A stretch of DNA of 64,000 nt from Arenibacter algicola (GTDB lineage: Bacteria; Bacteroidota; Bacteroidia; Flavobacteriales; Flavobacteriaceae), in assembly GCF_018860365.1 (NCBI RefSeq), contig NZ_JAHKPO010000001.1, forward strand, positions 310,001 to 374,000, written 5' to 3'. The translations under genes were made by a program, and so were the position numbers. The notes beneath the pieces are model-generated. The model had not been told where the DNA came from and made no database searches. It was given only the letters and a program-made list of their open reading frames with translations. Of the stretch, positions 1 to 64,000 are shown piece by piece; the first letter of the stretch is position 1; each line of letters begins with the position of its first letter.

Positions 1-69
1 AACCCTATCCTCTTGTGCTGAAACTTTACCCAGAAAAACGAACAGGAATAATATTGAAATTTTTTTCAT
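1..69 (-). CDS. porU: PorU N-terminus (partial, runs off left edge)
   Basis: The reverse strand from 69 reads MKKISILFLFVFLGKVSAQ and then EDRV before the window ends. This is a clean signal peptide with a V-S-A cleavage site. Only 23 codons are visible. The name PorU, the type IX secretion C-terminal signal peptidase, rests on known flavobacterial gene order, in which porU lies directly beside gldJ; no catalytic residue can be seen. It is divergent from gldJ. Confidence 0.55.
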   Translation of the reverse strand, partial: MKKISILFLFVFLGKVSAQEDRV

Positions 70-498
70 TTCTAATAGTCTATAAAATTTGGTCGTAAAA
101 CTCTTAAATTTAACTGAATTATTAAGACAATTTTAGTTCATATACATTTATTAACGACCATTTTAATAATATCTTGTGTGAACGGTACAATTAATAGGAT
201 AATTTTACACATTTATATATAAATATATAGCTAGCATTCCAAAACAGATCTCGCACAACTAATTTATTGATATTTTTCAAAGAATTATCAACTATCCATA
301 CTATATTAAATTTTAAGTCGTTATTCATGTTAAGCGATGCTCTTTGCATGTTAAATAAATGATCAATTTTTTTTCATTTAACAAAATATTATGCCTTAAT
401 CATCGTTCTAAATGCCGAAAGCGACACAAAATATTAATAAAATATGAATCGCAAACTCCTTTAAAAAGTAGTTTGTCTTTTGAACTCAAGTCCTAATT
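70..498. other. Divergent intergenic region porU/gldJ
   Basis: This very AT-rich stretch separates two divergent genes and must hold promoters for both. I see no open frame, RNA gene or convincing TAnnTTTG box at a fixed distance from either start. Confidence 0.5.
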
Positions 499-2163
499 AT
501 GAAAAAACAATTCATCAAAGTTGTACTCTCTTGCGCTATTGTAGCTGGTGGTTTTTCAAGCTGTAAAAACTCATCATCCTCTAAAAATGTTTCAAGGGCT
601 ACGGGCTGGAATATTAACGCCAAGGAAGGTGGATTTCAGTACAATTCAGACTTTAAAGAGCAGGAAACTGCACCAGGTTTAGTGTTTGTAGAGGGGGGAA
701 CCTTTACAAAAGGTCAGGTTCAAGATGATGTAATGCACGAATGGAACAACACCCCTACCTCACAGCACGTGCAGTCTTTCTATATGGATGAGACCGAAGT
801 TACCAACGTTATGTATTTGGAGTATTTGGATTACCTGAAGAGTGTTTACCCTCCGGAAAATCCTAAATATGTACATATTTACACTGGGGCGTTACCGGAT
901 ACATTGGTTTGGAGAAACAGGTTAGGTTTCAACGAAACCATGACCAATAACTACCTACGCCACCCAGCTTATGCGGAATATCCTGTAGTTGGTGTTAATT
1001 GGATCCAGGCGACCCAATTTGCCGAATGGAGGACAGACCGTGTGAATGAAGTAATGCTGGAAAGGGAGGGCTATCTTTCAGATGAGGCCAAATACAAAGT
1101 AATAAACGGTGAGGCAGAAGGAGGCTTTAGCACAGAGGCATATTTAAACAGACCGGAATCCGTATACAACGGACAAATAGACTCTTTACAGGGAAAAAAG
1201 AAAAAAGATTCAGTTTCTGTCTTTGCAAAAAGAAGCTCCGGGGTTATTTTACCAGAATATAGATTGCCTACGGAGACTGAATGGGAATATGCAGCCCAGG
1301 CTCAGATCGGAAGCAGGGAATACAATAACTACAGAGGTAGAAAAAAATATCCTTGGGAAGGAGATTATACCAGAAATGGACAAAGAGTTGGCAGAGGAGA
1401 TCAATTGGCCAACTTTAAACAAGGAAAAGGAGATTACGGCGGAATTGCAGGATGGTCAGATGACGGAGCCGATATTACTGCGGAAGTTAAATCTTACAAA
1501 CCCAATGATTTTGGATTATATGATATGGCAGGAAACGTGGCCGAATGGGTTGCGGATGTTTACAGACCAATCGTAGACGACGAAGTAAGTGACTTCAACT
1601 ATTTCCGAGGAAACGTTTATATGAAAACGGCTATTGGAAAAGACGGAAAAGTAAATGTAATTCGTGACTCCATTGTGTATGACACCTTGCCCAACGGCAA
1701 AGTAGTAGCGGTAAATTTACCCGGAGAGATAAAAATGGTACCGGTAGATGAAGAAGAAACCTTCTTAAGAACCAACTTCTCTTCCAGTGACAACCGCGGA
1801 TACAGGGACGGTGAACCAGGATCTACCAGATTTTACGATAGGTTTAGCGATGGGGACGAGGAAGAAAAGAATAAAAAGAAAATGTACGATGCTCCTGTCA
1901 GCAAGGTACAGGTAGACTCTACAGGAAATATTCTGAGAGCTTATGACAAATCCAACAACAGAACTTCATTGATCAATGACGAGGTAAGGGTCTTCAAAGG
2001 AGGTTCTTGGAGAGATAGGGCCTATTGGTTGGATCCTGCACAAAGAAGATATTTACCACAGTATATGGCCACAGATTATATTGGATTTAGATGCGCCATG
2101 TCCAGGGTAGGTTCCAAATCCAAAACAAAAAACAAAACCCCTAGAGGCAAGAAAGCCAAATAG
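499..2163 (+). CDS. gldJ: Gliding motility lipoprotein GldJ
   Basis: GldJ is an outer-membrane-associated lipoprotein needed for gliding and for stability of the type IX secretion/gliding motor. The 554-residue protein has a lipoprotein signal with its lipid-accepting Cys in SSCK at about residue 22. A formylglycine-generating-enzyme-like (FGE-sulfatase) fold follows: the start LVFVEGGTF, the MDETEVTN segment, LPTETEWEYAA, DMAGNVAEWVAD and the closing FKGGSWRDRAYW...GFRCA. Insertions between these motifs are typical of GldJ compared with true FGE enzymes, and it is not expected to be catalytic. The porU-gldJ-murF order supports the call. The tail is Lys-rich. A terminator follows the stop. 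Confidence 0.93.
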   Translation: MKKQFIKVVLSCAIVAGGFSSCKNSSSSKNVSRATGWNINAKEGGFQYNSDFKEQETAPGLVFVEGGTFTKGQVQDDVMHEWNNTPTSQHVQSFYMDETEVTNVMYLEYLDYLKSVYPPENPKYVHIYTGALPDTLVWRNRLGFNETMTNNYLRHPAYAEYPVVGVNWIQATQFAEWRTDRVNEVMLEREGYLSDEAKYKVINGEAEGGFSTEAYLNRPESVYNGQIDSLQGKKKKDSVSVFAKRSSGVILPEYRLPTETEWEYAAQAQIGSREYNNYRGRKKYPWEGDYTRNGQRVGRGDQLANFKQGKGDYGGIAGWSDDGADITAEVKSYKPNDFGLYDMAGNVAEWVADVYRPIVDDEVSDFNYFRGNVYMKTAIGKDGKVNVIRDSIVYDTLPNGKVVAVNLPGEIKMVPVDEEETFLRTNFSSSDNRGYRDGEPGSTRFYDRFSDGDEEEKNKKKMYDAPVSKVQVDSTGNILRAYDKSNNRTSLINDEVRVFKGGSWRDRAYWLDPAQRRYLPQYMATDYIGFRCAMSRVGSKSKTKNKTPRGKKAK

Positions 2164-2190
2164 GTACAACAACTAAATAAATATACGAAG

Positions 2191-2217
2191 AAGCCCTTTT
2201 TAAAAAGGGCTTTTTTT
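2191..2217 (+). terminator. Rho-independent terminator after gldJ
   Basis: A perfect inverted repeat, AAGCCCTTTTT/AAAAAGGGCTT, runs straight into a T tract 28 bases after the gldJ stop and just before murF, so gldJ and murF are probably separate transcripts. Confidence 0.85.
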
Positions 2218-2230
2218 ATATCTTAGATTT

Positions 2231-3505
2231 ATGACAATAGAACATTTGCACCAACTCTTTTTAGAGTTTTCCCAGGTTTGCACGGACACTAGAAAAATAA
2301 GCCCTAATTGCATATTTTTCGCCTTAAAGGGAGATAATTTTAACGGCAACACCTATGCTGCCCTAGCACTGGAAAAGGGCGCTTCATATGCCATAGTCGA
2401 CGAAGAGGAATTTGCAGGCCACGACAATACCATACTGGTGGAAAATGTACTTACAACACTCCAAAAGTTATCCCAATTTCACCGGAATTATTGCAAAGCA
2501 AAAGTAATTGGCCTTACTGGAAGTAATGGCAAAACCACAACCAAGGAGCTAATTACTGCTGTTCTTTCCAAAAAATACAAAACTATTGCCACAAAGGGGA
2601 ATTTGAACAATCATATCGGGGTACCGTTAACATTACTTTCTATTACCCCTGACACGGAAATGGCCATTGTAGAAATGGGCGCCAACCATCTTAAGGAAAT
2701 AGAGTTCCTTTGTAAGTTGGCCCAGCCAGATTATGGCTACATTACCAATTTTGGAAAGGCGCATTTGGAAGGTTTTGGAAGTGAGGAAGGAGTAATAAAA
2801 GGTAAAAGTGAGCTTTACGATTATTTAACCAGCCATGATAAATCCATTTTTTTTAATGCAGACGACCCTATTCAACAAGAAAAACTATCTACCGTCATAA
2901 AGAAATTTGGGTATAGCCAGAACAATAGTGAATTCTTTAAAATAAATCTTGTTGGCGCAGATCCATTTGTTAAAATTGCCGTAGGTGATATTCATATTAC
3001 AACCCAACTGGTGGGCAGCTATAATTTCACCAATTGCTGTGCTGCAATATTAATTGGAAAATATTTTAATGTGGAGCTAGACGAAATAAAAAAAGGAATT
3101 GAAAATTACATCCCCCAAAACAATCGATCCCAAATAATAGATAAAAATGGCCACCACATAATTCTGGATGCCTATAATGCCAACCCTACCAGCATGAAGG
3201 CCGCCTTGGAAAACTTTCAACAATTAAAGGCCGATTATAAGATTGCATTCTTGGGAGACATGTTCGAATTAGGAAAAACAGCAGAAAAAGAACATCAGGA
3301 TATTTCCAATATAGCCACCAATATGAATTTTGACCAAGTGTTTTTGATTGGGGAAAACTTTTTTAAGACAAAAAGTGACTTAAGGAAATTCAAGTCCTTT
3401 GACCATCTTAAGGAAACACTTAATAACAAAACTTTGAAAAATGCCACTATCTTGATTAAAGGATCAAGGGGCATGGCTTTGGAAAGAATTCTCGATTTAT
3501 TATAA
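2231..3505 (+). CDS. murF: UDP-MurNAc-tripeptide:D-Ala-D-Ala ligase MurF
   Basis: MurF adds D-Ala-D-Ala to the UDP-MurNAc tripeptide in the cytoplasm, the last soluble step of peptidoglycan precursor synthesis. The 424-residue length is normal. The N-terminal substrate domain contains CTDTRKI. The ATP-binding loop GLTGSNGKTTT lies near residues 94-104, followed by NLNNHIGVPLTLL and the conserved EMGANHLKEI. The C-terminal ligase domain shows LDAYNANPTSMKAAL and FLGDMFELG. It follows the gldJ terminator and converges on tRNA-Val. Confidence 0.96.
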   Translation: MTIEHLHQLFLEFSQVCTDTRKISPNCIFFALKGDNFNGNTYAALALEKGASYAIVDEEEFAGHDNTILVENVLTTLQKLSQFHRNYCKAKVIGLTGSNGKTTTKELITAVLSKKYKTIATKGNLNNHIGVPLTLLSITPDTEMAIVEMGANHLKEIEFLCKLAQPDYGYITNFGKAHLEGFGSEEGVIKGKSELYDYLTSHDKSIFFNADDPIQQEKLSTVIKKFGYSQNNSEFFKINLVGADPFVKIAVGDIHITTQLVGSYNFTNCCAAILIGKYFNVELDEIKKGIENYIPQNNRSQIIDKNGHHIILDAYNANPTSMKAALENFQQLKADYKIAFLGDMFELGKTAEKEHQDISNIATNMNFDQVFLIGENFFKTKSDLRKFKSFDHLKETLNNKTLKNATILIKGSRGMALERILDLL

Positions 3506-3526
3506 CCCGTAAAAATTAGGTTTTTG

Positions 3527-3601
3527 TGGGACATACTGGATTCGAACCAGTGACCTCTGCCCTGTCAAGGCAGCGCTCTAAACCAACTGAGCTAATACCC
3601 C
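3527..3601 (-). tRNA. tRNA-Val (anticodon GAC)
   Basis: The reverse strand folds into a complete cloverleaf. The 7-bp acceptor stem is GGGGTAT/ATGTCCC with discriminator A. The anticodon stem CTGCC/GGCAG encloses the loop TTGACAG, giving anticodon GAC. The T arm is CACTGGTTCGAATCCAGT-like. The 3-prime CCA is not encoded, as is usual in this phylum. Confidence 0.95.
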
Positions 3602-3835
3602 ATTATCTGTAACAACAGAAAAATAGTCCGCCAAAATTACACCAATTTTAAGAGTTTAAAACAACCTTGGAAAGTTTTTTTCAATAAATTGATTCCTTTG
3701 GATTCAAAATCGATTTCTCAACTGTTGAAACAAAGGCAGTATGCCTCCACTGTAGAACAAAGCTTCAACATCTCCCAAAAAAATAAAATCAACCCCTAAC
3801 AAATTGGTATGGAATCCATTACTTTCTACCCTACC

Positions 3836-5305
3836 TTATTTCGATTTCCCAAATCTAAACACCTCTGAAGGAGTCCTGGCCCTTTTCAAAATGCTTTCCA
3901 TTTCAGCAACCACCTCTGGAAAATCAGCCGCCAAATTATTCTCCTCACCGGTGTCCTTGGACAAATCATATAGTTCTATACGGGCATCCGGGTTCTGCAG
4001 TACATTGTACTTTACCGCCTTCCAGTCCCCCATTCTAACAGCTTGCCTACCCCCTTTTTCATGAAACTCCCAATACAAATACTCGTGTTCTTTCTGTTCT
4101 GTGGACTTGCCTAACAAGGTGGGCAATAAGGAAATCCCATCCAAATCTGGAGTTTCCCTTATCCCCGCTATTTCTTCCAAAGTGGGAAAGACATCCCAAA
4201 ATGCCGAAACATGTCCCGTAACGGTTCCCGGTTTAATCTTTTTAGGCCATTTGACCATCATAGGGACACGAATACCACCTTCGTACAAATCCCTTTTATA
4301 CCCCTTTAACACACCATTGCTATCAAAATAATCGGGATCCGCCCCGCCCTCTAGATGTGGACCATTATCCGAGGTAAAAATTATAATGGTATTATCTGCT
4401 ATCCCCAAATCGTTAACCTTCTTAACAATTTCACCTACCTGATCATCCAAGATACTTACCATTGCCGCAAAGGCCGCATGGCTTTCTGTTTGGGAACCAT
4501 ATCCTCCAATCTTATACCTAGAGCCATCATCTATTCCTTTATACACTTTTTCTGGTAAATATTTTCCTCTAAATTTACTCTGCACCTCCTCAGGGGCCAC
4601 CAACTCCGCATGTGGAATTATAGACGGTACATAAGCAAAAAAAGGTCTATCCTTATTCTCCTCAATAAACTGTAAGGTCTTATCATGAATAAGATTAGGG
4701 GCGTAAATACCTTTTTTCGTGCCCGAATTCTCCGGTAGCACTATGGAGTCTTGATTGGACCACAAGTGATAGGGATAATAATTATGTCCCATCGTCTGAC
4801 AATTATACCCATAAAAAGTATCAAATCCTTGGTTATTGGGATCACCTTCAGACCCTGGATACCCCAACCCCCATTTCCCAAAAGCACCGGTGCTATAACC
4901 AGCTTTCTTTAAGACTTCTGCAATGGTAAGGGTGCTATCGGGAATAGGAAATTGACCTTCTGGTTTAATTCCATAATTCCCCCTAACCACCGTATGCCCC
5001 GTGTGCATACCGGTCATAAGTGCCGATCTGGAGGGGGCACAAACAGTGCTTCCGGAGTAATGCTGTGTAAAAAGCATACCCTCGGCAGCCAACTTGTCTA
5101 TATGGGGAGTTTTAAATTTTTTTTGCCCATATACACTTAGATCCCCATATCCCAGATCATCGGCAAGGATATAAATAATATTTGGCGGATCAATTGTTTT
5201 TGATACTTCAGCCGAACCTAAATCGGAGGATTTTTTTTCCATTTTGCACGAAGTAAACCCACTAGCCACAATAATCATTAACCCAAATACAACTTTAAAA
5301 TCCAT
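3836..5305 (-). CDS. Type I (S1) formylglycine sulfatase, lipoprotein
   Basis: This 489-residue enzyme of the arylsulfatase family hydrolyses sulfate esters, probably of algal polysaccharides given the likely marine host. The lipoprotein signal ends at Cys20 (GFTSC), placing it on a membrane in the periplasm or at the surface. The metal-binding ADDLGYGD follows near residue 48. The C-A-P-S-R motif at 89-93 carries the Cys89 that becomes formylglycine, and TSDNGPH lies further on. S1 subfamily and substrate cannot be read from the sequence. No SusC/D genes or other carbohydrate genes flank it, so it is not in a visible polysaccharide utilisation locus. Confidence 0.92.
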   Translation of the reverse strand: MDFKVVFGLMIIVASGFTSCKMEKKSSDLGSAEVSKTIDPPNIIYILADDLGYGDLSVYGQKKFKTPHIDKLAAEGMLFTQHYSGSTVCAPSRSALMTGMHTGHTVVRGNYGIKPEGQFPIPDSTLTIAEVLKKAGYSTGAFGKWGLGYPGSEGDPNNQGFDTFYGYNCQTMGHNYYPYHLWSNQDSIVLPENSGTKKGIYAPNLIHDKTLQFIEENKDRPFFAYVPSIIPHAELVAPEEVQSKFRGKYLPEKVYKGIDDGSRYKIGGYGSQTESHAAFAAMVSILDDQVGEIVKKVNDLGIADNTIIIFTSDNGPHLEGGADPDYFDSNGVLKGYKRDLYEGGIRVPMMVKWPKKIKPGTVTGHVSAFWDVFPTLEEIAGIRETPDLDGISLLPTLLGKSTEQKEHEYLYWEFHEKGGRQAVRMGDWKAVKYNVLQNPDARIELYDLSKDTGEENNLAADFPEVVAEMESILKRARTPSEVFRFGKSK

Positions 5306-5400
5306 TACTCATCTATTTTTTATAAACATACGGAGAATTATAAAAAGTCGCAGGTGGAAATTTTGAAAACCCATTGACAAAACCACCAATGACACCGTCT

Positions 5401-6078
5401 TTAAAATGCTGCAGGTAGTTCAGTTTCAAATGGAACGGTAAATTTAAGATCATGAAACCAATACACAGAGGTAATCACCTCTATGCTCATGGATTTATCG
5501 CTTAGCGACTCCCTATTGTACTGCCAAATTATATCCTTGGCATCCGGAAAAGCTCGACCTTCCAATTGGTCCGAAAACAACCTATTCAATAATGTATTCC
5601 TAGGCATCCCTGCCACCAATAATCTAATGAGGGATGCTTCAAAATCGGAATTAAACACGGACATATCTTCCTTTTTAGCGGCTTCTATAACCACTTTAAA
5701 TCTTAGTGCCTCTGGCTGGGGAAACTTGCCATTAAAGGCCTGAAACAATAATTGCCCAGCATTAAAAAAAATTTCGTGCAATGATAAATCCGCATACTCC
5801 TCCCACATTTTTTCATGAAGCATTTCATGTGATAAATTGGCAATCTGGCTGCTATTTAAAATATCTTTAAACAAATAGCCCAAAACTATTTCCGCTGCCT
5901 CTGGGGGCTCAAAATCTGTTAAGGACAACATACACATTTCCTTCAATTCCGAAACCGGAATCTTGGACGCATCCCCAAACTCCATAACACCCAATAGCTC
6001 CATATAATTATTAGGGCTCCAGGCATTGGGCAATTCACGTATGGTTTCAAACTTATTTAGTTCAATTTTGTATTTCAT
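5401..6078 (-). CDS. Hypothetical protein (225 aa)
   Basis: I do not recognise this protein. It is acidic, mostly helical in composition, and has no signal peptide or membrane segment, so it is probably cytosolic. The start ATG at 6078 is the first in a frame that begins MKYKIELNKF. It lies 95 bases upstream of the sulfatase on the same strand and could share a transcript. Codon use resembles the neighbouring chromosomal genes. Confidence 0.7.
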   Translation of the reverse strand: MKYKIELNKFETIRELPNAWSPNNYMELLGVMEFGDASKIPVSELKEMCMLSLTDFEPPEAAEIVLGYLFKDILNSSQIANLSHEMLHEKMWEEYADLSLHEIFFNAGQLLFQAFNGKFPQPEALRFKVVIEAAKKEDMSVFNSDFEASLIRLLVAGMPRNTLLNRLFSDQLEGRAFPDAKDIIWQYNRESLSDKSMSIEVITSVYWFHDLKFTVPFETELPAAF

Positions 6079-6261
6079 AATTATGGATTTTCTAATTGCC
6101 AGCGCAATCCAAGTTACGTAAATGATAGCTAGGTTAGCACATATAAATCCCAGAAAATGCGTACTTCAAATTAATTCCAATTCAATATACTATTCCGTAA
6201 AATTAAAAGTAAATTTATCCCTGTCACATGCTCTAAAAGAAACCAATAAACAGTCTTCATC

Positions 6262-7494
6262 TTGAAAATTTATATCCTTATTATAATCAGTTTTATTTAT
6301 AGCTCCACCCTCTTGGGACAGCCTCAAAATACCAAAATAGTGTTTGTTATAGTTGATGGTATTTCTGCTGACGTTTTGGAAAAACTGGAAACACCCAATA
6401 TTGATGCCATTGCCAAGGAAGATGGCTATACCCGTGCCTACGTAGGGGGTGAAAAAGATAGTTATTCAGAAACTCCGACTATTTCCGCCGTCGGATACAA
6501 CAGTTTGTTGACCGGCACCTGGGCAAATAAACACAATGTATGGGGCAACAGCATTAAAGATCCCAATTATAACTATTGGACAATTTTTAGATATGCCAAA
6601 GAGAACAAACCTGAATTGAAAACAGCTATTTTCTCTACATGGTTGGACAATAGAACTAAATTGGTTGGAGAAAACCTTCCTCAAACCAATTACTTGAAAT
6701 TAAATTATCATTACGATGGTTTTGAATTGGACACCCTGAATTTTCCACATGACGAAGACCGACTTTACATTCATAAAATAGATGAAATTGTTGTAAATGA
6801 AGCCGCTAGGTATATAAAGGATGAAAGTCCGGATCTTTCATGGGTGTATCTCGAATATACAGATGATATGGGACACCGGTATGGAGATAACGAACAATTT
6901 CATAATGCCATTACCATAATGGATAAACAAATAGGGCGCATTTACGAAGCAATGGAATTCAGAAGAAAGGAATATGGCGAAGATTGGCAAATATTTATCA
7001 CTACTGATCACGGTAGGGACAAGGAAACGGGCAAAGGCCATGGCGGGCAATCCGATCGTGAACGCCTGACCTGGATCGTAACCGACGCCGATAACATAAA
7101 TGACTATTTCAAGAACGGAACCCCAGGCATAGTCGATATCTTACCAGCAATGCTCAGAAGTTTGAAGATCTCCCCTGAGCGCAACAGGGCGTTTGAAATT
7201 GATGGAGTTTCCATAACCGGACCACTTTCGTTGAGTGAACTAAAGGCGAGTATTCAAGGCAACGAGTTAACCCTAAGCTGGAACACCTATAATAGGGACA
7301 AGAAGCTCAAAGTTTACCTAAGCACAGAAAATGGTTTTAGAAATGGCATATACGACCATTATAAATTGGTCAAAAAAGTTAAAGGGACCAGCAATAGCAC
7401 CAAAATCGATTTAAGTAAATATCCTTCCCGTTTTTATAAAATTGTGATAGAAGGAAAGCACAATTCTACCAATGCATGGGTAGTACCTAATTAA
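6262..7494 (+). CDS. Secreted nucleotide pyrophosphatase/phosphodiesterase-like protein
   Basis: This is a 410-residue alkaline-phosphatase-superfamily hydrolase of the type I phosphodiesterase/nucleotide pyrophosphatase kind. A signal peptide ends near LLGQ. Metal and nucleophile motifs are IVDG (about residue 32), the Thr-containing ETPTISAVGYNSLLTG, TDDMGHRYG, TTDHGRD and KGHGGQ, so the active site looks complete. The last 90 or so residues form a separate beta-rich segment resembling a fibronectin III domain. The best start is TTG at 6262; no in-frame ATG precedes the signal peptide. The substrate is unknown. Confidence 0.8.
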   Translation: MKIYILIIISFIYSSTLLGQPQNTKIVFVIVDGISADVLEKLETPNIDAIAKEDGYTRAYVGGEKDSYSETPTISAVGYNSLLTGTWANKHNVWGNSIKDPNYNYWTIFRYAKENKPELKTAIFSTWLDNRTKLVGENLPQTNYLKLNYHYDGFELDTLNFPHDEDRLYIHKIDEIVVNEAARYIKDESPDLSWVYLEYTDDMGHRYGDNEQFHNAITIMDKQIGRIYEAMEFRRKEYGEDWQIFITTDHGRDKETGKGHGGQSDRERLTWIVTDADNINDYFKNGTPGIVDILPAMLRSLKISPERNRAFEIDGVSITGPLSLSELKASIQGNELTLSWNTYNRDKKLKVYLSTENGFRNGIYDHYKLVKKVKGTSNSTKIDLSKYPSRFYKIVIEGKHNSTNAWVVPN

Positions 7495-7740
7495 ATTAGT
7501 CAATTGTTCCAAGTTCAATTGGCCCATCATTGGAAGGATGGTTTCATCTAAGGACCAGTCAAATACATTCAAACCGATTGTGCAGAAAATCCTACCATTT
7601 ATACATTTCCAGATTAAACCATTGTTTATACTCCATATCTTCATTGAAAATTAAAATGATTCGATAGCCAAAGGCTAGAATTAAACTAATTTTTAAATCA
7701 AACTGGATCGCTTATTCAATACTTAGCCGGTTTATTTTAG

Positions 7741-7781
7741 AATAATTATATAACCTATTGAAATAATTATATAACATATTG
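7741..7781. repeat. Tandem 20-bp repeat with 21-bp period
   Basis: AATAATTATATAAC followed by CTATTG (7741-7760) and ATATTG (7762-7781) gives two near-identical copies 21 bp apart, about two helical turns, ending 47 bp before a small membrane-protein gene. Possible paired regulator sites. The rest of 7495-7828 shows nothing else I can support. Confidence 0.5.
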
Positions 7782-7828
7782 CTTCCCCTATTTTCGACAT
7801 TTGTATAACACCCAAAAAATCATTTATC

Positions 7829-8002
7829 ATGTCACAGATCATAAGCATTATACTCGTATTGAATCTTTGTTTTGCAGGAGGCACCATTTTCGTAATCCTT
7901 CATGGAATGTATATTTCAAGAAAAAACCGTTCATTGGATATGGACTCCATTCACAATTTGGAAAAAAGAAAAATTGGCGAAGGCCCAAAAATTCAATTTT
8001 AG
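7829..8002 (+). CDS. Small single-pass membrane protein (57 aa)
   Basis: The frame starts MSQIISIILVLNLCFAGG, continues with IFVILHGMYISRKNRS and ends GEGPKIQF. One hydrophobic segment (about residues 4-26) is followed by a basic stretch and a charged tail, a common layout for small inner-membrane proteins with the C-terminus in the cytoplasm. Function unknown. It has its own upstream repeat pair at 7741-7781. The bases from 8003 to 8255 hold no gene I can support. Confidence 0.55.
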   Translation: MSQIISIILVLNLCFAGGTIFVILHGMYISRKNRSLDMDSIHNLEKRKIGEGPKIQF

Positions 8003-8255
8003 GCTTCTATGGCCAAATGCCCTAAACCATCATTTGTGAGGCAAACTCTTGGGGCATGCAATGGAAAATCGCTAGTTTAACTATAGATATACCTCCATCC
8101 TTAACACTTAGGTATCTGGATATTCCTACATAGCCCAAATTACGGGCATAAATACTACTTCCTAAAGAACTACAAATGATCCCAAAAAGACCTTATTTGG
8201 GTTTAAATTGTATTTTGGTAAAGTGAGCCTTTTCCGCTTTTTTGACCAAACAAAA

Positions 8256-8281
8256 AAGGCTCCCAATTTCTTGGAAGCCTT
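8256..8281 (-). terminator. Terminator of the truncated tRNA-Val gene
   Basis: Read on the minus strand this is AAGGCT, CCAA, a short loop, TTGG and AGCCTT, then a T-rich tail. It lies 14 bases downstream of the tRNA fragment at 8295-8336 and reads in the same direction, so it looks like the original terminator left on the chromosomal side. Confidence 0.65.
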
Positions 8282-8294
8282 GTCTTTGTTACTG

Positions 8295-8336
8295 TGGGCC
8301 CTACTGGGTTCGAACCAGTGACCCCCTGCTTGTAAG
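8295..8336 (-). other. attL: 3-prime fragment of tRNA-Val(UAC)
   Basis: On the minus strand this piece begins exactly at an anticodon loop, CTTACAA, and continues through the 3-prime anticodon strand GCAGG, variable loop, T arm ACTGG-GTTCGAA-CCAGT, acceptor strand AGGGCCC and discriminator A. The base 5-prime of the loop does not pair, so only the 3-prime half of the tRNA is present. A break in the anticodon loop is a classic crossover point for tyrosine integrases, and an integrase gene follows 174 bp away. The intact tRNA would then lie at the far right end of the element. Confidence 0.75.
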
Positions 8337-8417
8337 ACCCAAATTCCATACTACAAATCAATACAAAATACATCATAATTTATTGATTTACAGTAATTTA
8401 ATTAAGTTTCAATAAAA

Positions 8418-8449
8418 TTGGATATCATTTGATATCAAATGATATCCAA
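8418..8449. repeat. 32-bp perfect palindrome between att site and integrase
   Basis: TTGGATATCATTTGAT followed by its exact complement forms a 32-bp perfect palindrome built from three GATATC units. It lies 62 bp upstream of the integrase start, so it could be an operator for int or a recombinase/excisionase site. Two copies of AGTGAGCCT follow at 8455 and 8466, and a third sits at 8222. Confidence 0.7.
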
Positions 8450-8510
8450 AAAAAGTGAGCCTAAAGTGAGCCTTATTTTTTACTAACTTTAAGTAAAATT
8501 TAAGGATAAA

Positions 8511-9767
8511 ATGGCAAAGGTCAGGTTAATATTGGACACCAGAAAATCGGCAAAAAGCTCGATCAATGGACTCTACCCGGTGGCCATCCGACTATTTCAT
8601 AAAAAAGCAAAGATCATTCGCCTCCCCTATCATTGTACCAAATCGGGATGGGACGACAGGTATATGCGAATGAAAAAGTCCTCCTTCAAAAACGACCATA
8701 TAGATTGTGACAGGGCCAATGAAAATATTTACGACAAACTGCACACTGCCCATAAGCTCATCGTTGATCTTGGGGAAAGCATCAACACTATAGATGTGGA
8801 TACACTGGTTGGTTACATACGCATGGCATGGGACAAAAAAGTGGATACCAAGATACGGGATGATGTTGATAATGGCATCACCTTGGGGGAATGGGGAAAA
8901 GTGATCATTGATAGAAAACGAATGTCCAACAAACCCGGGACCGCGGCCTGGTATGCCGGGGCCATTAGGACTCTTACCAAATTTAATAAGGGAAAAGATC
9001 CGCGATTGAACCAGATTACCGTTACCTTTTTGACCGATTTCCAGATCGCACAGGAGGCGAAGGGAAACTCCAAAAACGGGGTAAGCTCCTATTTGAGGGC
9101 CATAAGGGCGGTATATAACAGCGCCATTAAGGAGGACCAATTTTGCACGAAAAAGAACCCGTTCGAACATTATAAGATACCAACTTCCAGGCGTACCAAG
9201 AAAAAGGCCATCGAAAAGGCCGACTTTATAAAAATCAGGGATGTACGCTATACCATGGGCAGTCCCGTATGGCACGCCAAAAATTATGCCCTGGTGATGT
9301 TCAACTGCAGGGGAATGAATTTTGTTGACCTTGTAAAACTGAAGATGGGCGACATACACCAAGACCGTATATTTTACGGCCGCAGCAAGACCGGTGACCA
9401 GCTATCCGTCCGGATTACCGAAGAACTCGCGGATATATTGGATTATTATACCATGGGCAAATCAAAGGACGATTACCTGTTCCCGGCAAATTATAATGGC
9501 AGTACGACCCATTACGAAAAGTACAAGACCCTTAGACGAAGGATGAACGGCCACCTCAAGACCATTGCCAGGGATGCTGGCATAGAAGGGAATTTCACCA
9601 CCTATACCATCCGCCATTCCTGGGCCACCATCGCCAAATATATGGGAGTACCCACAGAGGTCATCAGCGAAGGCCTTGGCCACAATTCCCTTAAAACGAC
9701 CCAGATCTATTTACGGAGCTTTACCAATACTGTACTTGATGAGGCCAATGAGATGGTGGTTTCTTAG
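8511..9767 (+). CDS. int: Tyrosine recombinase/integrase of the ICE
   Basis: This 418-residue site-specific recombinase should integrate and excise the element at tRNA-Val. The N-terminus resembles the Bacteroidetes arm-binding and SAM-like core-binding domains (VRLILDTRKSAKSS...). The catalytic domain has the first Arg in FNCRGMNFVDL, Lys in YGRSKTGD, the box TIRHSWATIA and GLGHNSLKTTQIYLRSF with the nucleophilic Tyr. As in many Bacteroidetes integrases the usual first His of the HxxR box is replaced. It sits at the element border next to the tRNA fragment and reads inward. Confidence 0.92.
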   Translation: MAKVRLILDTRKSAKSSINGLYPVAIRLFHKKAKIIRLPYHCTKSGWDDRYMRMKKSSFKNDHIDCDRANENIYDKLHTAHKLIVDLGESINTIDVDTLVGYIRMAWDKKVDTKIRDDVDNGITLGEWGKVIIDRKRMSNKPGTAAWYAGAIRTLTKFNKGKDPRLNQITVTFLTDFQIAQEAKGNSKNGVSSYLRAIRAVYNSAIKEDQFCTKKNPFEHYKIPTSRRTKKKAIEKADFIKIRDVRYTMGSPVWHAKNYALVMFNCRGMNFVDLVKLKMGDIHQDRIFYGRSKTGDQLSVRITEELADILDYYTMGKSKDDYLFPANYNGSTTHYEKYKTLRRRMNGHLKTIARDAGIEGNFTTYTIRHSWATIAKYMGVPTEVISEGLGHNSLKTTQIYLRSFTNTVLDEANEMVVS

Positions 9768-10125
9768 GTCATAACTCCCTTAAAAATTAAATCTGGTTAC
9801 TCCTAATGTAATTATCTCCACTAACATTTTAAATAAGATTACATTAGCACCCTTGCTTTACCCTGTAGTCTTACTCTTTTCTACAAAAATTAACAGCTGG
9901 GTGTGCCACTATTAGTGCATACCGTTTTTAGTTTAAATTAAGTTTTATGTCTTGAATAAAGCACAAATGTCTTTGAACTAAAAATACGCCCAAACATTAT
10001 TTTAAGGATATGCACGATAAATTTGCTGAAAATACCTACCCTTTTTGCTGAAAATGTCTGCCATAATATAAATGATTTTGTAAGATATTGGCTTCAAACC
10101 AACCTAGATATCTAAAAACCATAGA
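9768..10125. other. Intergenic region after integrase
   Basis: AT-rich sequence without a supported gene. A short repeat, TTTGCTGAAAATacCT and TTTGCTGAAAATgtCT (about 10021-10060), is the only structure noticed. Confidence 0.4.
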
Positions 10126-11448
10126 ATGCTTTGTAAACGGGATTACTTTTTATTAATATTTATAGTTTTTATAGCACTAATAGTTTTTTTTCCAACGTTT
10201 TTCAATAGTTTTCAAAATAATTGGGACGATGCCTGGATTTTACTTGAGAATCCTTTTGTTACTGATATTAGTCTAGAAAACCTTAACTATCATTTCACAC
10301 ATTTCTATACAGGACAATATTCCCCAGTAAATACTATGGTATATGCTATTGTTTATCGTTTATTTGGCTATAACGCAATGGCTTTTCATACTACATGCTT
10401 GATAATACATTGTATGAATTCCATAATGGTCTATTTGGTTTTCAAAAATTTGCTTAATGTTCTTAATCCAAAATTCACTAAAAAAAATATAAGGATATAT
10501 ACATTTATTGTAGCGTTGGTTTTTGCAATTCATCCCTTACAGGTGGAGTCCGTTGCTTGGATAAGTGCATCAAAGATCCTCTTGTATTCTTTTTTTGTTT
10601 TATTATCCATACACTGTTATATTCTTTATATAAAAACATCAAAAATTGGCTATTATATTGGTGTAATGGTGTTTTATGCCCTAGGATTTGGATCCAAGGA
10701 ACAAGCAATAATCCTACCGATAGTATTGTTTCTGTTCGATTATGCATACAACAGGTTTGAAGATTTAGGTTCGTTTCATGATTTATTGAACAAAAAAGTG
10801 ATCTTGGACAAAACACCTCTTTTTTTAATGGCTTTTTTCTTTTGGTATTTTTCTTCGGCAAACAACACAGGCCTGGTTACTATGGAGAATACATATCCTT
10901 TTTACCAACGATTATTCTTTGGGATGCATAGTATGTCCGAATACATTTTTCGCTCTATTGCCCCTGTTAAACTATACTACTACTATTTTTTCCCAATGAT
11001 AATAGGCAACCCTTTACCTTGGTATTATTGGGGCTATATGGTAATAACATTTATTGTTTTTGGTTTTATTTGGAAACAGTACAAAAAAAAGAACAAATTA
11101 GTACTCTTTGGGTTTTTATTTTTCATGGTAAACATTGTATTGGTATTGCACATTTTGCCTATGCCAAGACAAACTATTACCGCGGACAGGTATATGTATC
11201 TTGGTATTATTGGTTTGTCCATTATTTTGGTTTGGTTCCTAGATCATCTAAATAATAATTTCAAGAAAATCAAGAAAATTGTTCCATTTGTTGTTTCAGT
11301 CTATTTTCTAGGTTTGGGAGTTCATACTTTTATCAGGACCAAGGAATGGAAGAATAGCGAACTTATCAAGAGCAATGTCAAAGAGATTATAGATAAAAGA
11401 AAAATAGCAGGTAAATCCTTACTTGATAATCCTATAGCAGATGAATAA
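10126..11448 (+). CDS. GT-C membrane glycosyltransferase, TMTC-like
   Basis: This polytopic membrane protein (440 aa, about 10-11 hydrophobic segments) resembles the TMTC/PMT group, which moves sugars from polyprenyl phosphate to proteins or lipids outside the membrane. Typical signs are the early acidic motif NNWDDAW (about residue 31), QYSPVNTMVYAI, and the long signature HPLQVESVAWISASKILLYS, then GFGSKEQAI. TMTC proteins usually end in TPR repeats; this one stops after the membrane part. It overlaps the next gene, a polyprenyl-phosphate glycosyltransferase, by 8 bp. Acceptor unknown; the nearby secreted peptides and lipoproteins are candidates by position only. Confidence 0.75.
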   Translation: MLCKRDYFLLIFIVFIALIVFFPTFFNSFQNNWDDAWILLENPFVTDISLENLNYHFTHFYTGQYSPVNTMVYAIVYRLFGYNAMAFHTTCLIIHCMNSIMVYLVFKNLLNVLNPKFTKKNIRIYTFIVALVFAIHPLQVESVAWISASKILLYSFFVLLSIHCYILYIKTSKIGYYIGVMVFYALGFGSKEQAIILPIVLFLFDYAYNRFEDLGSFHDLLNKKVILDKTPLFLMAFFFWYFSSANNTGLVTMENTYPFYQRLFFGMHSMSEYIFRSIAPVKLYYYYFFPMIIGNPLPWYYWGYMVITFIVFGFIWKQYKKKNKLVLFGFLFFMVNIVLVLHILPMPRQTITADRYMYLGIIGLSIILVWFLDHLNNNFKKIKKIVPFVVSVYFLGLGVHTFIRTKEWKNSELIKSNVKEIIDKRKIAGKSLLDNPIADE

Positions 11449-12412
11449 TATTCTTTTATCCATAACAGTTCCCTGCTATAATGAAGAAAAAAACATAGCG
11501 ATACTTGTTGCCGAACTGGGTTTGGTATTAGAGGAATACGATTATGAAATTATATTGGTAAACGATGGAAGTACGGATCAGACTCAACAGGTTATCGAAT
11601 TTCTTGCCATTGAAAGCGATAAAGTAAAATTCATCTCCCTATCCCGAAATTTTGGACACCAAAAAGCTATAAAAGCTGGAATTGACCATGCCAAAGGTGA
11701 TTGTATAGTGACTATGGACGCCGATCTACAGCATCCACCACAAACCATTCCCGAGATGATAGCCTTATGGGAATTGGGAAACAAGGTTGTAACGGCGGTA
11801 AGGTCAGTACAAGGACAAGGTTCTTTTTTCAAGAAATATACTTCCAAACTGTTTTATTTGTTTTTGTCGAAAATATCGAATCAAGATGTAGTTGGAAATA
11901 GTTCCGATTTTCGGCTGTTCGATAAAAAAATAGTGGATATTCTACGAAAGATGCCAGAGCAGGACCTATACATTAGGGGGCTCGTTCCTTGGATTGGTTT
12001 TAAACAAACTACTATTAAGTTTAATGAAGGCAGAAGAGTCTATGGCAAGACCAAATATACCTTAAAAAAAATGCTATTGCTAGCAAGCAATGGAATAACC
12101 TCTAGTGGCATAAAGCCATTACGGTTTGCCCTATCTGCAGGTATATTGTTTGCCATGTTAGCGTTTGGATATGGCATCTATGCTGTAATAGCCACGTTCC
12201 TTGGCCTAACGGTTTCCGGTTGGTCTTCCATTATAGCCAGCATTATGTTTTTATCCGGTATACAGTTAATGGTATTAGGGGTTATGGGAGAATATTTGGG
12301 AAAAATGTATATGGCAAATAAACAAAGGCCCAACTATATCGTATCAAATACAAACATCTCTAAAAAAATAGAAAATGACAACCAACAAGAAAGGAGGGCT
12401 GCAATGTTTTAA
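11441..12412 (+). CDS. Polyprenyl-phosphate glycosyltransferase (GT2, DPM1/GtrB type)
   Basis: This 323-residue family 2 glycosyltransferase transfers a hexose from a nucleotide sugar to polyprenyl phosphate on the cytoplasmic face. Motifs are TVPCYNEEKNI, IILVNDGSTDQT, SLSRNFGHQKAI and MDADLQHPPQTIPEM with the catalytic DxD-like acid. Two C-terminal transmembrane segments (about residues 225-285) are typical of GtrB/DPM-like enzymes. Its 8-bp overlap with the GT-C gene suggests the two form one pathway: this enzyme makes the lipid-linked sugar and the GT-C protein uses it. Confidence 0.88.
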   Translation: MNNILLSITVPCYNEEKNIAILVAELGLVLEEYDYEIILVNDGSTDQTQQVIEFLAIESDKVKFISLSRNFGHQKAIKAGIDHAKGDCIVTMDADLQHPPQTIPEMIALWELGNKVVTAVRSVQGQGSFFKKYTSKLFYLFLSKISNQDVVGNSSDFRLFDKKIVDILRKMPEQDLYIRGLVPWIGFKQTTIKFNEGRRVYGKTKYTLKKMLLLASNGITSSGIKPLRFALSAGILFAMLAFGYGIYAVIATFLGLTVSGWSSIIASIMFLSGIQLMVLGVMGEYLGKMYMANKQRPNYIVSNTNISKKIENDNQQERRAAMF

Positions 12413-12572
12413 TCTGATTATGTGGACAGGAAATTCTTTTGTTTGCGGTTTAAAATTTTTATAAGGGAGCAAAAGGCGTGGAGAACTATATCAAGTTAAC
12501 ACGATAAAAAACACGACTTGATTAATAAAACTTACAAAGTCGTTACAAACATTAACTAATAACAATTAAATT

Positions 12573-12851
12573 ATGAAATCAAATTTTAGAAAAATTATCA
12601 ATCTAGCTGCAATACTTATATTCTTAGCTGCAATAGGGATAAATATAAAGGTAACACTTGATGACCCTTTTGAAATGGTAAATGAAAAGGCTTTAGCTCA
12701 AGAGACCACCGTAATTATTCCTTCATGCTCCTCAATGTGTTCATCTTTTGACGAAGTTATCTGTCATTATTATATTGAAGCCGCAAATGGAGACAGGATG
12801 CTTATAAGTTGTCCAGATTATTCCCCAAAAACTGCAGGAGGTACAGCTTAA
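12573..12851 (+). CDS. NVEALA-type secreted Cys-rich peptide A (92 aa)
   Basis: This small secreted peptide precursor resembles the Bacteroidetes NVEALA family. Residues 1-24 give a basic start and a hydrophobic segment. After a spacer comes NEKALA with an A-L-A cleavage site at 40-42, then a tail with Cys at 52, 56, 64 and 80. The four cysteines could form two disulfides. It heads a cassette with a beta-propeller lipoprotein, a CxxC lipoprotein and a signal peptidase. Unlike the three peptide genes at 32-41 kb it lacks the shared upstream leader. Function of the mature peptide is unknown. Confidence 0.75.
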   Translation: MKSNFRKIINLAAILIFLAAIGINIKVTLDDPFEMVNEKALAQETTVIIPSCSSMCSSFDEVICHYYIEAANGDRMLISCPDYSPKTAGGTA

Positions 12852-12864
12852 AAAATAATACATG

Positions 12865-12902
12865 ATTTATATAGGGGCGTTTAAAAATGCCTCTATTTAA
12901 AT
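12865..12902 (+). terminator. Attenuator-like hairpin between peptide A and its propeller gene
   Basis: ATAGGGGC pairs with GCCTCTAT (one G-U) and is extended by flanking ATTTA/TAAAT. It lies in the short gap between the peptide and the next gene, where it could stop most transcripts or protect the peptide mRNA. Confidence 0.5.
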
Positions 12903-12922
12903 CATTAAAATTTAGATACGAT

Positions 12923-13960
12923 ATGAAAACAATATTTATTTATTTTATAGCAATACTCTTTTTTAGTTGCAATAAAACCAGTAACGTAGTTCGTGAAAAT
13001 GCAGAAATAAAATTTAGTGACGACGATTTTAAATTAAGTAGAAAAATCTATGGGGAATTTGTTCAAAAAGTTAATGACTCACTTTTGAACCCGGGAACTC
13101 CATACATAATTGGAGATTATTTAATACTCAGAAAAAAAAAGTCTGAAAAGCTATTTAGTGTTATACGTATTACAGATGAAGAGTACTTAGGAGACTACAT
13201 GAATACAGGCAGAGGGCCTGGAGAAGGATTATATGCTTGGAGATATTTCACATCTGAAGAAGGTAATTTAGGAGTGTACGATGTTAAGTTGAAAAAAATT
13301 GTAGAGTTTAATTTGGATTCCTTATTGATGAAAAATGAATTCTTGAAAGAATATCAATTACCTTCATATGTGCTTTCTAGTGATGGGGTTTTCAAGAGTC
13401 GAAATAAGATTTATTTCAATAATATTTATGGAAATACTAGCCATTTTCTATACTCAGCTGACTTAGACGGGAATAATTTGAAAGGGTATGGGAAATTGCC
13501 AATGTTGGATAACCGCTTCTTGAATTTAAAATTGAATTTAGTGGATGTTTTTAACGTTAACATGGATAATTACAACCAGATAGCTGCATTTTCATATTCT
13601 AAGATTCCTTTGTTGAAGGTATTTAACCTGGAGAATAAAAAATTAATTGACATAGCTGGTCCTGCGAATTACATCCCTAATGCCAAAGACTTAAGTTTTA
13701 GGTCAAAGCAATTTTATAAAACTATTCAAGTAACTGAAAAATATATTTATGCATTATATAGTGGCCAAGATTGGATTGCTGACAGTCCGCTAACACAAAA
13801 TGCCTACACTCTTTATTGTTTTTCTCATCAAGGGCAACTTATTGAAAAATTACAGATTGACAAAGGAATTTATACTTTTAGTGTTTATAAAGACTCCATA
13901 ATATATGGTCTTGGCAAAGATATAGAGGGGACAAGTAAACTAATAAAATTTGAATTTTGA
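12923..13960 (+). CDS. 6-bladed beta-propeller lipoprotein (BF3164-like)
   Basis: A lipoprotein signal, MKTIFIYFIAILFFSC, sets the start at ATG 12923. The rest is beta-rich and carries the motif NTGRGPGEGL seen in BF3164/6-bladed-propeller lipoproteins of Bacteroidetes. Expected site is the periplasm or outer-membrane surface. These proteins often accompany NVEALA peptides; their role is not established. The gene follows peptide A and overlaps the next gene (stop TGA inside TTGA), so it is translationally coupled to the CxxC lipoprotein. I infer peptide binding or sensing, without direct evidence. Confidence 0.72.
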   Translation: MKTIFIYFIAILFFSCNKTSNVVRENAEIKFSDDDFKLSRKIYGEFVQKVNDSLLNPGTPYIIGDYLILRKKKSEKLFSVIRITDEEYLGDYMNTGRGPGEGLYAWRYFTSEEGNLGVYDVKLKKIVEFNLDSLLMKNEFLKEYQLPSYVLSSDGVFKSRNKIYFNNIYGNTSHFLYSADLDGNNLKGYGKLPMLDNRFLNLKLNLVDVFNVNMDNYNQIAAFSYSKIPLLKVFNLENKKLIDIAGPANYIPNAKDLSFRSKQFYKTIQVTEKYIYALYSGQDWIADSPLTQNAYTLYCFSHQGQLIEKLQIDKGIYTFSVYKDSIIYGLGKDIEGTSKLIKFEF

Positions 13961-14499
13961 ACAAAAGTAGAATTTTACCAATTGTAATAATCATTAATTT
14001 GTTATTTGCTGGATGTGTCAAATACTCAAAACAAAATAAAGATTCGCCCTTAACAAAAATTAATGAAAAATGGATGGATGAACAACTAGTTTTACCTTTA
14101 TCCCTCGAGAGATTGAAAGATAGTTTACCAATCAAAAATGTTAAACCCTATACTATTATTGCTTTTTATAACGGCAATTGCAGTGCCTGTTATCTTGAAT
14201 TACACAAATGGAAAAAAGTAATTCCACAACTCTCGAAAGTGAATCAAGTAGAATTTAAATTTATACTGACTGGGCCTAGCAAACCTTTTCTTCAATATAA
14301 TTTGGAAGAAATAGACTTTTCAATTGATTTCGTTTTTTATGACAAAAATGATGAATTTATCAATCATTATAATTATATGAACTCCGCGGGCTATTTATTT
14401 TCATCCTTGCTTGTAAATCGTGACAATGATATATTATCAATTGGCAACCCAACCATTTCAAATGATGATTTGATACGTTTTATTAAATTAATGGAATAA
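13957..14499 (+). CDS. Thioredoxin-like CxxC lipoprotein (cassette A)
   Basis: This 180-residue protein has a lipoprotein signal with Cys20 (LLFAGC) and a thioredoxin-fold segment, TIIAFYNGNCSACYLELHKW, with C75-S-A-C78. It should face the periplasm and exchange disulfides. Start is TTG at 13957, overlapping the upstream stop by 4 bases; no ATG is available nearby. Its position after a four-Cys peptide suggests that it oxidises, isomerises or reduces that peptide, which is inference. Confidence 0.68.
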   Translation: MNKSRILPIVIIINLLFAGCVKYSKQNKDSPLTKINEKWMDEQLVLPLSLERLKDSLPIKNVKPYTIIAFYNGNCSACYLELHKWKKVIPQLSKVNQVEFKFILTGPSKPFLQYNLEEIDFSIDFVFYDKNDEFINHYNYMNSAGYLFSSLLVNRDNDILSIGNPTISNDDLIRFIKLME

Positions 14500-14524
14500 T
14501 AGACACTAAAATTAATAATTCAAT

Positions 14525-15733
14525 TTGGCTAATTCACCTAATATTTTGCAAATACTTTTATATATATCTTTAAGCATTTGCTTTTTACTACTACTTCTAT
14601 TAGCCATTTACTTTTTACTGAATAATATATATTGGTTAACGGTAATATGCCTCTTTACATTAATTTTCCCAATATTAATTCATCCCAAATTACGATTTAT
14701 TTGCAATACTGAAATGCGTCAAAATGTTTGGTTATATTCTATTTCTATGTTGTTTATTGTTTTATTATTGGCCATTGGCACAAGGCTTTTTTTAGTGGAA
14801 ATTTATAACATCCCTAGTAATTCAATGAAAGAGAGCCTAGTTAATGGAGATATAATCTTATTAAGCAAATTACATTATGGTCCAAAATTACCCGATTCCC
14901 CTTTTAAAATTCCATGGGTGAATTTTTTTGTCTATATGAATGATGATGCTCGAAAGGCAATAGATTCAACTTGGTGGCCTTATAATAGATTGAAGGGACT
15001 TACGCAAGTAAAAAAAAATGACGTAGTTATCTTCAATCATCCTGAGGATAGCAAATATTCCTACGTAAAACGATGTATAGGCCTACCTGGAGAAAATATT
15101 AAAATCAAAAAAGGCGAAATATACGTTAACAACTCAAAATATAATGATTTTGTTGAAATCAGATATTCTTATAAAGTATGGCACAAAAACACTACCAATT
15201 CAACAACACCTTTAAAAGCAATAAAGCTGATTGAAAATACAATCAATAACAATAAGCAGGATACTTTGTTATTAACACATCAACAATATAAATTACTTAA
15301 AAAATCTGACTTAATAGATTCAATAAAATTATTAGATTATCCAATTAAGATTAGCAATAATTTTTCCAAAAATAAAGATTCAATTATAATGTCAACGAAT
15401 TTTTGGGGCCCTTTCCAAGTACCTCAAAAGGGAAAATCCATAAAACTTACTACTGAAAATTATATTTTATACGAAAAAATATTAAATGTATTTGAAGGTA
15501 AATATTTACAAAAAAAGGATAACAGATTTTATATTGATGGTGTAAATTCTGATAACTATAGGTATAAACAAAACTATTATTTCATGATGGGCGACAATCG
15601 CCATAATTCAGTGGATTCACGATATTGGGGTTTTGTTCCCGAACAAAATATTATCGGAAAAGCAATTTTTGTGCTATTTTCTAGTAAGAAAGGTCGAATT
15701 AATTGGAATCGGTTTATGAAAATCATAGAATGA
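14525..15733 (+). CDS. Signal peptidase I paralog, enlarged (402 aa)
   Basis: Signal peptidase I (S26 family) cleaves AxA sites on the outer face of the inner membrane. Two or three N-terminal membrane segments precede the catalytic Ser100 in IPSNSM and Lys182 in [11 protein letters not shown]. The C-terminal box [19 protein letters not shown] is intact. At about 400 residues it has a large insertion (about 190-340), like other Flavobacteriaceae SPases. It starts at TTG 14525 shortly after the CxxC lipoprotein. Because it sits in a peptide cassette I infer that it processes these peptides, alone or with its paralog at 22-23 kb. Confidence 0.9.
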
Positions 15734-15778
15734 TTCCAAGTAGCTTAAGTTTAAAAACAATTAATCCAATACTAATAT

Positions 15779-16525
15779 ATGTTTGAGAGTTTACCAAAAA
15801 TTAGAACAAGATTACCCTTGGCTTATGAAAAAATTTACGATGAACATTATCAGAATAACAGAGAAGGTAATGGCAAAACAACATCTATTTCAAAAAAAAT
15901 GGAAAGTTGGATGCATAAAATTGTGGCCAAAGACGTAGTATTAGGATGTATTGATGGAATCAAAACATTGGAAATAGGGGCTGGAAACTTGAATCATTTA
16001 AAATACGAACCAAATGGAAATAGCTATGATGTTGTGGAACCTTATTCAGAATTGCTAAACTCCTCATGTAAAAAAAACAAGATAGGTACTACATACACTG
16101 ATATTAGCCAAATTAGTAATAAAAAATATGATCGAATTATATCCATAGCCTGCTTTGAGCATGTCTTAAATCTTCCTCTTTTAGTTGCCCATTCTTGTAA
16201 ATTATTAAATACAAATGGTCAATTGAGAGTCGCCATTCCTAATGAAGGTACCTTTTTGTGGAAATTAGGAACCATGGTTACAGGATTCGAATTTAAAAGG
16301 AAATATGGTTTAGATTATGAAATCCTAATGAAACATGAACATGTAAATACTGCGGATGAAATAGATGCAATTTTGAATTTCTTCTTTAAAGATGTAAAAT
16401 GTAAAGTTTTCGGCATAAACAAAAAAATTGCCTTTTATAGATTTTACATATGTAAAACCCCAAATACTAAAAATGTTAAGTACTATTTTTCAACAAAAAC
16501 AAATAGTACTTCCAACTCTAATTAA
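15779..16525 (+). CDS. Class I SAM-dependent methyltransferase
   Basis: This 248-residue cytosolic protein has the Rossmann SAM-binding motif KTLEIGAGNLNHL, then the acidic loop DVVEPYSELL, the middle motif RIISIACFEHVLNLPLL and LRVAIPNEGTFLWKLG. It fits the methyltransferase 11/12/23 groups, which modify sugars, lipids and small molecules. It follows the signal peptidase by 45 bases in the same operon direction and is the last gene of cassette A. The substrate cannot be predicted. Confidence 0.8.
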   Translation: MFESLPKIRTRLPLAYEKIYDEHYQNNREGNGKTTSISKKMESWMHKIVAKDVVLGCIDGIKTLEIGAGNLNHLKYEPNGNSYDVVEPYSELLNSSCKKNKIGTTYTDISQISNKKYDRIISIACFEHVLNLPLLVAHSCKLLNTNGQLRVAIPNEGTFLWKLGTMVTGFEFKRKYGLDYEILMKHEHVNTADEIDAILNFFFKDVKCKVFGINKKIAFYRFYICKTPNTKNVKYYFSTKTNSTSNSN

Positions 16526-16599
16526 TTTTTTGCAATTTAACTTAAAAAACATTAAACATGGACTTATAGTTAAGGATACACATAAAAGGCACTATTCGT

Positions 16600-18546
16600 T
16601 TAATACCATATCTGCTCACCGTTCCTATACTCAAAGATCCTTTCTTGACGGCCCTCATCTAAGCACTTTAAGTATAATAAGGCATTTTTGGGGACATTTT
16701 TGTACTTCAATTCATAACCTTCCGCTTTTTGTTTGCCCAAGGAAACAAAAACACCCTTGTCTACATAAAATAACTCATAGTTGAGCCCCTTTAATACATG
16801 ATTAAGATTATTTGGAGGGGCGAATCTGATTTTTGAAACATTTTGTTTAATCCCCAGATCTATTCCTTTCCAAGTCGATGGATTATTTTTTGTGGACGAA
16901 CTGTTCATTATAAAACTGCCCTTTAACTGTGTTTCCTTTTTTCCTGAACCGTCATCACCAAATAAATCTATCTCTTTTATAGTAATAGAATTTTTGGAAA
17001 AAATCCGAAAATATCTATATTCTTTATCAAGATTTAGTGGAATCTCATATGGCCTTAGCTCAGGATCAAAATCTATTTTTAACAGAGTTACGGCGTCTTT
17101 AAAGTCTTCTCTATTGGCTGCCTGTACCAATGCCCCCTTAATAAGTTTGGCATCTTTTTCCAAGCCATTTTTGGCCCAGTACTTACGTGTTATTGTAATT
17201 TCATGTGTATTTTCATCAGGAATAAATTTTGTCATTTCTCCATTATGATCCAAATGAAAAGGATTACCAAACGGGATGACAGTACCATTTTTATATAGTA
17301 CAGTTTGGTATACTATATCTGTTCCCATTTTCTTAAAGATCAAGGGTCCATCTTCAATTCTCCCCCACTGCACGGGAACCCATTGTTTGTTGACCCCAAG
17401 TACAGAGAGGTAAGCATAATATGTGTTTTCGGGTATTTTACCAGCAATATCGACGGAAACATCTACTGCGTTGAAATATTCGTCTGAAACATCCTTTTGC
17501 TTCACATTTTTGAACAACAATGGTATATTTTCCATTTTAACTCTTTTATCGGAAAGCGGACCTGTTAAATGTGTTGAAAAAGTGTGTCTATAAATTTTTG
17601 GTAATCTCACGTTGCCTGACCAATCATCATCAAAACGATTACTATTGATGGTATCGTTGTAAAACCAGCTATGGTCCTTTTCCCAATAGGATTCAAAATA
17701 AAGTGTCTTTCCCCCATATAAAAGAGCATTCCATTGATGGTCATCTTCCCTGTGACCCCAGGCAGGAACAAAATCAGCTACCATTGGTACTCCTTCTGTA
17801 TTAACTATATATGTGTTAAACCAGCTTTTTACAGTACACTTGCCACTTTTCATCTTCATAAAGTCCTTAAACTTTAAAATGGGCAAACCTTCTGTCAACT
17901 CATAATTGAACACATACTCCTTATATTGTCCAAATAAGGAATCGCAGGCTTTGGTAAATGGAATTGGATATGAGTTCTCTAAATGATACTTGTTCTCCCT
18001 TTTAAAGAACCCCCGCCAATCCTCAATAGCCTTTCCCTGAATAAGTCTATACGGTAAAACATACTCACAAAAATGTTCGAAAGGAACACTATCATGTGCA
18101 TATGGGTTCCTTTGCCATGAGTCAAAAGCTTCATCAATATTCTTAATAAGAAATTCACCGGTAACAAACTTAATATCTTCCAGTACAGGTCTGGAATAAA
18201 CACTGGCCGAAGGTGAATACCTTGTCTTAAGGTTATCCCATAATTTATTTAACCTATCGGAATCAATAACTCCATTTTGTTCCAATTGTGATTCTGCTAT
18301 ATTAGGGATATCCCTAAATTTCTTAAGATAAGTAGTATCATAGGAATAGTTATAGGGAAGATTGGAAATAAGGAATTCCGCCGCCGCCATTTTCAGAGAG
18401 TCACCCTTTTTTTCATAATGCTCAAGAACCTGGATCAGTTCAACTTTGTTTCCTTCCGCCATATCCAGTGCTTGCCTTATTTCAGGACTATATTTATGAC
18501 ATGAAAAAACACAAAGAACAATGATTGGTAACACAATTTTTTTCAT
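16600..18546 (-). CDS. Transglutaminase-like lipoprotein (648 aa)
   Basis: A lipoprotein signal ends at FSC (Cys16). The central region has a transglutaminase/cysteine-peptidase-like core: Cys237 in KSGKCTVKSWFN, His270 in DDHQWNALLYGGK and an acidic residue near 285. The C-terminal half is beta-rich and ends in a segment like a discoidin or carbohydrate-binding domain. Such proteins in Bacteroidetes are poorly characterised; possible roles are peptide cleavage or cross-linking in the periplasm. It starts 4 bases after the RND pump stop, so the two are one operon. It converges on the methyltransferase gene of cassette A. Confidence 0.65.
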   Translation of the reverse strand: MKKIVLPIIVLCVFSCHKYSPEIRQALDMAEGNKVELIQVLEHYEKKGDSLKMAAAEFLISNLPYNYSYDTTYLKKFRDIPNIAESQLEQNGVIDSDRLNKLWDNLKTRYSPSASVYSRPVLEDIKFVTGEFLIKNIDEAFDSWQRNPYAHDSVPFEHFCEYVLPYRLIQGKAIEDWRGFFKRENKYHLENSYPIPFTKACDSLFGQYKEYVFNYELTEGLPILKFKDFMKMKSGKCTVKSWFNTYIVNTEGVPMVADFVPAWGHREDDHQWNALLYGGKTLYFESYWEKDHSWFYNDTINSNRFDDDWSGNVRLPKIYRHTFSTHLTGPLSDKRVKMENIPLLFKNVKQKDVSDEYFNAVDVSVDIAGKIPENTYYAYLSVLGVNKQWVPVQWGRIEDGPLIFKKMGTDIVYQTVLYKNGTVIPFGNPFHLDHNGEMTKFIPDENTHEITITRKYWAKNGLEKDAKLIKGALVQAANREDFKDAVTLLKIDFDPELRPYEIPLNLDKEYRYFRIFSKNSITIKEIDLFGDDGSGKKETQLKGSFIMNSSSTKNNPSTWKGIDLGIKQNVSKIRFAPPNNLNHVLKGLNYELFYVDKGVFVSLGKQKAEGYELKYKNVPKNALLYLKCLDEGRQERIFEYRNGEQIWY

Positions 18547-18550
18547 AATG

Positions 18551-21500
18551 TTATGTATTTCTTTTTGTTATAAACAATGGCAGATAAATCATTATCCCCA
18601 ATAAGGAAAACAATAATCCTCCAATAGAACCGGCCGCGAACGAAAACCAAAAGACTTCGTTTTGACCGCCCCAAATAAATGGTATTAAGCCTGCAATAGT
18701 AGAAACAATAGTCAATATTACCGGAATTATCTTATAGTGAAATGCTTTAAAATAAAGGGAGCGGAGATCCCTTCCCGGATATTGCTTTTTTAAATTGTTC
18801 AGGTCGTTGACGATATATAGGGCCGAATTGACACTGATTCCGCTTAAAAGAATAAACGAGGCATATCCTCCTTGATCAAAGTTCAGGTCGAACAAGTAAA
18901 AGGTCAAGAAAACCCCGATGAACGAAATAGGAATCATACATATAATTCCCAACGGTTGCCTTAGGGATTCCAACAATATGGAACATATAAAAAAAATAAT
19001 AGCCACGATCACAAAAATGTAGTAATACTGTTTTTCATCACTTTTGTCCCACCAGCCGTTATAATTTTGTTCTGACACCCTGTAACCTATGGGCAATATA
19101 TTGGAAAGTTCTTCAATACAGCTTTTTTGGAATTTCTGGGCCAAAGGTCGTGGCCCGATAAAATCATAGGCCACTACCAAACGGTATTCCTGGTTTAATT
19201 TTTGTATGGAATTCCCGGATTTCTTTTTTTCTATCGTGGCCAGTTCCTTTAGTTTATATTGACCATCATTGATAGCAAAGGGACTGTTCTTCAAATCCCA
19301 AATATTGAATTTTTCATGCCTATCAGATATCAGTTTTACCTGCTGCCATTCATTATCGTTTACAATTGGCCGGAGCCTCCCAGAATGCAATTGGTTCTTC
19401 AACCTTCCATACAGTTGGGACGGCGAGATACCTGCCAATGCCAGACGTTCAGGGTCGAAATCGAGATAGTACTCGTACAGGGCCTCGTTACCCCAACCAC
19501 CACTATTGATTTCTACATCCTTGACCCTCCCATTAGATCGTTCCTCCAACTGCTTTTGCAATATTTCGGCAAAACCGAACAGATCATCATAATTATAGCC
19601 TTCCAAGACAACCCTATCACTTTTATAGCCGGTTCCGAGGGCATTAGAGAACCCCCGTCCAACACCACTAACGGTCCAATCGAGCCCTCCCAAACTTATT
19701 GCCCTCGTCTCCAACAAACTTTTTAAGGTGTAAGGAAAAGAGCCGAACTCGAACTCCTCTTTAAAATAGATGGAAACTATGGAATTCTTGTAATCCATGA
19801 TCCGCGTCTCAAAAAGTTCCACCTCGTCAAACGAGGCTATATAGTGCTCCATTTTCCCTATTACTTCGTTCAACTGTTCTATGGTACCACCGTCGGGCAT
19901 AGATCCCGTAACCCTGAGGGTCGTACGCTCAGGTTCTGCATAATACGAGTTCTCGAACACATTTTCAGTAAAGAGACGTAAGCTGCCCCCGATTAACTTT
20001 TCTATTGTAGGCCGCACTTCATCGGAAAACCATTCATTTCCCAAGGTAGTATTGTACAGACCTTCCCAAAAACCCTCTCCTTCCATTTTTTTTGGGGCCA
20101 AATGCAGGGGCAGTCCAAAGCCCAGTACGAAAGCGGTTATAAGTCCCCATTTGGGCAACGGCCTTTTAATGAATGTTATGATCCGGGTATAGTTTTTGGT
20201 GAAACGAACGATCCTTCGTTTCCGCTTACGGGAAAAGCGTTTTCTTTTTTTTGTCAGATCATATTTTTCCATGAGGGCAGGAACAAAATAAAGGGACACC
20301 AATAGAGAGACTCCTATATTGATCGCGATGACCAACGCAAAGTCCCACAGGTTCAACCTTTGGCCCTCTTCCAGAAGGAATATGACCAAGACCGCACCTA
20401 TGGTGGTGAGGGTAGCTGCCAGTATTGCCAAAAAAGCCTTTTTATCCCCCTTGTTCCTTAAATGGTCGATCATAATGATACTGTTGTCTATGATGATCCC
20501 AAAGGAAATGGTAATGCCCGCAAAGGAATATAATTGCAATTGTACATTTAGGATATAATAAAATATAATCGCCACCAAAAGGTTGACAATTATGCTCAAG
20601 AACAGTATGGAAAGATATTTTAAGTTCCTATATACCACGATAGTGAGTACCAATAGGATCAACAATGAAAATAATGTCCTAAGCTTTATCTTTTGCAATT
20701 CATCTACGAGGTAGGCCGTGGTATCCTGGGTCAATTTCATCTGATAGCCATTGGAAATTTCCTTTGCCAGACCTTTAACAACATTTTTTACGGTTTGCGC
20801 CAGTTCAATTGTATTTACCTCTTTTTCCGGATAGATTACCATATTAATAGTATTCAACCCATTGACCCGATAATAGGCTTCAATTGGGCCCTCCACAAAA
20901 CGGATCTTGGCAATATCTCCTAAATGGACGAGTCGATCAACTATCTTTTTTATGGGTATACTTTCCCAATTGAATCCTTCCTGAGATCTAAAATTGAGCT
21001 GCATGGAAATCTCCCGTACGCTCCAATTGTCCTTAGATATCATTTCCCCTTTTCCTAATTCGTTTTTTTGCAAATAGGTATTAATGGCGTCAGATATCTC
21101 GTCAATGGTCAATTGTAGTTCAAAAAGTTTATCCGCATCATAGGTGATGGCCCATTCATAAGGAGCGGCACCATAAACTTTGACCTGGCTTACCCCTTTA
21201 ATGCGGGATAGTTGGGGAAGAATATGGTTGTCCGCATATTTCTTAATATAATAAGGGCTCTCGTTGGAATTGATACTGTAGGATAGAATGGGCGATATGC
21301 CCTCCGAGGCCGCACTAATGGATAGTTGCGGATAACTTACCCCTATTGGAAGTTTGGGGTAACTTTGCCGGATAAGGTTGGCCACCTCAAAACGCACGGC
21401 ATCCATATCCGTATTCTTTTTGAACGAGATACTTATATTGCCATTTCCCTTGCTAGAAGTGGAACTGATCTCCTTGACCCCGTCAACGGCATTGAACAAC

Positions 21501-21694
21501 CCTTCCAATTTAGAGGTAACCTCTTGCTCTATGACCTTGGCCGAGGCATCATACCAAGAAAAATCGACACTTAAGTAGGGTGATGTACGGGAAGAGGTCA
21601 ACTGTACGTTTAATACAGGAATCAACCAAGCACCAATCAGGGCCAGTAATATAAAGACCATGATAATGCTAAAGGATGATAATCGCTCTTTCAT
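18551..21694 (-). CDS. RND transporter permease 2 (1047 aa)
   Basis: This is an inner-membrane RND pump of the AcrB/MexB/CusA superfamily with a normal length of about 1050 residues and two repeats of six membrane segments with large periplasmic loops. TM4 has SFGIIIDNSIIMIDH, with one Asp where AcrB has two, a common variant in Bacteroidetes pumps. The C-terminal half shows LLSGISVNSALYIVNDL. It is followed by the transglutaminase-like lipoprotein 4 bases later. No adaptor or TolC gene is directly attached, so it probably borrows the pair encoded just upstream. The substrate may be the peptides encoded nearby (inference). Confidence 0.88.
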   Translation of the reverse strand: MKERLSSFSIIMVFILLALIGAWLIPVLNVQLTSSRTSPYLSVDFSWYDASAKVIEQEVTSKLEGLFNAVDGVKEISSTSSKGNGNISISFKKNTDMDAVRFEVANLIRQSYPKLPIGVSYPQLSISAASEGISPILSYSINSNESPYYIKKYADNHILPQLSRIKGVSQVKVYGAAPYEWAITYDADKLFELQLTIDEISDAINTYLQKNELGKGEMISKDNWSVREISMQLNFRSQEGFNWESIPIKKIVDRLVHLGDIAKIRFVEGPIEAYYRVNGLNTINMVIYPEKEVNTIELAQTVKNVVKGLAKEISNGYQMKLTQDTTAYLVDELQKIKLRTLFSLLILLVLTIVVYRNLKYLSILFLSIIVNLLVAIIFYYILNVQLQLYSFAGITISFGIIIDNSIIMIDHLRNKGDKKAFLAILAATLTTIGAVLVIFLLEEGQRLNLWDFALVIAINIGVSLLVSLYFVPALMEKYDLTKKRKRFSRKRKRRIVRFTKNYTRIITFIKRPLPKWGLITAFVLGFGLPLHLAPKKMEGEGFWEGLYNTTLGNEWFSDEVRPTIEKLIGGSLRLFTENVFENSYYAEPERTTLRVTGSMPDGGTIEQLNEVIGKMEHYIASFDEVELFETRIMDYKNSIVSIYFKEEFEFGSFPYTLKSLLETRAISLGGLDWTVSGVGRGFSNALGTGYKSDRVVLEGYNYDDLFGFAEILQKQLEERSNGRVKDVEINSGGWGNEALYEYYLDFDPERLALAGISPSQLYGRLKNQLHSGRLRPIVNDNEWQQVKLISDRHEKFNIWDLKNSPFAINDGQYKLKELATIEKKKSGNSIQKLNQEYRLVVAYDFIGPRPLAQKFQKSCIEELSNILPIGYRVSEQNYNGWWDKSDEKQYYYIFVIVAIIFFICSILLESLRQPLGIICMIPISFIGVFLTFYLFDLNFDQGGYASFILLSGISVNSALYIVNDLNNLKKQYPGRDLRSLYFKAFHYKIIPVILTIVSTIAGLIPFIWGGQNEVFWFSFAAGSIGGLLFSLLGIMIYLPLFITKRNT

Positions 21695-21709
21695 CTGTTT
21701 GTTTTTATT

Positions 21710-21726
21710 GTCCGCCCGGTACGGAC
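21710..21726. repeat. Intergenic hairpin GTCCG/CGGAC
   Basis: GTCCG, CCCGGTA, CGGAC forms a GC-rich hairpin in otherwise AT-rich DNA, followed by a second inverted piece, CCGATAGCTACCGG. It resembles dispersed flavobacterial intergenic repeats and separates two pump operons. Confidence 0.4.
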
Positions 21727-21860
21727 GGGTTTTTCATGCCGATAGCTACCGGAAGCCATATATAACCCCTGCCTACCGCTGGCACGTTTGATTATTAAAA
21801 TAATCATTGCCCTGTGAGTTTAAAGATTAATTTAATCATGTCCTTTTATCTGTTCATTTC

Positions 21861-21953
21861 TTAATTATTTTTATAGGTCAGACCTAACTGTATATAGGTA
21901 GAATTCACATAAAAAAACATATCGGTCAGTATCAACTTCTTGATATGGCTCAT
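21861..21953 (-). CDS. Possible 30-aa ORF or outer-membrane-protein remnant
   Basis: The frame reads MSHIKKLILTDMFFYV and ends YIQLGLTYKNN. Alternating aromatic and hydrophobic residues at the end look like the last strand of an outer-membrane beta-barrel, so this may be the remains of a deleted gene. It begins 17 bases after the signal peptidase stop on the same strand. Confidence 0.2.
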   Translation of the reverse strand: MSHIKKLILTDMFFYVNSTYIQLGLTYKNN

Positions 21954-21970
21954 TTCATGAAATTATATTT

Positions 21971-23167
21971 TTACAGGTCGATACGCTTAAATAAACGTTG
22001 CCAATCAAATCCACCTCCATAATTGGAAAATAACACGCACTGTACCTTGGCTATGATATTCTCTTTGGGAATAAAACCTATGTACCTTGAATCCATGGAC
22101 CCTTTACGATTATCTCCCATCACAAAGTAATAATCTTGCTTAAAAGTATATTGATCGATATTTTTACCGTTAACATAATAAACCCCATCTGTTTCTTCAC
22201 ATACTACTTTTTCATGTTCATGCAACACCTTCTTGTACACCCCAAAAGTAAACGGGTTCAAACATACGGTCATGCCTTTTTTGGGTACTACCAACGGCCC
22301 CAAATTATCCAAAGTCCATTGGGTATCCCAGGGCATGGCAAAAAGCCCTTTATTTTGGGAGAAGGTATCTAATTCTTTTTTAACTAACTGTACTCCTGCC
22401 AGACCTTCAACCGTCTCACGTTGTTTATACGAAAGATTGCCATTTAACCAAAATGACGTAGTGCCGTTCCTGAATATGCCCGTATTCAAATCCAAAGAAT
22501 CCAATTGCCTATAAAACCTGCGCTTATTTTTAATTTTTATTAGATAGTTGTTTTTTATAGTTTCAGGAGGCCTAAACTTTTTATTGTCTGTAAATATCTC
22601 CCCATTTACAATGGCCAAGGAATCTCCGGCAACTGCGACACAGCGTTTTACCACAAAAATGGTCTTAGAAAATTGGTACACCAATATATCGCCCTGTTCT
22701 ATTTCCTTACTTCCTTCAAATCTTTTGTATGGCCACCAGTCCTGTTCCATTTTGGCCCTTGCCCTACTATTTAAATAAAACAAAAGGTTGACCCATGAAA
22801 TCTCAAACGGACTCCGGGGCAATTTGGGACCGTAAATCAATTTGTTGACCAAAATCACATCACCGGGAAATAGGGTATCTTCCATGGAACCACTGGGAAT
22901 TCTGTAAATATCGAACACAAACAGTTTTATTCCAATACTCAATGCAAAAATGGACAGAACAATAAGCACTCTATTTATCCATTTCTGAAGGACACTGTAT
23001 TTTATTTGTTGAACAAGATGCGAACCTGTCCTATATATAATGGCAAGGAACAAAATAGCGAAGGACAACCACAACAGCCCATAAAATACAGGAATCAATA
23101 CGGCTACAGTTATAAAACCAATTCTCCAATACTTTTTTGTCCATTCTACTAAATATTCCTTTTTCAT
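21971..23167 (-). CDS. Signal peptidase I paralog 2 (398 aa)
   Basis: This is the second enlarged S26 signal peptidase, clearly paralogous to the one at 14.5 kb. From the chosen ATG at 23167 the nucleophile is Ser94 in RIPSGSM and the base is Lys174 in FVVKRCVAVAGD. The box VMGDNRKGSMDSRYIGFIP is intact. The segment YGPKLPRSPFEISWVNLLFY is shared almost word for word with paralog 1. The start lies 4 bases after the TolC stop, with GGAGG just upstream. A secretion operon with its own signal peptidase suggests cleavage of the exported cargo. Confidence 0.9.
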   Translation of the reverse strand: MKKEYLVEWTKKYWRIGFITVAVLIPVFYGLLWLSFAILFLAIIYRTGSHLVQQIKYSVLQKWINRVLIVLSIFALSIGIKLFVFDIYRIPSGSMEDTLFPGDVILVNKLIYGPKLPRSPFEISWVNLLFYLNSRARAKMEQDWWPYKRFEGSKEIEQGDILVYQFSKTIFVVKRCVAVAGDSLAIVNGEIFTDNKKFRPPETIKNNYLIKIKNKRRFYRQLDSLDLNTGIFRNGTTSFWLNGNLSYKQRETVEGLAGVQLVKKELDTFSQNKGLFAMPWDTQWTLDNLGPLVVPKKGMTVCLNPFTFGVYKKVLHEHEKVVCEETDGVYYVNGKNIDQYTFKQDYYFVMGDNRKGSMDSRYIGFIPKENIIAKVQCVLFSNYGGGFDWQRLFKRIDL

Positions 23168-23171
23168 TTCC

Positions 23172-24677
23172 CTAATCCTCCAATAGTTTTTCAAAATCAT
23201 GGCCTAAGGAGGCCTCGTCCATAAAATTGTACAAGGTCAACCGCTGTACCCCAAAGTAATATTCCCAATAGCTTTGCAGGCTCTGGATATATCCCTCCGA
23301 TGCCGTTTGCCAAGCTTTTCTGGCACTCAACAAACGTAAAAGATCTATCTTGCCCGACAAGAACCGTTTTTCGGTTATATCATAGGATTCCCGGGAAATG
23401 TCCCTGGTCTTCAACGCTACCGTGACCAGTTCTTCCTGCAGGTTAAAATTATTTACCGTTTGCAAGATTTGCCTATCGATGTCGTTTTCGGCCTGTTTGA
23501 TCTCTATGTCCGCCACCTCTTTGTTCATCCGAGCTGTCTTAATATTACCTTTACGCTCTCCCCAATCCAATAATGGCATGCTAAATTGTATAGCCACCAT
23601 TTGTTGGTCCAGAAAATTACTGTAGGCAGCCGCAAAATCATTGGCCTGTTGGTTGAGCCCATAGCTCGCATTTATGGAAAGATCGAACCTGTTCCCCCTT
23701 ACGGCCCTGTCCAGATCACGTTCAGCATGTATCTTTTTGATGTCGATATCTAATAATTCCGGATTGTTCTGCCTGGCCAGCTCTTTGGCTTTTTCTAATT
23801 TTATCTTCAAATTGGGTATCATTTCGGGAAGTTCGGGGGTAAAACCGGATAGATTCTCTACATCCAAGAACAGTTTCAAATCGGAGACCACTTCCTGTAA
23901 TTGTTGTTCGGCCTCTGCCAGACCTGTATCCGCAGTAAAGGTCTCCAGTTCCAGGTTCAACAGATCGTCCCTTTCTATAGACCCCAATGGGTACCTCTTC
24001 TTTCCGATCTCATAAAGCCTTATGGCGTTTTTTTTATTTTCCGTAGCTATTGTTACTTTGGTACTGGCCAATGCCCATTGAAAAAATAAAGAGATTGCCT
24101 TCAAATTTAGGTTCTGTTCCTGATATAAATAATCCCTTTTGGCCTTCTCATATTTCAGATCCGCTGTCTTATTGCCCCATTTCAGTTCGTTGAATGCCAT
24201 AAGGGGCTGGCTAAGCCCAATCCTGATAGGGGTGGTATTGAAGTTTTCTATGGTGTTATCCCCATAATTGACCAACCTGTTAAAACTCGAATTCACATAT
24301 ACCGTCGCACCTGTAGCCATAATGTTCTGGCTAAGGGAAAGCTGTGAATAGGTATCCAGGTTTTGTTGTTGGCGATATACGTCGATATTATTTTCCGGGT
24401 CGTATCTCTTTATAAAGGATCTGTTATAGGTAAAGGGCTGTAGGTCCAAATCCACTTTAGGGAGCAAACGGGCCTTAAAGGAGCGATATTCCCAGAATCC
24501 TGCCCCATACTGTCTTTTAGCCTTGAACGCGTCCAAAGAATTTTTGTTTGCCAACTTTAAAGTTTCGGGTAGGGTCAATGGTTTTTTTTCCTGCCCGTGG
24601 GCGAGCAACGTAAAGGCAACATAACTTAATACTAAAAAGGGCAATCTTAGGGATATTGATATTTTCTTAAACAGCAT
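23172..24677 (-). CDS. TolC-family outer membrane factor
   Basis: This 501-residue outer-membrane channel protein has a signal peptide (LLAHGQ), a long amphipathic heptad pattern and the inner TolC repeats. The start is ATG 24677, which overlaps the RND stop by 11 bases; a longer frame back to 24773 lies within the pump gene and is not credible. It completes a tripartite pump with the HlyD-like adaptor and RND protein upstream, and is followed directly by the signal peptidase. It may also serve RND pump 2. Confidence 0.85.
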   Translation of the reverse strand: MLFKKISISLRLPFLVLSYVAFTLLAHGQEKKPLTLPETLKLANKNSLDAFKAKRQYGAGFWEYRSFKARLLPKVDLDLQPFTYNRSFIKRYDPENNIDVYRQQQNLDTYSQLSLSQNIMATGATVYVNSSFNRLVNYGDNTIENFNTTPIRIGLSQPLMAFNELKWGNKTADLKYEKAKRDYLYQEQNLNLKAISLFFQWALASTKVTIATENKKNAIRLYEIGKKRYPLGSIERDDLLNLELETFTADTGLAEAEQQLQEVVSDLKLFLDVENLSGFTPELPEMIPNLKIKLEKAKELARQNNPELLDIDIKKIHAERDLDRAVRGNRFDLSINASYGLNQQANDFAAAYSNFLDQQMVAIQFSMPLLDWGERKGNIKTARMNKEVADIEIKQAENDIDRQILQTVNNFNLQEELVTVALKTRDISRESYDITEKRFLSGKIDLLRLLSARKAWQTASEGYIQSLQSYWEYYFGVQRLTLYNFMDEASLGHDFEKLLED

Positions 24678-27600
24678 AGGATTTCTTTTTGGCCAAGTAA
24701 TAGTAACAAAGGGGTATAAAATATAGGCTAACCACAGTACCGACCAGCATTCCCCCGATAAGTGCCACGGCAAGGGGTGCCTGAAGCTCCCCTCCCAGGC
24801 CGCTCGTGAACAAAATGGGGATCAACGCCAAAATGGTGGTAAGGCTGGTCATCAATATGGGCTTTAGCCGTCTTTGCCCCGCTACCAACAACGCCTTCAT
24901 AAGGCTATGGCCCTGTCTTTGCAATTGGATGATGGTATCTATTTTTAAAATGGAATCGTTGATCACGATCCCGCTCATGACCACAATTCCTATCATGGAC
25001 ATCAGATTGATGCTCATGCCAAAAAACAACAGGAACAAGAAGGCACCGGCCATCGAAAGGGGGATCTCCAATAGAATGATCAAGGGCAGGGTCAACGACT
25101 CGAACTGTGAGGCCAGTATAAAATAGAGAAGTAACAGGGTAATGCCCAATACGATGGCAAGCTCTTTGACCAATGCCCGGTCCTTGGCAAGACTTCCCGT
25201 AAAAAGCACATTGTATTGGGGGTCTTTATCGACTACAGATCTTATCTTGGCCATGGTCGATTCTTCATGGTCCCCATCTATGGTAAGGTCAATGGAATAA
25301 TATTCCCCTTCCTTTCCTGCCGTAATGGTCTTTAGATCTTGGCCGTTGGCCACCCTTACAAATTGGTCCAAGTTATAATAGGTACTGTCATTGGCCTTGA
25401 GCATGGTTTCATTGAGCACCTCCCCTATGGTCTTTTCCCCGCCTCCCAGGATAACGGGGACAAAATCCTGGTTATCGATGATCGACAGCACTTCCTTTTC
25501 GTTGAACGCGCTTTTCAGGGCATTGCCCAAAAGGTCCGCTGAAACGCCATATAAGATCATTTTCTCCCTATCGGCCAACAATGTTGTATGATCCTGCCAG
25601 GCCATGGGAGGGAATTCCATATCGGATAATTGCTCCTGTAGTGCTTTCCGTAGGTTTATGAGCCGTTGGTTCTGTCCGGCACCTATCGATTCTACATTCC
25701 GTAACCTGGCAGTCAAGGGGGCGCTACCATCTGAAAAGATAAGGCTGAAAATATTGTCCACTTCCCCATAACTTACAACGGCATTGGGGTACTTTTCCAT
25801 AACAGATCGATGTAGGGAATTCTTGATACGTACAAGGTCCTTCGGGGATTCCGCCCTGATATAAAGCGTGGCTTCCGATGGCTTGGCATCCGAGTCCTTA
25901 TCCAACAAAAACTGTTGGCGGCCAACTTGGGCGGTGTAATCCTTAACGGTATCCCGTATTGGCCGGATCAACTCCAAGATCCGCCGCTTGTTCTCCCCTA
26001 CATTAATGGGCTCGTTCCAATCCAACCTCAAAAGTGTTTCGGTACTGGTCAGTTCGGGCATTTGGCTTTTGGGGAGCATAAAGAAAAGCAATAGTGCCAT
26101 AGCGGTCAATAGTACGAATATCCCGAAGGCCATAGGCTGCTTTCTCATGATAGATCGAAAGCCTTTTTCATATAGGGAGGCATAGTCCAAGGTATTCCAT
26201 TTTTGGATAAGACGGGTTATTCTACCCGTATTCGTGCCCTTTACATAAAACTGCCTATATAAAACGGGCAACAGGGCAATGGAGACCAATAGGGACACAA
26301 AAAGCCCTATGGTGATGGCCATGGCCTGATCATAGAACAGTGCTCCTGTAATACCGCTTAAAAAGATGAGCGGAACGAACACGGCACAAGTGGTCAGCAC
26401 CGAGCTCAACAGGGGCCTGAACACTTCATTGGTCCCTATTGCGCAAGCCTTTGAAAGGGAATGTCCATTTTCCCTGTACTGGGCGATATTGTCGATGACG
26501 ATGATGGAATTGTCGATCATAAGCCCCGTACCTAAAACCAGGCCCGAAAGCGAGATTATATTGATGGAGATTTGGAACAGGTGGAAAAAAAGCAGACAGA
26601 CCACCATGGAGACGGGGACACTGATACCGATCAGGATCGGGGACCTTACATCTTTCAAAAACAGGAACATGACCACGAAGGCCAACAGAACCCCCCATAA
26701 TAGACTTTGTGCAAGGTTGTTGATGGCAAAATCCAACAACTTGGTCTGGTCCCTGTTTATCGAAAAATCCATATCCGTATATTCCATACCCATATTTCCG
26801 ATAACTTCTTCAAGGGCATCCCTGAGATCGGACATACGCGCGTCGCTCTGCTTGATAATGGCCATGGCAACGGCCTCTTTCCCATTGGATACGACCAGTC
26901 CTTGGCGCTTTTGCGGTTGCTCGGATACCTCTGCCAGGTCTTTAAGCTGGTACAGTTTGCCATTTTTATTGATATGGATGTTCTCAAGATCCTTTATATT
27001 CTCCAAAGTATTTCCAAGACGTAGGTTGTATTGGTATTGATTGTCCTTTACCAGAATGCTCCCGATTTCCAGATCTTCCTTTTTTATCGTGCTTTCCAGC
27101 TCTTCCAAACTTAGGCCCAAAGCAATTAATTTGCGATTATCGGGAATGACCACGATTTCCGGATATACCAGACCGCTCACGTCCACCATAGCGACTTCCG
27201 GAATCTGTTCGATCCGCTTTCGCACCACCTGGCTTACAAATCGGTTAAAATCCACGAACTCTTGGGACACCTCTCCATCGGCCTTGGTGCCGTGTACATC
27301 TTTTAAGGTAATGTTTAGGTAAAAAACGGGAATATCCGTGGCACTGGCCTTTATTACCCTGGGACGTTCCAGATCCCGGGGCAGGGTGGCCATGGCCCGG
27401 TCCACTTTTTCGTTTACCTCTATGAAGGAGTAGTCAATTTTGGTGCCATGGACAAAGTTTAACCGTACAATGGACAGTCCATTGGAGGTTTCACTCTTTA
27501 TATCCTCCAAATGGTTGAGTTGCATCAAATTAGCTCGGAGCGGTTTAACGATGGCATCCTCCAATTCCCTCGCGGATATGTTCTCCGCACTTACCTGTAT

Positions 27601-27732
27601 GGTAATCTCGGGAATATCAATATCTGGCATCAAAGAAACCGGGATATATGTAGAGGCCAAAATACCCAGTACAACGATTCCCAAAGTGGTCATGAGAACA
27701 GCAATGGGCCTATGGATCAGGAATTTTACCAT
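24667..27732 (-). CDS. RND transporter permease 1 (1021 aa)
   Basis: AcrB-like inner-membrane pump. It starts MVKFLIHRPIAVLMTTLG and has ALLPVLYRQ after the first bundle and the TM4 motif LGTGLMIDNSIIVIDN. The second half carries MSGIVINDSILKIDTI. Length is standard. It lies between the adaptor (62-bp gap) and TolC (11-bp overlap), so these form one tripartite export machine. Sharing an operon with a signal peptidase is unusual for drug efflux and points to a peptide or protein-like substrate; this is inference. Confidence 0.9.
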   Translation of the reverse strand: MVKFLIHRPIAVLMTTLGIVVLGILASTYIPVSLMPDIDIPEITIQVSAENISARELEDAIVKPLRANLMQLNHLEDIKSETSNGLSIVRLNFVHGTKIDYSFIEVNEKVDRAMATLPRDLERPRVIKASATDIPVFYLNITLKDVHGTKADGEVSQEFVDFNRFVSQVVRKRIEQIPEVAMVDVSGLVYPEIVVIPDNRKLIALGLSLEELESTIKKEDLEIGSILVKDNQYQYNLRLGNTLENIKDLENIHINKNGKLYQLKDLAEVSEQPQKRQGLVVSNGKEAVAMAIIKQSDARMSDLRDALEEVIGNMGMEYTDMDFSINRDQTKLLDFAINNLAQSLLWGVLLAFVVMFLFLKDVRSPILIGISVPVSMVVCLLFFHLFQISINIISLSGLVLGTGLMIDNSIIVIDNIAQYRENGHSLSKACAIGTNEVFRPLLSSVLTTCAVFVPLIFLSGITGALFYDQAMAITIGLFVSLLVSIALLPVLYRQFYVKGTNTGRITRLIQKWNTLDYASLYEKGFRSIMRKQPMAFGIFVLLTAMALLLFFMLPKSQMPELTSTETLLRLDWNEPINVGENKRRILELIRPIRDTVKDYTAQVGRQQFLLDKDSDAKPSEATLYIRAESPKDLVRIKNSLHRSVMEKYPNAVVSYGEVDNIFSLIFSDGSAPLTARLRNVESIGAGQNQRLINLRKALQEQLSDMEFPPMAWQDHTTLLADREKMILYGVSADLLGNALKSAFNEKEVLSIIDNQDFVPVILGGGEKTIGEVLNETMLKANDSTYYNLDQFVRVANGQDLKTITAGKEGEYYSIDLTIDGDHEESTMAKIRSVVDKDPQYNVLFTGSLAKDRALVKELAIVLGITLLLLYFILASQFESLTLPLIILLEIPLSMAGAFLFLLFFGMSINLMSMIGIVVMSGIVINDSILKIDTIIQLQRQGHSLMKALLVAGQRRLKPILMTSLTTILALIPILFTSGLGGELQAPLAVALIGGMLVGTVVSLYFIPLCYYYLAKKKSYAV

Positions 27733-27794
27733 TTACGACCCAAATTAAAATCCTTGTAATCAATCTTCCGCTTCAAAATTGTCATGCACTTCAG

Positions 27795-28925
27795 CTAGTT
27801 TTTTATGACCACTTCGGTATCGTGGGCCAAATTAAGATTGCCGGAAATAATAATGGTATCGCCCTCGACCAAGGTGGCCGAACTTTTTTCGGGGTCAGGT
27901 ACGATTGAGTAATCGGTACTGTTCTCATTGGTCGTATTTACGTAGGTCCAAAATGTCCTCCCCTTTTGGTACTTGAACAGTACCTCTTGGTTTTGTCGTA
28001 AAATTACGGCACTTTTGGGCACTACCAATTGATCCGGGACCTCTTTTTGGATACGCACCTTTACGTTCATCCCCTCTATAAGTTCACCATCGTTCTTTAA
28101 TTTGGCTTTTACCAGAACGGTACCGTTCTTTTCCACCAAAGGGTTGATACTGCTTATCCTGCCTTCATACTTTTTATTCGAACTGAATGCCAATACTTCC
28201 ACAACTTCGTTCACTTTGATTTTGTTGATTTCCGATTCTATCAAATAGAACTCCACCTCAAAAACAGAGTCGTTTATGAGGGTCATAAACTCTGTACCAG
28301 AATTTATCTGTTCATGGACTTTAAATTGTATGCCTGCCACATTACCGTCAAAGGGAGCAAAAAGCGTTGCTGAATTCAGTTCGAAACGCGCATCCTTCAA
28401 TTGGTGCTCCGCCTCTTGGTACCCGGAACGTATGGCCGCCATTTCATAGATATTGTCGGGAATATCTCCCCTAAGGTCTAAATCATATCCCCTTCCCACC
28501 AACATGTCGCGGAACTCTAGTTCCCCTTTTTTCAGTGCCATTTCCGATTTATCCAATTGTTGTTGATATGTGAATTTTTGTAAAGAGGCCAAAATTTGGC
28601 CTTTACGTACATAATCCCCATTCTTTACGTATAGTTTTTCCAAAGCACCCCCCACTTCAAATTTAAGTACGTTTTTTTGAAGGGCTACTAGTTTGCCGTT
28701 GGCTAAAAGCTCTTCCTTGAAGGGTTGATTCTTTAGCACCTGTACACCGACCTCGTTTTTTTGAGGTGTATAAAGTACTTTTCCGATTGCAGCAGCTTCT
28801 TCTATTTTGTTTTCTTTACAACCTGGAAAACAAATAAAAAAAATAAAGTACAAATTCAAATATGCAATTCTATATTTAGAATAATTGATTAACCTGATTA
28901 AATAAATTGCTTTTTTTAATCTCAT
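27795..28925 (-). CDS. HlyD/AcrA-like periplasmic adaptor, lipoprotein
   Basis: This 376-residue membrane fusion protein has an N-terminal lipid-attachment Cys in ICFPGC (about residue 36), lipoyl half-motifs (GALEKLYVKNGDYVRKGQILASL and the matching ATLFAPFDGNVAGI), a helical hairpin between them and a beta-barrel region (VEVLAFSSNKKYEGRISSINPLV). It is the first gene of the operon adaptor-RND-TolC-signal peptidase. No clear TAnnTTTG box was found in the AT-rich upstream DNA. Confidence 0.88.
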   Translation of the reverse strand: MRLKKAIYLIRLINYSKYRIAYLNLYFIFFICFPGCKENKIEEAAAIGKVLYTPQKNEVGVQVLKNQPFKEELLANGKLVALQKNVLKFEVGGALEKLYVKNGDYVRKGQILASLQKFTYQQQLDKSEMALKKGELEFRDMLVGRGYDLDLRGDIPDNIYEMAAIRSGYQEAEHQLKDARFELNSATLFAPFDGNVAGIQFKVHEQINSGTEFMTLINDSVFEVEFYLIESEINKIKVNEVVEVLAFSSNKKYEGRISSINPLVEKNGTVLVKAKLKNDGELIEGMNVKVRIQKEVPDQLVVPKSAVILRQNQEVLFKYQKGRTFWTYVNTTNENSTDYSIVPDPEKSSATLVEGDTIIISGNLNLAHDTEVVIKN

Positions 28926-29083
28926 TTTACTTTGATTTTATAGGATACAAATTAAAAATATAAAATTAATGTATTTAAAATGATTAGATCAATTAGGTTC
29001 TTATTTCATAAGGATTCAATAATAATTAATCAAAAAATAGTTATAATTGTTATATCAAAAATTCCCTGAAATGCTATTGTATT

Positions 29084-29450
29084 TTATTCTTTCTTCAGAA
29101 TAATTGTTTTATTTTCTGGATAAATATTGGGGACATACTCATTTGAAACCATCGTTCTATTCTTTTCTTCACCTAATAAAACATTTCCAGACTTAACTGT
29201 GTAGACAAAATTGTCATCAAATTCCAATTTAGCGGAGTTTATGACTTCGTTATTTTCATTAATTAAAATAGTTTGTTTATAAACTTTTTGTTCTCATCTT
29301 GAAAATAAGGGCATCCAAAATTAATGTCTATACTATCGAAAGCCTAAAAAGTCATTCATATTCCAGAGGTTTTTTATTTTATCAAGAACGTTATTCTCTT
29401 TATATATCAATCATTTTTCACATTCATTGAACCTCAATTTTTCAACTTAC
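29084..29450 (-). pseudogene. Frameshifted remnant of a secreted or propeller-associated protein
   Basis: Minus-strand coding sequence survives in pieces: ENNVLDKIKNLWNMNDFLGF, then in another frame DSIDINFGCPYFQDENKK, then in a third VYKQTILINENNEV through to NIYPENKTIILKKE and a stop at 29084. At least two frameshifts and no start remain. It follows the propeller gene at 29456 directly, so it was the last gene of cassette B. Family unknown. Confidence 0.6.
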
Positions 29451-29455
29451 TGATA

Positions 29456-30601
29456 CTATTTTAGCAAAGCAACAAACAATATAGGGTTGTCATTCATTTC
29501 ACAATCAAGACTTTTTAATTCTTCTACATCCAAATAAGCTGGACTGACAACACAAACAATTTGATCATCGTTAATATAATTGGGGCGAAAGGCCAGGGTA
29601 TTTTTAAAGTAGTCATTATGAATGCCAAATCGAACTCTTCCATTATCCAACTTATAATCTTCTTGAGTGTATTTAATATGACCTATAACTTTCTCGTTAG
29701 CCTTATTAAAAACTGTAAAAAAAGTCGATTCATTAAAATAATATGTTAAAAAAAAATAATTTTCACTTTCATACATGTCCGAAAGATGAATTTTATTTTT
29801 TGCTTCATTATTTTGTAAAATATTTACCCCCTCAGCAGTTGACATTTTGTTATCCCCTAGATTTAATACAATATGAGGTTTTAAAATTGTATCATAGACT
29901 TGATAAATTGTGTCAACAAAAGGCTCTTTGTAAAATACTTTATTATCAAATCCGTAAGGGTTACCAACCTGAAAAATGTGCTGTTCCAAGTTAGAATATT
30001 TATCTGGGTTTTTTGACTTAAAAGAACTTATTCTCGTAAATGATGAATCATAGATATTAAGCATTTCTCTATCTTCCTCATTGTAATTTTGTATGATAGG
30101 AACTATAAAATTGTCTTCTTTATTTTTATATAATCCTGCTGGACGAAACCCCGTTTCTATAGTCTTAATATAACTACCTTCAAAATTGTAAATCAAAATT
30201 CCGGCAATATCAACTATATGAATCCAATTTCGAGAGTTATCAACGAAGACTTTTAAAATTGTTGTATACTCCCCTGGCCCTTTCCCAGAAGCATCTATTT
30301 GATTTTTATATTTCCCCTTACCATCAAAAATTATAATTTTTTCTTCAGACTTATATATAATTATTTCCTTGTCTAGATAAACAAGGCTAGAAAATAATCC
30401 GATTAAGCTTTCTCTCTTTGTTTCCAAAAAGATTGTATCTAAATTGGAGGTTATATCTGACAAATTACACTCAACTAGTTTGTTGTAAGGGTTAATCTTA
30501 AGAGATTTAATTTTATTCTTCGCACTTTCATCCGAATTACAACCAATAAGTCCACTTAAAACTATTAAATATATTATTACTCTATAGTTGATCAAACACA
30601 T
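29456..30601 (-). CDS. 6-bladed beta-propeller lipoprotein (cassette B, second)
   Basis: A lipoprotein signal ends at LIGC, then a beta-rich body with DASGKGPGEYTTILKVFVD, the GxGPGE signature of 6-bladed propeller lipoproteins. ATG 30601 is preferred; it overlaps the preceding CxxC lipoprotein by 20 bases and leaves a proper signal peptide. It is closer in motif to the cassette A propeller than to its neighbour at 31031. Confidence 0.7.
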   Translation of the reverse strand: MCLINYRVIIYLIVLSGLIGCNSDESAKNKIKSLKINPYNKLVECNLSDITSNLDTIFLETKRESLIGLFSSLVYLDKEIIIYKSEEKIIIFDGKGKYKNQIDASGKGPGEYTTILKVFVDNSRNWIHIVDIAGILIYNFEGSYIKTIETGFRPAGLYKNKEDNFIVPIIQNYNEEDREMLNIYDSSFTRISSFKSKNPDKYSNLEQHIFQVGNPYGFDNKVFYKEPFVDTIYQVYDTILKPHIVLNLGDNKMSTAEGVNILQNNEAKNKIHLSDMYESENYFFLTYYFNESTFFTVFNKANEKVIGHIKYTQEDYKLDNGRVRFGIHNDYFKNTLAFRPNYINDDQIVCVVSPAYLDVEELKSLDCEMNDNPILFVALLK

Positions 30602-31034
30602 TAACGCCTGGCTTTTGATAGTCGATTTCATTCACTTCCAATTTGTTACAGTCATATTTAACCAAAATAGGATAAATATTATCGTATGGTAATATTTTGT
30701 TCTCCAAGTCTAAATGCACATTTCTCGATTTCTTTATATCAAAACCGACTTTATGACTAAGGGTTTTTAACGAGTGAATCTTCGTTAAAACAAATAAAAT
30801 TTTCTCGTTTGTTTGGTTTTCCTTGAAAAAAAGTTCTGCTTCCGTGATACATCCCTTACAACCAGAACCCGGCAAAATTATGACGTAATCATAACATTGT
30901 GACAATTCTGAAACTATTCTATTTAATTCTTTACCGATATATTCTCTATCAGTCCTATCTGAATCACATGACAACAATAAAAAGAGGCAAAGTAGATTTA
31001 TTAAAATCGAGATAATGAATTGGTTGTTTTTCAT
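30582..31034 (-). CDS. Thioredoxin-like CxxC lipoprotein (cassette B)
   Basis: This 150-residue protein has lipid Cys23 (LLLSC) and a redox motif in VIILPGSGCKGCITEAELFF with C59 and C62, followed by ILFVLTKIHSLKTL. It is a close paralog of the protein at 38944, which has LPGLGCTGCIEEAEFF. The start codon overlaps the upstream propeller stop as ATGA. It should act in the periplasm on disulfides; the four-Cys peptide encoded at the head of the cassette is the obvious candidate partner. Confidence 0.7.
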   Translation of the reverse strand: MKNNQFIISILINLLCLFLLLSCDSDRTDREYIGKELNRIVSELSQCYDYVIILPGSGCKGCITEAELFFKENQTNEKILFVLTKIHSLKTLSHKVGFDIKKSRNVHLDLENKILPYDNIYPILVKYDCNKLEVNEIDYQKPGVNVFDQL

Positions 31035-32170
31035 TCCTTTATAATTTCTTGCAATTTGTAAACATCAAAACTGAGGTAATCTTCATTTTCTAAAGAATTC
31101 TTCTTTTGAATTAATACTCCATCAGGTGAGACAGAAATTGTATGTAAATTTTCCAAGTAAAAATCAAATGAATTTTTAAAGACCTTTTCACCTACTATAT
31201 TGAATTGATTATCAAGGATTATGATTGATAAATCTCTAGAATTCTCTGTTCCTTCTAGAAATTCTCCTGGTAATAATGTTAATCTATAATAAACTTTATT
31301 AAACTCATCAAACAAAATGCCCAAATAATAACCATTCTCAGTACAATATTCAAAAACTTCCTCCGCTCTTCTGCTTTCTTTTCTATAATCAGGAATAGCC
31401 TGTATATATTTACTTCCCGCACAATGTTCATTATCATTAATAAAATCTTTTGTAGAAAAAATTGTATGCGAAGCGGGAAAACTTACCACGAATAAATCGT
31501 CAATTGAATTATATGTATATGATAGACCCGTTCTGTAATGAGCTCCACCAAAAAAATATTTGTTATATAATTCTGGAAATTTATACATATATGATTTCTG
31601 CGTTAACGATTGATTAATTTTAGCAAATGGTTTTGTTAAACTATCAGCCTTCAAATTTGACATTTGAGCGCCGCCAAGAATAATTTCATTATTTGAAAAT
31701 AATATTGGCAGAAAAGTATTGGGTTCTGCGAAAAAACCATTTGTCTGGGTGTTGGGGTTAACTCTCAATTCCTTTAAGATTTTTCCGTTTCCATCTTGAA
31801 GAGTCAAATTATTCGACCAATATTCATATGATACTACTTGATCCCAATTAATTATTTCATAACCAGAAATTTCATTACTACCGTATAACTTTATGGTCTT
31901 ATATGGCTCCCTGTTAAAATAATCATATATGTGAATTGAATTAGTATAAGTATTTAAAAATGATAGAAAAAGAGAATCGTTTATTTTTAAAAATTTCAAA
32001 TATTTAGTAGAAGGAGCTGTAACAGAGTCGAGAATAAACTTTACTTGCTTATCTTTTATTAGACTATATTTTTCAATCTGATTATCACACTTATTTTGAT
32101 TTATTTGTTGATTTTCGGAACATGATGTCAGAAAAAGCAACAGCAAGATTAATCCATTAAAAAGTTTCAT
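31031..32170 (-). CDS. DUF4221-like propeller lipoprotein (cassette B, first)
   Basis: The lipoprotein signal MKLFNGLILLLLFLTSC fixes the start at ATG 32170; a longer frame to 32272 would run back into the peptide gene. The 379-residue body shares the pattern LDSVTAPSTKYLKFLKINDS and NSIHIYDYFN with the DUF4221-type protein at 39435. It probably folds as a beta-propeller at the cell envelope. It is separated from peptide B by an attenuator-like hairpin and coupled by ATGA to the CxxC lipoprotein. Confidence 0.7.
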   Translation of the reverse strand: MKLFNGLILLLLFLTSCSENQQINQNKCDNQIEKYSLIKDKQVKFILDSVTAPSTKYLKFLKINDSLFLSFLNTYTNSIHIYDYFNREPYKTIKLYGSNEISGYEIINWDQVVSYEYWSNNLTLQDGNGKILKELRVNPNTQTNGFFAEPNTFLPILFSNNEIILGGAQMSNLKADSLTKPFAKINQSLTQKSYMYKFPELYNKYFFGGAHYRTGLSYTYNSIDDLFVVSFPASHTIFSTKDFINDNEHCAGSKYIQAIPDYRKESRRAEEVFEYCTENGYYLGILFDEFNKVYYRLTLLPGEFLEGTENSRDLSIIILDNQFNIVGEKVFKNSFDFYLENLHTISVSPDGVLIQKKNSLENEDYLSFDVYKLQEIIKE

Positions 32171-32215
32171 GTTAAAGTGTTTCAAGGTTGATTGAACTGT
32201 ATGAGTCAACAAGGA

Positions 32216-32249
32216 AAAGAGACTAACGGCATAATCAGTTAGCCTCTTT
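32216..32249 (-). terminator. Attenuator-like hairpin between peptide B and its propeller gene
   Basis: On the minus strand AAAGAGGCTAAC pairs with GTTAGTCTCTTT over 12 bp with one G-U, followed by TTCCTTGTT. It lies just downstream of the peptide stop and upstream of the propeller start, so partial termination is likely. Confidence 0.6.
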
Positions 32250-32259
32250 AAATCCCAAT

Positions 32260-32490
32260 TTATGAGCCACAAACCTTATTTGAATCGCTACTGTCATAAA
32301 CGCAGGTACTACCACCTCCAACTTCAAGCCTACATACCCCTACACTGCCTGAAGGGCATTCGGCATCAGCGGTATTAATGGCAATAAGATCCGCTAACTG
32401 TAAATTAGAATCGACACCAGAGATATTCGTATTAAAAGCCAATGTGGCGGCAATAACCGCAAATCCAAAAATTCCAATTACTTTTTTCAT
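32260..32490 (-). CDS. NVEALA-type secreted Cys-rich peptide B (76 aa)
   Basis: The precursor has a basic hydrophobic N-terminus (MKKVIGIFGFAVIAATLAF), a spacer with SNLQLADLIAIN, and A41-D-A43 followed by Glu44. The mature peptide would be about 33 residues with Cys at 45, 53, 63 and 74. The AxA site lies about 25 residues after the hydrophobic segment, much further than in an ordinary signal peptide. It is preceded by the shared leader at 32534-32646. Confidence 0.75.
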   Translation of the reverse strand: MKKVIGIFGFAVIAATLAFNTNISGVDSNLQLADLIAINTADAECPSGSVGVCRLEVGGGSTCVYDSSDSNKVCGS

Positions 32491-32533
32491 TTTAAAGTAT
32501 TTTTAAGATTAACAAATTTTCAAATATTTTTAT

Positions 32534-32646
32534 TACAAAAGTCCTAAGGGAGGCACCACCTTTGTTAAATACCATGCCCTCTCATTCCGAATGATTGGAC
32601 ATCGCTAAAAAACTTCCCCTTTGTTTGTCTATACTTACATAGGCAC
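32534..32646 (-). promoter_or_regulatory. Conserved structured 5-prime leader, copy B
   Basis: One of three related elements ending 43-57 bases before peptide start codons. Read on the minus strand it has TGCCTATGTAA, a purine run AAAGGGG, GGCATGGTATTT, and a hairpin ACAAAGGT/ACTTTTGT whose 15-nt loop holds TGCCTCCC. The same order recurs at 33589-33705 and 40988-41100. Confidence 0.7.
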
Positions 32647-32689
32647 AAGTTTTATCTATTTAATATTTATTTCACTTGATGCCTTATAC

Positions 32690-32860
32690 TACGAACCCTG
32701 AGGTATTTCCAATATTTTGTTCATTTCCAATCTTATCCTCAAATAGCGAAGTAAGAAATCATTACTTCCTTGGTATACACTTCCTCATATTGGCAATATC
32801 ATTTTCTTATTGTCCCGATTCTTGATATAATTTGACCAACAAATAACTGTAATAGTTAGA
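32690..32860 (-). pseudogene. Decayed copy of the O-antigen-ligase/TPR C-terminus
   Basis: Minus-strand translation gives YYSYLLVKLYQESGQ, stop, ENDIANMRKCIPRK, and later MNKILEIP, which aligns with PPYLLARLYYESGQIEKARA and MERILEKP at the end of the intact protein encoded at 33722-35623. Stops and frameshifts rule out function. The remaining DNA up to 33180 holds no supported gene. The block promoter/ligase/leader/peptide was apparently duplicated and this copy of the ligase lost. Confidence 0.7.
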
Positions 32861-33179
32861 CCTATTATCGTATGTAGTCTACGCTTCCTCATATTTTTTT
32901 AAATACTTTAAGGGAGCAGTCTAGCACAGTTTATAAAATGCTATCCCAATTTGAAAATCAGAGGCATTGTTACCCCAGGAATCGAAATCCGCTTGACAAT
33001 ACTCCCTAAACTAACATAACATGAATAACAAGAACACTTACCTACCCTCGACAATTTATTATTCATAATCGAGAAAAATGACTTAAGACAGTGTCACCAA
33101 TAATGGACAGATGCGCTTAACAAAACACAGTAGCCAATTAAAATCAAAACGAAACTAATCTAGTCATTTGTGAATCACA

Positions 33180-33222
33180 TTCCTACAAACATAATAAAAA
33201 TTCCCAATACCGGGATATTTTA
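33180..33222 (-). promoter_or_regulatory. Palindromic operator with -7 box, copy 1
   Basis: On the minus strand a palindrome-like ATCCCGGTATTGGGAAT is followed by TATTATGTTTGTAGGAAT, where TATGTTTG (33186-33193) matches the Bacteroidetes -7 consensus TAnnTTTG. It would drive the decayed ligase copy and peptide B. Confidence 0.65.
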
Positions 33223-33305
33223 ATTTACAATTACCCATATTAATTATGATTAATGTATGGTCAATTCATATTATTAGATGTCAACAATCCAAATAGCGGC
33301 TGTAT

Positions 33306-33533
33306 TTATGGGTCACACTCGCCACCATTAGGAGAATAATAGCAGGTGTACGTGCCTGATGTCGACATATAGCACCTTCCCAAAGTACCTGCTCTACATT
33401 CGGCATTTGCACTACTCATATTTAACAACGAATCTAAGTTCAACGTATTCGAACCAATATTAATTGTTGAGTAAGACAATAACAAAGCTGCCAGAGCAGC
33501 GACTCCAAAAACTATAATTACTTTTTTCATCAT
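33306..33533 (-). CDS. NVEALA-type secreted Cys-rich peptide C (75 aa)
   Basis: The layout matches peptide B: hydrophobic N-terminus, spacer NTLNLDSLLNMS, A42-N-A44 then Glu45, and Cys at 46, 54, 64 and 73. The spacing of the first three cysteines (7 and 9 residues between) is identical to peptide B. It follows the O-antigen-ligase/TPR gene on the same strand with the shared leader between them, and has no propeller or CxxC gene directly behind it. Confidence 0.75.
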   Translation of the reverse strand: MMKKVIIVFGVAALAALLLSYSTINIGSNTLNLDSLLNMSSANAECRAGTLGRCYMSTSGTYTCYYSPNGGECDP

Positions 33534-33588
33534 ATTACATTTAAAATATTACAGAAGAACTAGGCTTCTAATTATTAATACATTTACT

Positions 33589-33705
33589 TGCTAAGGTTCT
33601 TTTGGGGAGGCAACACCTTTACCATATGCCATGCCCTTTCATGATCATTAGACGGGCAATGTTAAAAAAATCCCCCTTTGTATCTTTATATCTTCATAGG
33701 CATAA
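33589..33705 (-). promoter_or_regulatory. Conserved structured 5-prime leader, copy C
   Basis: Same elements as copy B: TGCCTATGAA, AAAGGGGG, GGCATGGCAT, then a hairpin with AAGGT/ACCTT around a loop holding TTGCCTCCCC. The stem has an A-A mismatch but can extend through T-G and G-C pairs. It lies between the ligase stop and peptide C. Confidence 0.65.
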
Positions 33706-33721
33706 TTTTAAGATTGGACAT

Positions 33722-35623
33722 TTATTTCACAGATATTTCATGTTTGAGCTCTAGAGGCTTTTCCAATATCCTTTCCATTTCTGACTTTATTTCCCTAATG
33801 GCCTTAGAAGGAATCTTCACTTCCTTAGCAAAGATTTCTTTAGCTTTAGCTCTGGCCTTTTCAATTTGTCCGGATTCATAATACAATCTGGCCAATAAAT
33901 ATGGTGGATAAAACCTATGCGGTATCATATTAGCAGCATGTCGGTAAGAGGTCTCTGCTTTGCTATAATTTCCCATCGCTTTATAAGCATCGCCCAATGC
34001 CGTTTCTATAATAGTCGTGTTCAAGTGGTTTTTTGCCCGTTCCAAAATCTTAACAGCTCTTTCATAATCTCCGGCCATGACCAGTGCTTTACCATAATTC
34101 ATCAAAAAATCCCCGTCGTTCTTCAGTTGTGGCCAGGCCTTCTTAAATTCCTCACAGCTATCTTTGTACACTCCATAACCATATAACTCCATTGCCTTAT
34201 TCCAATCTCCAAAAGCCGTCCCTACTGTTTTAATATAAAGGGAAACATACCATATAATTACCATGGCCGTTACCACCGTTACCATTTTTAGAACCAAATC
34301 TTTTTTTGCTTTGTGGCGTCTTTTTAATTTACTGAAAAAATTGTACTTTTTAACATCAACTTTTACCAACAAGGCCAAAGTTGTTACCCAAATTATCTTG
34401 ATGGGCAGTATTTGTGCTGGGTACGAGAACATACCAAAGACCAGAACAGTCAATAAAATACTGAGACCAATAACTTTTAATTCATTCTTTTCGGGGCGGA
34501 CCAGGACTTTAAGCAGCAAAAACACCACAATCGTAGCCAAGACCAACCCCAACAATCCATTCTCGATCAAAAATTGCAGGAGTTCGTTGAACGCATAATA
34601 AGTATTGTCAGCGGCCATTGATGCGGGGGAGTTCGAATCAGTTACAAAATATTCGGCCTGAGCGTCCATATAATGCGCCTTGAAACGGTCAAAGCCTACG
34701 CCGAAGACAGGGTTTTCCTTAACAATATTTTTCGAAATTTTCCATATCACTAAACGACCGTCCGCAGAACCCTTTTTGAATATGTACAATCCGAAAAGAG
34801 TAACCATTAAAATCACAAAAAAACTCATTGCAACAGTAACTTTCCGGGTTCTGCCCAATGAACAAAGCTTTTTCCATACACTATACCGATATCCCAATAG
34901 TATTAAACTCCCCATCAATACGGCCAACCATGCGGACCTTGAGCGAGTTGCAGGGAGAACAATAGCGATAGCCATCAAACCAATTATAGGGATATACTCA
35001 AAAAGTATTCGGACAATCCTATTTTTTGGATCCATCCTATGATTGTCCAAGGACAATATCATGGCCAAAATACTGCCCCTAAAAAGGTACATTCCCAATG
35101 CAACAGGCCAAACCGTTGCCAAAAAACCAGAATAAGGTCCAGGATTGAAAAAACTTCCACTGATGTTGAACCCTGAATGGTTTGAAGAATAATACCCTAA
35201 TAGTTGTAGGCTTCCATAGATGGCCTGGAGGGTACCGGAAACCACAATGCCCAATAATAACCATAAGAAGATTTTTATGGACAAAGTTCTTAAAACAATA
35301 TATAGAACCCCTAGGCCCAGCAATTCCATATACCGTATGGAAAAACCAAGATTAGGCTGAATAACATATCTATTTAAAGTGATATAGCTTACAAAGAGCA
35401 AAAGAGCGATATCCAATTTGGAAATCCGAACCGATATTGATTTGGATATAATAATCTTCGTAACAAGTCCACCCAAAATTAGCAGGCAAGCATAAGCAAA
35501 AAAGATAAATTTACTTGTGACGGTTGATTGTACATAATCTGGAATGTTTATCTGGGGCAATATGACCAATAACAGACAAATTACGGCCAGCAAAAAATAA
35601 TATGGAGTTTTTATTAACGACAT
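33722..35623 (-). CDS. O-antigen ligase/polymerase-like membrane protein with TPR tail
   Basis: This 633-residue protein has about 12 membrane segments and a Wzy_C-type periplasmic loop (GVGFDRFKAHYMDAQAEYF ... YYAFNELLQFLIENGLLG), then a C-terminal region with two or three TPR repeats (LGDAYKAMGNYSKAETSYRHA, YLLARLYYESGQIEKARA). Relatives ligate or polymerise lipid-linked glycans, including protein O-oligosaccharyltransferases of the PglL group. Neighbouring secreted peptides make peptide or lipoprotein glycosylation a reasonable guess. Its promoter carries the shared palindrome (35702-35748). Confidence 0.8.
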   Translation of the reverse strand: MSLIKTPYYFLLAVICLLLVILPQINIPDYVQSTVTSKFIFFAYACLLILGGLVTKIIISKSISVRISKLDIALLLFVSYITLNRYVIQPNLGFSIRYMELLGLGVLYIVLRTLSIKIFLWLLLGIVVSGTLQAIYGSLQLLGYYSSNHSGFNISGSFFNPGPYSGFLATVWPVALGMYLFRGSILAMILSLDNHRMDPKNRIVRILFEYIPIIGLMAIAIVLPATRSRSAWLAVLMGSLILLGYRYSVWKKLCSLGRTRKVTVAMSFFVILMVTLFGLYIFKKGSADGRLVIWKISKNIVKENPVFGVGFDRFKAHYMDAQAEYFVTDSNSPASMAADNTYYAFNELLQFLIENGLLGLVLATIVVFLLLKVLVRPEKNELKVIGLSILLTVLVFGMFSYPAQILPIKIIWVTTLALLVKVDVKKYNFFSKLKRRHKAKKDLVLKMVTVVTAMVIIWYVSLYIKTVGTAFGDWNKAMELYGYGVYKDSCEEFKKAWPQLKNDGDFLMNYGKALVMAGDYERAVKILERAKNHLNTTIIETALGDAYKAMGNYSKAETSYRHAANMIPHRFYPPYLLARLYYESGQIEKARAKAKEIFAKEVKIPSKAIREIKSEMERILEKPLELKHEISVK

Positions 35624-35701
35624 TCACTTGAATTAAATGCAAAAAATTAACTAGTACACACATTATTCCATTATGAGCTCTATATAATCATAACAATAGT
35701 A

Positions 35702-35748
35702 TTCCTACAAACATAATAAAATATTCCCAATATTGGGAATATTTTATT
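35702..35748 (-). promoter_or_regulatory. Palindromic operator with -7 box, copy 2
   Basis: A perfect 34-bp palindrome (35715-35748) centred on TTCCCAATATTGGGAA is followed on the minus strand by TATGTTTG (35708-35715), the Bacteroidetes -7 box, about 85 bp before the ligase start. A repressor bound here would overlap the -33 region. Confidence 0.75.
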
Positions 35749-35943
35749 GATTATTACAGGCACCTACAGATTCCTTAATCGAGTACATAAGAGTTCTCAG
35801 GAATGCCCTTGTTTTATAATGATGATAATAACTTTTAAATCCAATACCTTATCCACATAGGTTCACATTTTATCACAAAGTTGGGACTTCCTGGCACTTT
35901 CAGTATTCATAGCGGGCTTACTGATTTGTTGTTACACAAATGA

Positions 35944-36090
35944 ACAATAGAGCAGAGGTATTACTGGCTAGTCTTTTTCGGATCCAGGGCCGGCCCGTTC
36001 GTTTTTGACCCAAAGAGCGTTGATGACATAAATTTTGAAGAATATCCAATTAATCTCTATGGCCATGATGTGTACTTCTATTTTCTTTAA
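35944..36090 (+). pseudogene. Start-less open frame, possible gene remnant
   Basis: The plus frame reads TIEQRYYWLVFFGSRAGPF, then DPKSVDDINFEEYPINLYG, and ends DVYFYFL with a stop. The composition is protein-like but there is no start codon and a stop lies directly upstream. Nothing else is visible between 35749 and 36119. Confidence 0.25.
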
Positions 36091-36119
36091 GCGGAGATTT
36101 GGCTCAACTTCCGACCCCC

Positions 36120-38420
36120 CTAGTTCTTGCTTACAAAAAATTCAAAATCGTGGTGTCCCAATAGCCCTTCTCCACCCACACCTTCAATAATTCCAATGAA
36201 TTGGGTATTGAGGTCAGAACAGAAAAAAGTGACCGTAGCCTCCCCCTTTTCGTCGGTTACAATGGATGGGGCCCAAAGCAAGGTGTTGCGATAGTCTGGA
36301 AGAGGATCTTTAATCGTTTCCTTGTCATAAACAGGACTATAGAACTCTTTCTTTCCATAGAATCCCTGAACCTTGGTAAGATTGTTTTTCCTCAATAGTT
36401 CTTCTTCGGTAAATATAGGGTACTCGTATTTCTGAGTTATCCTCCCCCTAATTGTATATTCAGTTTTATTCGAATTCCATTGAAATCCAACATAGGACTG
36501 ATATACCTTACCCTCGACCGGTTTTTGATTGTCGGGATCCCTAACATGTATTTCACAATTTAAAATACCGCTTATACAAACATAATCCGTATTGATGTCC
36601 AACTTGGCCAAACTATCCAATTGTCCCAGATATTTATCCCTAAATACACTCTTCTTCCGAGCACTTACCTTTACCTCTTCCAAGGTTATAGTACCCTGTT
36701 CCTGCCAAGGAGTTGTTAGAGAATCAAATTGAGGGATACTATCTTTATTTTCAAATATCGGATATGGCTTTACTTTACCAGTCAGGGCAATTTTAATTTT
36801 ATCAAAAGTATTGCCCAGATCAACCCTATATTCATCGTTATCTATAGGGAAGTGTTTTAGGAACAATCTTCTTCCCATGGTGAAGGAAGATTCATCTAAT
36901 TTGAATGTTCCATTATCATCCAATTCAAGTATTTGGCTGGTATTGTTGTCAGGGTTGAATAACACCATGGTACGTTGGGGGCGATGATCTTTTCCTATTT
37001 TTAGTTGGCGAAGTGTACCTGTTTCGACTGGAAGTACTACATTTTTTGCCTCAGCCCGTTTTTGAATGGATTCATCGTCCCAAGTATATTTTCGCCATCC
37101 TTGGGTCAACATCAATAAATCCAATGCATCAGAACGATCCTTGTTGGATTTGTCAAAATAATAATCAGGATTATGGATATTGCCTTTTAACTGGGTTGAC
37201 AAATAATAATGAGTCAGAATGTTCTTTTTTCCCAGCCTCTCATAAATTTTATCAAATACACTAAGAGACAACTGAGCCGGCACTGAATTATTGTCACTGT
37301 CCGTGGTCTTTATCTTCAACTTTACCATTTTTCTGGTGGCATATAACTTCTCCAGCCCAGTGACAATAATATTCATTCCTTTGTCTAAATTGACATAAAC
37401 AAGTCTTTCTACGAGAGGCCTCAGTTCATTGTCAAACAAAGTTGCCTCAACTATACCCTGTGGAATCTGTTTTAAGGGAATTTTAATTAGTAGGCTGTCC
37501 TTGAGCATCCCTGATGCGATAAATTGGACCATTCCCCTTGTCTGTATCCGTAAATAAATTTTTTGCTCGAGAGATATAGGCGTTTTGGCAACATTAAAAA
37601 CCAATTCATTCTCAGTTTGTGCTTCAAGATAAAACCGAATACCTTGCTTTTTAGGATTTGGTAAAATGTAAACGGTATCAGGCTGATTTTCTAATCCAAT
37701 CGTATACTTTTGATTCACCTGCGGCACGAAACTTAATTTTCCCATTCCATCGTGAATACTTTCAAATGGTAAAAGCGTTTTACCACTTTCATAAAGTGTT
37801 CCTTTTATTTTGACAGGATAACCATTCGGTGAAACAGCCTTAAAAGCAATTGTGTTCCTCAATCCCTCAATTAATTGGCCACCTTCAGGAAAGACATTGA
37901 ACTGAGTGCGTATGTTTGATTGATTATCATTTTTTGGAAAGGCCTTTCCAGTAGCATCTCCAATATGGGAAATAATATGAATTTTACGCCGATCATAAAA
38001 AGGCTGGCCATTGTCATAAATGGAATGTGCCGAATAAGCAGACAGCCAATATTCTCCCTTTGGCCATGAATTCTCAATATAAACGTGTCCGCTCGTGGTC
38101 CCATTTTCTATTTTATATTTTTCCTGAAAAACAATACTATCATTGGACGCTTTGGTTAATGTAATATAAAGAGTTTTATCCAAGGTGCTAATTTGATGTG
38201 CCTGACTATCAAGTACCCAAGACTTGAACCAAAAATCCTCATCATGCTCATATATATCTTTATTAGTCTGTAGGTAAATTGAATTGGTTTTGGCCATAGA
38301 AGCCAGTTTATTTATGGAAAGAGCCAATTTGCTCATCAAAGAATCCTCCTGCTGACCATACGTTTGTTGTTCAGCAAAAATTAATGCACCTAACATTAAT
38401 AACAGTCTATAATAAATCAT
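36120..38420 (-). CDS. Alpha-2-macroglobulin-like (MG domain) secreted protein
   Basis: This 766-residue protein has a signal peptide (FAEQQTYGQ). The N-terminal MG2-like domain is YLQTNKDIYEHDEDFWFKSWV, and repeats of beta domains follow (KPLVERLVYVNLDKGM, KMVKLKIKTTDSDNNSVPAQLSLSVFD). The C-terminus has TLLWAPSIVTDEKGEATVTFF, like the end of macroglobulin-type and carboxypeptidase-regulatory proteins of Bacteroidetes. No thioester CxEQ motif is seen, so it is not a classic protease trap. It probably works at the cell envelope. It stands downstream of cassette D on the same strand. Confidence 0.7.
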   Translation of the reverse strand: MIYYRLLLMLGALIFAEQQTYGQQEDSLMSKLALSINKLASMAKTNSIYLQTNKDIYEHDEDFWFKSWVLDSQAHQISTLDKTLYITLTKASNDSIVFQEKYKIENGTTSGHVYIENSWPKGEYWLSAYSAHSIYDNGQPFYDRRKIHIISHIGDATGKAFPKNDNQSNIRTQFNVFPEGGQLIEGLRNTIAFKAVSPNGYPVKIKGTLYESGKTLLPFESIHDGMGKLSFVPQVNQKYTIGLENQPDTVYILPNPKKQGIRFYLEAQTENELVFNVAKTPISLEQKIYLRIQTRGMVQFIASGMLKDSLLIKIPLKQIPQGIVEATLFDNELRPLVERLVYVNLDKGMNIIVTGLEKLYATRKMVKLKIKTTDSDNNSVPAQLSLSVFDKIYERLGKKNILTHYYLSTQLKGNIHNPDYYFDKSNKDRSDALDLLMLTQGWRKYTWDDESIQKRAEAKNVVLPVETGTLRQLKIGKDHRPQRTMVLFNPDNNTSQILELDDNGTFKLDESSFTMGRRLFLKHFPIDNDEYRVDLGNTFDKIKIALTGKVKPYPIFENKDSIPQFDSLTTPWQEQGTITLEEVKVSARKKSVFRDKYLGQLDSLAKLDINTDYVCISGILNCEIHVRDPDNQKPVEGKVYQSYVGFQWNSNKTEYTIRGRITQKYEYPIFTEEELLRKNNLTKVQGFYGKKEFYSPVYDKETIKDPLPDYRNTLLWAPSIVTDEKGEATVTFFCSDLNTQFIGIIEGVGGEGLLGHHDFEFFVSKN

Positions 38421-38943
38421 AAATTATCCATATTCTCGAAAACATCAATCATATTACCTAAAAATTTTATATAAAATCAGCTTTCTAAACTGACAGAATA
38501 CTTCAATTTTTGTTGGATACTGAAACTAAATCTCATTTTTAATATATTTTTTTTTAATTTTTATTAAACTTACAAACATTGATGTATTCTGGTATACAAC
38601 AATAAATAAGAGGCTCAACAAGCACTATTTTCGGACTGAAGACCGTAGTCATCACTTCCATTAACACAAGCAAACGCCAATATCCCCATGCGAATTGGAG
38701 AATACAAAGTACCGATTGCAGTTAATGAAGATATTTTCAACCAAACAACCCAATAAATAGTAAGAAAAATATGAATTGACGAGGCACAAGCAAATGTGAA
38801 TTGTTCCTTCGAATCTTCATAAGGATTGACTAAAACAAAAGCACCCAACTATAAAAATTACGATTCCTCATAACATAGATTTAAGCCTAATTGCAACAAT
38901 AACATAACACACCCCCAACCTAATACATTCACCTTCGAGAATT
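38421..38943. other. Intergenic region with a doubtful 77-aa minus ORF
   Basis: A minus frame at 38615-38848 (MGAFVLVNPYEDSKEQ, ending LQSENSAC) is open but has no recognisable signal or family. It might be a decayed cassette member. A mostly T/A tract at 38525-38575 is the only other feature. Confidence 0.3.
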
Positions 38944-39423
38944 TTATAGCCCTTTAGTTTCTACAAAACTTTTAAGTTTTTCAAATGCAAAAGGATTATC
39001 AGGAGTTGAAAATTCTATACTAACTATTCTTTTATTTTTTACTTCCAGTATGCAGGGATAAATACTATTATTTGTCGGAACGACAAATTTGCCTTGTTTA
39101 TCATAATGAATGTTGGGATAATCCTTTAAGTGCTTATTAATTTTTCGCTGCAATATCTTTAACGACTCAATTTTTGTAAGTACAAAAAGTACCTCCTTAT
39201 TCTCAAGATATTCTCCCATAAAAAATTCAGCCTCTTCAATACAACCAGTACATCCAAGTCCAGGCAAAATAACTACCCAATCATAAGAAGTTTTATCATT
39301 AATATGAGATATAGCTTCACTTAAAAAATCTTGTTCAATTTTATTATTTTTTTCATGACAGGAGGCCAGAACAAAGAAAATTGCCCCAAATAAAACAATC
39401 ATTTTTTTAAATTTCAATTTCAT
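38944..39423 (-). CDS. Thioredoxin-like CxxC lipoprotein (cassette D)
   Basis: This 159-residue protein has lipid Cys22 (LASC) and the redox motif WVVILPGLGCTGCIEEAEFF with C58 and C61, then VLFVLTKIESLKILQ. It is nearly collinear with the cassette B protein at 30582, so the two arose by duplication. It lies 11 bases after the propeller gene. Predicted role: thiol-disulfide exchange in the periplasm, possibly on peptide D. Confidence 0.7.
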   Translation of the reverse strand: MKLKFKKMIVLFGAIFFVLASCHEKNNKIEQDFLSEAISHINDKTSYDWVVILPGLGCTGCIEEAEFFMGEYLENKEVLFVLTKIESLKILQRKINKHLKDYPNIHYDKQGKFVVPTNNSIYPCILEVKNKRIVSIEFSTPDNPFAFEKLKSFVETKGL

Positions 39424-39434
39424 TTCAAAATACT

Positions 39435-40631
39435 TTACTTAATTACTTTTGGTTCAAATATTTTAAACGTCATATACACTTCTTCAATATCACCTTCATC
39501 CAGATATTCAATGTTTAGACCTTCCTCGGTCACGAAACTATTATCCCAATTCCATTCATAGCTATTCCCTATCACAGTTTCTCCTAAATAACCAAAATTC
39601 TTATCCATCACTATAATGGCTATTGGCTTATCCTTAATCTTTGTGTGTACTGTTGCGTCTGGAACAGCTTTACGTAAAAATCGATAATAGACCTCCCTAT
39701 ATTTATCATATAACAAAGCTGAATATAAATCTTGATCAATTACATGTCGTATTGACTCTTGTCTAGGAATCGATTTAGGATTCCCCTTTAGTGGCCGAAT
39801 TGTACCAGCAAAATTACTTCCACCATATACCTCCTTATAAGTTTCATCGCCTAAAGCTTGAATATAAAGATTATGAGACACTGGAAAGCTATAAATCATT
39901 CTATTTTGATCAATATCCAATTGTGGATATACTTTGGTAAATATTGGGTCGCCCCAAGTAAAATTAGAACCATATAATTTACTCGGATATAAACCATTAT
40001 GCTCGATCTTACCTGTTTCATATTCTATTTGAGCCATAAACTTTATCTTGTCTAATAAAGGATCAGGTATAATTCCTATATAAAATCCGGGAAGCAATAA
40101 AGTAGTTTCCATTTCAATGAAGGGCGTTGACGTTTCAGGAAAATATTGACAATTATTTACTAATACTTCAGGAAATTCCTTAAAATCCTTATCTCCTATC
40201 AGTGAGTATTTATTTAAAATTTCGGATTTGTTATTAGCTAAGATTAGTTCCATAGTTTGATAGTCTGCTATATATATGGAATCCATACTTTTTATGTGAT
40301 ATCCCGTTGGATAAGGAACTGCATTGGGACCGTGCTTTTCGAATTTTAGTATATTCTCATACTCAGAGCTTTCATAATCATAAATATAAATGGCATTATC
40401 AAAGCTGTTTATAAAAGTAAATTTTCTTCTACCTGTGGAGTCTATAAAAATTTCTAAGTACTGGGGTTTAGGGGCAGTATTTGAATCTAAAGGAAATTTT
40501 TTTACACTTGTTACAAACAATTCCATGGAACTATTTAAACTTCCCTTCTTAGGGTTTTTTATTTCAGGCAGATTAGACGTACATGAAAGAACCGTTGAAA
40601 GTATTAATATTGAGTATATTGTTTTCGCCAT
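39435..40631 (-). CDS. DUF4221-like propeller lipoprotein (cassette D)
   Basis: A lipoprotein signal ends at TVLSC (Cys16). The 398-residue body matches its paralog at 31031 in pattern: PLDSNTAPKPQYLEIFIDST, FDNAIYIYDYESSEYENIL and a late ALLYDKYREVYYRFL (ILFDEFNKVYYRLT in the paralog). It is beta-rich, probably a propeller, and located at the envelope. It follows peptide D after an attenuator-like hairpin and precedes a CxxC lipoprotein, reproducing the cassette order. Confidence 0.7.
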   Translation of the reverse strand: MAKTIYSILILSTVLSCTSNLPEIKNPKKGSLNSSMELFVTSVKKFPLDSNTAPKPQYLEIFIDSTGRRKFTFINSFDNAIYIYDYESSEYENILKFEKHGPNAVPYPTGYHIKSMDSIYIADYQTMELILANNKSEILNKYSLIGDKDFKEFPEVLVNNCQYFPETSTPFIEMETTLLLPGFYIGIIPDPLLDKIKFMAQIEYETGKIEHNGLYPSKLYGSNFTWGDPIFTKVYPQLDIDQNRMIYSFPVSHNLYIQALGDETYKEVYGGSNFAGTIRPLKGNPKSIPRQESIRHVIDQDLYSALLYDKYREVYYRFLRKAVPDATVHTKIKDKPIAIIVMDKNFGYLGETVIGNSYEWNWDNSFVTEEGLNIEYLDEGDIEEVYMTFKIFEPKVIK

Positions 40632-40651
40632 TATCGATTATAATATTAAAT

Positions 40652-40684
40652 TTAGCAAGGCCAATTCATAGTTGGCCTTGCTAA
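40652..40684 (-). terminator. Attenuator-like hairpin between peptide D and its propeller gene
   Basis: TTAGCAAGGCCAA and TTGGCCTTGCTAA form a perfect 13-bp stem with a 7-nt loop, followed on the minus strand by ATTTAATATT. It stands in the same place as the hairpins after peptides A and B. Confidence 0.7.
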
Positions 40685-40706
40685 TTGAAAGTTAATAGAT
40701 TATTCA

Positions 40707-40931
40707 CTATAGGTGGCATTCCCTTGCCGATGTATCATATCTGCACCGATCTGAAATAGTACACACTGCATTAGCCGAACTGGCTTGCGATTCAGGGCAT
40801 GCTTCTGCAGGATTAATACTTAACAAAGAATTTAAGTCTAGATTGCTACTTAGTGCACCAACAGTATTGCTACTCATGAACATACCAATAGATAGTGCCA
40901 TAACTCCTATAATTCCAATTATTTTTTTCAT
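40707..40931 (-). CDS. NVEALA-type secreted Cys-rich peptide D (74 aa)
   Basis: The start is ATG 40931 (MKKIIGIIGVMALS); a longer frame to 41063 would translate the leader. Spacer SNLDLNSLLSIN, then A42-E-A44 followed directly by Cys45, with further Cys at 57, 63 and 72. Cleavage at AEA would leave an N-terminal cysteine on a 30-residue peptide. It carries the shared leader upstream and a propeller/CxxC pair downstream. Confidence 0.75.
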   Translation of the reverse strand: MKKIIGIIGVMALSIGMFMSSNTVGALSSNLDLNSLLSINPAEACPESQASSANAVCTISDRCRYDTSARECHL

Positions 40932-40987
40932 CGCATTTGAATTTAAAATATTACAAAAGAACAAAGTCTTTTGATTATTATGAGTGA

Positions 40988-41100
40988 AGGTGCAAAGGTC
41001 TTTAGGGAGGCACCACCTTTGCAAAAATACCATGCCTTTTACACTTAATAATTGGCATCGCAAAAAACATCCCTTAATCTCCTTGTATTTACATAGGCAT
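40988..41100 (-). promoter_or_regulatory. Conserved structured 5-prime leader, copy D
   Basis: Elements as in copies B and C: TGCCTATGTAA, GGCATGGTATTT, and a perfect 8-bp stem GCAAAGGT/ACCTTTGC around a 15-nt loop with TGCCTCCC. The basal pair is G-C here and A-T in copy B, a compensatory change. Confidence 0.72.
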
Positions 41101-41489
41101 ATGACTTTTATAGTTGAACATTGTTTTGATTACACACCTCTTGGGAAGGTGATGACCTCCCCATTTTTCATCTTATATTTCACAAATCGACTGAAGAAAG
41201 TCTTAAAGGTTGCTCAAAAAACCTTTTTTTATCCGATTTCACTTTTTTCTTTATGTAGAACTCTATTAATGGTCAGTATTACTTCTAAAAAACTCCTTTA
41301 TGTTCCAGTTCTTGTAACATTTGTTTTATAAAATACAATGATTATCTGCACTAAAAATATAACAACCCATCCCGTGGAATTCACAATTTTCACCTTTTTA
41401 GTTAGGGATGCGTGATATACTTGGCATAATTTATTTTTTAAATAGTAATAACCATATATACAACCAATTACCGATCAAAATGGAGCCAT
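41101..41489. other. Gene-free stretch between operator copy 3 and leader D
   Basis: By analogy with the other two blocks a ligase-like gene may once have stood here, but translation in all frames gives only short broken pieces with no clear homology to it. Confidence 0.35.
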
Positions 41490-41536
41490 TTCCTACAAAC
41501 ATAATAAAATATTCCCAATATTGGGAAGTTTTATTA
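41490..41536 (-). promoter_or_regulatory. Palindromic operator with -7 box, copy 3
   Basis: This differs from copy 2 at one palindrome position (41503-41536, centre TTCCCAATATTGGGAA). TATGTTTG lies at 41496-41503 on the minus strand. It points toward leader D and peptide D. Confidence 0.7.
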
Positions 41537-41624
41537 AAAACATTGCTATTTCAATCAACATTAGCTACACGGACCCATAATCATTGAGTTTTCATGTTTT
41601 TTTAACAAAAAATCTTTTTTATAG

Positions 41625-41661
41625 AATAAAATTATCCCACATATGAGAAATTTATTACATT
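41625..41661 (+). promoter_or_regulatory. Related operator and -7 box before the alpha-oxoamine synthase gene
   Basis: An imperfect palindrome flanked by AATAAA and TTTATT, with core TCCCACATATGAGA, is followed by TACATTTA in the position where the other copies have TATGTTTG, but on the plus strand, 27 bp before the ATG at 41689. Confidence 0.5.
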
Positions 41662-41688
41662 TAGCTATCCACAAAATCCTATGATTTT

Positions 41689-42966
41689 ATGCCAGTACTA
41701 CACAATATTAATTTTGATAAAGCCAGTTTTAAAGATTTTGAAAAAATTCCCAACCTAAACTCTTTTCAAAGGACGGAGGCCTTCAAAGAATTTACCGATT
41801 ATATGGAAACCCACGGCCATATGAATTATCGTTTTGTAACCCATAACGGTTGTGGCCCTGAAATTTTGGTAAGCTCTCCATTTCAGGAAAAGCCCCAAAG
41901 CTGTATAAGCCTTGTTTCCAATGACTACTTAAATTTTACTCAACATCCAAAAGTCAAAGCTGCTGCTATTGAAGGTATTCAAAAATATGGAACTGGAGCC
42001 GGGGCATCGCCATTGATCGGAGGGCATCATGATTACCATGTTATGTTGGAAGACAAACTATCCTCTTTTTTTGGTAGAGCTAAGAGTTCTTCTATAATCT
42101 ACACTACAGGCTATACCGCAAACAGTGCTACATTGCTGGCAATGTTAAAAAACAACGATTGTGCCATTGTGGATATGGCCGTACATGCTAGTGTGTTTGA
42201 AGGGTTATTGGAAACAAATGTTAAAAGATTTCCCCATAACAATCTTGATTATTTAGAAAGGGCCTTATCCGACACCCGGTCAAAATATGTAACACGGTTG
42301 GTTATCATAGACGGCGTTTATTCTCAAGACGGAGATCTTGCCAAGATGAGTGAAATCTATGACCTTACCAAGCTATATGGGGCCTTCCTTATGGTCGATG
42401 ATGCACACGGTATTGGAGTATTAGGAAAAAATGGCAGGGGCGCCATTGAAATGTTCGACCTTCTGGACAAAATTGACATTATTTCCGGTACTTTAAGTAA
42501 AGCATTGGGACATATAGGAGGGTTTGTCGTTTCCAAACCTGAAGTTATCAATTATCTACAATTTCAATCCCGCCAACAAGTTTTTTCCTCAACCTCGACT
42601 CCCGCAACCAATGGGCTACTCGTTGCACTTAATTTAATTGATGAAGAACCCGAGTGGCGCAATCAACTTGCAAAAAACGTAGCTTATTTTAAAAAAGGAT
42701 TACTAGATATTGGGTTGGACATAGGTCCAACGGAATCACCAATAATCCCCATAAAAATTGGAGATGCACATAAAACTGGAGATGCTGCCCGATTGTTGCT
42801 TAAGGCAGGTGTGTACGCCAATGCCATTGTTTATCCTGGGGTTTCCCGTAAAGATGCCAGAATCCGTACTAGTTTAATGGCTACACATACCAAAGAGCAT
42901 CTAGACAAGGCCTTAAATGCGTTTGACTATGTTAACCAAAAATTAAATATTTCTCTAGTCCATTAA
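41689..42966 (+). CDS. Alpha-oxoamine synthase (PLP-dependent, KBL/SPT/BioF family)
   Basis: These enzymes condense an amino acid with an acyl thioester and lose CO2. The 425-residue protein has the family motifs LVSNDYLNFTQHP, GTGAGASPLIGGHHDYHVMLE, the Asp-His pair MVDDAHGIGVLG and the PLP lysine near residue 271 in SGTLSKALGHIGGF. The N-terminal extension of about 60 residues is as in serine palmitoyltransferase-like rather than BioF enzymes. It could make a sphingolipid, sulfonolipid or alpha-aminoketone. It is followed by a TetR gene in the same direction and sits in the palindrome regulon. Confidence 0.85.
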   Translation: MPVLHNINFDKASFKDFEKIPNLNSFQRTEAFKEFTDYMETHGHMNYRFVTHNGCGPEILVSSPFQEKPQSCISLVSNDYLNFTQHPKVKAAAIEGIQKYGTGAGASPLIGGHHDYHVMLEDKLSSFFGRAKSSSIIYTTGYTANSATLLAMLKNNDCAIVDMAVHASVFEGLLETNVKRFPHNNLDYLERALSDTRSKYVTRLVIIDGVYSQDGDLAKMSEIYDLTKLYGAFLMVDDAHGIGVLGKNGRGAIEMFDLLDKIDIISGTLSKALGHIGGFVVSKPEVINYLQFQSRQQVFSSTSTPATNGLLVALNLIDEEPEWRNQLAKNVAYFKKGLLDIGLDIGPTESPIIPIKIGDAHKTGDAARLLLKAGVYANAIVYPGVSRKDARIRTSLMATHTKEHLDKALNAFDYVNQKLNISLVH

Positions 42967-43039
42967 CATTTTTTAACTGGATATTAATATCTAAATTCAG
43001 GCTCCATTTTGCAGCACTTCACAAAAAGTTCTATTTTTA

Positions 43040-43056
43040 TTCCCAATATTGAAAAT
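43040..43056 (+). promoter_or_regulatory. Half-conserved operator before the TetR gene
   Basis: ATTCCCAATATTG followed by AAAA keeps one full half-site and the centre of the shared palindrome, 9 bp before the ATG, where bound protein would block the gene itself. Confidence 0.5.
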
Positions 43057-43064
43057 GGCATTCT

Positions 43065-43697
43065 ATGGGGAGGAAAATATACCAAGGAAAAATCAATAAT
43101 AAGGAACGTTCAAAACAGAAACTAATAAATGCTGTTGGCAAGATTCTCAAAGTCAAAGGTTACACTGGCTTGACCGCAACGAATATTGCAAAAGCTGCCG
43201 GCTTAAGCCGACGGCTTATTACTATGTATTTTGATTCAGTGGACGATTTGATTGAAACCTATGTTAGGGATAGGGATTTTTGGTCTACCGCTGCTTCAAA
43301 AACCGATGAGATGATTGCAATTACTGAGGGTAGGGATACCAAAGAAATAATTAATTATTTATTGCAGAATCAAATTGATAATTTTTACAATAATCCTGAA
43401 ATGCAAAAACTCATTTTATGGGAAATCAGTACAAAATCAAAAATTATGTACGAGGTTTGTCAAGAAAGGGAACATTTAGGCACCAAAGTATTTGAACTGA
43501 CAGATAAAGAACTGAACAACAAAGACATAGATGTAAGAGCCGTAACTGCTCTTTTAGTGGCTGGAATTTATTATATGGTACTTCACTCCCAATCAACGGA
43601 CACTACATTCTGTGAAATTGACATTGATGAACCAGAAGGTATGAAAAGGATTAAAAATGCAGTTAGTTTAATCCTGGATAAAACTTATAATAATTAA
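43065..43697 (+). CDS. TetR/AcrR-family transcriptional regulator
   Basis: This 210-residue regulator has an N-terminal TetR helix-turn-helix: LINAVGKILKVKGYTGLTAT and IAKAAGLSRRLITMYFDSVD (about residues 20-65), then a helical ligand-binding domain. Proteins of this group bind palindromes of 15-20 bp as dimers and are commonly autoregulated. Five related palindromes lie within 10 kb, one of them just before this gene. The link between this protein and those sites is inference, based on position and site size. Confidence 0.88.
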   Translation: MGRKIYQGKINNKERSKQKLINAVGKILKVKGYTGLTATNIAKAAGLSRRLITMYFDSVDDLIETYVRDRDFWSTAASKTDEMIAITEGRDTKEIINYLLQNQIDNFYNNPEMQKLILWEISTKSKIMYEVCQEREHLGTKVFELTDKELNNKDIDVRAVTALLVAGIYYMVLHSQSTDTTFCEIDIDEPEGMKRIKNAVSLILDKTYNN

Positions 43698-44103
43698 TTC
43701 ATGAAGCTCTATTAATTAGATAGAATTAGTATGACAAAATCCAATCGCGATGTAACCTATGAACATGTTTTCATACAAAGACAATAAAGTTTGAGTTCGA
43801 TCAATGTTTGGTAGGAATAAGAAGATATCATCTAAAAACCTTTAGGTGGTGCCATTGTCACTAATTATGTTTTGGGCTTGATATCTCAGATGCCCATTAA
43901 AAGCTCATTTGAATTCCATATTATACTTGATATTTCCGAAAACACTCTCCGCCTCTGTGCACTTTGTTTCTTAGGATTTTCCAACTTCACTTAACTGCCT
44001 TTTTTTGGTCATGGGATTTATTTCAAATCTTGGTCAATCCACTTTATGTGTTATATAAATATTAAAAATACGATGCTTTTATTTTATCCCTTGCTCTGAA
44101 GTC
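43698..44103. other. Intergenic region at the cargo/backbone junction
   Basis: No gene or RNA is supported. AGGTGGTGCC near 43852 echoes the loop region of the peptide leaders, but the rest of that element is missing. Confidence 0.4.
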
Positions 44104-44757
44104 TTAATAATTTTCTTTAGCCATTATTCCCTGCAATATAACCATCCCATACCCCCTAACACTCTCCTTCCTCCAACTATGCTCCGCCTCCTCCCAATTG
44201 GACAAGAAACCCAATTCTAACAGTACCCCTGGACAGATATTTTGGGTTTCCCTGAGAACCTGAAAGTTCGAGTATTTCATGCCCCTAATTTTAAATCCTA
44301 AAGCCTGATCGAATTCAGACAGGATTACTTCTGCCAAGGTTTTGGATCTGGATCGAAGGTATGAATTCGTGTTAGACTTGGGTTGCTGCACATAAACCTC
44401 AATTCCTTGTGCCGCCTTCCGCTCTGCCTGATTGCAATGAATGGAAATAAAAACATCAGGCTTCAAAACCTTGACCAACCTGGTCCTATCGTTCAAAGAA
44501 ATTAAAGTATCCCTATATCTGGTCAAATAGATATCAAGACGGTTTCCAAACAGCTCCCTATTCAAACGTATCGCTTCCATTGCCACTTCTAGAACAATAT
44601 CCTTTTCCATTATGCCATTCACTCCAATGGCCCCTGAATCCACTCCCCCATGTCCGGGATCCAGGACTATAATTGGGCGTTTGTTCTCTTGGGCATACAA
44701 GGGAGTGTATACCAACGTAATCCCTGTCCAAAGGCAAATTATCCAATAAGGCTTCAT
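44104..44757 (-). CDS. N-acetylmuramoyl-L-alanine amidase (Amidase_3)
   Basis: This 217-residue secreted zinc amidase cuts the bond between MurNAc and L-Ala. A signal peptide ends near LYAQ. Zinc ligands are His in LDPGHGGVDSGA, Glu in EKDIVLEVA and His in DVFISIHCNQAE; the catalytic Glu is in GVLLELGFLSN. It is divergent from the transfer operon. In conjugative transposons such amidases help the secretion apparatus cross the peptidoglycan. Confidence 0.9.
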   Translation of the reverse strand: MKPYWIICLWTGITLVYTPLYAQENKRPIIVLDPGHGGVDSGAIGVNGIMEKDIVLEVAMEAIRLNRELFGNRLDIYLTRYRDTLISLNDRTRLVKVLKPDVFISIHCNQAERKAAQGIEVYVQQPKSNTNSYLRSRSKTLAEVILSEFDQALGFKIRGMKYSNFQVLRETQNICPGVLLELGFLSNWEEAEHSWRKESVRGYGMVILQGIMAKENY

Positions 44758-44959
44758 TCTTTCCGAATTTTAAAGTGCGTGTTGCACAATTTTCATCGTT
44801 TTCCCCAGATTATCTCCAATACGTAAAATTTTAACGCTTTCAGCTGTTAAAATTTATTCGATCCCGATCGATTCCCTTGATCCTTTGGAAATTCCTCAAC
44901 GAATAATTCATCAATCGGTCTTTCCAACATTAGTTGGGGAGCATAAAAAACGAACAGTC

Positions 44960-45247
44960 ATGAATAAACCAATTAAAACTCTTTTTCTCTTACTTATGAC
45001 AACGGTACCATCCTTTGCCCAAATTGGGGGAATCGAAGACTCTGTCAACGATGTTTCGGATACCATCAGGACCATCTTTCCCATTATCCTAGGAATCATT
45101 TTCCTCATCGGATTCCTATTCAACGCTGGACATTTCTTTGGAGAAAATTCAGATCTTAAAAAGGGTATCACCAGAGTACTGGTCTTTGTCCTTATCGCAG
45201 GTGCCGTAGTGGGCATCTTTACTTACCTAATAGGAATTGTGGTCTAA
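44960..45247 (+). CDS. traE: TraE-like protein (DUF4134, pilin-type)
   Basis: This 95-residue protein has a signal sequence (MNKPIKTLFLLLMTTVPSFA) and two hydrophobic helices, a VirB2-like layout. ATG 44960 is preferred to the in-frame ATG 75 bases upstream because it begins the signal peptide. It is first in the run traE-F-G-I-J-K-M-N, an order well known from CTnDOT-type elements. Confidence 0.75.
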   Translation: MNKPIKTLFLLLMTTVPSFAQIGGIEDSVNDVSDTIRTIFPIILGIIFLIGFLFNAGHFFGENSDLKKGITRVLVFVLIAGAVVGIFTYLIGIVV

Positions 45248-45531
45248 TGCGAAAATTCGAGGTATATCGCAACATTAGAAAACAGGCCATGATTTTCGGC
45301 CTGTCCATCTCCTTTTTTGCCCTACAGATGATCTGTGTCTTAGGCTCTTTGATGGTCATTATATTCTCCTTCAGTCTTGCTATGATTATAGGAGTATCTG
45401 TATTCAATGCCGCTCTTTATATAGCCCTGATCAGGATTATGAACAACCCCCAGACCTTTGCCCTTTGGAGAGTATTCCCCAAAATTATCAGCAATAAGAA
45501 AACATCATTACTATCCTATGGACAAGATTAA
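45247..45531 (+). CDS. traF: TraF-like protein (DUF4133, VirB3-like)
   Basis: This small inner-membrane protein of 94 residues has two adjacent membrane helices (about 15-65). It starts on the last base of traE and overlaps traG by 14 bases, so the three are translationally coupled. VirB3-like proteins sit next to the VirB4 ATPase, as here. Confidence 0.75.
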   Translation: MRKFEVYRNIRKQAMIFGLSISFFALQMICVLGSLMVIIFSFSLAMIIGVSVFNAALYIALIRIMNNPQTFALWRVFPKIISNKKTSLLSYGQD

Positions 45532-47932
45532 TCTTTCGGCACACCATCCCATTGCGGATATTCGGGACAATATCGTCTTTGCCAATAATGGCAATATTGT
45601 ACTTTGCTATAAAGGGTTGTTACCAGAAATCCACTCCCTTTCCGAGAAGGATTTTGAAGATATCCATGGCAGCTGGTTCCAGGCCATCAAATCCTTGCCC
45701 GTCGGATGTGTGATACACAAACAGGATGTTTATCTAAAGAAGCAATACACTGCTGAAAACCTGCCCAATAAAACTTTTTTGGCCAAGGCCACCCATGACC
45801 ATTTTAAAGGTCGGGAGTATATGGAACATAGCTGCTTTCTGTTTTTCATCCTTACCAAGAACAAAACCTTGAACAACGCAAAATATGTAAACCCCTTTCG
45901 TAAAGTACCCCAAGGGATTCCCCAGGGACTGGACGATCAGGTCAAAAGTTTCATGGACTCCGTAAACGACTCGGTTTCCTATATCAACAACAGTCGAAAA
46001 ATGCAGTTTGTTCCTTTGTACGAAAAGGAAATCCTCAACCTTACCGACAATTATTTCAATGGGTTCAATGAGGATTTTGATACCGATATTCTTTTGGACC
46101 GATCCAAGATATCCATCGGGGAGAATCTCTTTGATGTGTTGGCCATTAACAGCGAACTCTGCTTCGGGGAACATGTCCAGAGCAGTAAGACCAACGAGAA
46201 ATTCACTTCGGACGATTTTGTATTCCACCAAGGGTTTATCGATGGGATTGGGCTCACTCTGCACGAAAATCATATCGTAAACCAGATCATCTACCTGGAC
46301 GATAAACATAAATGGCGTAAGCTGTTGGACAAGAAGATCGAAGAACTGAACAAAAGTTCCAATTTTGGCTCCCAGAACAAAGTAACACTTGCAAAAGTCC
46401 AACAGATCCTGGACCAGATCAATAGCGATGACAGCTCGCGCATCATCCGTGGCCATCTCAATGTTATCTATTGGCATCCCGAGGTCAAGGGACTTACCAA
46501 AATCGGTTCAAAGATAAGGACCGAGTTCAAGGAACTGGACATTGTCCCCTATTACCCCAGGGGGGAGGAACGAAAAAATTATATCCTAAATAGTTATTTC
46601 TGTTTCTCCCCCAATTTTTCGGACGGGGATCTTTATGTGACCGACCTGAAACATGCTTTGTGCCTGTATATCAATAACAGCAACTACAGATCGGATGCTA
46701 CAGGGATTATTTTCAACGACCGGGAACACAACATTCCCGTATTAAAGGATGTCTGGGATGAAAGTAAAAAGCGCATCAAAGCACGGAATTTTGCCATTTT
46801 CGCCCCTACGGGCGAGGGCAAATCCTTCCTGGCCAACAATATACTCCGCCAATACTTTGAGGCCGGCGTCCGGTTGGTCATTATCGACCTTGGAGGGTCC
46901 TACACCAAGTTTGCAAAGCTTTATCCCGAACAATATACCGTACTGAGATATGAGAGTGGGAAGAACCTGGGCATCAATCCATTTTACGTTCATGAGCCCG
47001 AAGATCTAACTCCTGAGCGATTGGAAGATTTGTCGGTCTTCCTTTTTGAATTGTTGGCCTCCGAGCTGAAGGTCACCAAGGCCCAATCGGTCTCCATCAA
47101 AAAGATACTGTTGTATTATTATCAGATGGTCGGGGAGAACCATTCCCTGGACAGTTTCTATCGTTTCATAGAGGAGCATCAAAACAGCTTGTTGGATCAG
47201 CTTAAAATACAGGCCGATTACTTCAATATCCCCGGCTTCCTTCACATCATGTCCGAATACGTTGGCAATGGGCTGTACAGCTTCCTGTTCGAGGTCAGTG
47301 AGGATCAGACTTTTAAGTTAGAGGACAAGAGATTGATCGTTTTTGAACTGGACGAGGTAAAGGACAATAAGGAAATCCTTTCGGTGATGCTCAAACTGAT
47401 CAAGTCTGCCATCCAAAGAACAATCTGGAAAAATCGAGCGGAAAAGGGCATCATCCTTTTTGATGAATTTGCCAAACAGCTCAAGTTCGACAATGTATTG
47501 GAGAGTGTGGAATTCTACTATCAGGCCATTCGAAAACAGAACGGGGCCATAGGGATCATCCTGCAATCCATCAACCAATTGCCCAACAATTCCACTTCGG
47601 CCAGCATCCTAGAGAATACCCAAGTCGTTTATAGTCTGAACAACGAAAAGGGATATGGGGAACTGAAGAACCGTCTTAACCTCTCCAACCATGACCTAAA
47701 TCAATTGAAATCCATCAAGAATAACCTCACCGGTCCGCACAAGTACACGGAAATGTTCATCAAGATAGGGAAGGAAAGCAACATATATAGGTTGGAGGTA
47801 CCCCCTGAAGTATTTGCGGCATATCTCACGGATGGTGAGGAAAATGAAGCCATAATGGCCATTTATGAAAAGACCAACGATATGGAAAAGGCCATAAAAG
47901 AATTTATTAACCCAAAAAACAAGAACGTATGA
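45518..47932 (+). CDS. traG: TraG conjugation ATPase (VirB4-like)
   Basis: This 804-residue ATPase powers assembly of the type IV secretion channel. ATG 45518 (MDKINLSAHHPIADI) is chosen because it matches the usual N-terminus; upstream codons belong to traF. Walker A, FAPTGEGKS, is near residue 430; Walker B, IILFDEFAK, near 645. The C-terminal helicase-like region includes ILQSINQLPNNSTSASILENT. The next gene overlaps as ATGA. Confidence 0.92.
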   Translation: MDKINLSAHHPIADIRDNIVFANNGNIVLCYKGLLPEIHSLSEKDFEDIHGSWFQAIKSLPVGCVIHKQDVYLKKQYTAENLPNKTFLAKATHDHFKGREYMEHSCFLFFILTKNKTLNNAKYVNPFRKVPQGIPQGLDDQVKSFMDSVNDSVSYINNSRKMQFVPLYEKEILNLTDNYFNGFNEDFDTDILLDRSKISIGENLFDVLAINSELCFGEHVQSSKTNEKFTSDDFVFHQGFIDGIGLTLHENHIVNQIIYLDDKHKWRKLLDKKIEELNKSSNFGSQNKVTLAKVQQILDQINSDDSSRIIRGHLNVIYWHPEVKGLTKIGSKIRTEFKELDIVPYYPRGEERKNYILNSYFCFSPNFSDGDLYVTDLKHALCLYINNSNYRSDATGIIFNDREHNIPVLKDVWDESKKRIKARNFAIFAPTGEGKSFLANNILRQYFEAGVRLVIIDLGGSYTKFAKLYPEQYTVLRYESGKNLGINPFYVHEPEDLTPERLEDLSVFLFELLASELKVTKAQSVSIKKILLYYYQMVGENHSLDSFYRFIEEHQNSLLDQLKIQADYFNIPGFLHIMSEYVGNGLYSFLFEVSEDQTFKLEDKRLIVFELDEVKDNKEILSVMLKLIKSAIQRTIWKNRAEKGIILFDEFAKQLKFDNVLESVEFYYQAIRKQNGAIGIILQSINQLPNNSTSASILENTQVVYSLNNEKGYGELKNRLNLSNHDLNQLKSIKNNLTGPHKYTEMFIKIGKESNIYRLEVPPEVFAAYLTDGEENEAIMAIYEKTNDMEKAIKEFINPKNKNV

Positions 47933-48585
47933 AAATTTCAAAAAAAATTCACGAACACTTCGGCAATAATTTTGCCATGGGCAAACCAAATGGAAAACAA
48001 ACCCTTAGGAAAAGCGTGCTTACCATGGTCATTACCCTGACCATGGCCATATTAATGCCTGGCCGTGCCACGGCCCAGGGAATACCGGTATATGACAACA
48101 CCAATTTCATCTCGTTTATGAAATCCCTTCTGGAATCGGGCAAACAGACCTCGCAATTATTGAAGACCGTCAAATTCCTAAAACAACAAAAGGAAAACGT
48201 GGACAAGGTCAACGATGTAATCAAACAATTGAAGGCCGTAAAGGAACTGGCCGATAGCAACCAACGCTTGTTCGACATCGTACAGGACGATCTGAGGGAG
48301 ATCTTCAGCTCTCCCTATATCAAGCCCGATGAAGTTGCCCGTATCTCGGATTCGTTCAACGACATCATCGAAAACTCCTTGACGGGCATGGATTACATAG
48401 AGGAAGTGCTGTCCAGCGACAACCTTAGGATGACCGATGCCGAACGGGCAGCGATACTCAAGGAAAAGGAAGTGCAGTCCAAGGAAATGGTGGCCGAGAT
48501 CGAATCCAAGACAAGGCGCTATCGGGAAATCATTGCCTTTAGGGAAATGCAGGCCGTTATCAACGGCAGGAAGGCCAACTATTGA
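47929..48585 (+). CDS. traI: TraI-like protein (DUF4141, VirB5-like)
   Basis: This 218-residue exported protein has an unusually long basic N-region before the signal core VLTMVITLTMAILMPG, with cleavage after ATAQ, then a long helical body. VirB5-like proteins sit at the pilus tip or in the periplasm. The start overlaps the traG stop by 4 bases. Confidence 0.75.
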   Translation: MKISKKIHEHFGNNFAMGKPNGKQTLRKSVLTMVITLTMAILMPGRATAQGIPVYDNTNFISFMKSLLESGKQTSQLLKTVKFLKQQKENVDKVNDVIKQLKAVKELADSNQRLFDIVQDDLREIFSSPYIKPDEVARISDSFNDIIENSLTGMDYIEEVLSSDNLRMTDAERAAILKEKEVQSKEMVAEIESKTRRYREIIAFREMQAVINGRKANY

Positions 48586-48588
48586 TAT

Positions 48589-49431
48589 ATGACAGGGATA
48601 GCCTTAAGCATAGGATTGGAATATGTGGACACTGTTTTCCAGACCATCAAGAACAGTGATTTCTCCCAGTACACCATTACTGGAATGAAGACCCTTGCGG
48701 TATTGTTCTTTTTGATCAATATCCTGAAAAAGTACAATGAAGGTGTGGCCAACAATGAAGGCTATACCTGGGGGCTGACCCCTGCCGAACTGGCCAAGAA
48801 TTTTGTGGTAGTGATCATAGTCATTTTTTCCACCCAGGTGTTGGGAGTCTTCGATGCTATTTTGGTGGCCATCGAGTCCCAATATAGGGACACGGCTCCT
48901 GCCCTACTCCCCTTGCAGATGCAGGAAATAGACATTGAACGGGACGTAGGGGCGATCGAAGCGGCAAAAAAAGCTATGGCCCTATTGTACGAGGCTTTGG
49001 TGACCCCCTTGTTCGGCCTTAAAATCTTGGCCTTCATTATCGGCCTTTTCCTATGGTTGATGGACCTGTTCATCTATCCCTTGTTCTTGGCGGAACGTTT
49101 CTTTCTGTTGGGGATCATGCAGGCCTTTTTTCCATTGGTCATCAGTTTGGCCGTTTTTGAAAAGTTCAGGTCTATGGCCTATAACTTTTTTAAGCTCTAT
49201 GCGGGGGTATATATGGTGGTCCCTGCATTTTTCTTGGTCAATGTATTTATCAACTTGCTATATACCGAGGTGAACACCAACTTTTGGTCCGACCTGTTCG
49301 GAACGGACTGGGGGAGCCTATTCTTTGCGCCCTTGATACAATTGGGGTCCATAGGATTTATAGTGTTCCTGAAATTCAAATTGTACCGGCGTGCCATCTC
49401 TTTTACTTTGAAACTGTTCAGCGGTATATAG
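48589..49431 (+). CDS. traJ: TraJ conjugative membrane protein (VirB6-like)
   Basis: This 280-residue polytopic protein has five or six membrane segments (for example LAVLFFLINIL, FVVVIIVIFSTQVLG, ILAFIIGLFLWLMDLFIYPLFL), the hallmark of the VirB6-type channel subunit. It starts 3 bases after traI. Confidence 0.82.
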   Translation: MTGIALSIGLEYVDTVFQTIKNSDFSQYTITGMKTLAVLFFLINILKKYNEGVANNEGYTWGLTPAELAKNFVVVIIVIFSTQVLGVFDAILVAIESQYRDTAPALLPLQMQEIDIERDVGAIEAAKKAMALLYEALVTPLFGLKILAFIIGLFLWLMDLFIYPLFLAERFFLLGIMQAFFPLVISLAVFEKFRSMAYNFFKLYAGVYMVVPAFFLVNVFINLLYTEVNTNFWSDLFGTDWGSLFFAPLIQLGSIGFIVFLKFKLYRRAISFTLKLFSGI

Positions 49432-49461
49432 GTCTTCACTAAAAACCATTAAAACGCAATA

Positions 49462-50076
49462 ATGAAAACACCTTATAAAAATATCTACAAAGTCCTTGAC
49501 CAAAATCGGTTCATAGTTTGGTCAATGGTCATAGGCACCATGGTGACCTGCGTCGTAGCCATCTTGTCCATGTTAAAACTGCACAGGGAAACCGTCGACA
49601 AAGTTTTTATGGTCAATACCGATGGGGACGTGATACCCTTAAAATTGGTCTCCCAAAAAGAAAATCTGGGCGTGGAAGTCCTGTCACATTTGGAACTGTT
49701 CCACACTTACTTCTACCATATAGACCCGAGCAACTACGAAAAGAACTTGGAAAAGGCGCTTTGGTTGGGCAACAGTTCGGTGGATGCCCTGTACAGGCAA
49801 AAAAAATCGGACGGGATATATAACCGCTTATTGCAGTATTCCCTGGTGCAGAAGGTACTCCGGATCGAATCCGAGATAGAGATCTCCCAAGAGCCCTATA
49901 CCTTTCGTACCACTACCCTGTTCCAGATCAATCGGGGCCAGGTAACCGATACCTACGAACTGGTGACCTCCGGTAATTTGATCCATGTGGACAGGAACTT
50001 TCCCAAGAACACCCATGGTCTTTTGATCACCGACTATTTCGAGAACTCTTTAAAAAAGGTACAGAATGAAAATTGA
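49462..50076 (+). CDS. traK: TraK conjugative protein (VirB8-like)
   Basis: This 204-residue bitopic protein has a short cytoplasmic N-terminus, one membrane helix (VWSMVIGTMVTCVVAILSML) and a periplasmic NTF2-like domain, the VirB8 arrangement. It contributes to the inner-membrane platform. It overlaps traM by 11 bases. Confidence 0.85.
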   Translation: MKTPYKNIYKVLDQNRFIVWSMVIGTMVTCVVAILSMLKLHRETVDKVFMVNTDGDVIPLKLVSQKENLGVEVLSHLELFHTYFYHIDPSNYEKNLEKALWLGNSSVDALYRQKKSDGIYNRLLQYSLVQKVLRIESEIEISQEPYTFRTTTLFQINRGQVTDTYELVTSGNLIHVDRNFPKNTHGLLITDYFENSLKKVQNEN

Positions 50077-50998
50077 AAGGAACAAGATCGTATTCGGTTC
50101 GGTAATCCTGGTCATTGTACTGTTCATTGTGGGATATGCCATGTTGGTCATGGACAAAGGGGGTGAATCCGGAGAATCACTGGATAAGACCGCAGTGCCG
50201 GAATTAGAAGAGCAGCAAAAGGAGTACCGCTCCAAACTGGAGGCTGTTGACAATATTCCAGAAGAACGGGTAAAAAATGCACCCAGTATTTACGATGAAA
50301 GGTTGCTGGATTCCACAGGTTTATATGATCCCGATTTTATGGACAGGGATAAACAACGCATCGTGGACAGCATCTATAGCCAAGGCCGGATCGATTATTC
50401 GCAAGGTAGATACCGGAATGCGGAGGCAAAAAAAGCAAAACCAGTTGTACCAGTTGCGAAGGATACTATCAAAGAGGAAGTTGAAGAATCCCATACTACC
50501 AAGGAACTGGCATTGGAACACCAGCTCTTTTTTGCTGCAGATCCAAAATCCCAATCAATATCCTTTGCTCCAGATCCCCAGGTGGTTTTGGTAGAAGTGG
50601 ACGGCAATCAAGTGGTAAGGGCCAACAGCCGTTTGCGAATGCGCCTACTTCAAGAAATACAACTGGGCAACACAATGATTCCCAAAAATACCTTGGTCTA
50701 CGGCATCGTCAATTTTAAGCCGAACAGGACACTCCTCAAGATTGACAATATAGACCATATTCCTGTTAAGATGAAAGCTTTCGACCTCCAGGATGGACTG
50801 GAGGGCATTTATGTGGAGAACAGTATAAGGGGGGAAGTTGCCAACGAGGTGGTCGATGATGTCCTGGACGATATCAATATCGCAGGGGTTCCACAGGTAA
50901 GCGGTATCAAAAAAGTCTTTCAACGGGGCCATAGAAGAACCAAAGTGGCCATACTCAACAATTACAAACTCATTTTAAAGGCTCCAGAGGGGCAATAA
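50066..50998 (+). CDS. traM: TraM conjugative protein (VirB10-like)
   Basis: This 310-residue protein has one N-terminal membrane helix (IVFGSVILVIVLFIVGYAML), a proline/charged linker and a C-terminal beta domain (VVRANSRLRMRLLQEIQLGN, PKNTLVYGIVNFKPNRTLLKI) typical of VirB10/TraM. It links the inner-membrane complex to the outer-membrane ring. The linker is short relative to many homologs. Confidence 0.85.
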   Translation: MKIERNKIVFGSVILVIVLFIVGYAMLVMDKGGESGESLDKTAVPELEEQQKEYRSKLEAVDNIPEERVKNAPSIYDERLLDSTGLYDPDFMDRDKQRIVDSIYSQGRIDYSQGRYRNAEAKKAKPVVPVAKDTIKEEVEESHTTKELALEHQLFFAADPKSQSISFAPDPQVVLVEVDGNQVVRANSRLRMRLLQEIQLGNTMIPKNTLVYGIVNFKPNRTLLKIDNIDHIPVKMKAFDLQDGLEGIYVENSIRGEVANEVVDDVLDDINIAGVPQVSGIKKVFQRGHRRTKVAILNNYKLILKAPEGQ

Positions 50999-51010
50999 AT
51001 TTATACACCT

Positions 51011-51832
51011 ATGAAAAAATTGATAAGCATGATGGGTCTACTAATCATAATGGCCACGGTAAAAGCACAGAATGGGAAAGTCCTCGACACCATATTTGCC
51101 AATGAACAAATGACGGTATCCCTCTTCTTTCCGAATCCTATTAGGCAAGGGATTACCGGTTCCCTTAATTACGCCTTTAGCTTCAATAGGGAAAGGGCAC
51201 AGTTTTTTGGACTCCTTCAGGCCACCCCCGGGGAAAACAGTAATTTATTGGTGGTTACAGAGAATGGCAGCGTATATTCCTTTCTGCTCCGGTATTCCCA
51301 GAAGCTTGAAAAGCTGAATTACTTCATTGATATCTCCGACCGTATTGGCCATGAAAGGACCGGTCCCTCCATGGTTCCCCAGGTAAAATTGTCCTTGGCC
51401 GACTCGGATACTGTCCCTACCAATGATAAGCCTTTGGACTATCCAAAACTCTGCGCCCAATTGCTCCGAAATCCCAGGCCTTTTAACCAAATAAAATATA
51501 AGGATGGGGTTACGATCCGCATGACAAAAAGTATCTATTATCTCAATGAGGTCTACGTGGTCTTTGAAATTGAGAACAATTCCCAGATCGATTTTGAGAT
51601 AGATTCTTTGAATCTCTACAAAGTGAACGGCAACAATAAGCGTAAATCATCCTATCAGGCACTGTTACTCTCTCCTATCTATCAATTCCAAACCCCAACA
51701 GTGGTTCTCAAGGACCAGACAGTAGAGTTTATAAGTGTGTATCCCAAATTTACTCTGGGAGCACGTGAGAGGCTATTGGTGAAACTGGAAGAGTTGAATG
51801 GGGATAGGGATCTAATTTTGAAATTGAGATAA
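51011..51832 (+). CDS. traN: TraN conjugative protein (DUF4138, VirB9-like)
   Basis: This 273-residue protein has a signal peptide (MATVKAQ) and a beta-rich body with YFIDISDRIGHERTGPSMVP and MTKSIYYLNEVYVVFEIENN. TraN partners TraM in the outer-membrane core. It ends the transfer operon here: 200 bp later a gene pair runs the other way. TraO, TraP and TraQ, which follow TraN in CTnDOT, are absent. Confidence 0.82.
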   Translation: MKKLISMMGLLIIMATVKAQNGKVLDTIFANEQMTVSLFFPNPIRQGITGSLNYAFSFNRERAQFFGLLQATPGENSNLLVVTENGSVYSFLLRYSQKLEKLNYFIDISDRIGHERTGPSMVPQVKLSLADSDTVPTNDKPLDYPKLCAQLLRNPRPFNQIKYKDGVTIRMTKSIYYLNEVYVVFEIENNSQIDFEIDSLNLYKVNGNNKRKSSYQALLLSPIYQFQTPTVVLKDQTVEFISVYPKFTLGARERLLVKLEELNGDRDLILKLR

Positions 51833-52032
51833 TCTACCTGAATTTAAATGCAATAAAACCTAACGCCTAATGAGGTTACAGTTCAGTGAAAGGAGACTTT
51901 CGTCCAACCGTGGCTTTAGACAAAAATTATATTTTATATGCACTACTGATTATCAGTAAATCCTTACCGTACAAAGAGTGTCAAATTAATGATTTTAAAA
52001 GGAATTTGTTAATTTGAAACCAAACCTCTCAA

Positions 52033-52839
52033 TTAACCTCTTGAAAATCGAAACTTACCAAAAAAGCTTTTGGGCTTTCTTTTTGAATCGGTGCGTCTGA
52101 ATTGTAGTCCTTCCTCTTGGGCAAATTCCTGAACCTTTTTCAACCATTTATTCCTTAAAACGGGCCAATCAAATTTTATGGTCGATTCTTCCGTGAGTAT
52201 TACCCTATTACCTGAATTACTCCTATCGCCAGCTTTTGAGAAATCGCCAAGACATGTGGCATCCTTTTTTAAATCTTCAAGTGGCCTACCATTTTGGATA
52301 TCAAAAATGGTTCTATCCCCTATCTTATTGAAAGTATCCTGTCTTTTCCTTAGCATACCGTAGTAAAAACCCAATGAGTTTTTTTCGGTTAAAAGGTAAA
52401 GGTCATAAAAATCCTTTTGATTACCTCTGTCAGCAGCTGCCAAAAGTTTAAGTGCTCCTATGTCATGATCGCTTATGAGTCTTATTCCATCAATAACACA
52501 TGGTTCGTGCAGTAATTTCAGATTTTGGATGATATCAATCTTGATAACTTCTTTTTTCAAGAAGATTTCCAAATGCGATAGCTGTTCAGATCCAAAATTT
52601 TTTTTGTTTATGATGGTGTTTTCTTTGCCAAATTCATTTTCCAAGAAATGACAAATCTCAGAGAGATGGTCGGTGCCTACTATTTCTGTTGAAAACAAAT
52701 CAATGTCCGTTGAGACCCTATGATTGTACTTTATGGCCAAGTTGGTCCCTCCACCAAGCAGGAATTTATCAAATAATTCATGATTCATAAGTTTTTGAAT
52801 TACTCCATAAAGCAATTCAGAAACTCCTGTTTTATGCAT
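52033..52839 (-). CDS. AbiEii/MenT-type nucleotidyltransferase toxin
   Basis: This 268-residue protein is of the nucleotidyltransferase family that makes up AbiE-like toxin-antitoxin systems. The motif LLGGGTNLAIKYNHRVSTDIDLFS contains the G-G-[GS] turn and the D-x-D metal pair; the following Lys-rich part (DIGALKLLAAADRGNQKDFYDLYLL) is also conserved. Such toxins add nucleotides to tRNA or protein. The C-terminal end is very basic. It overlaps the upstream small gene by 8 bases and serves element maintenance or phage defence. Confidence 0.85.
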   Translation of the reverse strand: MHKTGVSELLYGVIQKLMNHELFDKFLLGGGTNLAIKYNHRVSTDIDLFSTEIVGTDHLSEICHFLENEFGKENTIINKKNFGSEQLSHLEIFLKKEVIKIDIIQNLKLLHEPCVIDGIRLISDHDIGALKLLAAADRGNQKDFYDLYLLTEKNSLGFYYGMLRKRQDTFNKIGDRTIFDIQNGRPLEDLKKDATCLGDFSKAGDRSNSGNRVILTEESTIKFDWPVLRNKWLKKVQEFAQEEGLQFRRTDSKRKPKSFFGKFRFSRG

Positions 52840-53170
52840 ACAAAGATAAGTTGGAAATGTATTTTTTGAACTGTTCAGGTTTTAATTGATATCGTTCGGC
52901 AATAAATTCAATATCCTCATTACCTCGAATCTCTGAACTTTGTAATGCAATCGCACTAATTTCGCTATTGGAATAAAGTTTTTCCAATTTCTCCAAATAC
53001 TCAGAATTGTGCATGCTCCTAGATAAAACCCTTTGGATAATCAAATCACTATCCTTTTCCAAGGACAAATCATCCATGTTCATATCCCAAAACATTTCAC
53101 GAGGAAAAATGTCAGAAAGATTATGCCCTAATGACTTATTACCTTTTAATATTTTAAAGAGGCTTATCAT
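52832..53170 (-). CDS. Antitoxin partner (DUF6922-like)
   Basis: This 112-residue protein, first in the pair, has the segment PREMFWDMNMDDLSLEKDSD followed by LIIQRVLSRS, typical of small partners encoded before AbiEii-like toxins. The 8-bp overlap with the toxin gene and the same direction fit a toxin-antitoxin operon. The bases 53171-53413 upstream hold no supported gene. Confidence 0.75.
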   Translation of the reverse strand: MISLFKILKGNKSLGHNLSDIFPREMFWDMNMDDLSLEKDSDLIIQRVLSRSMHNSEYLEKLEKLYSNSEISAIALQSSEIRGNEDIEFIAERYQLKPEQFKKYISNLSLYA

Positions 53171-53413
53171 AATACAAATGTATTAAATTTTGTTGACAAC
53201 TTATAATATCGCTAGTACATTAACAACTTATGGCTCAGTAAACTATAATCAAATAACGTTCCAATTTTTAATAAATTTTATAGCCCTACCACAATTACAG
53301 GTTGAAAATTTAAAGATCTCAATGACATTAGTAAATATTATAGTCATTTTGTCAAGAATGTCCTGCCTCCCATTTTATCTTTACTACAATTGGTCATCAA
53401 GAAACTGCAGTTT

Positions 53414-55009
53414 CTATTTTAAAGTCAAAAATTTCCTAACGTCCAAATGGATCTGCTCAAAGTTTGCCTTTATGGCGCCATCCCCGATTCGGAATTTAGG
53501 GTCCGGTAGACATTTGACAATATCAGGCTTTGGAAAGCGTACTTTTTTATCCTTACCATCAGCAAAGGCAATAAATTCCCCTTCTTTCAGCCTAAAGAAT
53601 TCCTCCGCCCGGATCTTGCTTACCTCCCGCTCCCCTTTGGTGATCCTGGTATCAAAATTTAGAGTATTCTCCCCCTTGCTCACACTTTTGGTAGGGCGTT
53701 TCACTATTTCAAAAAAGCGTTCGTAATATCGGGCCGTATCGGGATCATTGGCCTTTCCAAAAAACTGATAGGATAGATTACCTAAAATGGCCCTACTGGC
53801 CTTATCTCCGTACATCATATCGTTCTGGACCTTGTCCTGGAGCACGTATATGGTGGCAATATCATAACTTCTCAATGTAGCCGGAATCCGGTGCATATTG
53901 AGCAAACGAATGGTAGGTGCCTCTTCCATAAGAACAAAGGAAGGCTGGCGGCCCCGAATTCCCATTTGTTTTGTAATGGTATGCATTATGGTGGCTATTA
54001 CCGGCGAATAGGCGGTTTCAAATTTGGGATTGTTCACGATGGAAACTACGGATGGGTGTTCGGGGTTATTGATATCCAAGGGCACTTCATCGGCCGAAAG
54101 CGTCATAAAGATGCGTTGTGTACTGATTTTTTTAAGGGCATTGGCCAGGGTACCCATCACTCCGGCGGTCTGTCGTTCGGAATCCTTCCCAGAAATAAAG
54201 GCATCGGCCATGGCCTTAGCGGTATAATCGGAACTCAGAAAATGTATCAGGTTTTGGGTATCCAGGTACAGATAGGTAGCAATCAGATGTGGCAGGGTGC
54301 AATACTCCCCATGGCTTGTCTTCAATTTCCAGATCAACCCGCCCAACAGTCCTTCCACGGCATCATTGAAGAATTTGGATGAACCCATAGCTATGGATTC
54401 ACGTTGCTCCAATAGGTTTTCCAAAAGCACTCTGGAAACCTCGTTGACACTTTCTTCGTCCGTCATGTACCTGGGCGCAATGGGATTCACCCGGCTATGG
54501 ATATCGTCAAAGGAGATAATATGAAAAGGCATATCGGCCTTGCCGAAAAGAGGATAGGCCATTTCTGTAATCTCAAAATCCTTGTAATCATGGATGACCC
54601 CGGAAAATCGATATTGGCCAAAATGTTTTAGAAAACCATAGACCACACTTTCGGTCTTGCCACTGCCGGCCGAACCGATGATGGAGGCACCCCTTCGGAT
54701 ATTCCGAAGGACCAGGCTACCGTTCAAAAGATTGAACCGGACCCTAAAGATTTCCGAAATATTTGGAATCCCTATATTGTAATTGAAGCTTATAAAAAGT
54801 CCCAAATTGATTACTTGAAAAGGCAACAACCACCACAGCAAGACAATGGCAAAAACCTGCCGATCATGCAGGTAGTGGAGCACTGCTCCCAAGAGAATCA
54901 GGAGCATAATATTTGGGACAAAGGCGTACTTATAGTGTGCATAGGACAGATAAAACGCTGCCATCGCCAACCCATAGATTCCTATTGTAATAAGTACCAT
55001 AACTTTCAA
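53414..55009 (-). CDS. Type IV coupling protein (VirD4/TraG-like)
   Basis: This 531-residue coupling ATPase brings the relaxase-DNA complex to the channel. Two N-terminal membrane segments precede Walker A GSAGSGKT at 112-119; further conserved parts are IHDYKDFEITEMAYP, VLMEEAPTIRLL (Walker B) and ATIYVLQDKVQNDM. The first codon in the frame is TTG at 55009; ATG at 55000 is equally possible. It is third in a relaxase-type operon with the two mobilisation genes upstream. Confidence 0.9.
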   Translation of the reverse strand: MKVMVLITIGIYGLAMAAFYLSYAHYKYAFVPNIMLLILLGAVLHYLHDRQVFAIVLLWWLLPFQVINLGLFISFNYNIGIPNISEIFRVRFNLLNGSLVLRNIRRGASIIGSAGSGKTESVVYGFLKHFGQYRFSGVIHDYKDFEITEMAYPLFGKADMPFHIISFDDIHSRVNPIAPRYMTDEESVNEVSRVLLENLLEQRESIAMGSSKFFNDAVEGLLGGLIWKLKTSHGEYCTLPHLIATYLYLDTQNLIHFLSSDYTAKAMADAFISGKDSERQTAGVMGTLANALKKISTQRIFMTLSADEVPLDINNPEHPSVVSIVNNPKFETAYSPVIATIMHTITKQMGIRGRQPSFVLMEEAPTIRLLNMHRIPATLRSYDIATIYVLQDKVQNDMMYGDKASRAILGNLSYQFFGKANDPDTARYYERFFEIVKRPTKSVSKGENTLNFDTRITKGEREVSKIRAEEFFRLKEGEFIAFADGKDKKVRFPKPDIVKCLPDPKFRIGDGAIKANFEQIHLDVRKFLTLK

Positions 55010-55050
55010 TTTGGATTACTGATATGAACTTCTGCTCCTTTCTAGAATTC

Positions 55051-56076
55051 CTACATACCGATGGAACTGGAGGATTTGGCAATATCAATAGCCTTTTTAA
55101 ATTGTTTAATCGCCTGCAGGGCAGCTTCCACCTTGTTCGTAGGAATATTCAATTTGGGAACGTGCACTCCAGCGGCACCCATTAGTTTAAAGGCCGCGCT
55201 CCTTTCGTTGGTAGGCAATCCCAGTAGATGTGCAAAATAGATTTTGGGATCCTGGACAAAGGCCTTACGCGCACTATAGGATTCCACATAATTTCGTTGG
55301 TAACTAAATAAGGTGTCGAACCTCTTTTCTGCCTTTTCATAAAATTGGTCGCGATTAAATCCCCGCTTTACCGTCCTGCCATTCAGGGTAGATTCGGATT
55401 CCCTGTATTTGCTGCCAGGGGAAAGACTATATCTATTGGTAACATCCTTTCTGCTTACTATAATATGGACATGGGTCTGCAGTCCCTGCTTTTTCATACC
55501 CTGCGTCACCACTTCTCCATCGATCCGGTGTGGGATTTGGGCATGGAGCCTGTCTATTTCCATTCTCATGGCCTTAACATTACCAGAAATCTCACCACGG
55601 TCCACCATACGGATTTCATTTTCCAATTTGGTGATCTTGGCCCGATATTCCTGGTTCACCTTGACTTCCCTGTCAAAACCTTTAAATGTGCGCTCATATT
55701 CAATCTTCGCATAATATTTGATAATGTCCACGGACACCGGGGTATCGCGATGAAAGGAAGCCGCATAATCCTTCATGACCTCGCGTACGTATTGCTTTAA
55801 AAGATTTGGATCATTGTTTATATGCTTCAGTTCCCGCTGACTGGGGTTGATGGTCAGGGCAAAGAATTTGGGTTCCTGTTTTTTCAATTTGGCAGTGTTG
55901 CCATCAATTTCTTTGACGACCTGTTCCGGGGCGATCCTGTCGTTGTGCTGATCAAAAAATTGTTCCTGTAGTTCAGGCTGTTTTCCTTCGTTCTCTTTTT
56001 CCAAATAAGCTACATAATCCGAGCAGCTCTGCGAAAAAGTGGTATCCAGATGTTGTTTGGTGATACTGATGTACAT
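55051..56076 (-). CDS. Relaxase (MobB-type, DUF5712-like)
   Basis: This 341-residue protein should nick oriT and stay bound to the transferred strand. It has an early Ser/Thr/Tyr-rich start (MYISITKQHL), the region FFALTINPSQRELKHI and the metal-binding histidine motif LQTHVHIIVSRKD, then YSLSPGSKYRESESTLNGR. It follows the accessory gene by 4 bases. Its length and motifs resemble the relaxases of Bacteroidetes conjugative transposons. Confidence 0.82.
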   Translation of the reverse strand: MYISITKQHLDTTFSQSCSDYVAYLEKENEGKQPELQEQFFDQHNDRIAPEQVVKEIDGNTAKLKKQEPKFFALTINPSQRELKHINNDPNLLKQYVREVMKDYAASFHRDTPVSVDIIKYYAKIEYERTFKGFDREVKVNQEYRAKITKLENEIRMVDRGEISGNVKAMRMEIDRLHAQIPHRIDGEVVTQGMKKQGLQTHVHIIVSRKDVTNRYSLSPGSKYRESESTLNGRTVKRGFNRDQFYEKAEKRFDTLFSYQRNYVESYSARKAFVQDPKIYFAHLLGLPTNERSAAFKLMGAAGVHVPKLNIPTNKVEAALQAIKQFKKAIDIAKSSSSIGM

Positions 56077-56080
56077 AATC

Positions 56081-56635
56081 CTATTGCTTTTCCATTTTTA
56101 TCTTAAGTTTTTGAAATTCCTCCGGGGCCATATCCAATTGTAACCTGGGCTTTCCGAAGCTGCCCTTTACCAATTCTACCCTGTTAAGAAGGTTCAAAAA
56201 ATCGGTTCTTAATTCTCCAAAATCCCGTTTTATATTGGTGTAATTCTTTTCCATGGCGATGGCCTCCTCCACCTTTTTAAGGAACCTATCCCTATCTGGA
56301 TCGACCTCTTTACCAGCCATAAGCAAGGGGGCCTGCCCCTGTTTCTTTTGGGGCGAGTGTTCGAACAGGAGCTCCAACATGGCCGTGGTGGGTTTGGTCT
56401 GGTTTTTTTCGATATCCCGGATAATGGCAATTGCCGCTTCCGTCCTTTTTCTATTCTTTAAAACTTCCTTGCCAACACTCTTTTCAAATTTGTCCGAAGG
56501 CAAAAAACCGTGCCATTCAAAAAAATCAATCATCATCTCCATCGACTCCGAATAGGAGGTGGCAACTTTCTTCGAAAACCGTTTGAACCGCTGTGCGGTA
56601 TTCCTTCTAAATCGTATCGTATAAAAATGGTCCAT
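56081..56635 (-). CDS. Mobilisation accessory protein (BfmA/BtgA-like)
   Basis: This 184-residue basic protein has an N-terminal ribbon-helix-like start (FYTIRFRRNTAQRFKRFSKK) followed by coiled-coil helices. BfmA/BtgA-type proteins bind near oriT and help the relaxase. It is the first gene of the minus-strand mobilisation operon, which begins beside a gene-free stretch that may contain oriT. Confidence 0.72.
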   Translation of the reverse strand: MDHFYTIRFRRNTAQRFKRFSKKVATSYSESMEMMIDFFEWHGFLPSDKFEKSVGKEVLKNRKRTEAAIAIIRDIEKNQTKPTTAMLELLFEHSPQKKQGQAPLLMAGKEVDPDRDRFLKKVEEAIAMEKNYTNIKRDFGELRTDFLNLLNRVELVKGSFGKPRLQLDMAPEEFQKLKIKMEKQ

Positions 56636-57015
56636 CCCTTAAAAATTCATATTGGGTCATTTTTTATCAATATTTTTAGTGATTTCCAACGCATTTGACC
56701 CAATGGCCCATTTGTATTAAAAAGCATAAGCTCTCCGAAAGCCTTTAAACAAAGGGCTTCAATAAAAACCAACCTATACAACGCCGCAACGCGTGTTGTC
56801 CTCTTGCTATTCCTTTTTGCGCGCCGGCGAAAAATTTACGCCTTAAGGCCCAATGTAGTCCACTGGGGCACAATCTGGTAAGGGATGGAAAATTTTAAGA
56901 AATTTTAAAGTTGAATTTTGAGGAATTTCCAATGGATTTGGAAAAATGGTGAGGATAATGAAAATCAATAATTAAAAAAAAGGCGGTACCAGCATCGGCC
57001 CGCCCTTTATTCAAT
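56636..57015. other. Gene-free stretch, candidate oriT
   Basis: The stretch precedes the mobilisation operon, the usual oriT position. It contains ACAAC-GC...GCG-GTTGT, an imperfect inverted repeat (about 56777-56799), a GCGCGCCGGCG block near 56820 and AAGCC-CTTT/AAAGGGCTT arms near 56740. No nick site can be assigned. Confidence 0.35.
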
Positions 57016-57396
57016 TCAATATTCACTGGGGAGCATCAGGGTATCGTCCACAAAGTACAATCTTAGTTCGTCCAGCGGAAAGTCGGTCAAATGATATTTC
57101 TGGGTCTCAAAGACGAGCCCATTTCCATCACTGTAATCAATTTTGGCCTCATATCCCATCTTGTCCTTTTCCTCCTCGGTGAATTTTTTAAAATCGATGC
57201 TGATGAATCGGCTTTTGTCCAATAAACTTTTGGCGATAACGGAGGTATCCGTCACCAACCAAAAGCTGTTGGCGGCCTCGGCAAGGTATTTTATACCTTC
57301 CGTAAATTTTGTCTTGATCAACGGGAGTTGATAAAGTACTAACGAACCGTTAAAATATTGTAACCGTTCCTTTATTTGTATAGTTTTGAAGTTCAT
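57016..57396 (-). CDS. DUF6876-like protein (126 aa)
   Basis: The pattern RLQYFNGSLVLYQLPLIKTK, FTEGIKYLAEAANSFWLVTD and LRLYFVDDTLMLPSEY agrees with the DUF6876 family found on Bacteroidetes mobile elements, function unknown. ATG 57396 (MNFKTIQIKERL) is chosen; the longer frame to 57477 would translate a strong terminator hairpin. It is probably cytosolic. Confidence 0.65.
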   Translation of the reverse strand: MNFKTIQIKERLQYFNGSLVLYQLPLIKTKFTEGIKYLAEAANSFWLVTDTSVIAKSLLDKSRFISIDFKKFTEEEKDKMGYEAKIDYSDGNGLVFETQKYHLTDFPLDELRLYFVDDTLMLPSEY

Positions 57397-57430
57397 ATTA
57401 GTTATCGTTAGGATTAATATTGAAAGCAAT

Positions 57431-57462
57431 AAGAGGGCGTTGAATTTCGGGAACGCCCTCTT
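57431..57462. terminator. Strong bidirectional terminator hairpin
   Basis: AAGAGGGCGTT and AACGCCCTCTT form a perfect 11-bp stem with a 10-nt loop between ssb and the DUF6876 gene. The T tract TTTGTTTTTT follows on the plus strand; on the minus strand the tail is weaker. Confidence 0.8.
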
Positions 57463-57494
57463 TGTTTTTTCCCTCATCTTGAAAGGGTATCCAT

Positions 57495-57833
57495 TTAGGA
57501 ACTGCTTCCAAGTAACAGGATTTCATCTATGACCACTTCGGTCACATAGCGTGTGGCACCCTCTTTGGTTTCATAGTTTCGGGTCTTCAATTTCCCTGAG
57601 ATTCCCACCTCCTTGCCCTTGACGACATACTTCTCTACGATTTCAGCGGTTTTGCCCCAGGCCACAATGGTATGCCAGTCCGTATTCTGGACTTTCTCCC
57701 CATTGGCGTTTTTGTAGCGCTCATTGGTCGCCAATTGAAATTTGGCCACTTTTTTGCCACTTTCAAGATTCGTAATCGTCGGGTCGTCCCCGATGTTCCC
57801 GATCAGTTGTACATGGTTTCTAAATTTGCTCAT
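57495..57833 (-). CDS. ssb: Single-stranded DNA-binding protein
   Basis: This 112-residue SSB has the OB-fold start NHVQLIGNIGDDPTI and the typical NADWH-like segment VQNTDWHTIVAWGKTAEIVE, then VGISGKLKTRNYETKEG. It lacks the long acidic tail of the chromosomal SSB, as is common for element-borne forms that coat DNA during transfer. The start overlaps the stop of the small gene before it as ATGA. Confidence 0.92.
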   Translation of the reverse strand: MSKFRNHVQLIGNIGDDPTITNLESGKKVAKFQLATNERYKNANGEKVQNTDWHTIVAWGKTAEIVEKYVVKGKEVGISGKLKTRNYETKEGATRYVTEVVIDEILLLGSSS

Positions 57834-57988
57834 AATTGAAAAGGATTATGTCCACCTTCCAGTGGACGGTTAATAATGGATTTAAATGATTTACTTATTA
57901 TATCTCGAACGTTTTCCTTGCCTGCGGCAGGCAGGCCTTTTTGATACTTTTGTGCCGTTTCATTTTTAGGATCTGGATTCGATTTCAT
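57830..57988 (-). CDS. Small protein encoded before ssb (52 aa)
   Basis: The frame MKSNPDPKNETAQKYQ...RDIISKSFKSIINRPLEGG ends in a TGA that overlaps the ssb ATG, which supports real translation. It has no known motif and is polar. A GC-rich hairpin repeat (57919-57931) lies within it and encodes GLPAAG, so the repeat may have inserted in frame. Confidence 0.45.
   Translation of the reverse strand: MKSNPDPKNETAQKYQKGLPAAGKENVRDIISKSFKSIINRPLEGGHNPFQL
57919..57931. repeat. GC-rich hairpin repeat GCCTGC-G-GCAGGC
   Basis: A perfect 6-bp inverted repeat followed by a further AGGCC. Sequences of this kind are scattered through flavobacterial genomes; here it lies inside a small gene. Confidence 0.45.
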
Positions 57989-58271
57989 GATTTCCTGTTT
58001 TTGATTTACTTCCCATAGAGCTCTCACGTTACCTTTTTTAATGCCAGATCCCACACAACATTCGAACTTGGAAAGACGTATAAATAAGATCGCGCCATAG
58101 GCGTGACTGGTTTATGCCGTCGGACAAGGGAGAATGTTGTTTTTTCGCTAACTAAAAAAGGTCCGGGGGCTCGAATGGCGGTAGATCGTAAACGGCCCAT
58201 GAAAGAATTCCACCGCCTTTGGAACGGCACAAAATGCATAAACGGAATTCCACTCGGGCAGTCGGCCAAGC

Positions 58272-58345
58272 GGACTTGAGCAAGGGTTTTATGGGCAGGG
58301 AGCTGAGGGTGTGCAGGACGGACCGTAAAACCCTTGCTCGTGTCC
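58272..58345. other. Long inverted repeat, possible structured RNA or origin
   Basis: GAGCAAGGGTTTTA (58278-58291) and TAAAACCCTTGCTC (58326-58339) are exact complements, extended by GGAC/GTCC after a 2-nt internal loop, with a 34-nt GC-rich spacer. The stretch 57989-58461 has no other supported gene and is more GC-rich than its surroundings. Confidence 0.45.
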
Positions 58346-58461
58346 AAGACCCTCCCCAAGGCTTATTGCCAGAAATGGAATGTAGTGGCAATGTGCCGAG
58401 GGTGGCAGGCACCAATACCTTGAACTAGTTAAACTCTGGGATAAAAAGCCATCCGCTTCCT

Positions 58462-59574
58462 TCAAATATTCTTGAACTCCCCCCAGATCAAAGGATGTGT
58501 ACTGGCCGCATGGATCCTACTTTTCAGGCCTGGATAGGTTTCCCATCGTGAATTCCCTTCTGGCCACATCCCTTTACGATCAAGCCCGCAGACGGTCAGC
58601 CTCCCCTTCATTTCCGGGGAAAGAAGCATATAATCCTTTTGCCTGATATTCACTCCCATGCGGTAGGCCCCCAATCTAAAATATCCCGCACCTTTGCCCA
58701 AATCCCTTTCCACACTGCAACCGGGATGTCTCGACACATCCGATAGATCGGTCTCCCTAAGTAGGGGGGTCAGGCAATCGCTATAGGACACATCGTTCAG
58801 GGTTCCACAAACCATGATCATTTGCTTTCCCGAAGCTTTCATTTGACCATAGATATCGGCTACCTTTCGTGCCTGAACTTTTCTTTTGTTGTCCTTATCC
58901 GAGGTAAACTGTGCGGAAAGGATATGAACCGATCGGCCTTTCGGAGCTATAATGGCATATTCCAGACAATCTACCTCAAAAATAGGATCCTGTCCGTCGG
59001 TCGGTTCCAATCCATGGCTTTTTAGGGTATCCAATCGGTAACCGTTTTTCGCCATGATAGCCATTCCCCGACCATGGCCATCGTTCCCTTCCAAATGCAG
59101 GACCTGATCATAGGGTTCCACATCAAATTCCTTTAAGAGTCCATGGTTAAAAGCCATCAAAGAGGCCCTATCCTCGACTTCTTGTAGGACAAGGACATCC
59201 GCATCCGTATCTGCAATGAGCCTGGCCTTGTTGAGGGTCGCATTATAGGGAATGGCGACGGTCTGCAGGGCCACCCATCCATTCCAATCCGTTAGTCGTG
59301 AGGCTTTGGGCTCATGTGCAGATCCATGCGGTTTTAGAAAGAGTTCCCCTTGTCTTTTTCTCAGGACCCCATAGGGCCTATGGTCGGTCTTTTCAAATCC
59401 CAATAAAAAAGTGAGCTCCCTGATACGGTCAATATCATGGGCGTTTTTCTGGATTCTGTGCATTAGGCCGTCCAGTTCCGATACCCAATCGGAGACACAT
59501 TTGTTCAGCTTGGGCCGCATAAGGCTTTTGTCCCGATGATATACATTTTCGATGTTGAAGGTTGCGATTTTCAT
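58462..59574 (-). CDS. Endonuclease/exonuclease/phosphatase-family protein
   Basis: This 370-residue protein has the EEP (DNase I/exonuclease III-like) core: KIATFNIENVYHR, the metal Glu in VLVLQEVEDRASL, HGRGMAIMAKNGY and a late catalytic Asp/His region (CGTLNDVSYS, HPLIWGEF). No signal peptide is seen, so it acts in the cytoplasm. It is preserved in many conjugative transposons beside replication genes. Substrate unknown. Confidence 0.82.
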   Translation of the reverse strand: MKIATFNIENVYHRDKSLMRPKLNKCVSDWVSELDGLMHRIQKNAHDIDRIRELTFLLGFEKTDHRPYGVLRKRQGELFLKPHGSAHEPKASRLTDWNGWVALQTVAIPYNATLNKARLIADTDADVLVLQEVEDRASLMAFNHGLLKEFDVEPYDQVLHLEGNDGHGRGMAIMAKNGYRLDTLKSHGLEPTDGQDPIFEVDCLEYAIIAPKGRSVHILSAQFTSDKDNKRKVQARKVADIYGQMKASGKQMIMVCGTLNDVSYSDCLTPLLRETDLSDVSRHPGCSVERDLGKGAGYFRLGAYRMGVNIRQKDYMLLSPEMKGRLTVCGLDRKGMWPEGNSRWETYPGLKSRIHAASTHPLIWGEFKNI

Positions 59575-59585
59575 ATTGGTCGATT

Positions 59586-60269
59586 TTAGATTCGTTTATC
59601 CTTGGTGTGCTTGTCAAAAGAGATCAGATTGAACATTTGGCGCATACGGCTACGGACGCGTTTTCCGTATCGCTCCTCCAATTCCTCAGCATTGAGATTG
59701 GTGGTTATGTGGGTAGGGATCTTGGATTGTTGGTAGAGTTCATGGCGGGAGACCAATACCTCCCCCATAACATTGCAATCGTCCCCATAGTATCTACCCA
59801 TTGGTTCCACCCCCAGATCGTCAAAACAGTAGGACCGGCCGTTCCCATAATCCTCTATGATCTTGTATCCGATGTGGTTAAAGGCAAAGGTGACATTCCG
59901 GGCAGGGATTATATCGTAGGTCCTTTTATGGGGGACAAGGTGGCGTACCAACCGCATCATGCTCGTTTTTCCACATCCCACCGGCCCTGTCAACAATATA
60001 CCTTTGGCCGTATCCATTTCCATTTGCCGACAACTCTCGAAATCCTTGACCATATAGCTGCAAAGCTTTAGGAAAGTACCCCTGTCCTCTGCGCGGACCT
60101 TAAAACCTTCCCCGAAGAGGGACCGACCCTTGGCTTCCAGATAGAGGAGCACTTTGGAAAAGTCGTAATCGATACGTTTTCCGTCAAAATTTCCCAGGCA
60201 GTATTCAATGCCTCCTTCCACCAAAATATGTGGCCGTAGATTTTGCATTTTATCACAAGGGTTCCCCAT
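59586..60269 (-). CDS. DnaC/IstB-like AAA ATPase
   Basis: This 227-residue AAA+ protein has Walker A GPVGCGKTS (about 95-103), Walker B YCFDDLGVEP, a sensor motif HITTNLNAEELEERYG and the Arg-rich RVRSRMRQMFN. It resembles helicase loaders of the DnaC type. It is coupled to the upstream replication-like gene by a 17-bp overlap, suggesting a replication module. Confidence 0.85.
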   Translation of the reverse strand: MGNPCDKMQNLRPHILVEGGIEYCLGNFDGKRIDYDFSKVLLYLEAKGRSLFGEGFKVRAEDRGTFLKLCSYMVKDFESCRQMEMDTAKGILLTGPVGCGKTSMMRLVRHLVPHKRTYDIIPARNVTFAFNHIGYKIIEDYGNGRSYCFDDLGVEPMGRYYGDDCNVMGEVLVSRHELYQQSKIPTHITTNLNAEELEERYGKRVRSRMRQMFNLISFDKHTKDKRI

Positions 60270-60927
60270 AATTTTTATTTGTTTCGATATCCAGATAATC
60301 TGCAGTCAGCTTTTTGTTGGACCTTCCAACAAGAGCACTTTCCTTTTTCAATTCCCTGGCCCGGAGCATCCAATTTCTCGCCGTGGCCATCCAGTCCTCT
60401 ATCATGCACTTTCCACCTACCTTCCATCCTACCCCCTGATAGTGATTGTAGAATTTGACCCCCTCGCTAAGCGGCCACTTGTTCATTTTAAAAAACTCAA
60501 TAACATCATGTTCATTTTTTGGCTTGCTCTCTCTAGAGAGTTTATTTAATGTTTTATTATGTTTGTTAATGTTTATATATGGTACCACCGCTGGTCCAGC
60601 ACTGGTTTCGGGGTTGTCCAGGAGTTGTCCAGCAGTTGTCCCAAATATGGGCATCATGATACGGCTTCCCTTGAACCGGCTATGGGAGGGCAGATAGGAG
60701 ATGTAGCCCCAATCGTTCAAATTGTTCAGGCAACGGTGGTAGGTGGTCCTGGATCCTATTTTGGCATGGGTCATGGTCTCCTCCCTATCCACTTGAAAAC
60801 TCTCGGGAAACCTGTTTTGGTTCCAACATTGAAACAGTGCCATATAGAGGCTCACATGAGAGGGATTAAGCCTTGAATCCTTTGAAAATTGCTGAAATAC
60901 CCCATTGAGGTGTTTTATATAGTTCAT
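60253..60927 (-). CDS. DnaD/replication-initiator-like winged-helix protein
   Basis: This 224-residue protein begins MNYIKHLNGVFQQFSKDSRL, then an HTH region (HVSLYMALFQCWNQNRF, MTHAKIGSRTTYHRCLNNLN, WGYISYLPSHS), a Pro-rich linker and a C-terminal helical part ending LGRSNKKLTADYLDIE. The layout is like replication/helicase-loading proteins of the DnaD type. It is in tandem with the DnaC-like gene. Confidence 0.65.
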   Translation of the reverse strand: MNYIKHLNGVFQQFSKDSRLNPSHVSLYMALFQCWNQNRFPESFQVDREETMTHAKIGSRTTYHRCLNNLNDWGYISYLPSHSRFKGSRIMMPIFGTTAGQLLDNPETSAGPAVVPYININKHNKTLNKLSRESKPKNEHDVIEFFKMNKWPLSEGVKFYNHYQGVGWKVGGKCMIEDWMATARNWMLRARELKKESALVGRSNKKLTADYLDIETNKNYGEPL

Positions 60928-61214
60928 TACTTGTCTTTTGAATTGGTGACCATGTTATCCAAAAGAATCTTCTCAATTTGATCGGCCTCGTAAAAAATGA
61001 GCCCCCCTATTTTTGTAAAGGACAGGGTACCGTTGTGCCTAAATTTCTGCAAGGTGCCCGAGCTGATATTGAGCATATCCATGACCTGCGTACTCTTGAG
61101 CCACTCCTTTTTCATGACCATGGCCCGATTTTCATTGAACATTTCCCGGATCTCCTCGAGAAGTTCCAGTTTAAATTCCAATAAGTCTTCTGTGGTAATG
61201 ATGGTTGCTGCCAT
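60927..61214 (-). CDS. Helix-turn-helix protein (MerR/excisionase-like)
   Basis: ATG 61214 (MAATIITTEDLLEF) is preferred; a 26-codon extension to 61292 is less typical. The 95-residue protein has a coiled N-terminus and an HTH_17 domain, STQVMDMLNISSGTLQKFRH with NGTLSFTKIGGLIFYEADQI. Such proteins are excisionases or small regulators in ICEs. The stop overlaps the start of the next gene by one base. Confidence 0.78.
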   Translation of the reverse strand: MAATIITTEDLLEFKLELLEEIREMFNENRAMVMKKEWLKSTQVMDMLNISSGTLQKFRHNGTLSFTKIGGLIFYEADQIEKILLDNMVTNSKDK

Positions 61215-61511
61215 TGTAAAACGGTTTTTATGGAAAGGGACCATCGCATTGCTGTCAACTAATTTGACGGCCCCTGTCCAGGTTTGGTCCACGAACTTTT
61301 TATTTTGACAAAAGGTGTTCGAGAACGTTCGACTTGATTTTCGTCCTACAAAATTGCAAAGGCATTTTGGTTAAAATTCCATAGCTATGATAGAGGTGGG
61401 AGATATTTTTTTGGAACTATTTTTTAGTGGAGTTTGTAGTGTTTTGACATATCAGACCCTCTCCAACCACCTTAAAAAGTGTCAAAATTTATGTTGAAGG
61501 GGTTAAAATGG

Positions 61512-61545
61512 AAATCCCCCACCTTGGGATAGAGGTGGGGGATTT
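61512..61545 (-). terminator. Terminator hairpin after rteC
   Basis: AAATCCCCCACCT and AGGTGGGGGATTT form a perfect 13-bp stem with an 8-nt loop, 4 bases after the rteC stop on the minus strand. The tail is only moderately T-rich. A partial copy, GATAGAGGTGGGAGAT, lies at 61389. Confidence 0.75.
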
Positions 61546-61549
61546 TGGG

Positions 61550-62389
61550 TCAGTCGTCCAGGCCCTCCATCCTTTGTTGCAACATCTCGATGAGCCTGTC
61601 CAAAAACTTGGTCCTACCGGTCTTCCGGGACCTGATTTCGATAAAGGTGTGGTAGTAGTTGCCAAGGTCCACATTGTAGAAGTGTTCAAAATGGGCCGCC
61701 AGTTCCTTGATGTCCGCAGTACCGCTATTGATGCATTTAGTGGAGTGAAGGGCATAGAGGAGCTCTATCAGGTCCGTCTTGCTACCTGTCCAAAAAAGTT
61801 TTGAAGGTCGTTCCATAGGTTTGTCTTTTAAGTCGTCCATGTTGATGGTCAGCGTATCGATCTCCCTTTGCAGGTAAACAATGAGCATGTCATAGGCCAT
61901 AATGGTGGCCACCGTACCGTCCTGACAGGTGGAGAACTGGTCGTCGATCATAAAATGAAAGGATTCCAGGGGCAGCCGCAGGTCCATGTTGCCCCGGACA
62001 AAATACTGTTCGTCCAGGGATATGGCCCCACGGCGGTAATAGTTATAGAATTCCAGATTGTCGTTAAAGAAGATCTGTAACTTTTCGATCTGGTTTTTCA
62101 GGTATTTGACCTGAGCGGCATTGCTGCCCCGCGGCCGTCTGCTCTCGATGTTGAACAGCCTGCCATAATAGATGAGCTTACTAAAAAACTGGGGTTTGAT
62201 ATGCTTAAAAAAATTGATCTCCTCCACTTGGGAGGCAAAGGCCTTCTTGCCGATTTGGGCCTGGAGCCGTTTGATGTAGCGTTCCACCATGGAAATACCG
62301 GACTCAGCCCTAAAGAGGATGTCCCCATTTCCGTTCTCCAGCTTATCGAGTTGCGTCTTGAATTCCGATACCAATCTTTGATACTTCAT
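61550..62389 (-). CDS. rteC: RteC regulator of ICE excision/transfer
   Basis: This 279-residue protein shows the RteC C-terminal signature KLFWTGSKTDLIELLYALHS, CINSGTADIKELA, FEHFYNVDLGNYYHTFIEI and RTKFLDRLIEMLQQRM. In CTnDOT, RteC activates excision genes. The rteA/B sensor pair is not in the window. It is preceded by the large synthase/GNAT gene and followed by a terminator. Confidence 0.9.
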   Translation of the reverse strand: MKYQRLVSEFKTQLDKLENGNGDILFRAESGISMVERYIKRLQAQIGKKAFASQVEEINFFKHIKPQFFSKLIYYGRLFNIESRRPRGSNAAQVKYLKNQIEKLQIFFNDNLEFYNYYRRGAISLDEQYFVRGNMDLRLPLESFHFMIDDQFSTCQDGTVATIMAYDMLIVYLQREIDTLTINMDDLKDKPMERPSKLFWTGSKTDLIELLYALHSTKCINSGTADIKELAAHFEHFYNVDLGNYYHTFIEIRSRKTGRTKFLDRLIEMLQQRMEGLDD

Positions 62390-62412
62390 CCCTTCTAGGT
62401 TTAACCTACATG

Positions 62413-64000
62413 CTACATAGTGCCCAAAAGTTCCAGGACATAGTTGTCCGAGGCCTGTACAAAGGCATAGCGTTCACTGACCATTGCACCCAGTTTGCGT
62501 TTTTCAAAGGCAGCGGTCATCCCAAAATCGATTTCTTCAAAATCCAGGTCAATGGCCCTTTTAATGGTCTGGTACAATAATTGGCGATAGGTGTGATGGC
62601 TTTTTACATAGGTGTAATCCAGCCCCACATAGGCCGGGACATATGTTTTTCCTTGGTTTTTGTAACAGTACATTGCCCCGATGGGTTTTTGTGGGCTGCT
62701 TTTTAACCTAAGTACGATAAACTCCCAATGCGGGTTATCGGACATGTTCTTAAAGACCCGTTCCGGAAAGGAAAAGGTATTCAGACCAAGATTGTTCCGA
62801 TGGACATTTCGGTACAGTTCGATCAGCTGTGGCAATTGTTCCTTAGGACAAGTGTTGAGGATATCCACTCGGAATTCCGGCTCCAAAGCTTGTATCTCCT
62901 TTCGGAAATGGCGACGGTTTCGGGCAGAAAGCCGGGAGATGTAGTTTTCAATATCTCCATGAGCTAAAAGATTTACCGAACATGAATCCGGCATTTGGAT
63001 ACGTACAAATCCCTGGTCCTTAAAAAATTCCCCCATTTTCTCATCCGGTCCAAAATCCCGAAGTACGGTCATTTTGGCCCCCAATTTATGTCCCAAGGTC
63101 TCCAGGGTCCACATCAGTATGTTCAGGGCCCTATCCTTCAATGGATGCTTCCGGTCCAGGTACAGGTGATTGCCCTCAGTGAAAAGGGACCCTAGGGACA
63201 GCGCCCGGGCAGTCAAATGATAGGGATCGTACTTTCTGATATTTTCCAAGGTTTTTGATATGCTTTCCTTGGCCAACATATCGTCCTTCCATAACCCTAT
63301 GGTCATGAACGTGGCCAAAATCGGCTTGCCTTTGCGGTCCATTATTATCAAGTATCGAAACTCCCAATTGTGTTCCTTGAGGTCGTTCCCCTGAAAACTG
63401 TTCTCCAAATACAACAGTCCGTCCCAATCCATGGCTCCATGTGCCCCCATTAAATTGTTCCATATTTTCTTATCCACCTTGGCTATGGAATTTTCCAATA
63501 GGATGTCGAGATCACCATGGACGACTTTTGGTCCTGTTTTGGGGACGGCCATGGCAAAGGCATGGCATACCCTGCCAAGGTCGGTCCCGGTCTCCTCAAG
63601 GACCTTTGGATAATGGTGGGCCATGGCCCCTACCAAGGCAGCTATCTCCTCCCTTTGGTTATGTCTTGAAATAGTGATACGTACCCCTGTGTTCTTTACG
63701 GGAACGGCCGGAAACAATCCCAGATTGACATAGAATCCCTCTTCCATCAATCGGTTTACAAAACTGTAACCCGTTTTGGGCATTCCCGTACCAATAAAGA
63801 ACACCGGGGATTCGTTTGGATCCACCAAGGGCAGATCCGTTTTGGACAGCAGGCCGTTGAAATATTGGATTCGGACCTTAAGTTCGTTCTGCAGGTGGTA
63901 GATCTCCGGGGAAAGATGGATGTCCGCCGAGGCCGAGGCAGCCGCGACGGATGCCGGTTCCAGTTGTGCCGAAAAGGTCAAGGGCCCTCCGAAAGTCTTT
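62413..64000 (-). CDS. Alpha-oxoamine synthase/GNAT fusion (5-prime end outside window)
   Basis: Translation is open to the right edge: KTFGGPLTFSAQLEPASVAA, so the TTG at 63981 is not the start and the protein is longer. The first 150 residues match the C-terminal half of KBL-type synthases (IHLSPEIYHLQNELKVRI, FIGTGMPKTGYSFVNRLMEE, GVRITISRHNQREEI); the PLP-lysine part lies outside. The rest is a GNAT/FemAB-like acyltransferase (SARNRRHFRKEIQ, KPIGAMYCYKNQGK, DFGMTAAFEKRKLGA). Such bifunctional fusions are known in Bacteroidetes; the product is not established. It is the second oxoamine synthase in the element. Confidence 0.82.
   Translation of the reverse strand, partial: KTFGGPLTFSAQLEPASVAAASASADIHLSPEIYHLQNELKVRIQYFNGLLSKTDLPLVDPNESPVFFIGTGMPKTGYSFVNRLMEEGFYVNLGLFPAVPVKNTGVRITISRHNQREEIAALVGAMAHHYPKVLEETGTDLGRVCHAFAMAVPKTGPKVVHGDLDILLENSIAKVDKKIWNNLMGAHGAMDWDGLLYLENSFQGNDLKEHNWEFRYLIIMDRKGKPILATFMTIGLWKDDMLAKESISKTLENIRKYDPYHLTARALSLGSLFTEGNHLYLDRKHPLKDRALNILMWTLETLGHKLGAKMTVLRDFGPDEKMGEFFKDQGFVRIQMPDSCSVNLLAHGDIENYISRLSARNRRHFRKEIQALEPEFRVDILNTCPKEQLPQLIELYRNVHRNNLGLNTFSFPERVFKNMSDNPHWEFIVLRLKSSPQKPIGAMYCYKNQGKTYVPAYVGLDYTYVKSHHTYRQLLYQTIKRAIDLDFEEIDFGMTAAFEKRKLGAMVSERYAFVQASDNYVLELLGTM

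Follow-up and report, generated by a model that had tools for sequence, protein, structure and literature searches.

Does the mixed set of genes at one locus of Arenibacter algicola form a single pathway, and what might that pathway make? We analyzed a window of 64,000 nt (assembly GCF_018860365.1, contig NZ_JAHKPO010000001.1, positions 310,001–374,000, forward strand) and, within it, the cluster at 10126..43697; all coordinates below are window positions. Every part named in an initial annotation of the cluster was recovered as an open reading frame (ORF) in its place. Our reading is based on the gene set and its linkage, co-occurrence in other genomes, the clade and catalytic residues of the signal peptidases, the order of peptide and propeller genes, and the conservation and covariation of an RNA leader. 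We conclude that the cluster is probably a dedicated production line for small Cys-rich secreted peptides, carried as cargo of an integrative element.

The presumed products are encoded by four small genes:

12573..12851, plus strand: peptide A precursor, leader type A, ...NEKALA/Q (relatives in L042 and L043)
32260..32490, minus strand: peptide B precursor, leader type B, ...NTADA/EC (sequence)
33306..33533, minus strand: peptide C precursor, leader type B, ...SSANA/EC (sequence)
40707..40931, minus strand: peptide D precursor, leader type B, ...NPAEA/C (sequence)

The precursors share the plan of the Bacteroidales peptides of the Pfam family NVEALA (PF14055): an N-terminal hydrophobic helix, a long spacer (19, 24, 25, and 26 residues in the window), an A-x-A site, and a short Cys-containing mature part. 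Spacing was 18–26 residues in 32 of the 37 listed peptides. None of the four matched PF14055, whose best hit over the whole genome had an E-value of 0.75 with none at the peptide genes, and Pfam and NCBIfam scans of the four gave chance-level matches only. The earlier label "NVEALA-type" thus holds by anatomy and gene company, and not by profile match. For peptide D, the mechanical ORF begins at 41063 and an internal ATG is the likely start. An apparent Shine–Dalgarno sequence and minigene before peptide A turned out to be the coding end of the neighboring GT2 gene.

Around the peptides lie propeller lipoproteins, thiol proteins, and envelope and glycan genes:

10126..11448, plus strand: PMT_2-like membrane glycosyltransferase (PMT_2 Pfam match below cut-off)
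11441..12412, plus strand: GT2 glycosyltransferase (PF00535; NCBIfam matches below cut-offs)
12887..13960, plus strand: TolB_like propeller lipoprotein adjoining peptide A, 35 bp downstream of it (PF15869)
13957..14499, plus strand: CxxC lipoprotein 1 (sequence)
15779..16525, plus strand: methyltransferase (PF13489)
16600..18546, minus strand: transglutaminase-like lipoprotein, TGlp (family comparison)
29456..30631, minus strand: 6-bladed propeller lipoprotein, DUF5128 (PF17170)
30582..31034, minus strand: CxxC lipoprotein 2
31031..32272, minus strand: DUF4221 propeller lipoprotein adjoining peptide B (PF13970)
33722..35623, minus strand: Wzy_C (O-antigen-ligase-type) and TPR membrane protein (PF04932, TPR; family alignment)
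36120..38420, minus strand: MG2-like envelope protein (weak PF01835; relatives in L046, L142, and L190)
38944..39423, minus strand: CxxC lipoprotein 3, thioredoxin-like fold
39435..40631, minus strand: DUF4221 propeller lipoprotein adjoining peptide D (PF13970)

The three propeller/CxxC cassettes described initially correspond to four propellers (TolB_like, DUF5128, and two DUF4221) with three CxxC lipoproteins, and the O-antigen-ligase/TPR protein and glycosyltransferases are likewise present. A propeller lies directly downstream of 33 of the 37 listed peptide genes, versus 52 of 336 ORFs overall. Peptides and propellers do not always pair one to one, since tandem peptides share a single downstream lipoprotein in G379 (two peptides) and G163 (three). 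Peptide C has no ORF of at least 150 residues within 1 kb downstream. A PDB sequence-profile search with the CxxC family gave no useful match; a predicted fold model was informative where the sequence profile was not. The PMT_2-like protein has a relative before a peptide A-type gene in L043 (7e-153). The transglutaminase-like assignment is tentative: the window member has no Pfam match of its own, whereas Transglut_core matches eight of the 11 proteins in its family (best 3.7e-5), and F5/8C likewise eight of 11. In the family alignment, Cys237 is invariant, and His270 and Asp298 are at least 90% conserved.

Two signal peptidase I paralogs, as first annotated, are encoded in the cluster, both of them Peptidase_S26 (PF10502):

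14525..15733, plus strand: SP1, accessory signal peptidase I (PF10502; TIGR02227 over cut-off; accessory clade)
21971..23200, minus strand: SP2, accessory signal peptidase I, between TolC and RND1 (PF10502; accessory clade)

Both fall in an accessory clade apart from the sampled housekeeping signal peptidases, with 25 rows set apart by a branch supported at 99/100; the SP2 side is weakly supported as a clade (85/63). The accessory proteins match the S26 family profile, and Ser100 and Lys182, which we take to be the signal peptidase dyad, are invariant in 10 of 10. Bacteroidales cluster peptidases are shorter (289–296 aa) and sit apart from the flavobacterial ones in the tree. Short spacers of 8 residues occur in the G163 and G254 peptides; the G163 peptidase nonetheless groups with SP2, which counts against a strict match between spacer and peptidase.

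The export genes comprise, as had been proposed, two RND permeases that share one adaptor and one TolC:

18551..21694, minus strand: RND1 permease, second subunit (PF00873; relay residues; census)
23172..24773, minus strand: TolC-type outer membrane protein (OEP), real start probably inside the ORF (PF02321)
24667..27732, minus strand: RND2 permease (PF00873; relay residues)
27795..28925, minus strand: RND periplasmic adaptor, HlyD-type (PF13437, PF16576; TIGR01730 over cut-off)

AcrB/HAE1-type drug pumps have a relay of Asp-Asp in TM4 and Lys in TM10, and this relay is found in neither permease. In TM4, 25 of 26 RND1 rows have D-N and the remaining row D-S, and RND2 has D-N or D-S in 25 of 25; in TM10, all 24 readable rows of each permease carry its motif, V-N-[SA] in RND1 and N-D-[SA]-I-L-K in RND2. 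At the TM10 position of the AcrB K-N, RND2 has N-D and RND1 has N-S or N-A. Equivalents of AcrB Asp408 and Lys940 are absent from both permeases. MdtABC is an RND pump whose two unlike permeases form a heteromer. The cluster resembles MdtABC-type pumps in having two unlike permeases, one adaptor, and one outer membrane protein, and MdtB was the best solved-structure match of RND2; it differs in that its permeases adjoin a peptidase and peptides and lack the Asp408 and Lys940 equivalents.

Co-occurrence in other genomes ties these parts together. Among the best 80 signal-peptidase loci in a scan of species genomes, eight were of the accessory type; RND2 was present in all eight, and adaptor, TolC, peptide, propeller, and thiol genes in most, while the remaining 72 had none of the cluster's set. 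Across 397 genomes of the family, the accessory peptidase and RND1 occurred together (9/13 vs. 8/384, p=2.6e-11; counts include the window's own genome, and p is without phylogenetic correction). In 10 of 13 strong-RND1 clusters, counted by eye where both genes were seen, RND1 comes immediately after the peptidase gene (the misses are L042, L145, and L148). A profile of type B leaders found no match in 384 of 393 genomes; eight of the nine matching genomes have the accessory peptidase, although all eight supplied profile sequences. True NVEALA peptides are found within the same machinery in Bacteroidales, where RND1 was present in 10 of 11 NVEALA genomes versus 11 of 70 others (n=81, p=1.8e-6). 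In a second sample (n=295), which overlaps the first in G497 and G620, RND1 was present in three of three NVEALA genomes (p=3.9e-5). The initial annotation had named a lack of such co-occurrence as grounds for abandoning a common pathway. That outcome failed to appear: in other Flavobacteriaceae genera and in Bacteroidales, the peptides are found together with signal peptidases and pumps, in physical linkage. The proposal that the parts form one pathway, drawn at first from clustering and shared control, thereby gains strong comparative support.

The association has exceptions. G758 has NVEALA without RND1, 11 genomes have RND1 without an NVEALA match, and some weaker RND1 genes have few other recognized cluster parts nearby. 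G205, G359, and G050 carry the peptidase, Wzy_C/TPR, propeller, and CxxC genes without RND1; the pump is thus not part of every system, and export through it is not universal. No peptide was recognized beside the machinery of G184 (L049) or of the Bacteroidales MAG L045.

The idea of shared control gained support from two kinds of noncoding element. The first is an RNA leader that precedes the genes of peptides B, C, and D but was not recognized at peptide A:

32533..32645, minus strand: conserved RNA leader of peptide B (RNA model)
33588..33702, minus strand: conserved RNA leader of peptide C (RNA model)
40990..41099, minus strand: conserved RNA leader of peptide D (RNA model)

The leader, with covariation, was common to all 17 type B genes then listed, with 93.1% of alignment cells paired versus 38%–59% in slid versions, and is probably a pseudoknot. 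RNAalifold, run on eight of the 17 leaders, favored a different helix that competes with the stem drawn by hand. A search with the RNA model found five more leaders, four of them before unlisted peptide-like ORFs, and had no match at the NVEALA loci searched. At gathering scores, Rfam gave only a tRNA match in the window and none in eight cluster loci, and a lax Rfam search with one leader returned only a chance-level CRISPR repeat. The type B RNA leader is thus a candidate new RNA, matching no Rfam family searched.

The second is a palindrome associated with a putative regulatory pair:

35723..35740, unstranded: palindrome, candidate TetR operator before the Wzy_C/TPR gene (sequence match)
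41511..41528, unstranded: candidate TetR operator before the oxoamine-synthase-like gene, 1 mismatch (sequence match)
41689..42966, plus strand: alpha-oxoamine synthase family enzyme of the BioF/Kbl/SPT/CqsA superfamily (PF00155; below every listed NCBIfam cut-off)
43039..43056, unstranded: half-conserved candidate operator before tetR, 2 mismatches (sequence match)
43065..43697, plus strand: TetR-family regulator (PF00440)

Three matches occur in the window, a number reached in 0 of 100 shuffles. None of 234 loci contained the exact 24-mer palindrome, and phmmer searches of the other clusters gave no relative of either the oxoamine synthase or tetR, so TetR/palindrome control seems local to this locus. 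A Bacteroidetes promoter motif had no full match upstream of twelve genes.

Is the cluster mobile? Three features bear on this question:

8248..8336, minus strand: left integration junction, 3' part of tRNA-Val(UAC) and downstream flank (comparison with G014, G002, and G015)
8511..9767, plus strand: tyrosine-type integrase (PF00589, PF13102)
45458..56076, no strand assigned: conjugation-gene region with TraG P-loop ATPase, TraM, DUF4138, coupling ATPase, and DUF5712 (Pfam)

Along 89 nt, the junction is 96.6% identical to the tRNA-Val(tac) locus of G014 (L234), where an intact tRNA between both flanks marks an empty site. The left flank is collinear in G002 and G015, with relatives matching window positions 263–8130. 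The initial annotation had placed the cluster between an integrase at a tRNA and a transfer operon; insertion at a tRNA was borne out by the empty site, and the identity of the tRNA was corrected to tRNA-Val(UAC), the junction and the relatives' collinearity ruling out tRNA-Val(GAC) at 3526. The inserted stretch, whether one element or several, probably extends beyond the window, since 82 kb follow 8336 to the contig end and the opposite flank is on a different contig. The integrase at a tRNA, the empty site in a relative, and the transfer genes are features expected of an integrative and conjugative element (ICE). In another genome, G254, the cluster likewise lies near tra genes. We read the cluster as cargo of an integrative element, whose excision and transfer are predicted from sequence.

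From these comparisons we infer how the peptides would be processed, which way they would be transported, and what they might do. The Sec machinery would insert the precursor through its N-terminal hydrophobic helix, and the spacer (18–26 residues in most precursors) would hold the mature part in the periplasm. There, thioredoxin-like CxxC lipoproteins may aid disulfide formation, and a PMT_2-like or Wzy_C/TPR enzyme may perhaps add a glycan. An accessory signal peptidase would then cleave after A-x-A, SP1 acting on leader type A and SP2 on type B, and the peptide (or some of the load) would exit via a pump that combines two dissimilar RND subunits with a single adaptor and a single TolC. The propeller lipoprotein encoded beside each peptide would be its private partner, most likely for immunity or capture, and the structured RNA leader would set type B peptide production. 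For the peptides themselves, a bacteriocin-like function is a tentative possibility, a role as surface factor or something else is doubtful, and a role as signal is unlikely.

Fuller alternatives distribute these parts differently. The peptides could be bacteriocin-like toxins, the propeller lipoproteins their cognate immunity, and the remaining cluster the means of toxin maturation and export. Variable mature parts next to a lipoprotein in 33/37 cases, several peptide–propeller cassettes per cluster, a patchy distribution (17/397 genomes, 16/237 genera), and carriage on an integrative element agree with this, but most immunity proteins are smaller than propellers of about 350–430 residues, and the unpartnered peptide C and the tandem peptides with one lipoprotein fit it poorly; we regard it as rather unlikely. 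A second alternative, also unlikely, makes the peptides signals between cells or glycopeptides of the cell surface. The Wzy_C/TPR or PMT_2-like enzyme would glycosylate them, propellers and the F5/8C-containing TGlp would keep them at the surface, and oxoamine synthase and TetR would switch them on. Wzy_C/TPR, TGlp, and F5/8C domains do recur across clusters, and palindromes precede the genes concerned, but the control seems local.

It is improbable, finally, that the RND pumps serve ordinary multidrug or envelope efflux and only share a neighborhood with a separate system made up of the peptides, propellers, and peptidases. RND2 does resemble general multidrug RND families (below curated cut-offs), and three genomes have the peptidase system without RND1; yet RND1 is patchy, is tied to the accessory peptidase and NVEALA, mostly follows the peptidase gene directly (10/13), and belongs to the same union of parts in Bacteroidales. 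On the co-occurrence data, we rejected the pump as a chance neighbor as the main reading and retain the peptide production line.

Several known systems can be compared with this production line. NVEALA loci have like neighbors (propeller, RND1/RND2/adaptor/TolC, TGlp, Wzy_C/TPR, CxxC, and signal peptidase) but differ in that the window peptides fail the profile, the Bacteroidales peptidases are shorter and of another clade, and the type B RNA model finds nothing at the NVEALA loci searched. Class II bacteriocin and microcin export clusters combine a small precursor, a dedicated protease, an ABC exporter with a peptidase domain, and an adjacent partner gene; the window is alike in precursor, dedicated protease and exporter, and adjacent partner, but has a signal peptidase I paralog and an RND pump in place of the ABC exporter. 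The N-acyl-cyclolysine circuit reportedly controls operons for secreted products, and by description only, the oxoamine-synthase-like and TetR genes with shared palindromes can be likened to it. One paper mentions that circuit, from work attributed to Linares-Otoya et al. 2025, as a Bacteroidota signaling system (PMC13419125). Another lists an O-antigen ligase, a 6-bladed propeller, a LepB, and an RND adaptor as the annotations of Bacteroides thetaiotaomicron BT0662, BT0664, BT0667, and BT0669 (PMC10434189), and these annotations suggest that a laboratory strain carries the pathway near BT0662–BT0669. In a literature search that left most subscription journals outside its scope, we found no paper with NVEALA and, for the Pfam/DUF names of the propeller partners, no bacterial paper, the titles concerning malaria parasites or enzyme profiles.

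Possibly, then, this is a Bacteroidota secretion pathway absent from the literature we found, in which Sec-delivered, membrane-tethered Cys-rich peptides would be oxidized, cut by signal peptidases of a dedicated clade, and driven out by an RND pump with two kinds of subunit, with a propeller per cassette and a new pseudoknot RNA gating type B, and which gut Bacteroidales would share as the NVEALA system. Similar clusters occur in other marine bacteria and gut relatives, and seem to make, cut, fold, and export small Cys-rich peptides. A peptide line exiting via an RND pump would, if true, widen the known cargo of such pumps, and numerous genes that are now orphans in gut and marine Bacteroidota would fall into one testable pathway of protease, redox, export, and regulation.

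The cluster lies in positions 10126–40931 of the window (G000:C28:310001–374000 in the 5.75-Mb Arenibacter algicola genome, G000) and consists of two units, each with a peptidase. Beyond both units come an oxoamine-synthase-like gene and tetR, followed by transfer genes.

Gene order in the two units, with window coordinates for the peptides and selected proteins
Left unit, plus strand: PMT_2-like protein, GT2, peptide A (12573–12851), TolB_like propeller, CxxC lipoprotein, accessory signal peptidase SP1 (14525–15733), methyltransferase
Right unit, minus strand, first half: peptide D (40707–40931), DUF4221 propeller, CxxC lipoprotein, MG2-like protein, Wzy_C/TPR protein (33722–35623)
Right unit, minus strand, second half: peptides C (33306–33533) and B (32260–32490), DUF4221 propeller, CxxC lipoprotein, DUF5128 propeller
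Right unit, minus strand, last part: adaptor, permease RND2, TolC, accessory signal peptidase SP2 (21971–23200), permease RND1, transglutaminase-like lipoprotein TGlp (16600–18546)

The initial annotation had tentatively grouped peptides, signal peptidases, and pumps into one system, and their co-occurrence elsewhere supports this. When four aligned accessory peptidases were used to scan species genomes, at least 515 relatives were confirmed, and at the best 80 of these the cluster parts were sought by phmmer with the window proteins. Eight of the 80 loci carried the cluster: Arenibacter, two Flavivirga, two Flavobacterium, Maribacter, Algibacter, and one Bacteroidales MAG, with Arenibacter amylolyticus (L042) as the nearest named cluster-bearing relative. 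Several of the eight end at the 10-kb flank or a contig end; phmmer found RND2 in all eight, the adaptor and TolC in seven each, a peptide and a propeller in six each, and RND1 and the CxxC protein in five each. The other 72 loci, some on short contigs, had none of the cluster parts by phmmer, and some had GT2-like genes only. In Flavivirga aquimarina (L043, 13775–21119), a peptide–propeller cassette splits an RND2 start fragment from the remainder of RND2, and at L046 (13935–21109) four consecutive MG2-like reading frames follow a DUF4221–CxxC cassette.

Of the 397 family genomes, 17 (from 16 of 237 genera) carried RND1 at E ≤ 1e-100 and 13 carried the accessory peptidase. The latter count uses a limit of 350 bits, chosen after the gap to the housekeeping forms was seen; housekeeping peptidases with frames >500 residues reached at most 263 bits, and two fragments at 267–273 bits came from genomes already among the 13. 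Both proteins occurred in nine genomes including our own (p = 2.6e-11, with genome relatedness ignored and both profiles made from cluster sequences). The peptidase was found in nine of the 10 strongest-RND1 genomes, and the tenth, G254, has a divergent peptidase at its own cluster. Four genomes had the peptidase without RND1. Three of them (G205, G359, and G050) retain Wzy_C/TPR, propeller, and CxxC genes; G359 and G050 also have a peptide, and G205 has a peptide-like ORF whose start is unsure. The fourth, G019, retains DUF1573-like and TGlp genes. Eight weaker RND1 matches (850–1070 bits) represent a looser second type: pump, propellers, and a short peptidase accompany some of them, and little else was recognized around the others.

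We collected 37 precursors from the loci by eye and with phmmer, including 12 of 13 Pfam NVEALA matches (one in L172 was overlooked). The spacer from helix to A-x-A was 18–26 residues in 32 of 37, as called by a script that halted one motif early in four NVEALA rows; the other five had a spacer of 12 (one, with a doubtful start) or 8 (G163 and G254) or an uncalled site (two). A same-strand propeller directly followed 33 of the 37 peptide genes, compared with 52 propellers among the 336 ORFs of ≥150 residues in the peptide loci. The exceptions were peptide C, with no ORF of ≥150 residues within 1 kb downstream, the G163 and G254 peptides, and an NVEALA gene after which another gene intervenes. 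Seven additional peptides (the one in L172 and six from an RNA search) had a propeller next in five cases; the two misses are G163 tandem peptides, and the lipoprotein downstream of them was unrecognized. At that G163 locus (L147, 14749–15545), the tandem peptide genes number three, all from one sequence family, and only one lipoprotein gene follows them.

In a tree of 59 peptidases (29 from clusters and 30 housekeeping, the latter 20 from the 72 loci above and 10 from a genus-genome search), a 99/100 branch set 25 of the 29 cluster peptidases apart, and the four from Bacteroidales formed a separate 100/100 clade among the remaining sequences. G254, G620, G672, and G019 drew a long-branch warning from the program, and 50% of the bootstrap trees needed only a single change, so the cluster peptidases may have one origin or several. 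SP1 grouped with the L042 and L043 peptidases (97/87), and both loci carry the leader type of peptide A (type A). Loci with the type of peptides B, C, and D (type B) have SP2-like peptidases, and the window has both. This match of leader to peptidase type (A with SP1, B with SP2) is suggestive, since support on the SP2 side is 85/63. The genome also holds an additional signal-peptidase-like stretch with one in-frame stop (G000:C19:498443–499114), of equal length in G002, G007, G014, and G017, making five of 18 genus genomes searched alike.

In TM4, both permeases align with a single Asp followed by Asn or Ser. TM10 reads N-D-[SA]-I-L-K in 24 of 24 readable RND2 rows and V-N-[SA] in 24 of 24 readable RND1 rows; RND1 has no acid or Lys at that position and often an acid about eight residues further on. 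Alignment to solved pumps showed that both are altered at the positions of AcrB Asp408 and Lys940. From these altered positions and the fixed TM4/TM10 differences, we infer that RND1 and RND2 would work only as a pair, with a single main route for protons.

A check of shared control, which had been assumed for the cluster, revealed similar regions upstream of peptides B, C, and D, with ∼120 nt common to all 17 type B genes in the initial list. The 3′ part probably folds into a stem, and pairing of its loop with sequence further downstream gives the H-type pseudoknot of our model. In the drawn structure, 93.1% of cells pair versus 87.4% after shuffling (0/500 shuffles reach this), pairs changed on both sides number seven of 13 (reached by 6/500), the covariation score is 0.359 versus 0.243 (0/500), and further pair types number 16 versus 14.3 (58/500). 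Slid versions paired at 38%–59%; this comparison is biased toward the drawn structure, which was drawn on the same 17 sequences. Of the seven pairs changed on both sides, five are in the stem, with 16 of the 19 cells concerned, and two are in the loop-to-tail helix, with three cells, which makes the pseudoknot less certain than the stem. For eight of the 17 leaders, RNAalifold gave an upstream hairpin that covaries and another helix that would compete with the drawn stem.

A covariance model without the pseudoknot, run on the window and 97 of 234 loci (1.89 Mb), gave 23 matches: 17 training sequences, one duplicate locus, and five new. Four new leaders (L146, L147, L046, and L190) lie 34–158 nt upstream of a peptide-like ORF, that of L190 having an unsure start and a called frame without helix; only fragments follow the fifth (L144). 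The G000 genome has three matches in all, those of the window. Those NVEALA and type A loci that were included had no match to the model. In Rfam, neither the window (its tRNA aside) nor eight cluster loci had a match at gathering scores, and a lax search with one leader gave a chance-level CRISPR repeat only. The RNA element at type B genes is new.

Shared control is further supported by the palindrome ATTCCCAATATTGGGAAT, which has three sites in the window at ≤3 mismatches (0/100 shuffles get three), before the Wzy_C/TPR gene, the oxoamine-synthase-like gene, and tetR; the TetR encoded there may use it as its operator. The oxoamine-synthase-like enzyme scored under every NCBIfam cut-off listed and resembles BioF, Kbl, and SPT, and CqsA less. 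Our guess is a signal synthase, so that 41511–43697 could possibly encode a signal synthase and its regulator. Elsewhere in the window (62413–63981), the start of a protein with an Acetyltransf_6 domain matches the C-terminal region of oxoamine synthases, and the opening frame of L006 (1–812) looks oxoamine-synthase-like by eye.

The proposed position between an integrase at a tRNA and transfer genes held up. Positions 263–8130 are collinear with relatives G002 and G015 (88%–89% identity), and 8248–8336 match the tRNA-Val(UAC) region of G014. We place the insertion at tRNA-Val(UAC) because G014 has this tRNA intact, with the left flank on one side and a folC-like gene on the other, and because the folC-like side, with intact tRNA, ends contig C14 of G000. 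The integrase lies at 8511, and the insertion probably runs past the right end of the window. In G002 and G015, different genes and a related integrase lie ∼11 kb further along; this region, where L231 and L233 (8–20 kb) hold other gene content with the window-related integrase, is an integration hotspot. TraG and TraM lie ∼9 kb from the peptide gene in G254. Inside the window transfer region is an AbiEii-type toxin gene with a small ORF beside it (52033–53170).

Pfam NVEALA (PF14055) peptides occurred in three of 295 class genomes and RND1 in 11, including all three with NVEALA. Of the 81 genomes in the family of G497, 11 carried NVEALA, 21 carried RND1 (E ≤ 1e-80), and 10 carried the two together (p = 1.8e-6). 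The NVEALA neighborhoods of G497, G530 (on two contigs), and G620 share RND1, RND2, adaptor, TolC, propellers, CxxC, TGlp, and Wzy_C/TPR with the window cluster, and have a signal peptidase of 289–296 residues. By eye, several regions upstream of NVEALA genes in L172, L174, L175, and L176 have common AGAAGGAGG or AGAAAGGAGG stretches, and L172 also has a long hairpin-like stretch; these are perhaps another leader type.

Peptide maturation and export is the best reading of the gene set, and a fairly probable one. The gene set itself is a real, conserved, and partly modular system, and given the NVEALA–RND1 co-occurrence and the same neighborhood genes in G497, G530, and G620, the window cluster is the flavobacterial counterpart of the NVEALA cluster of Bacteroidales.
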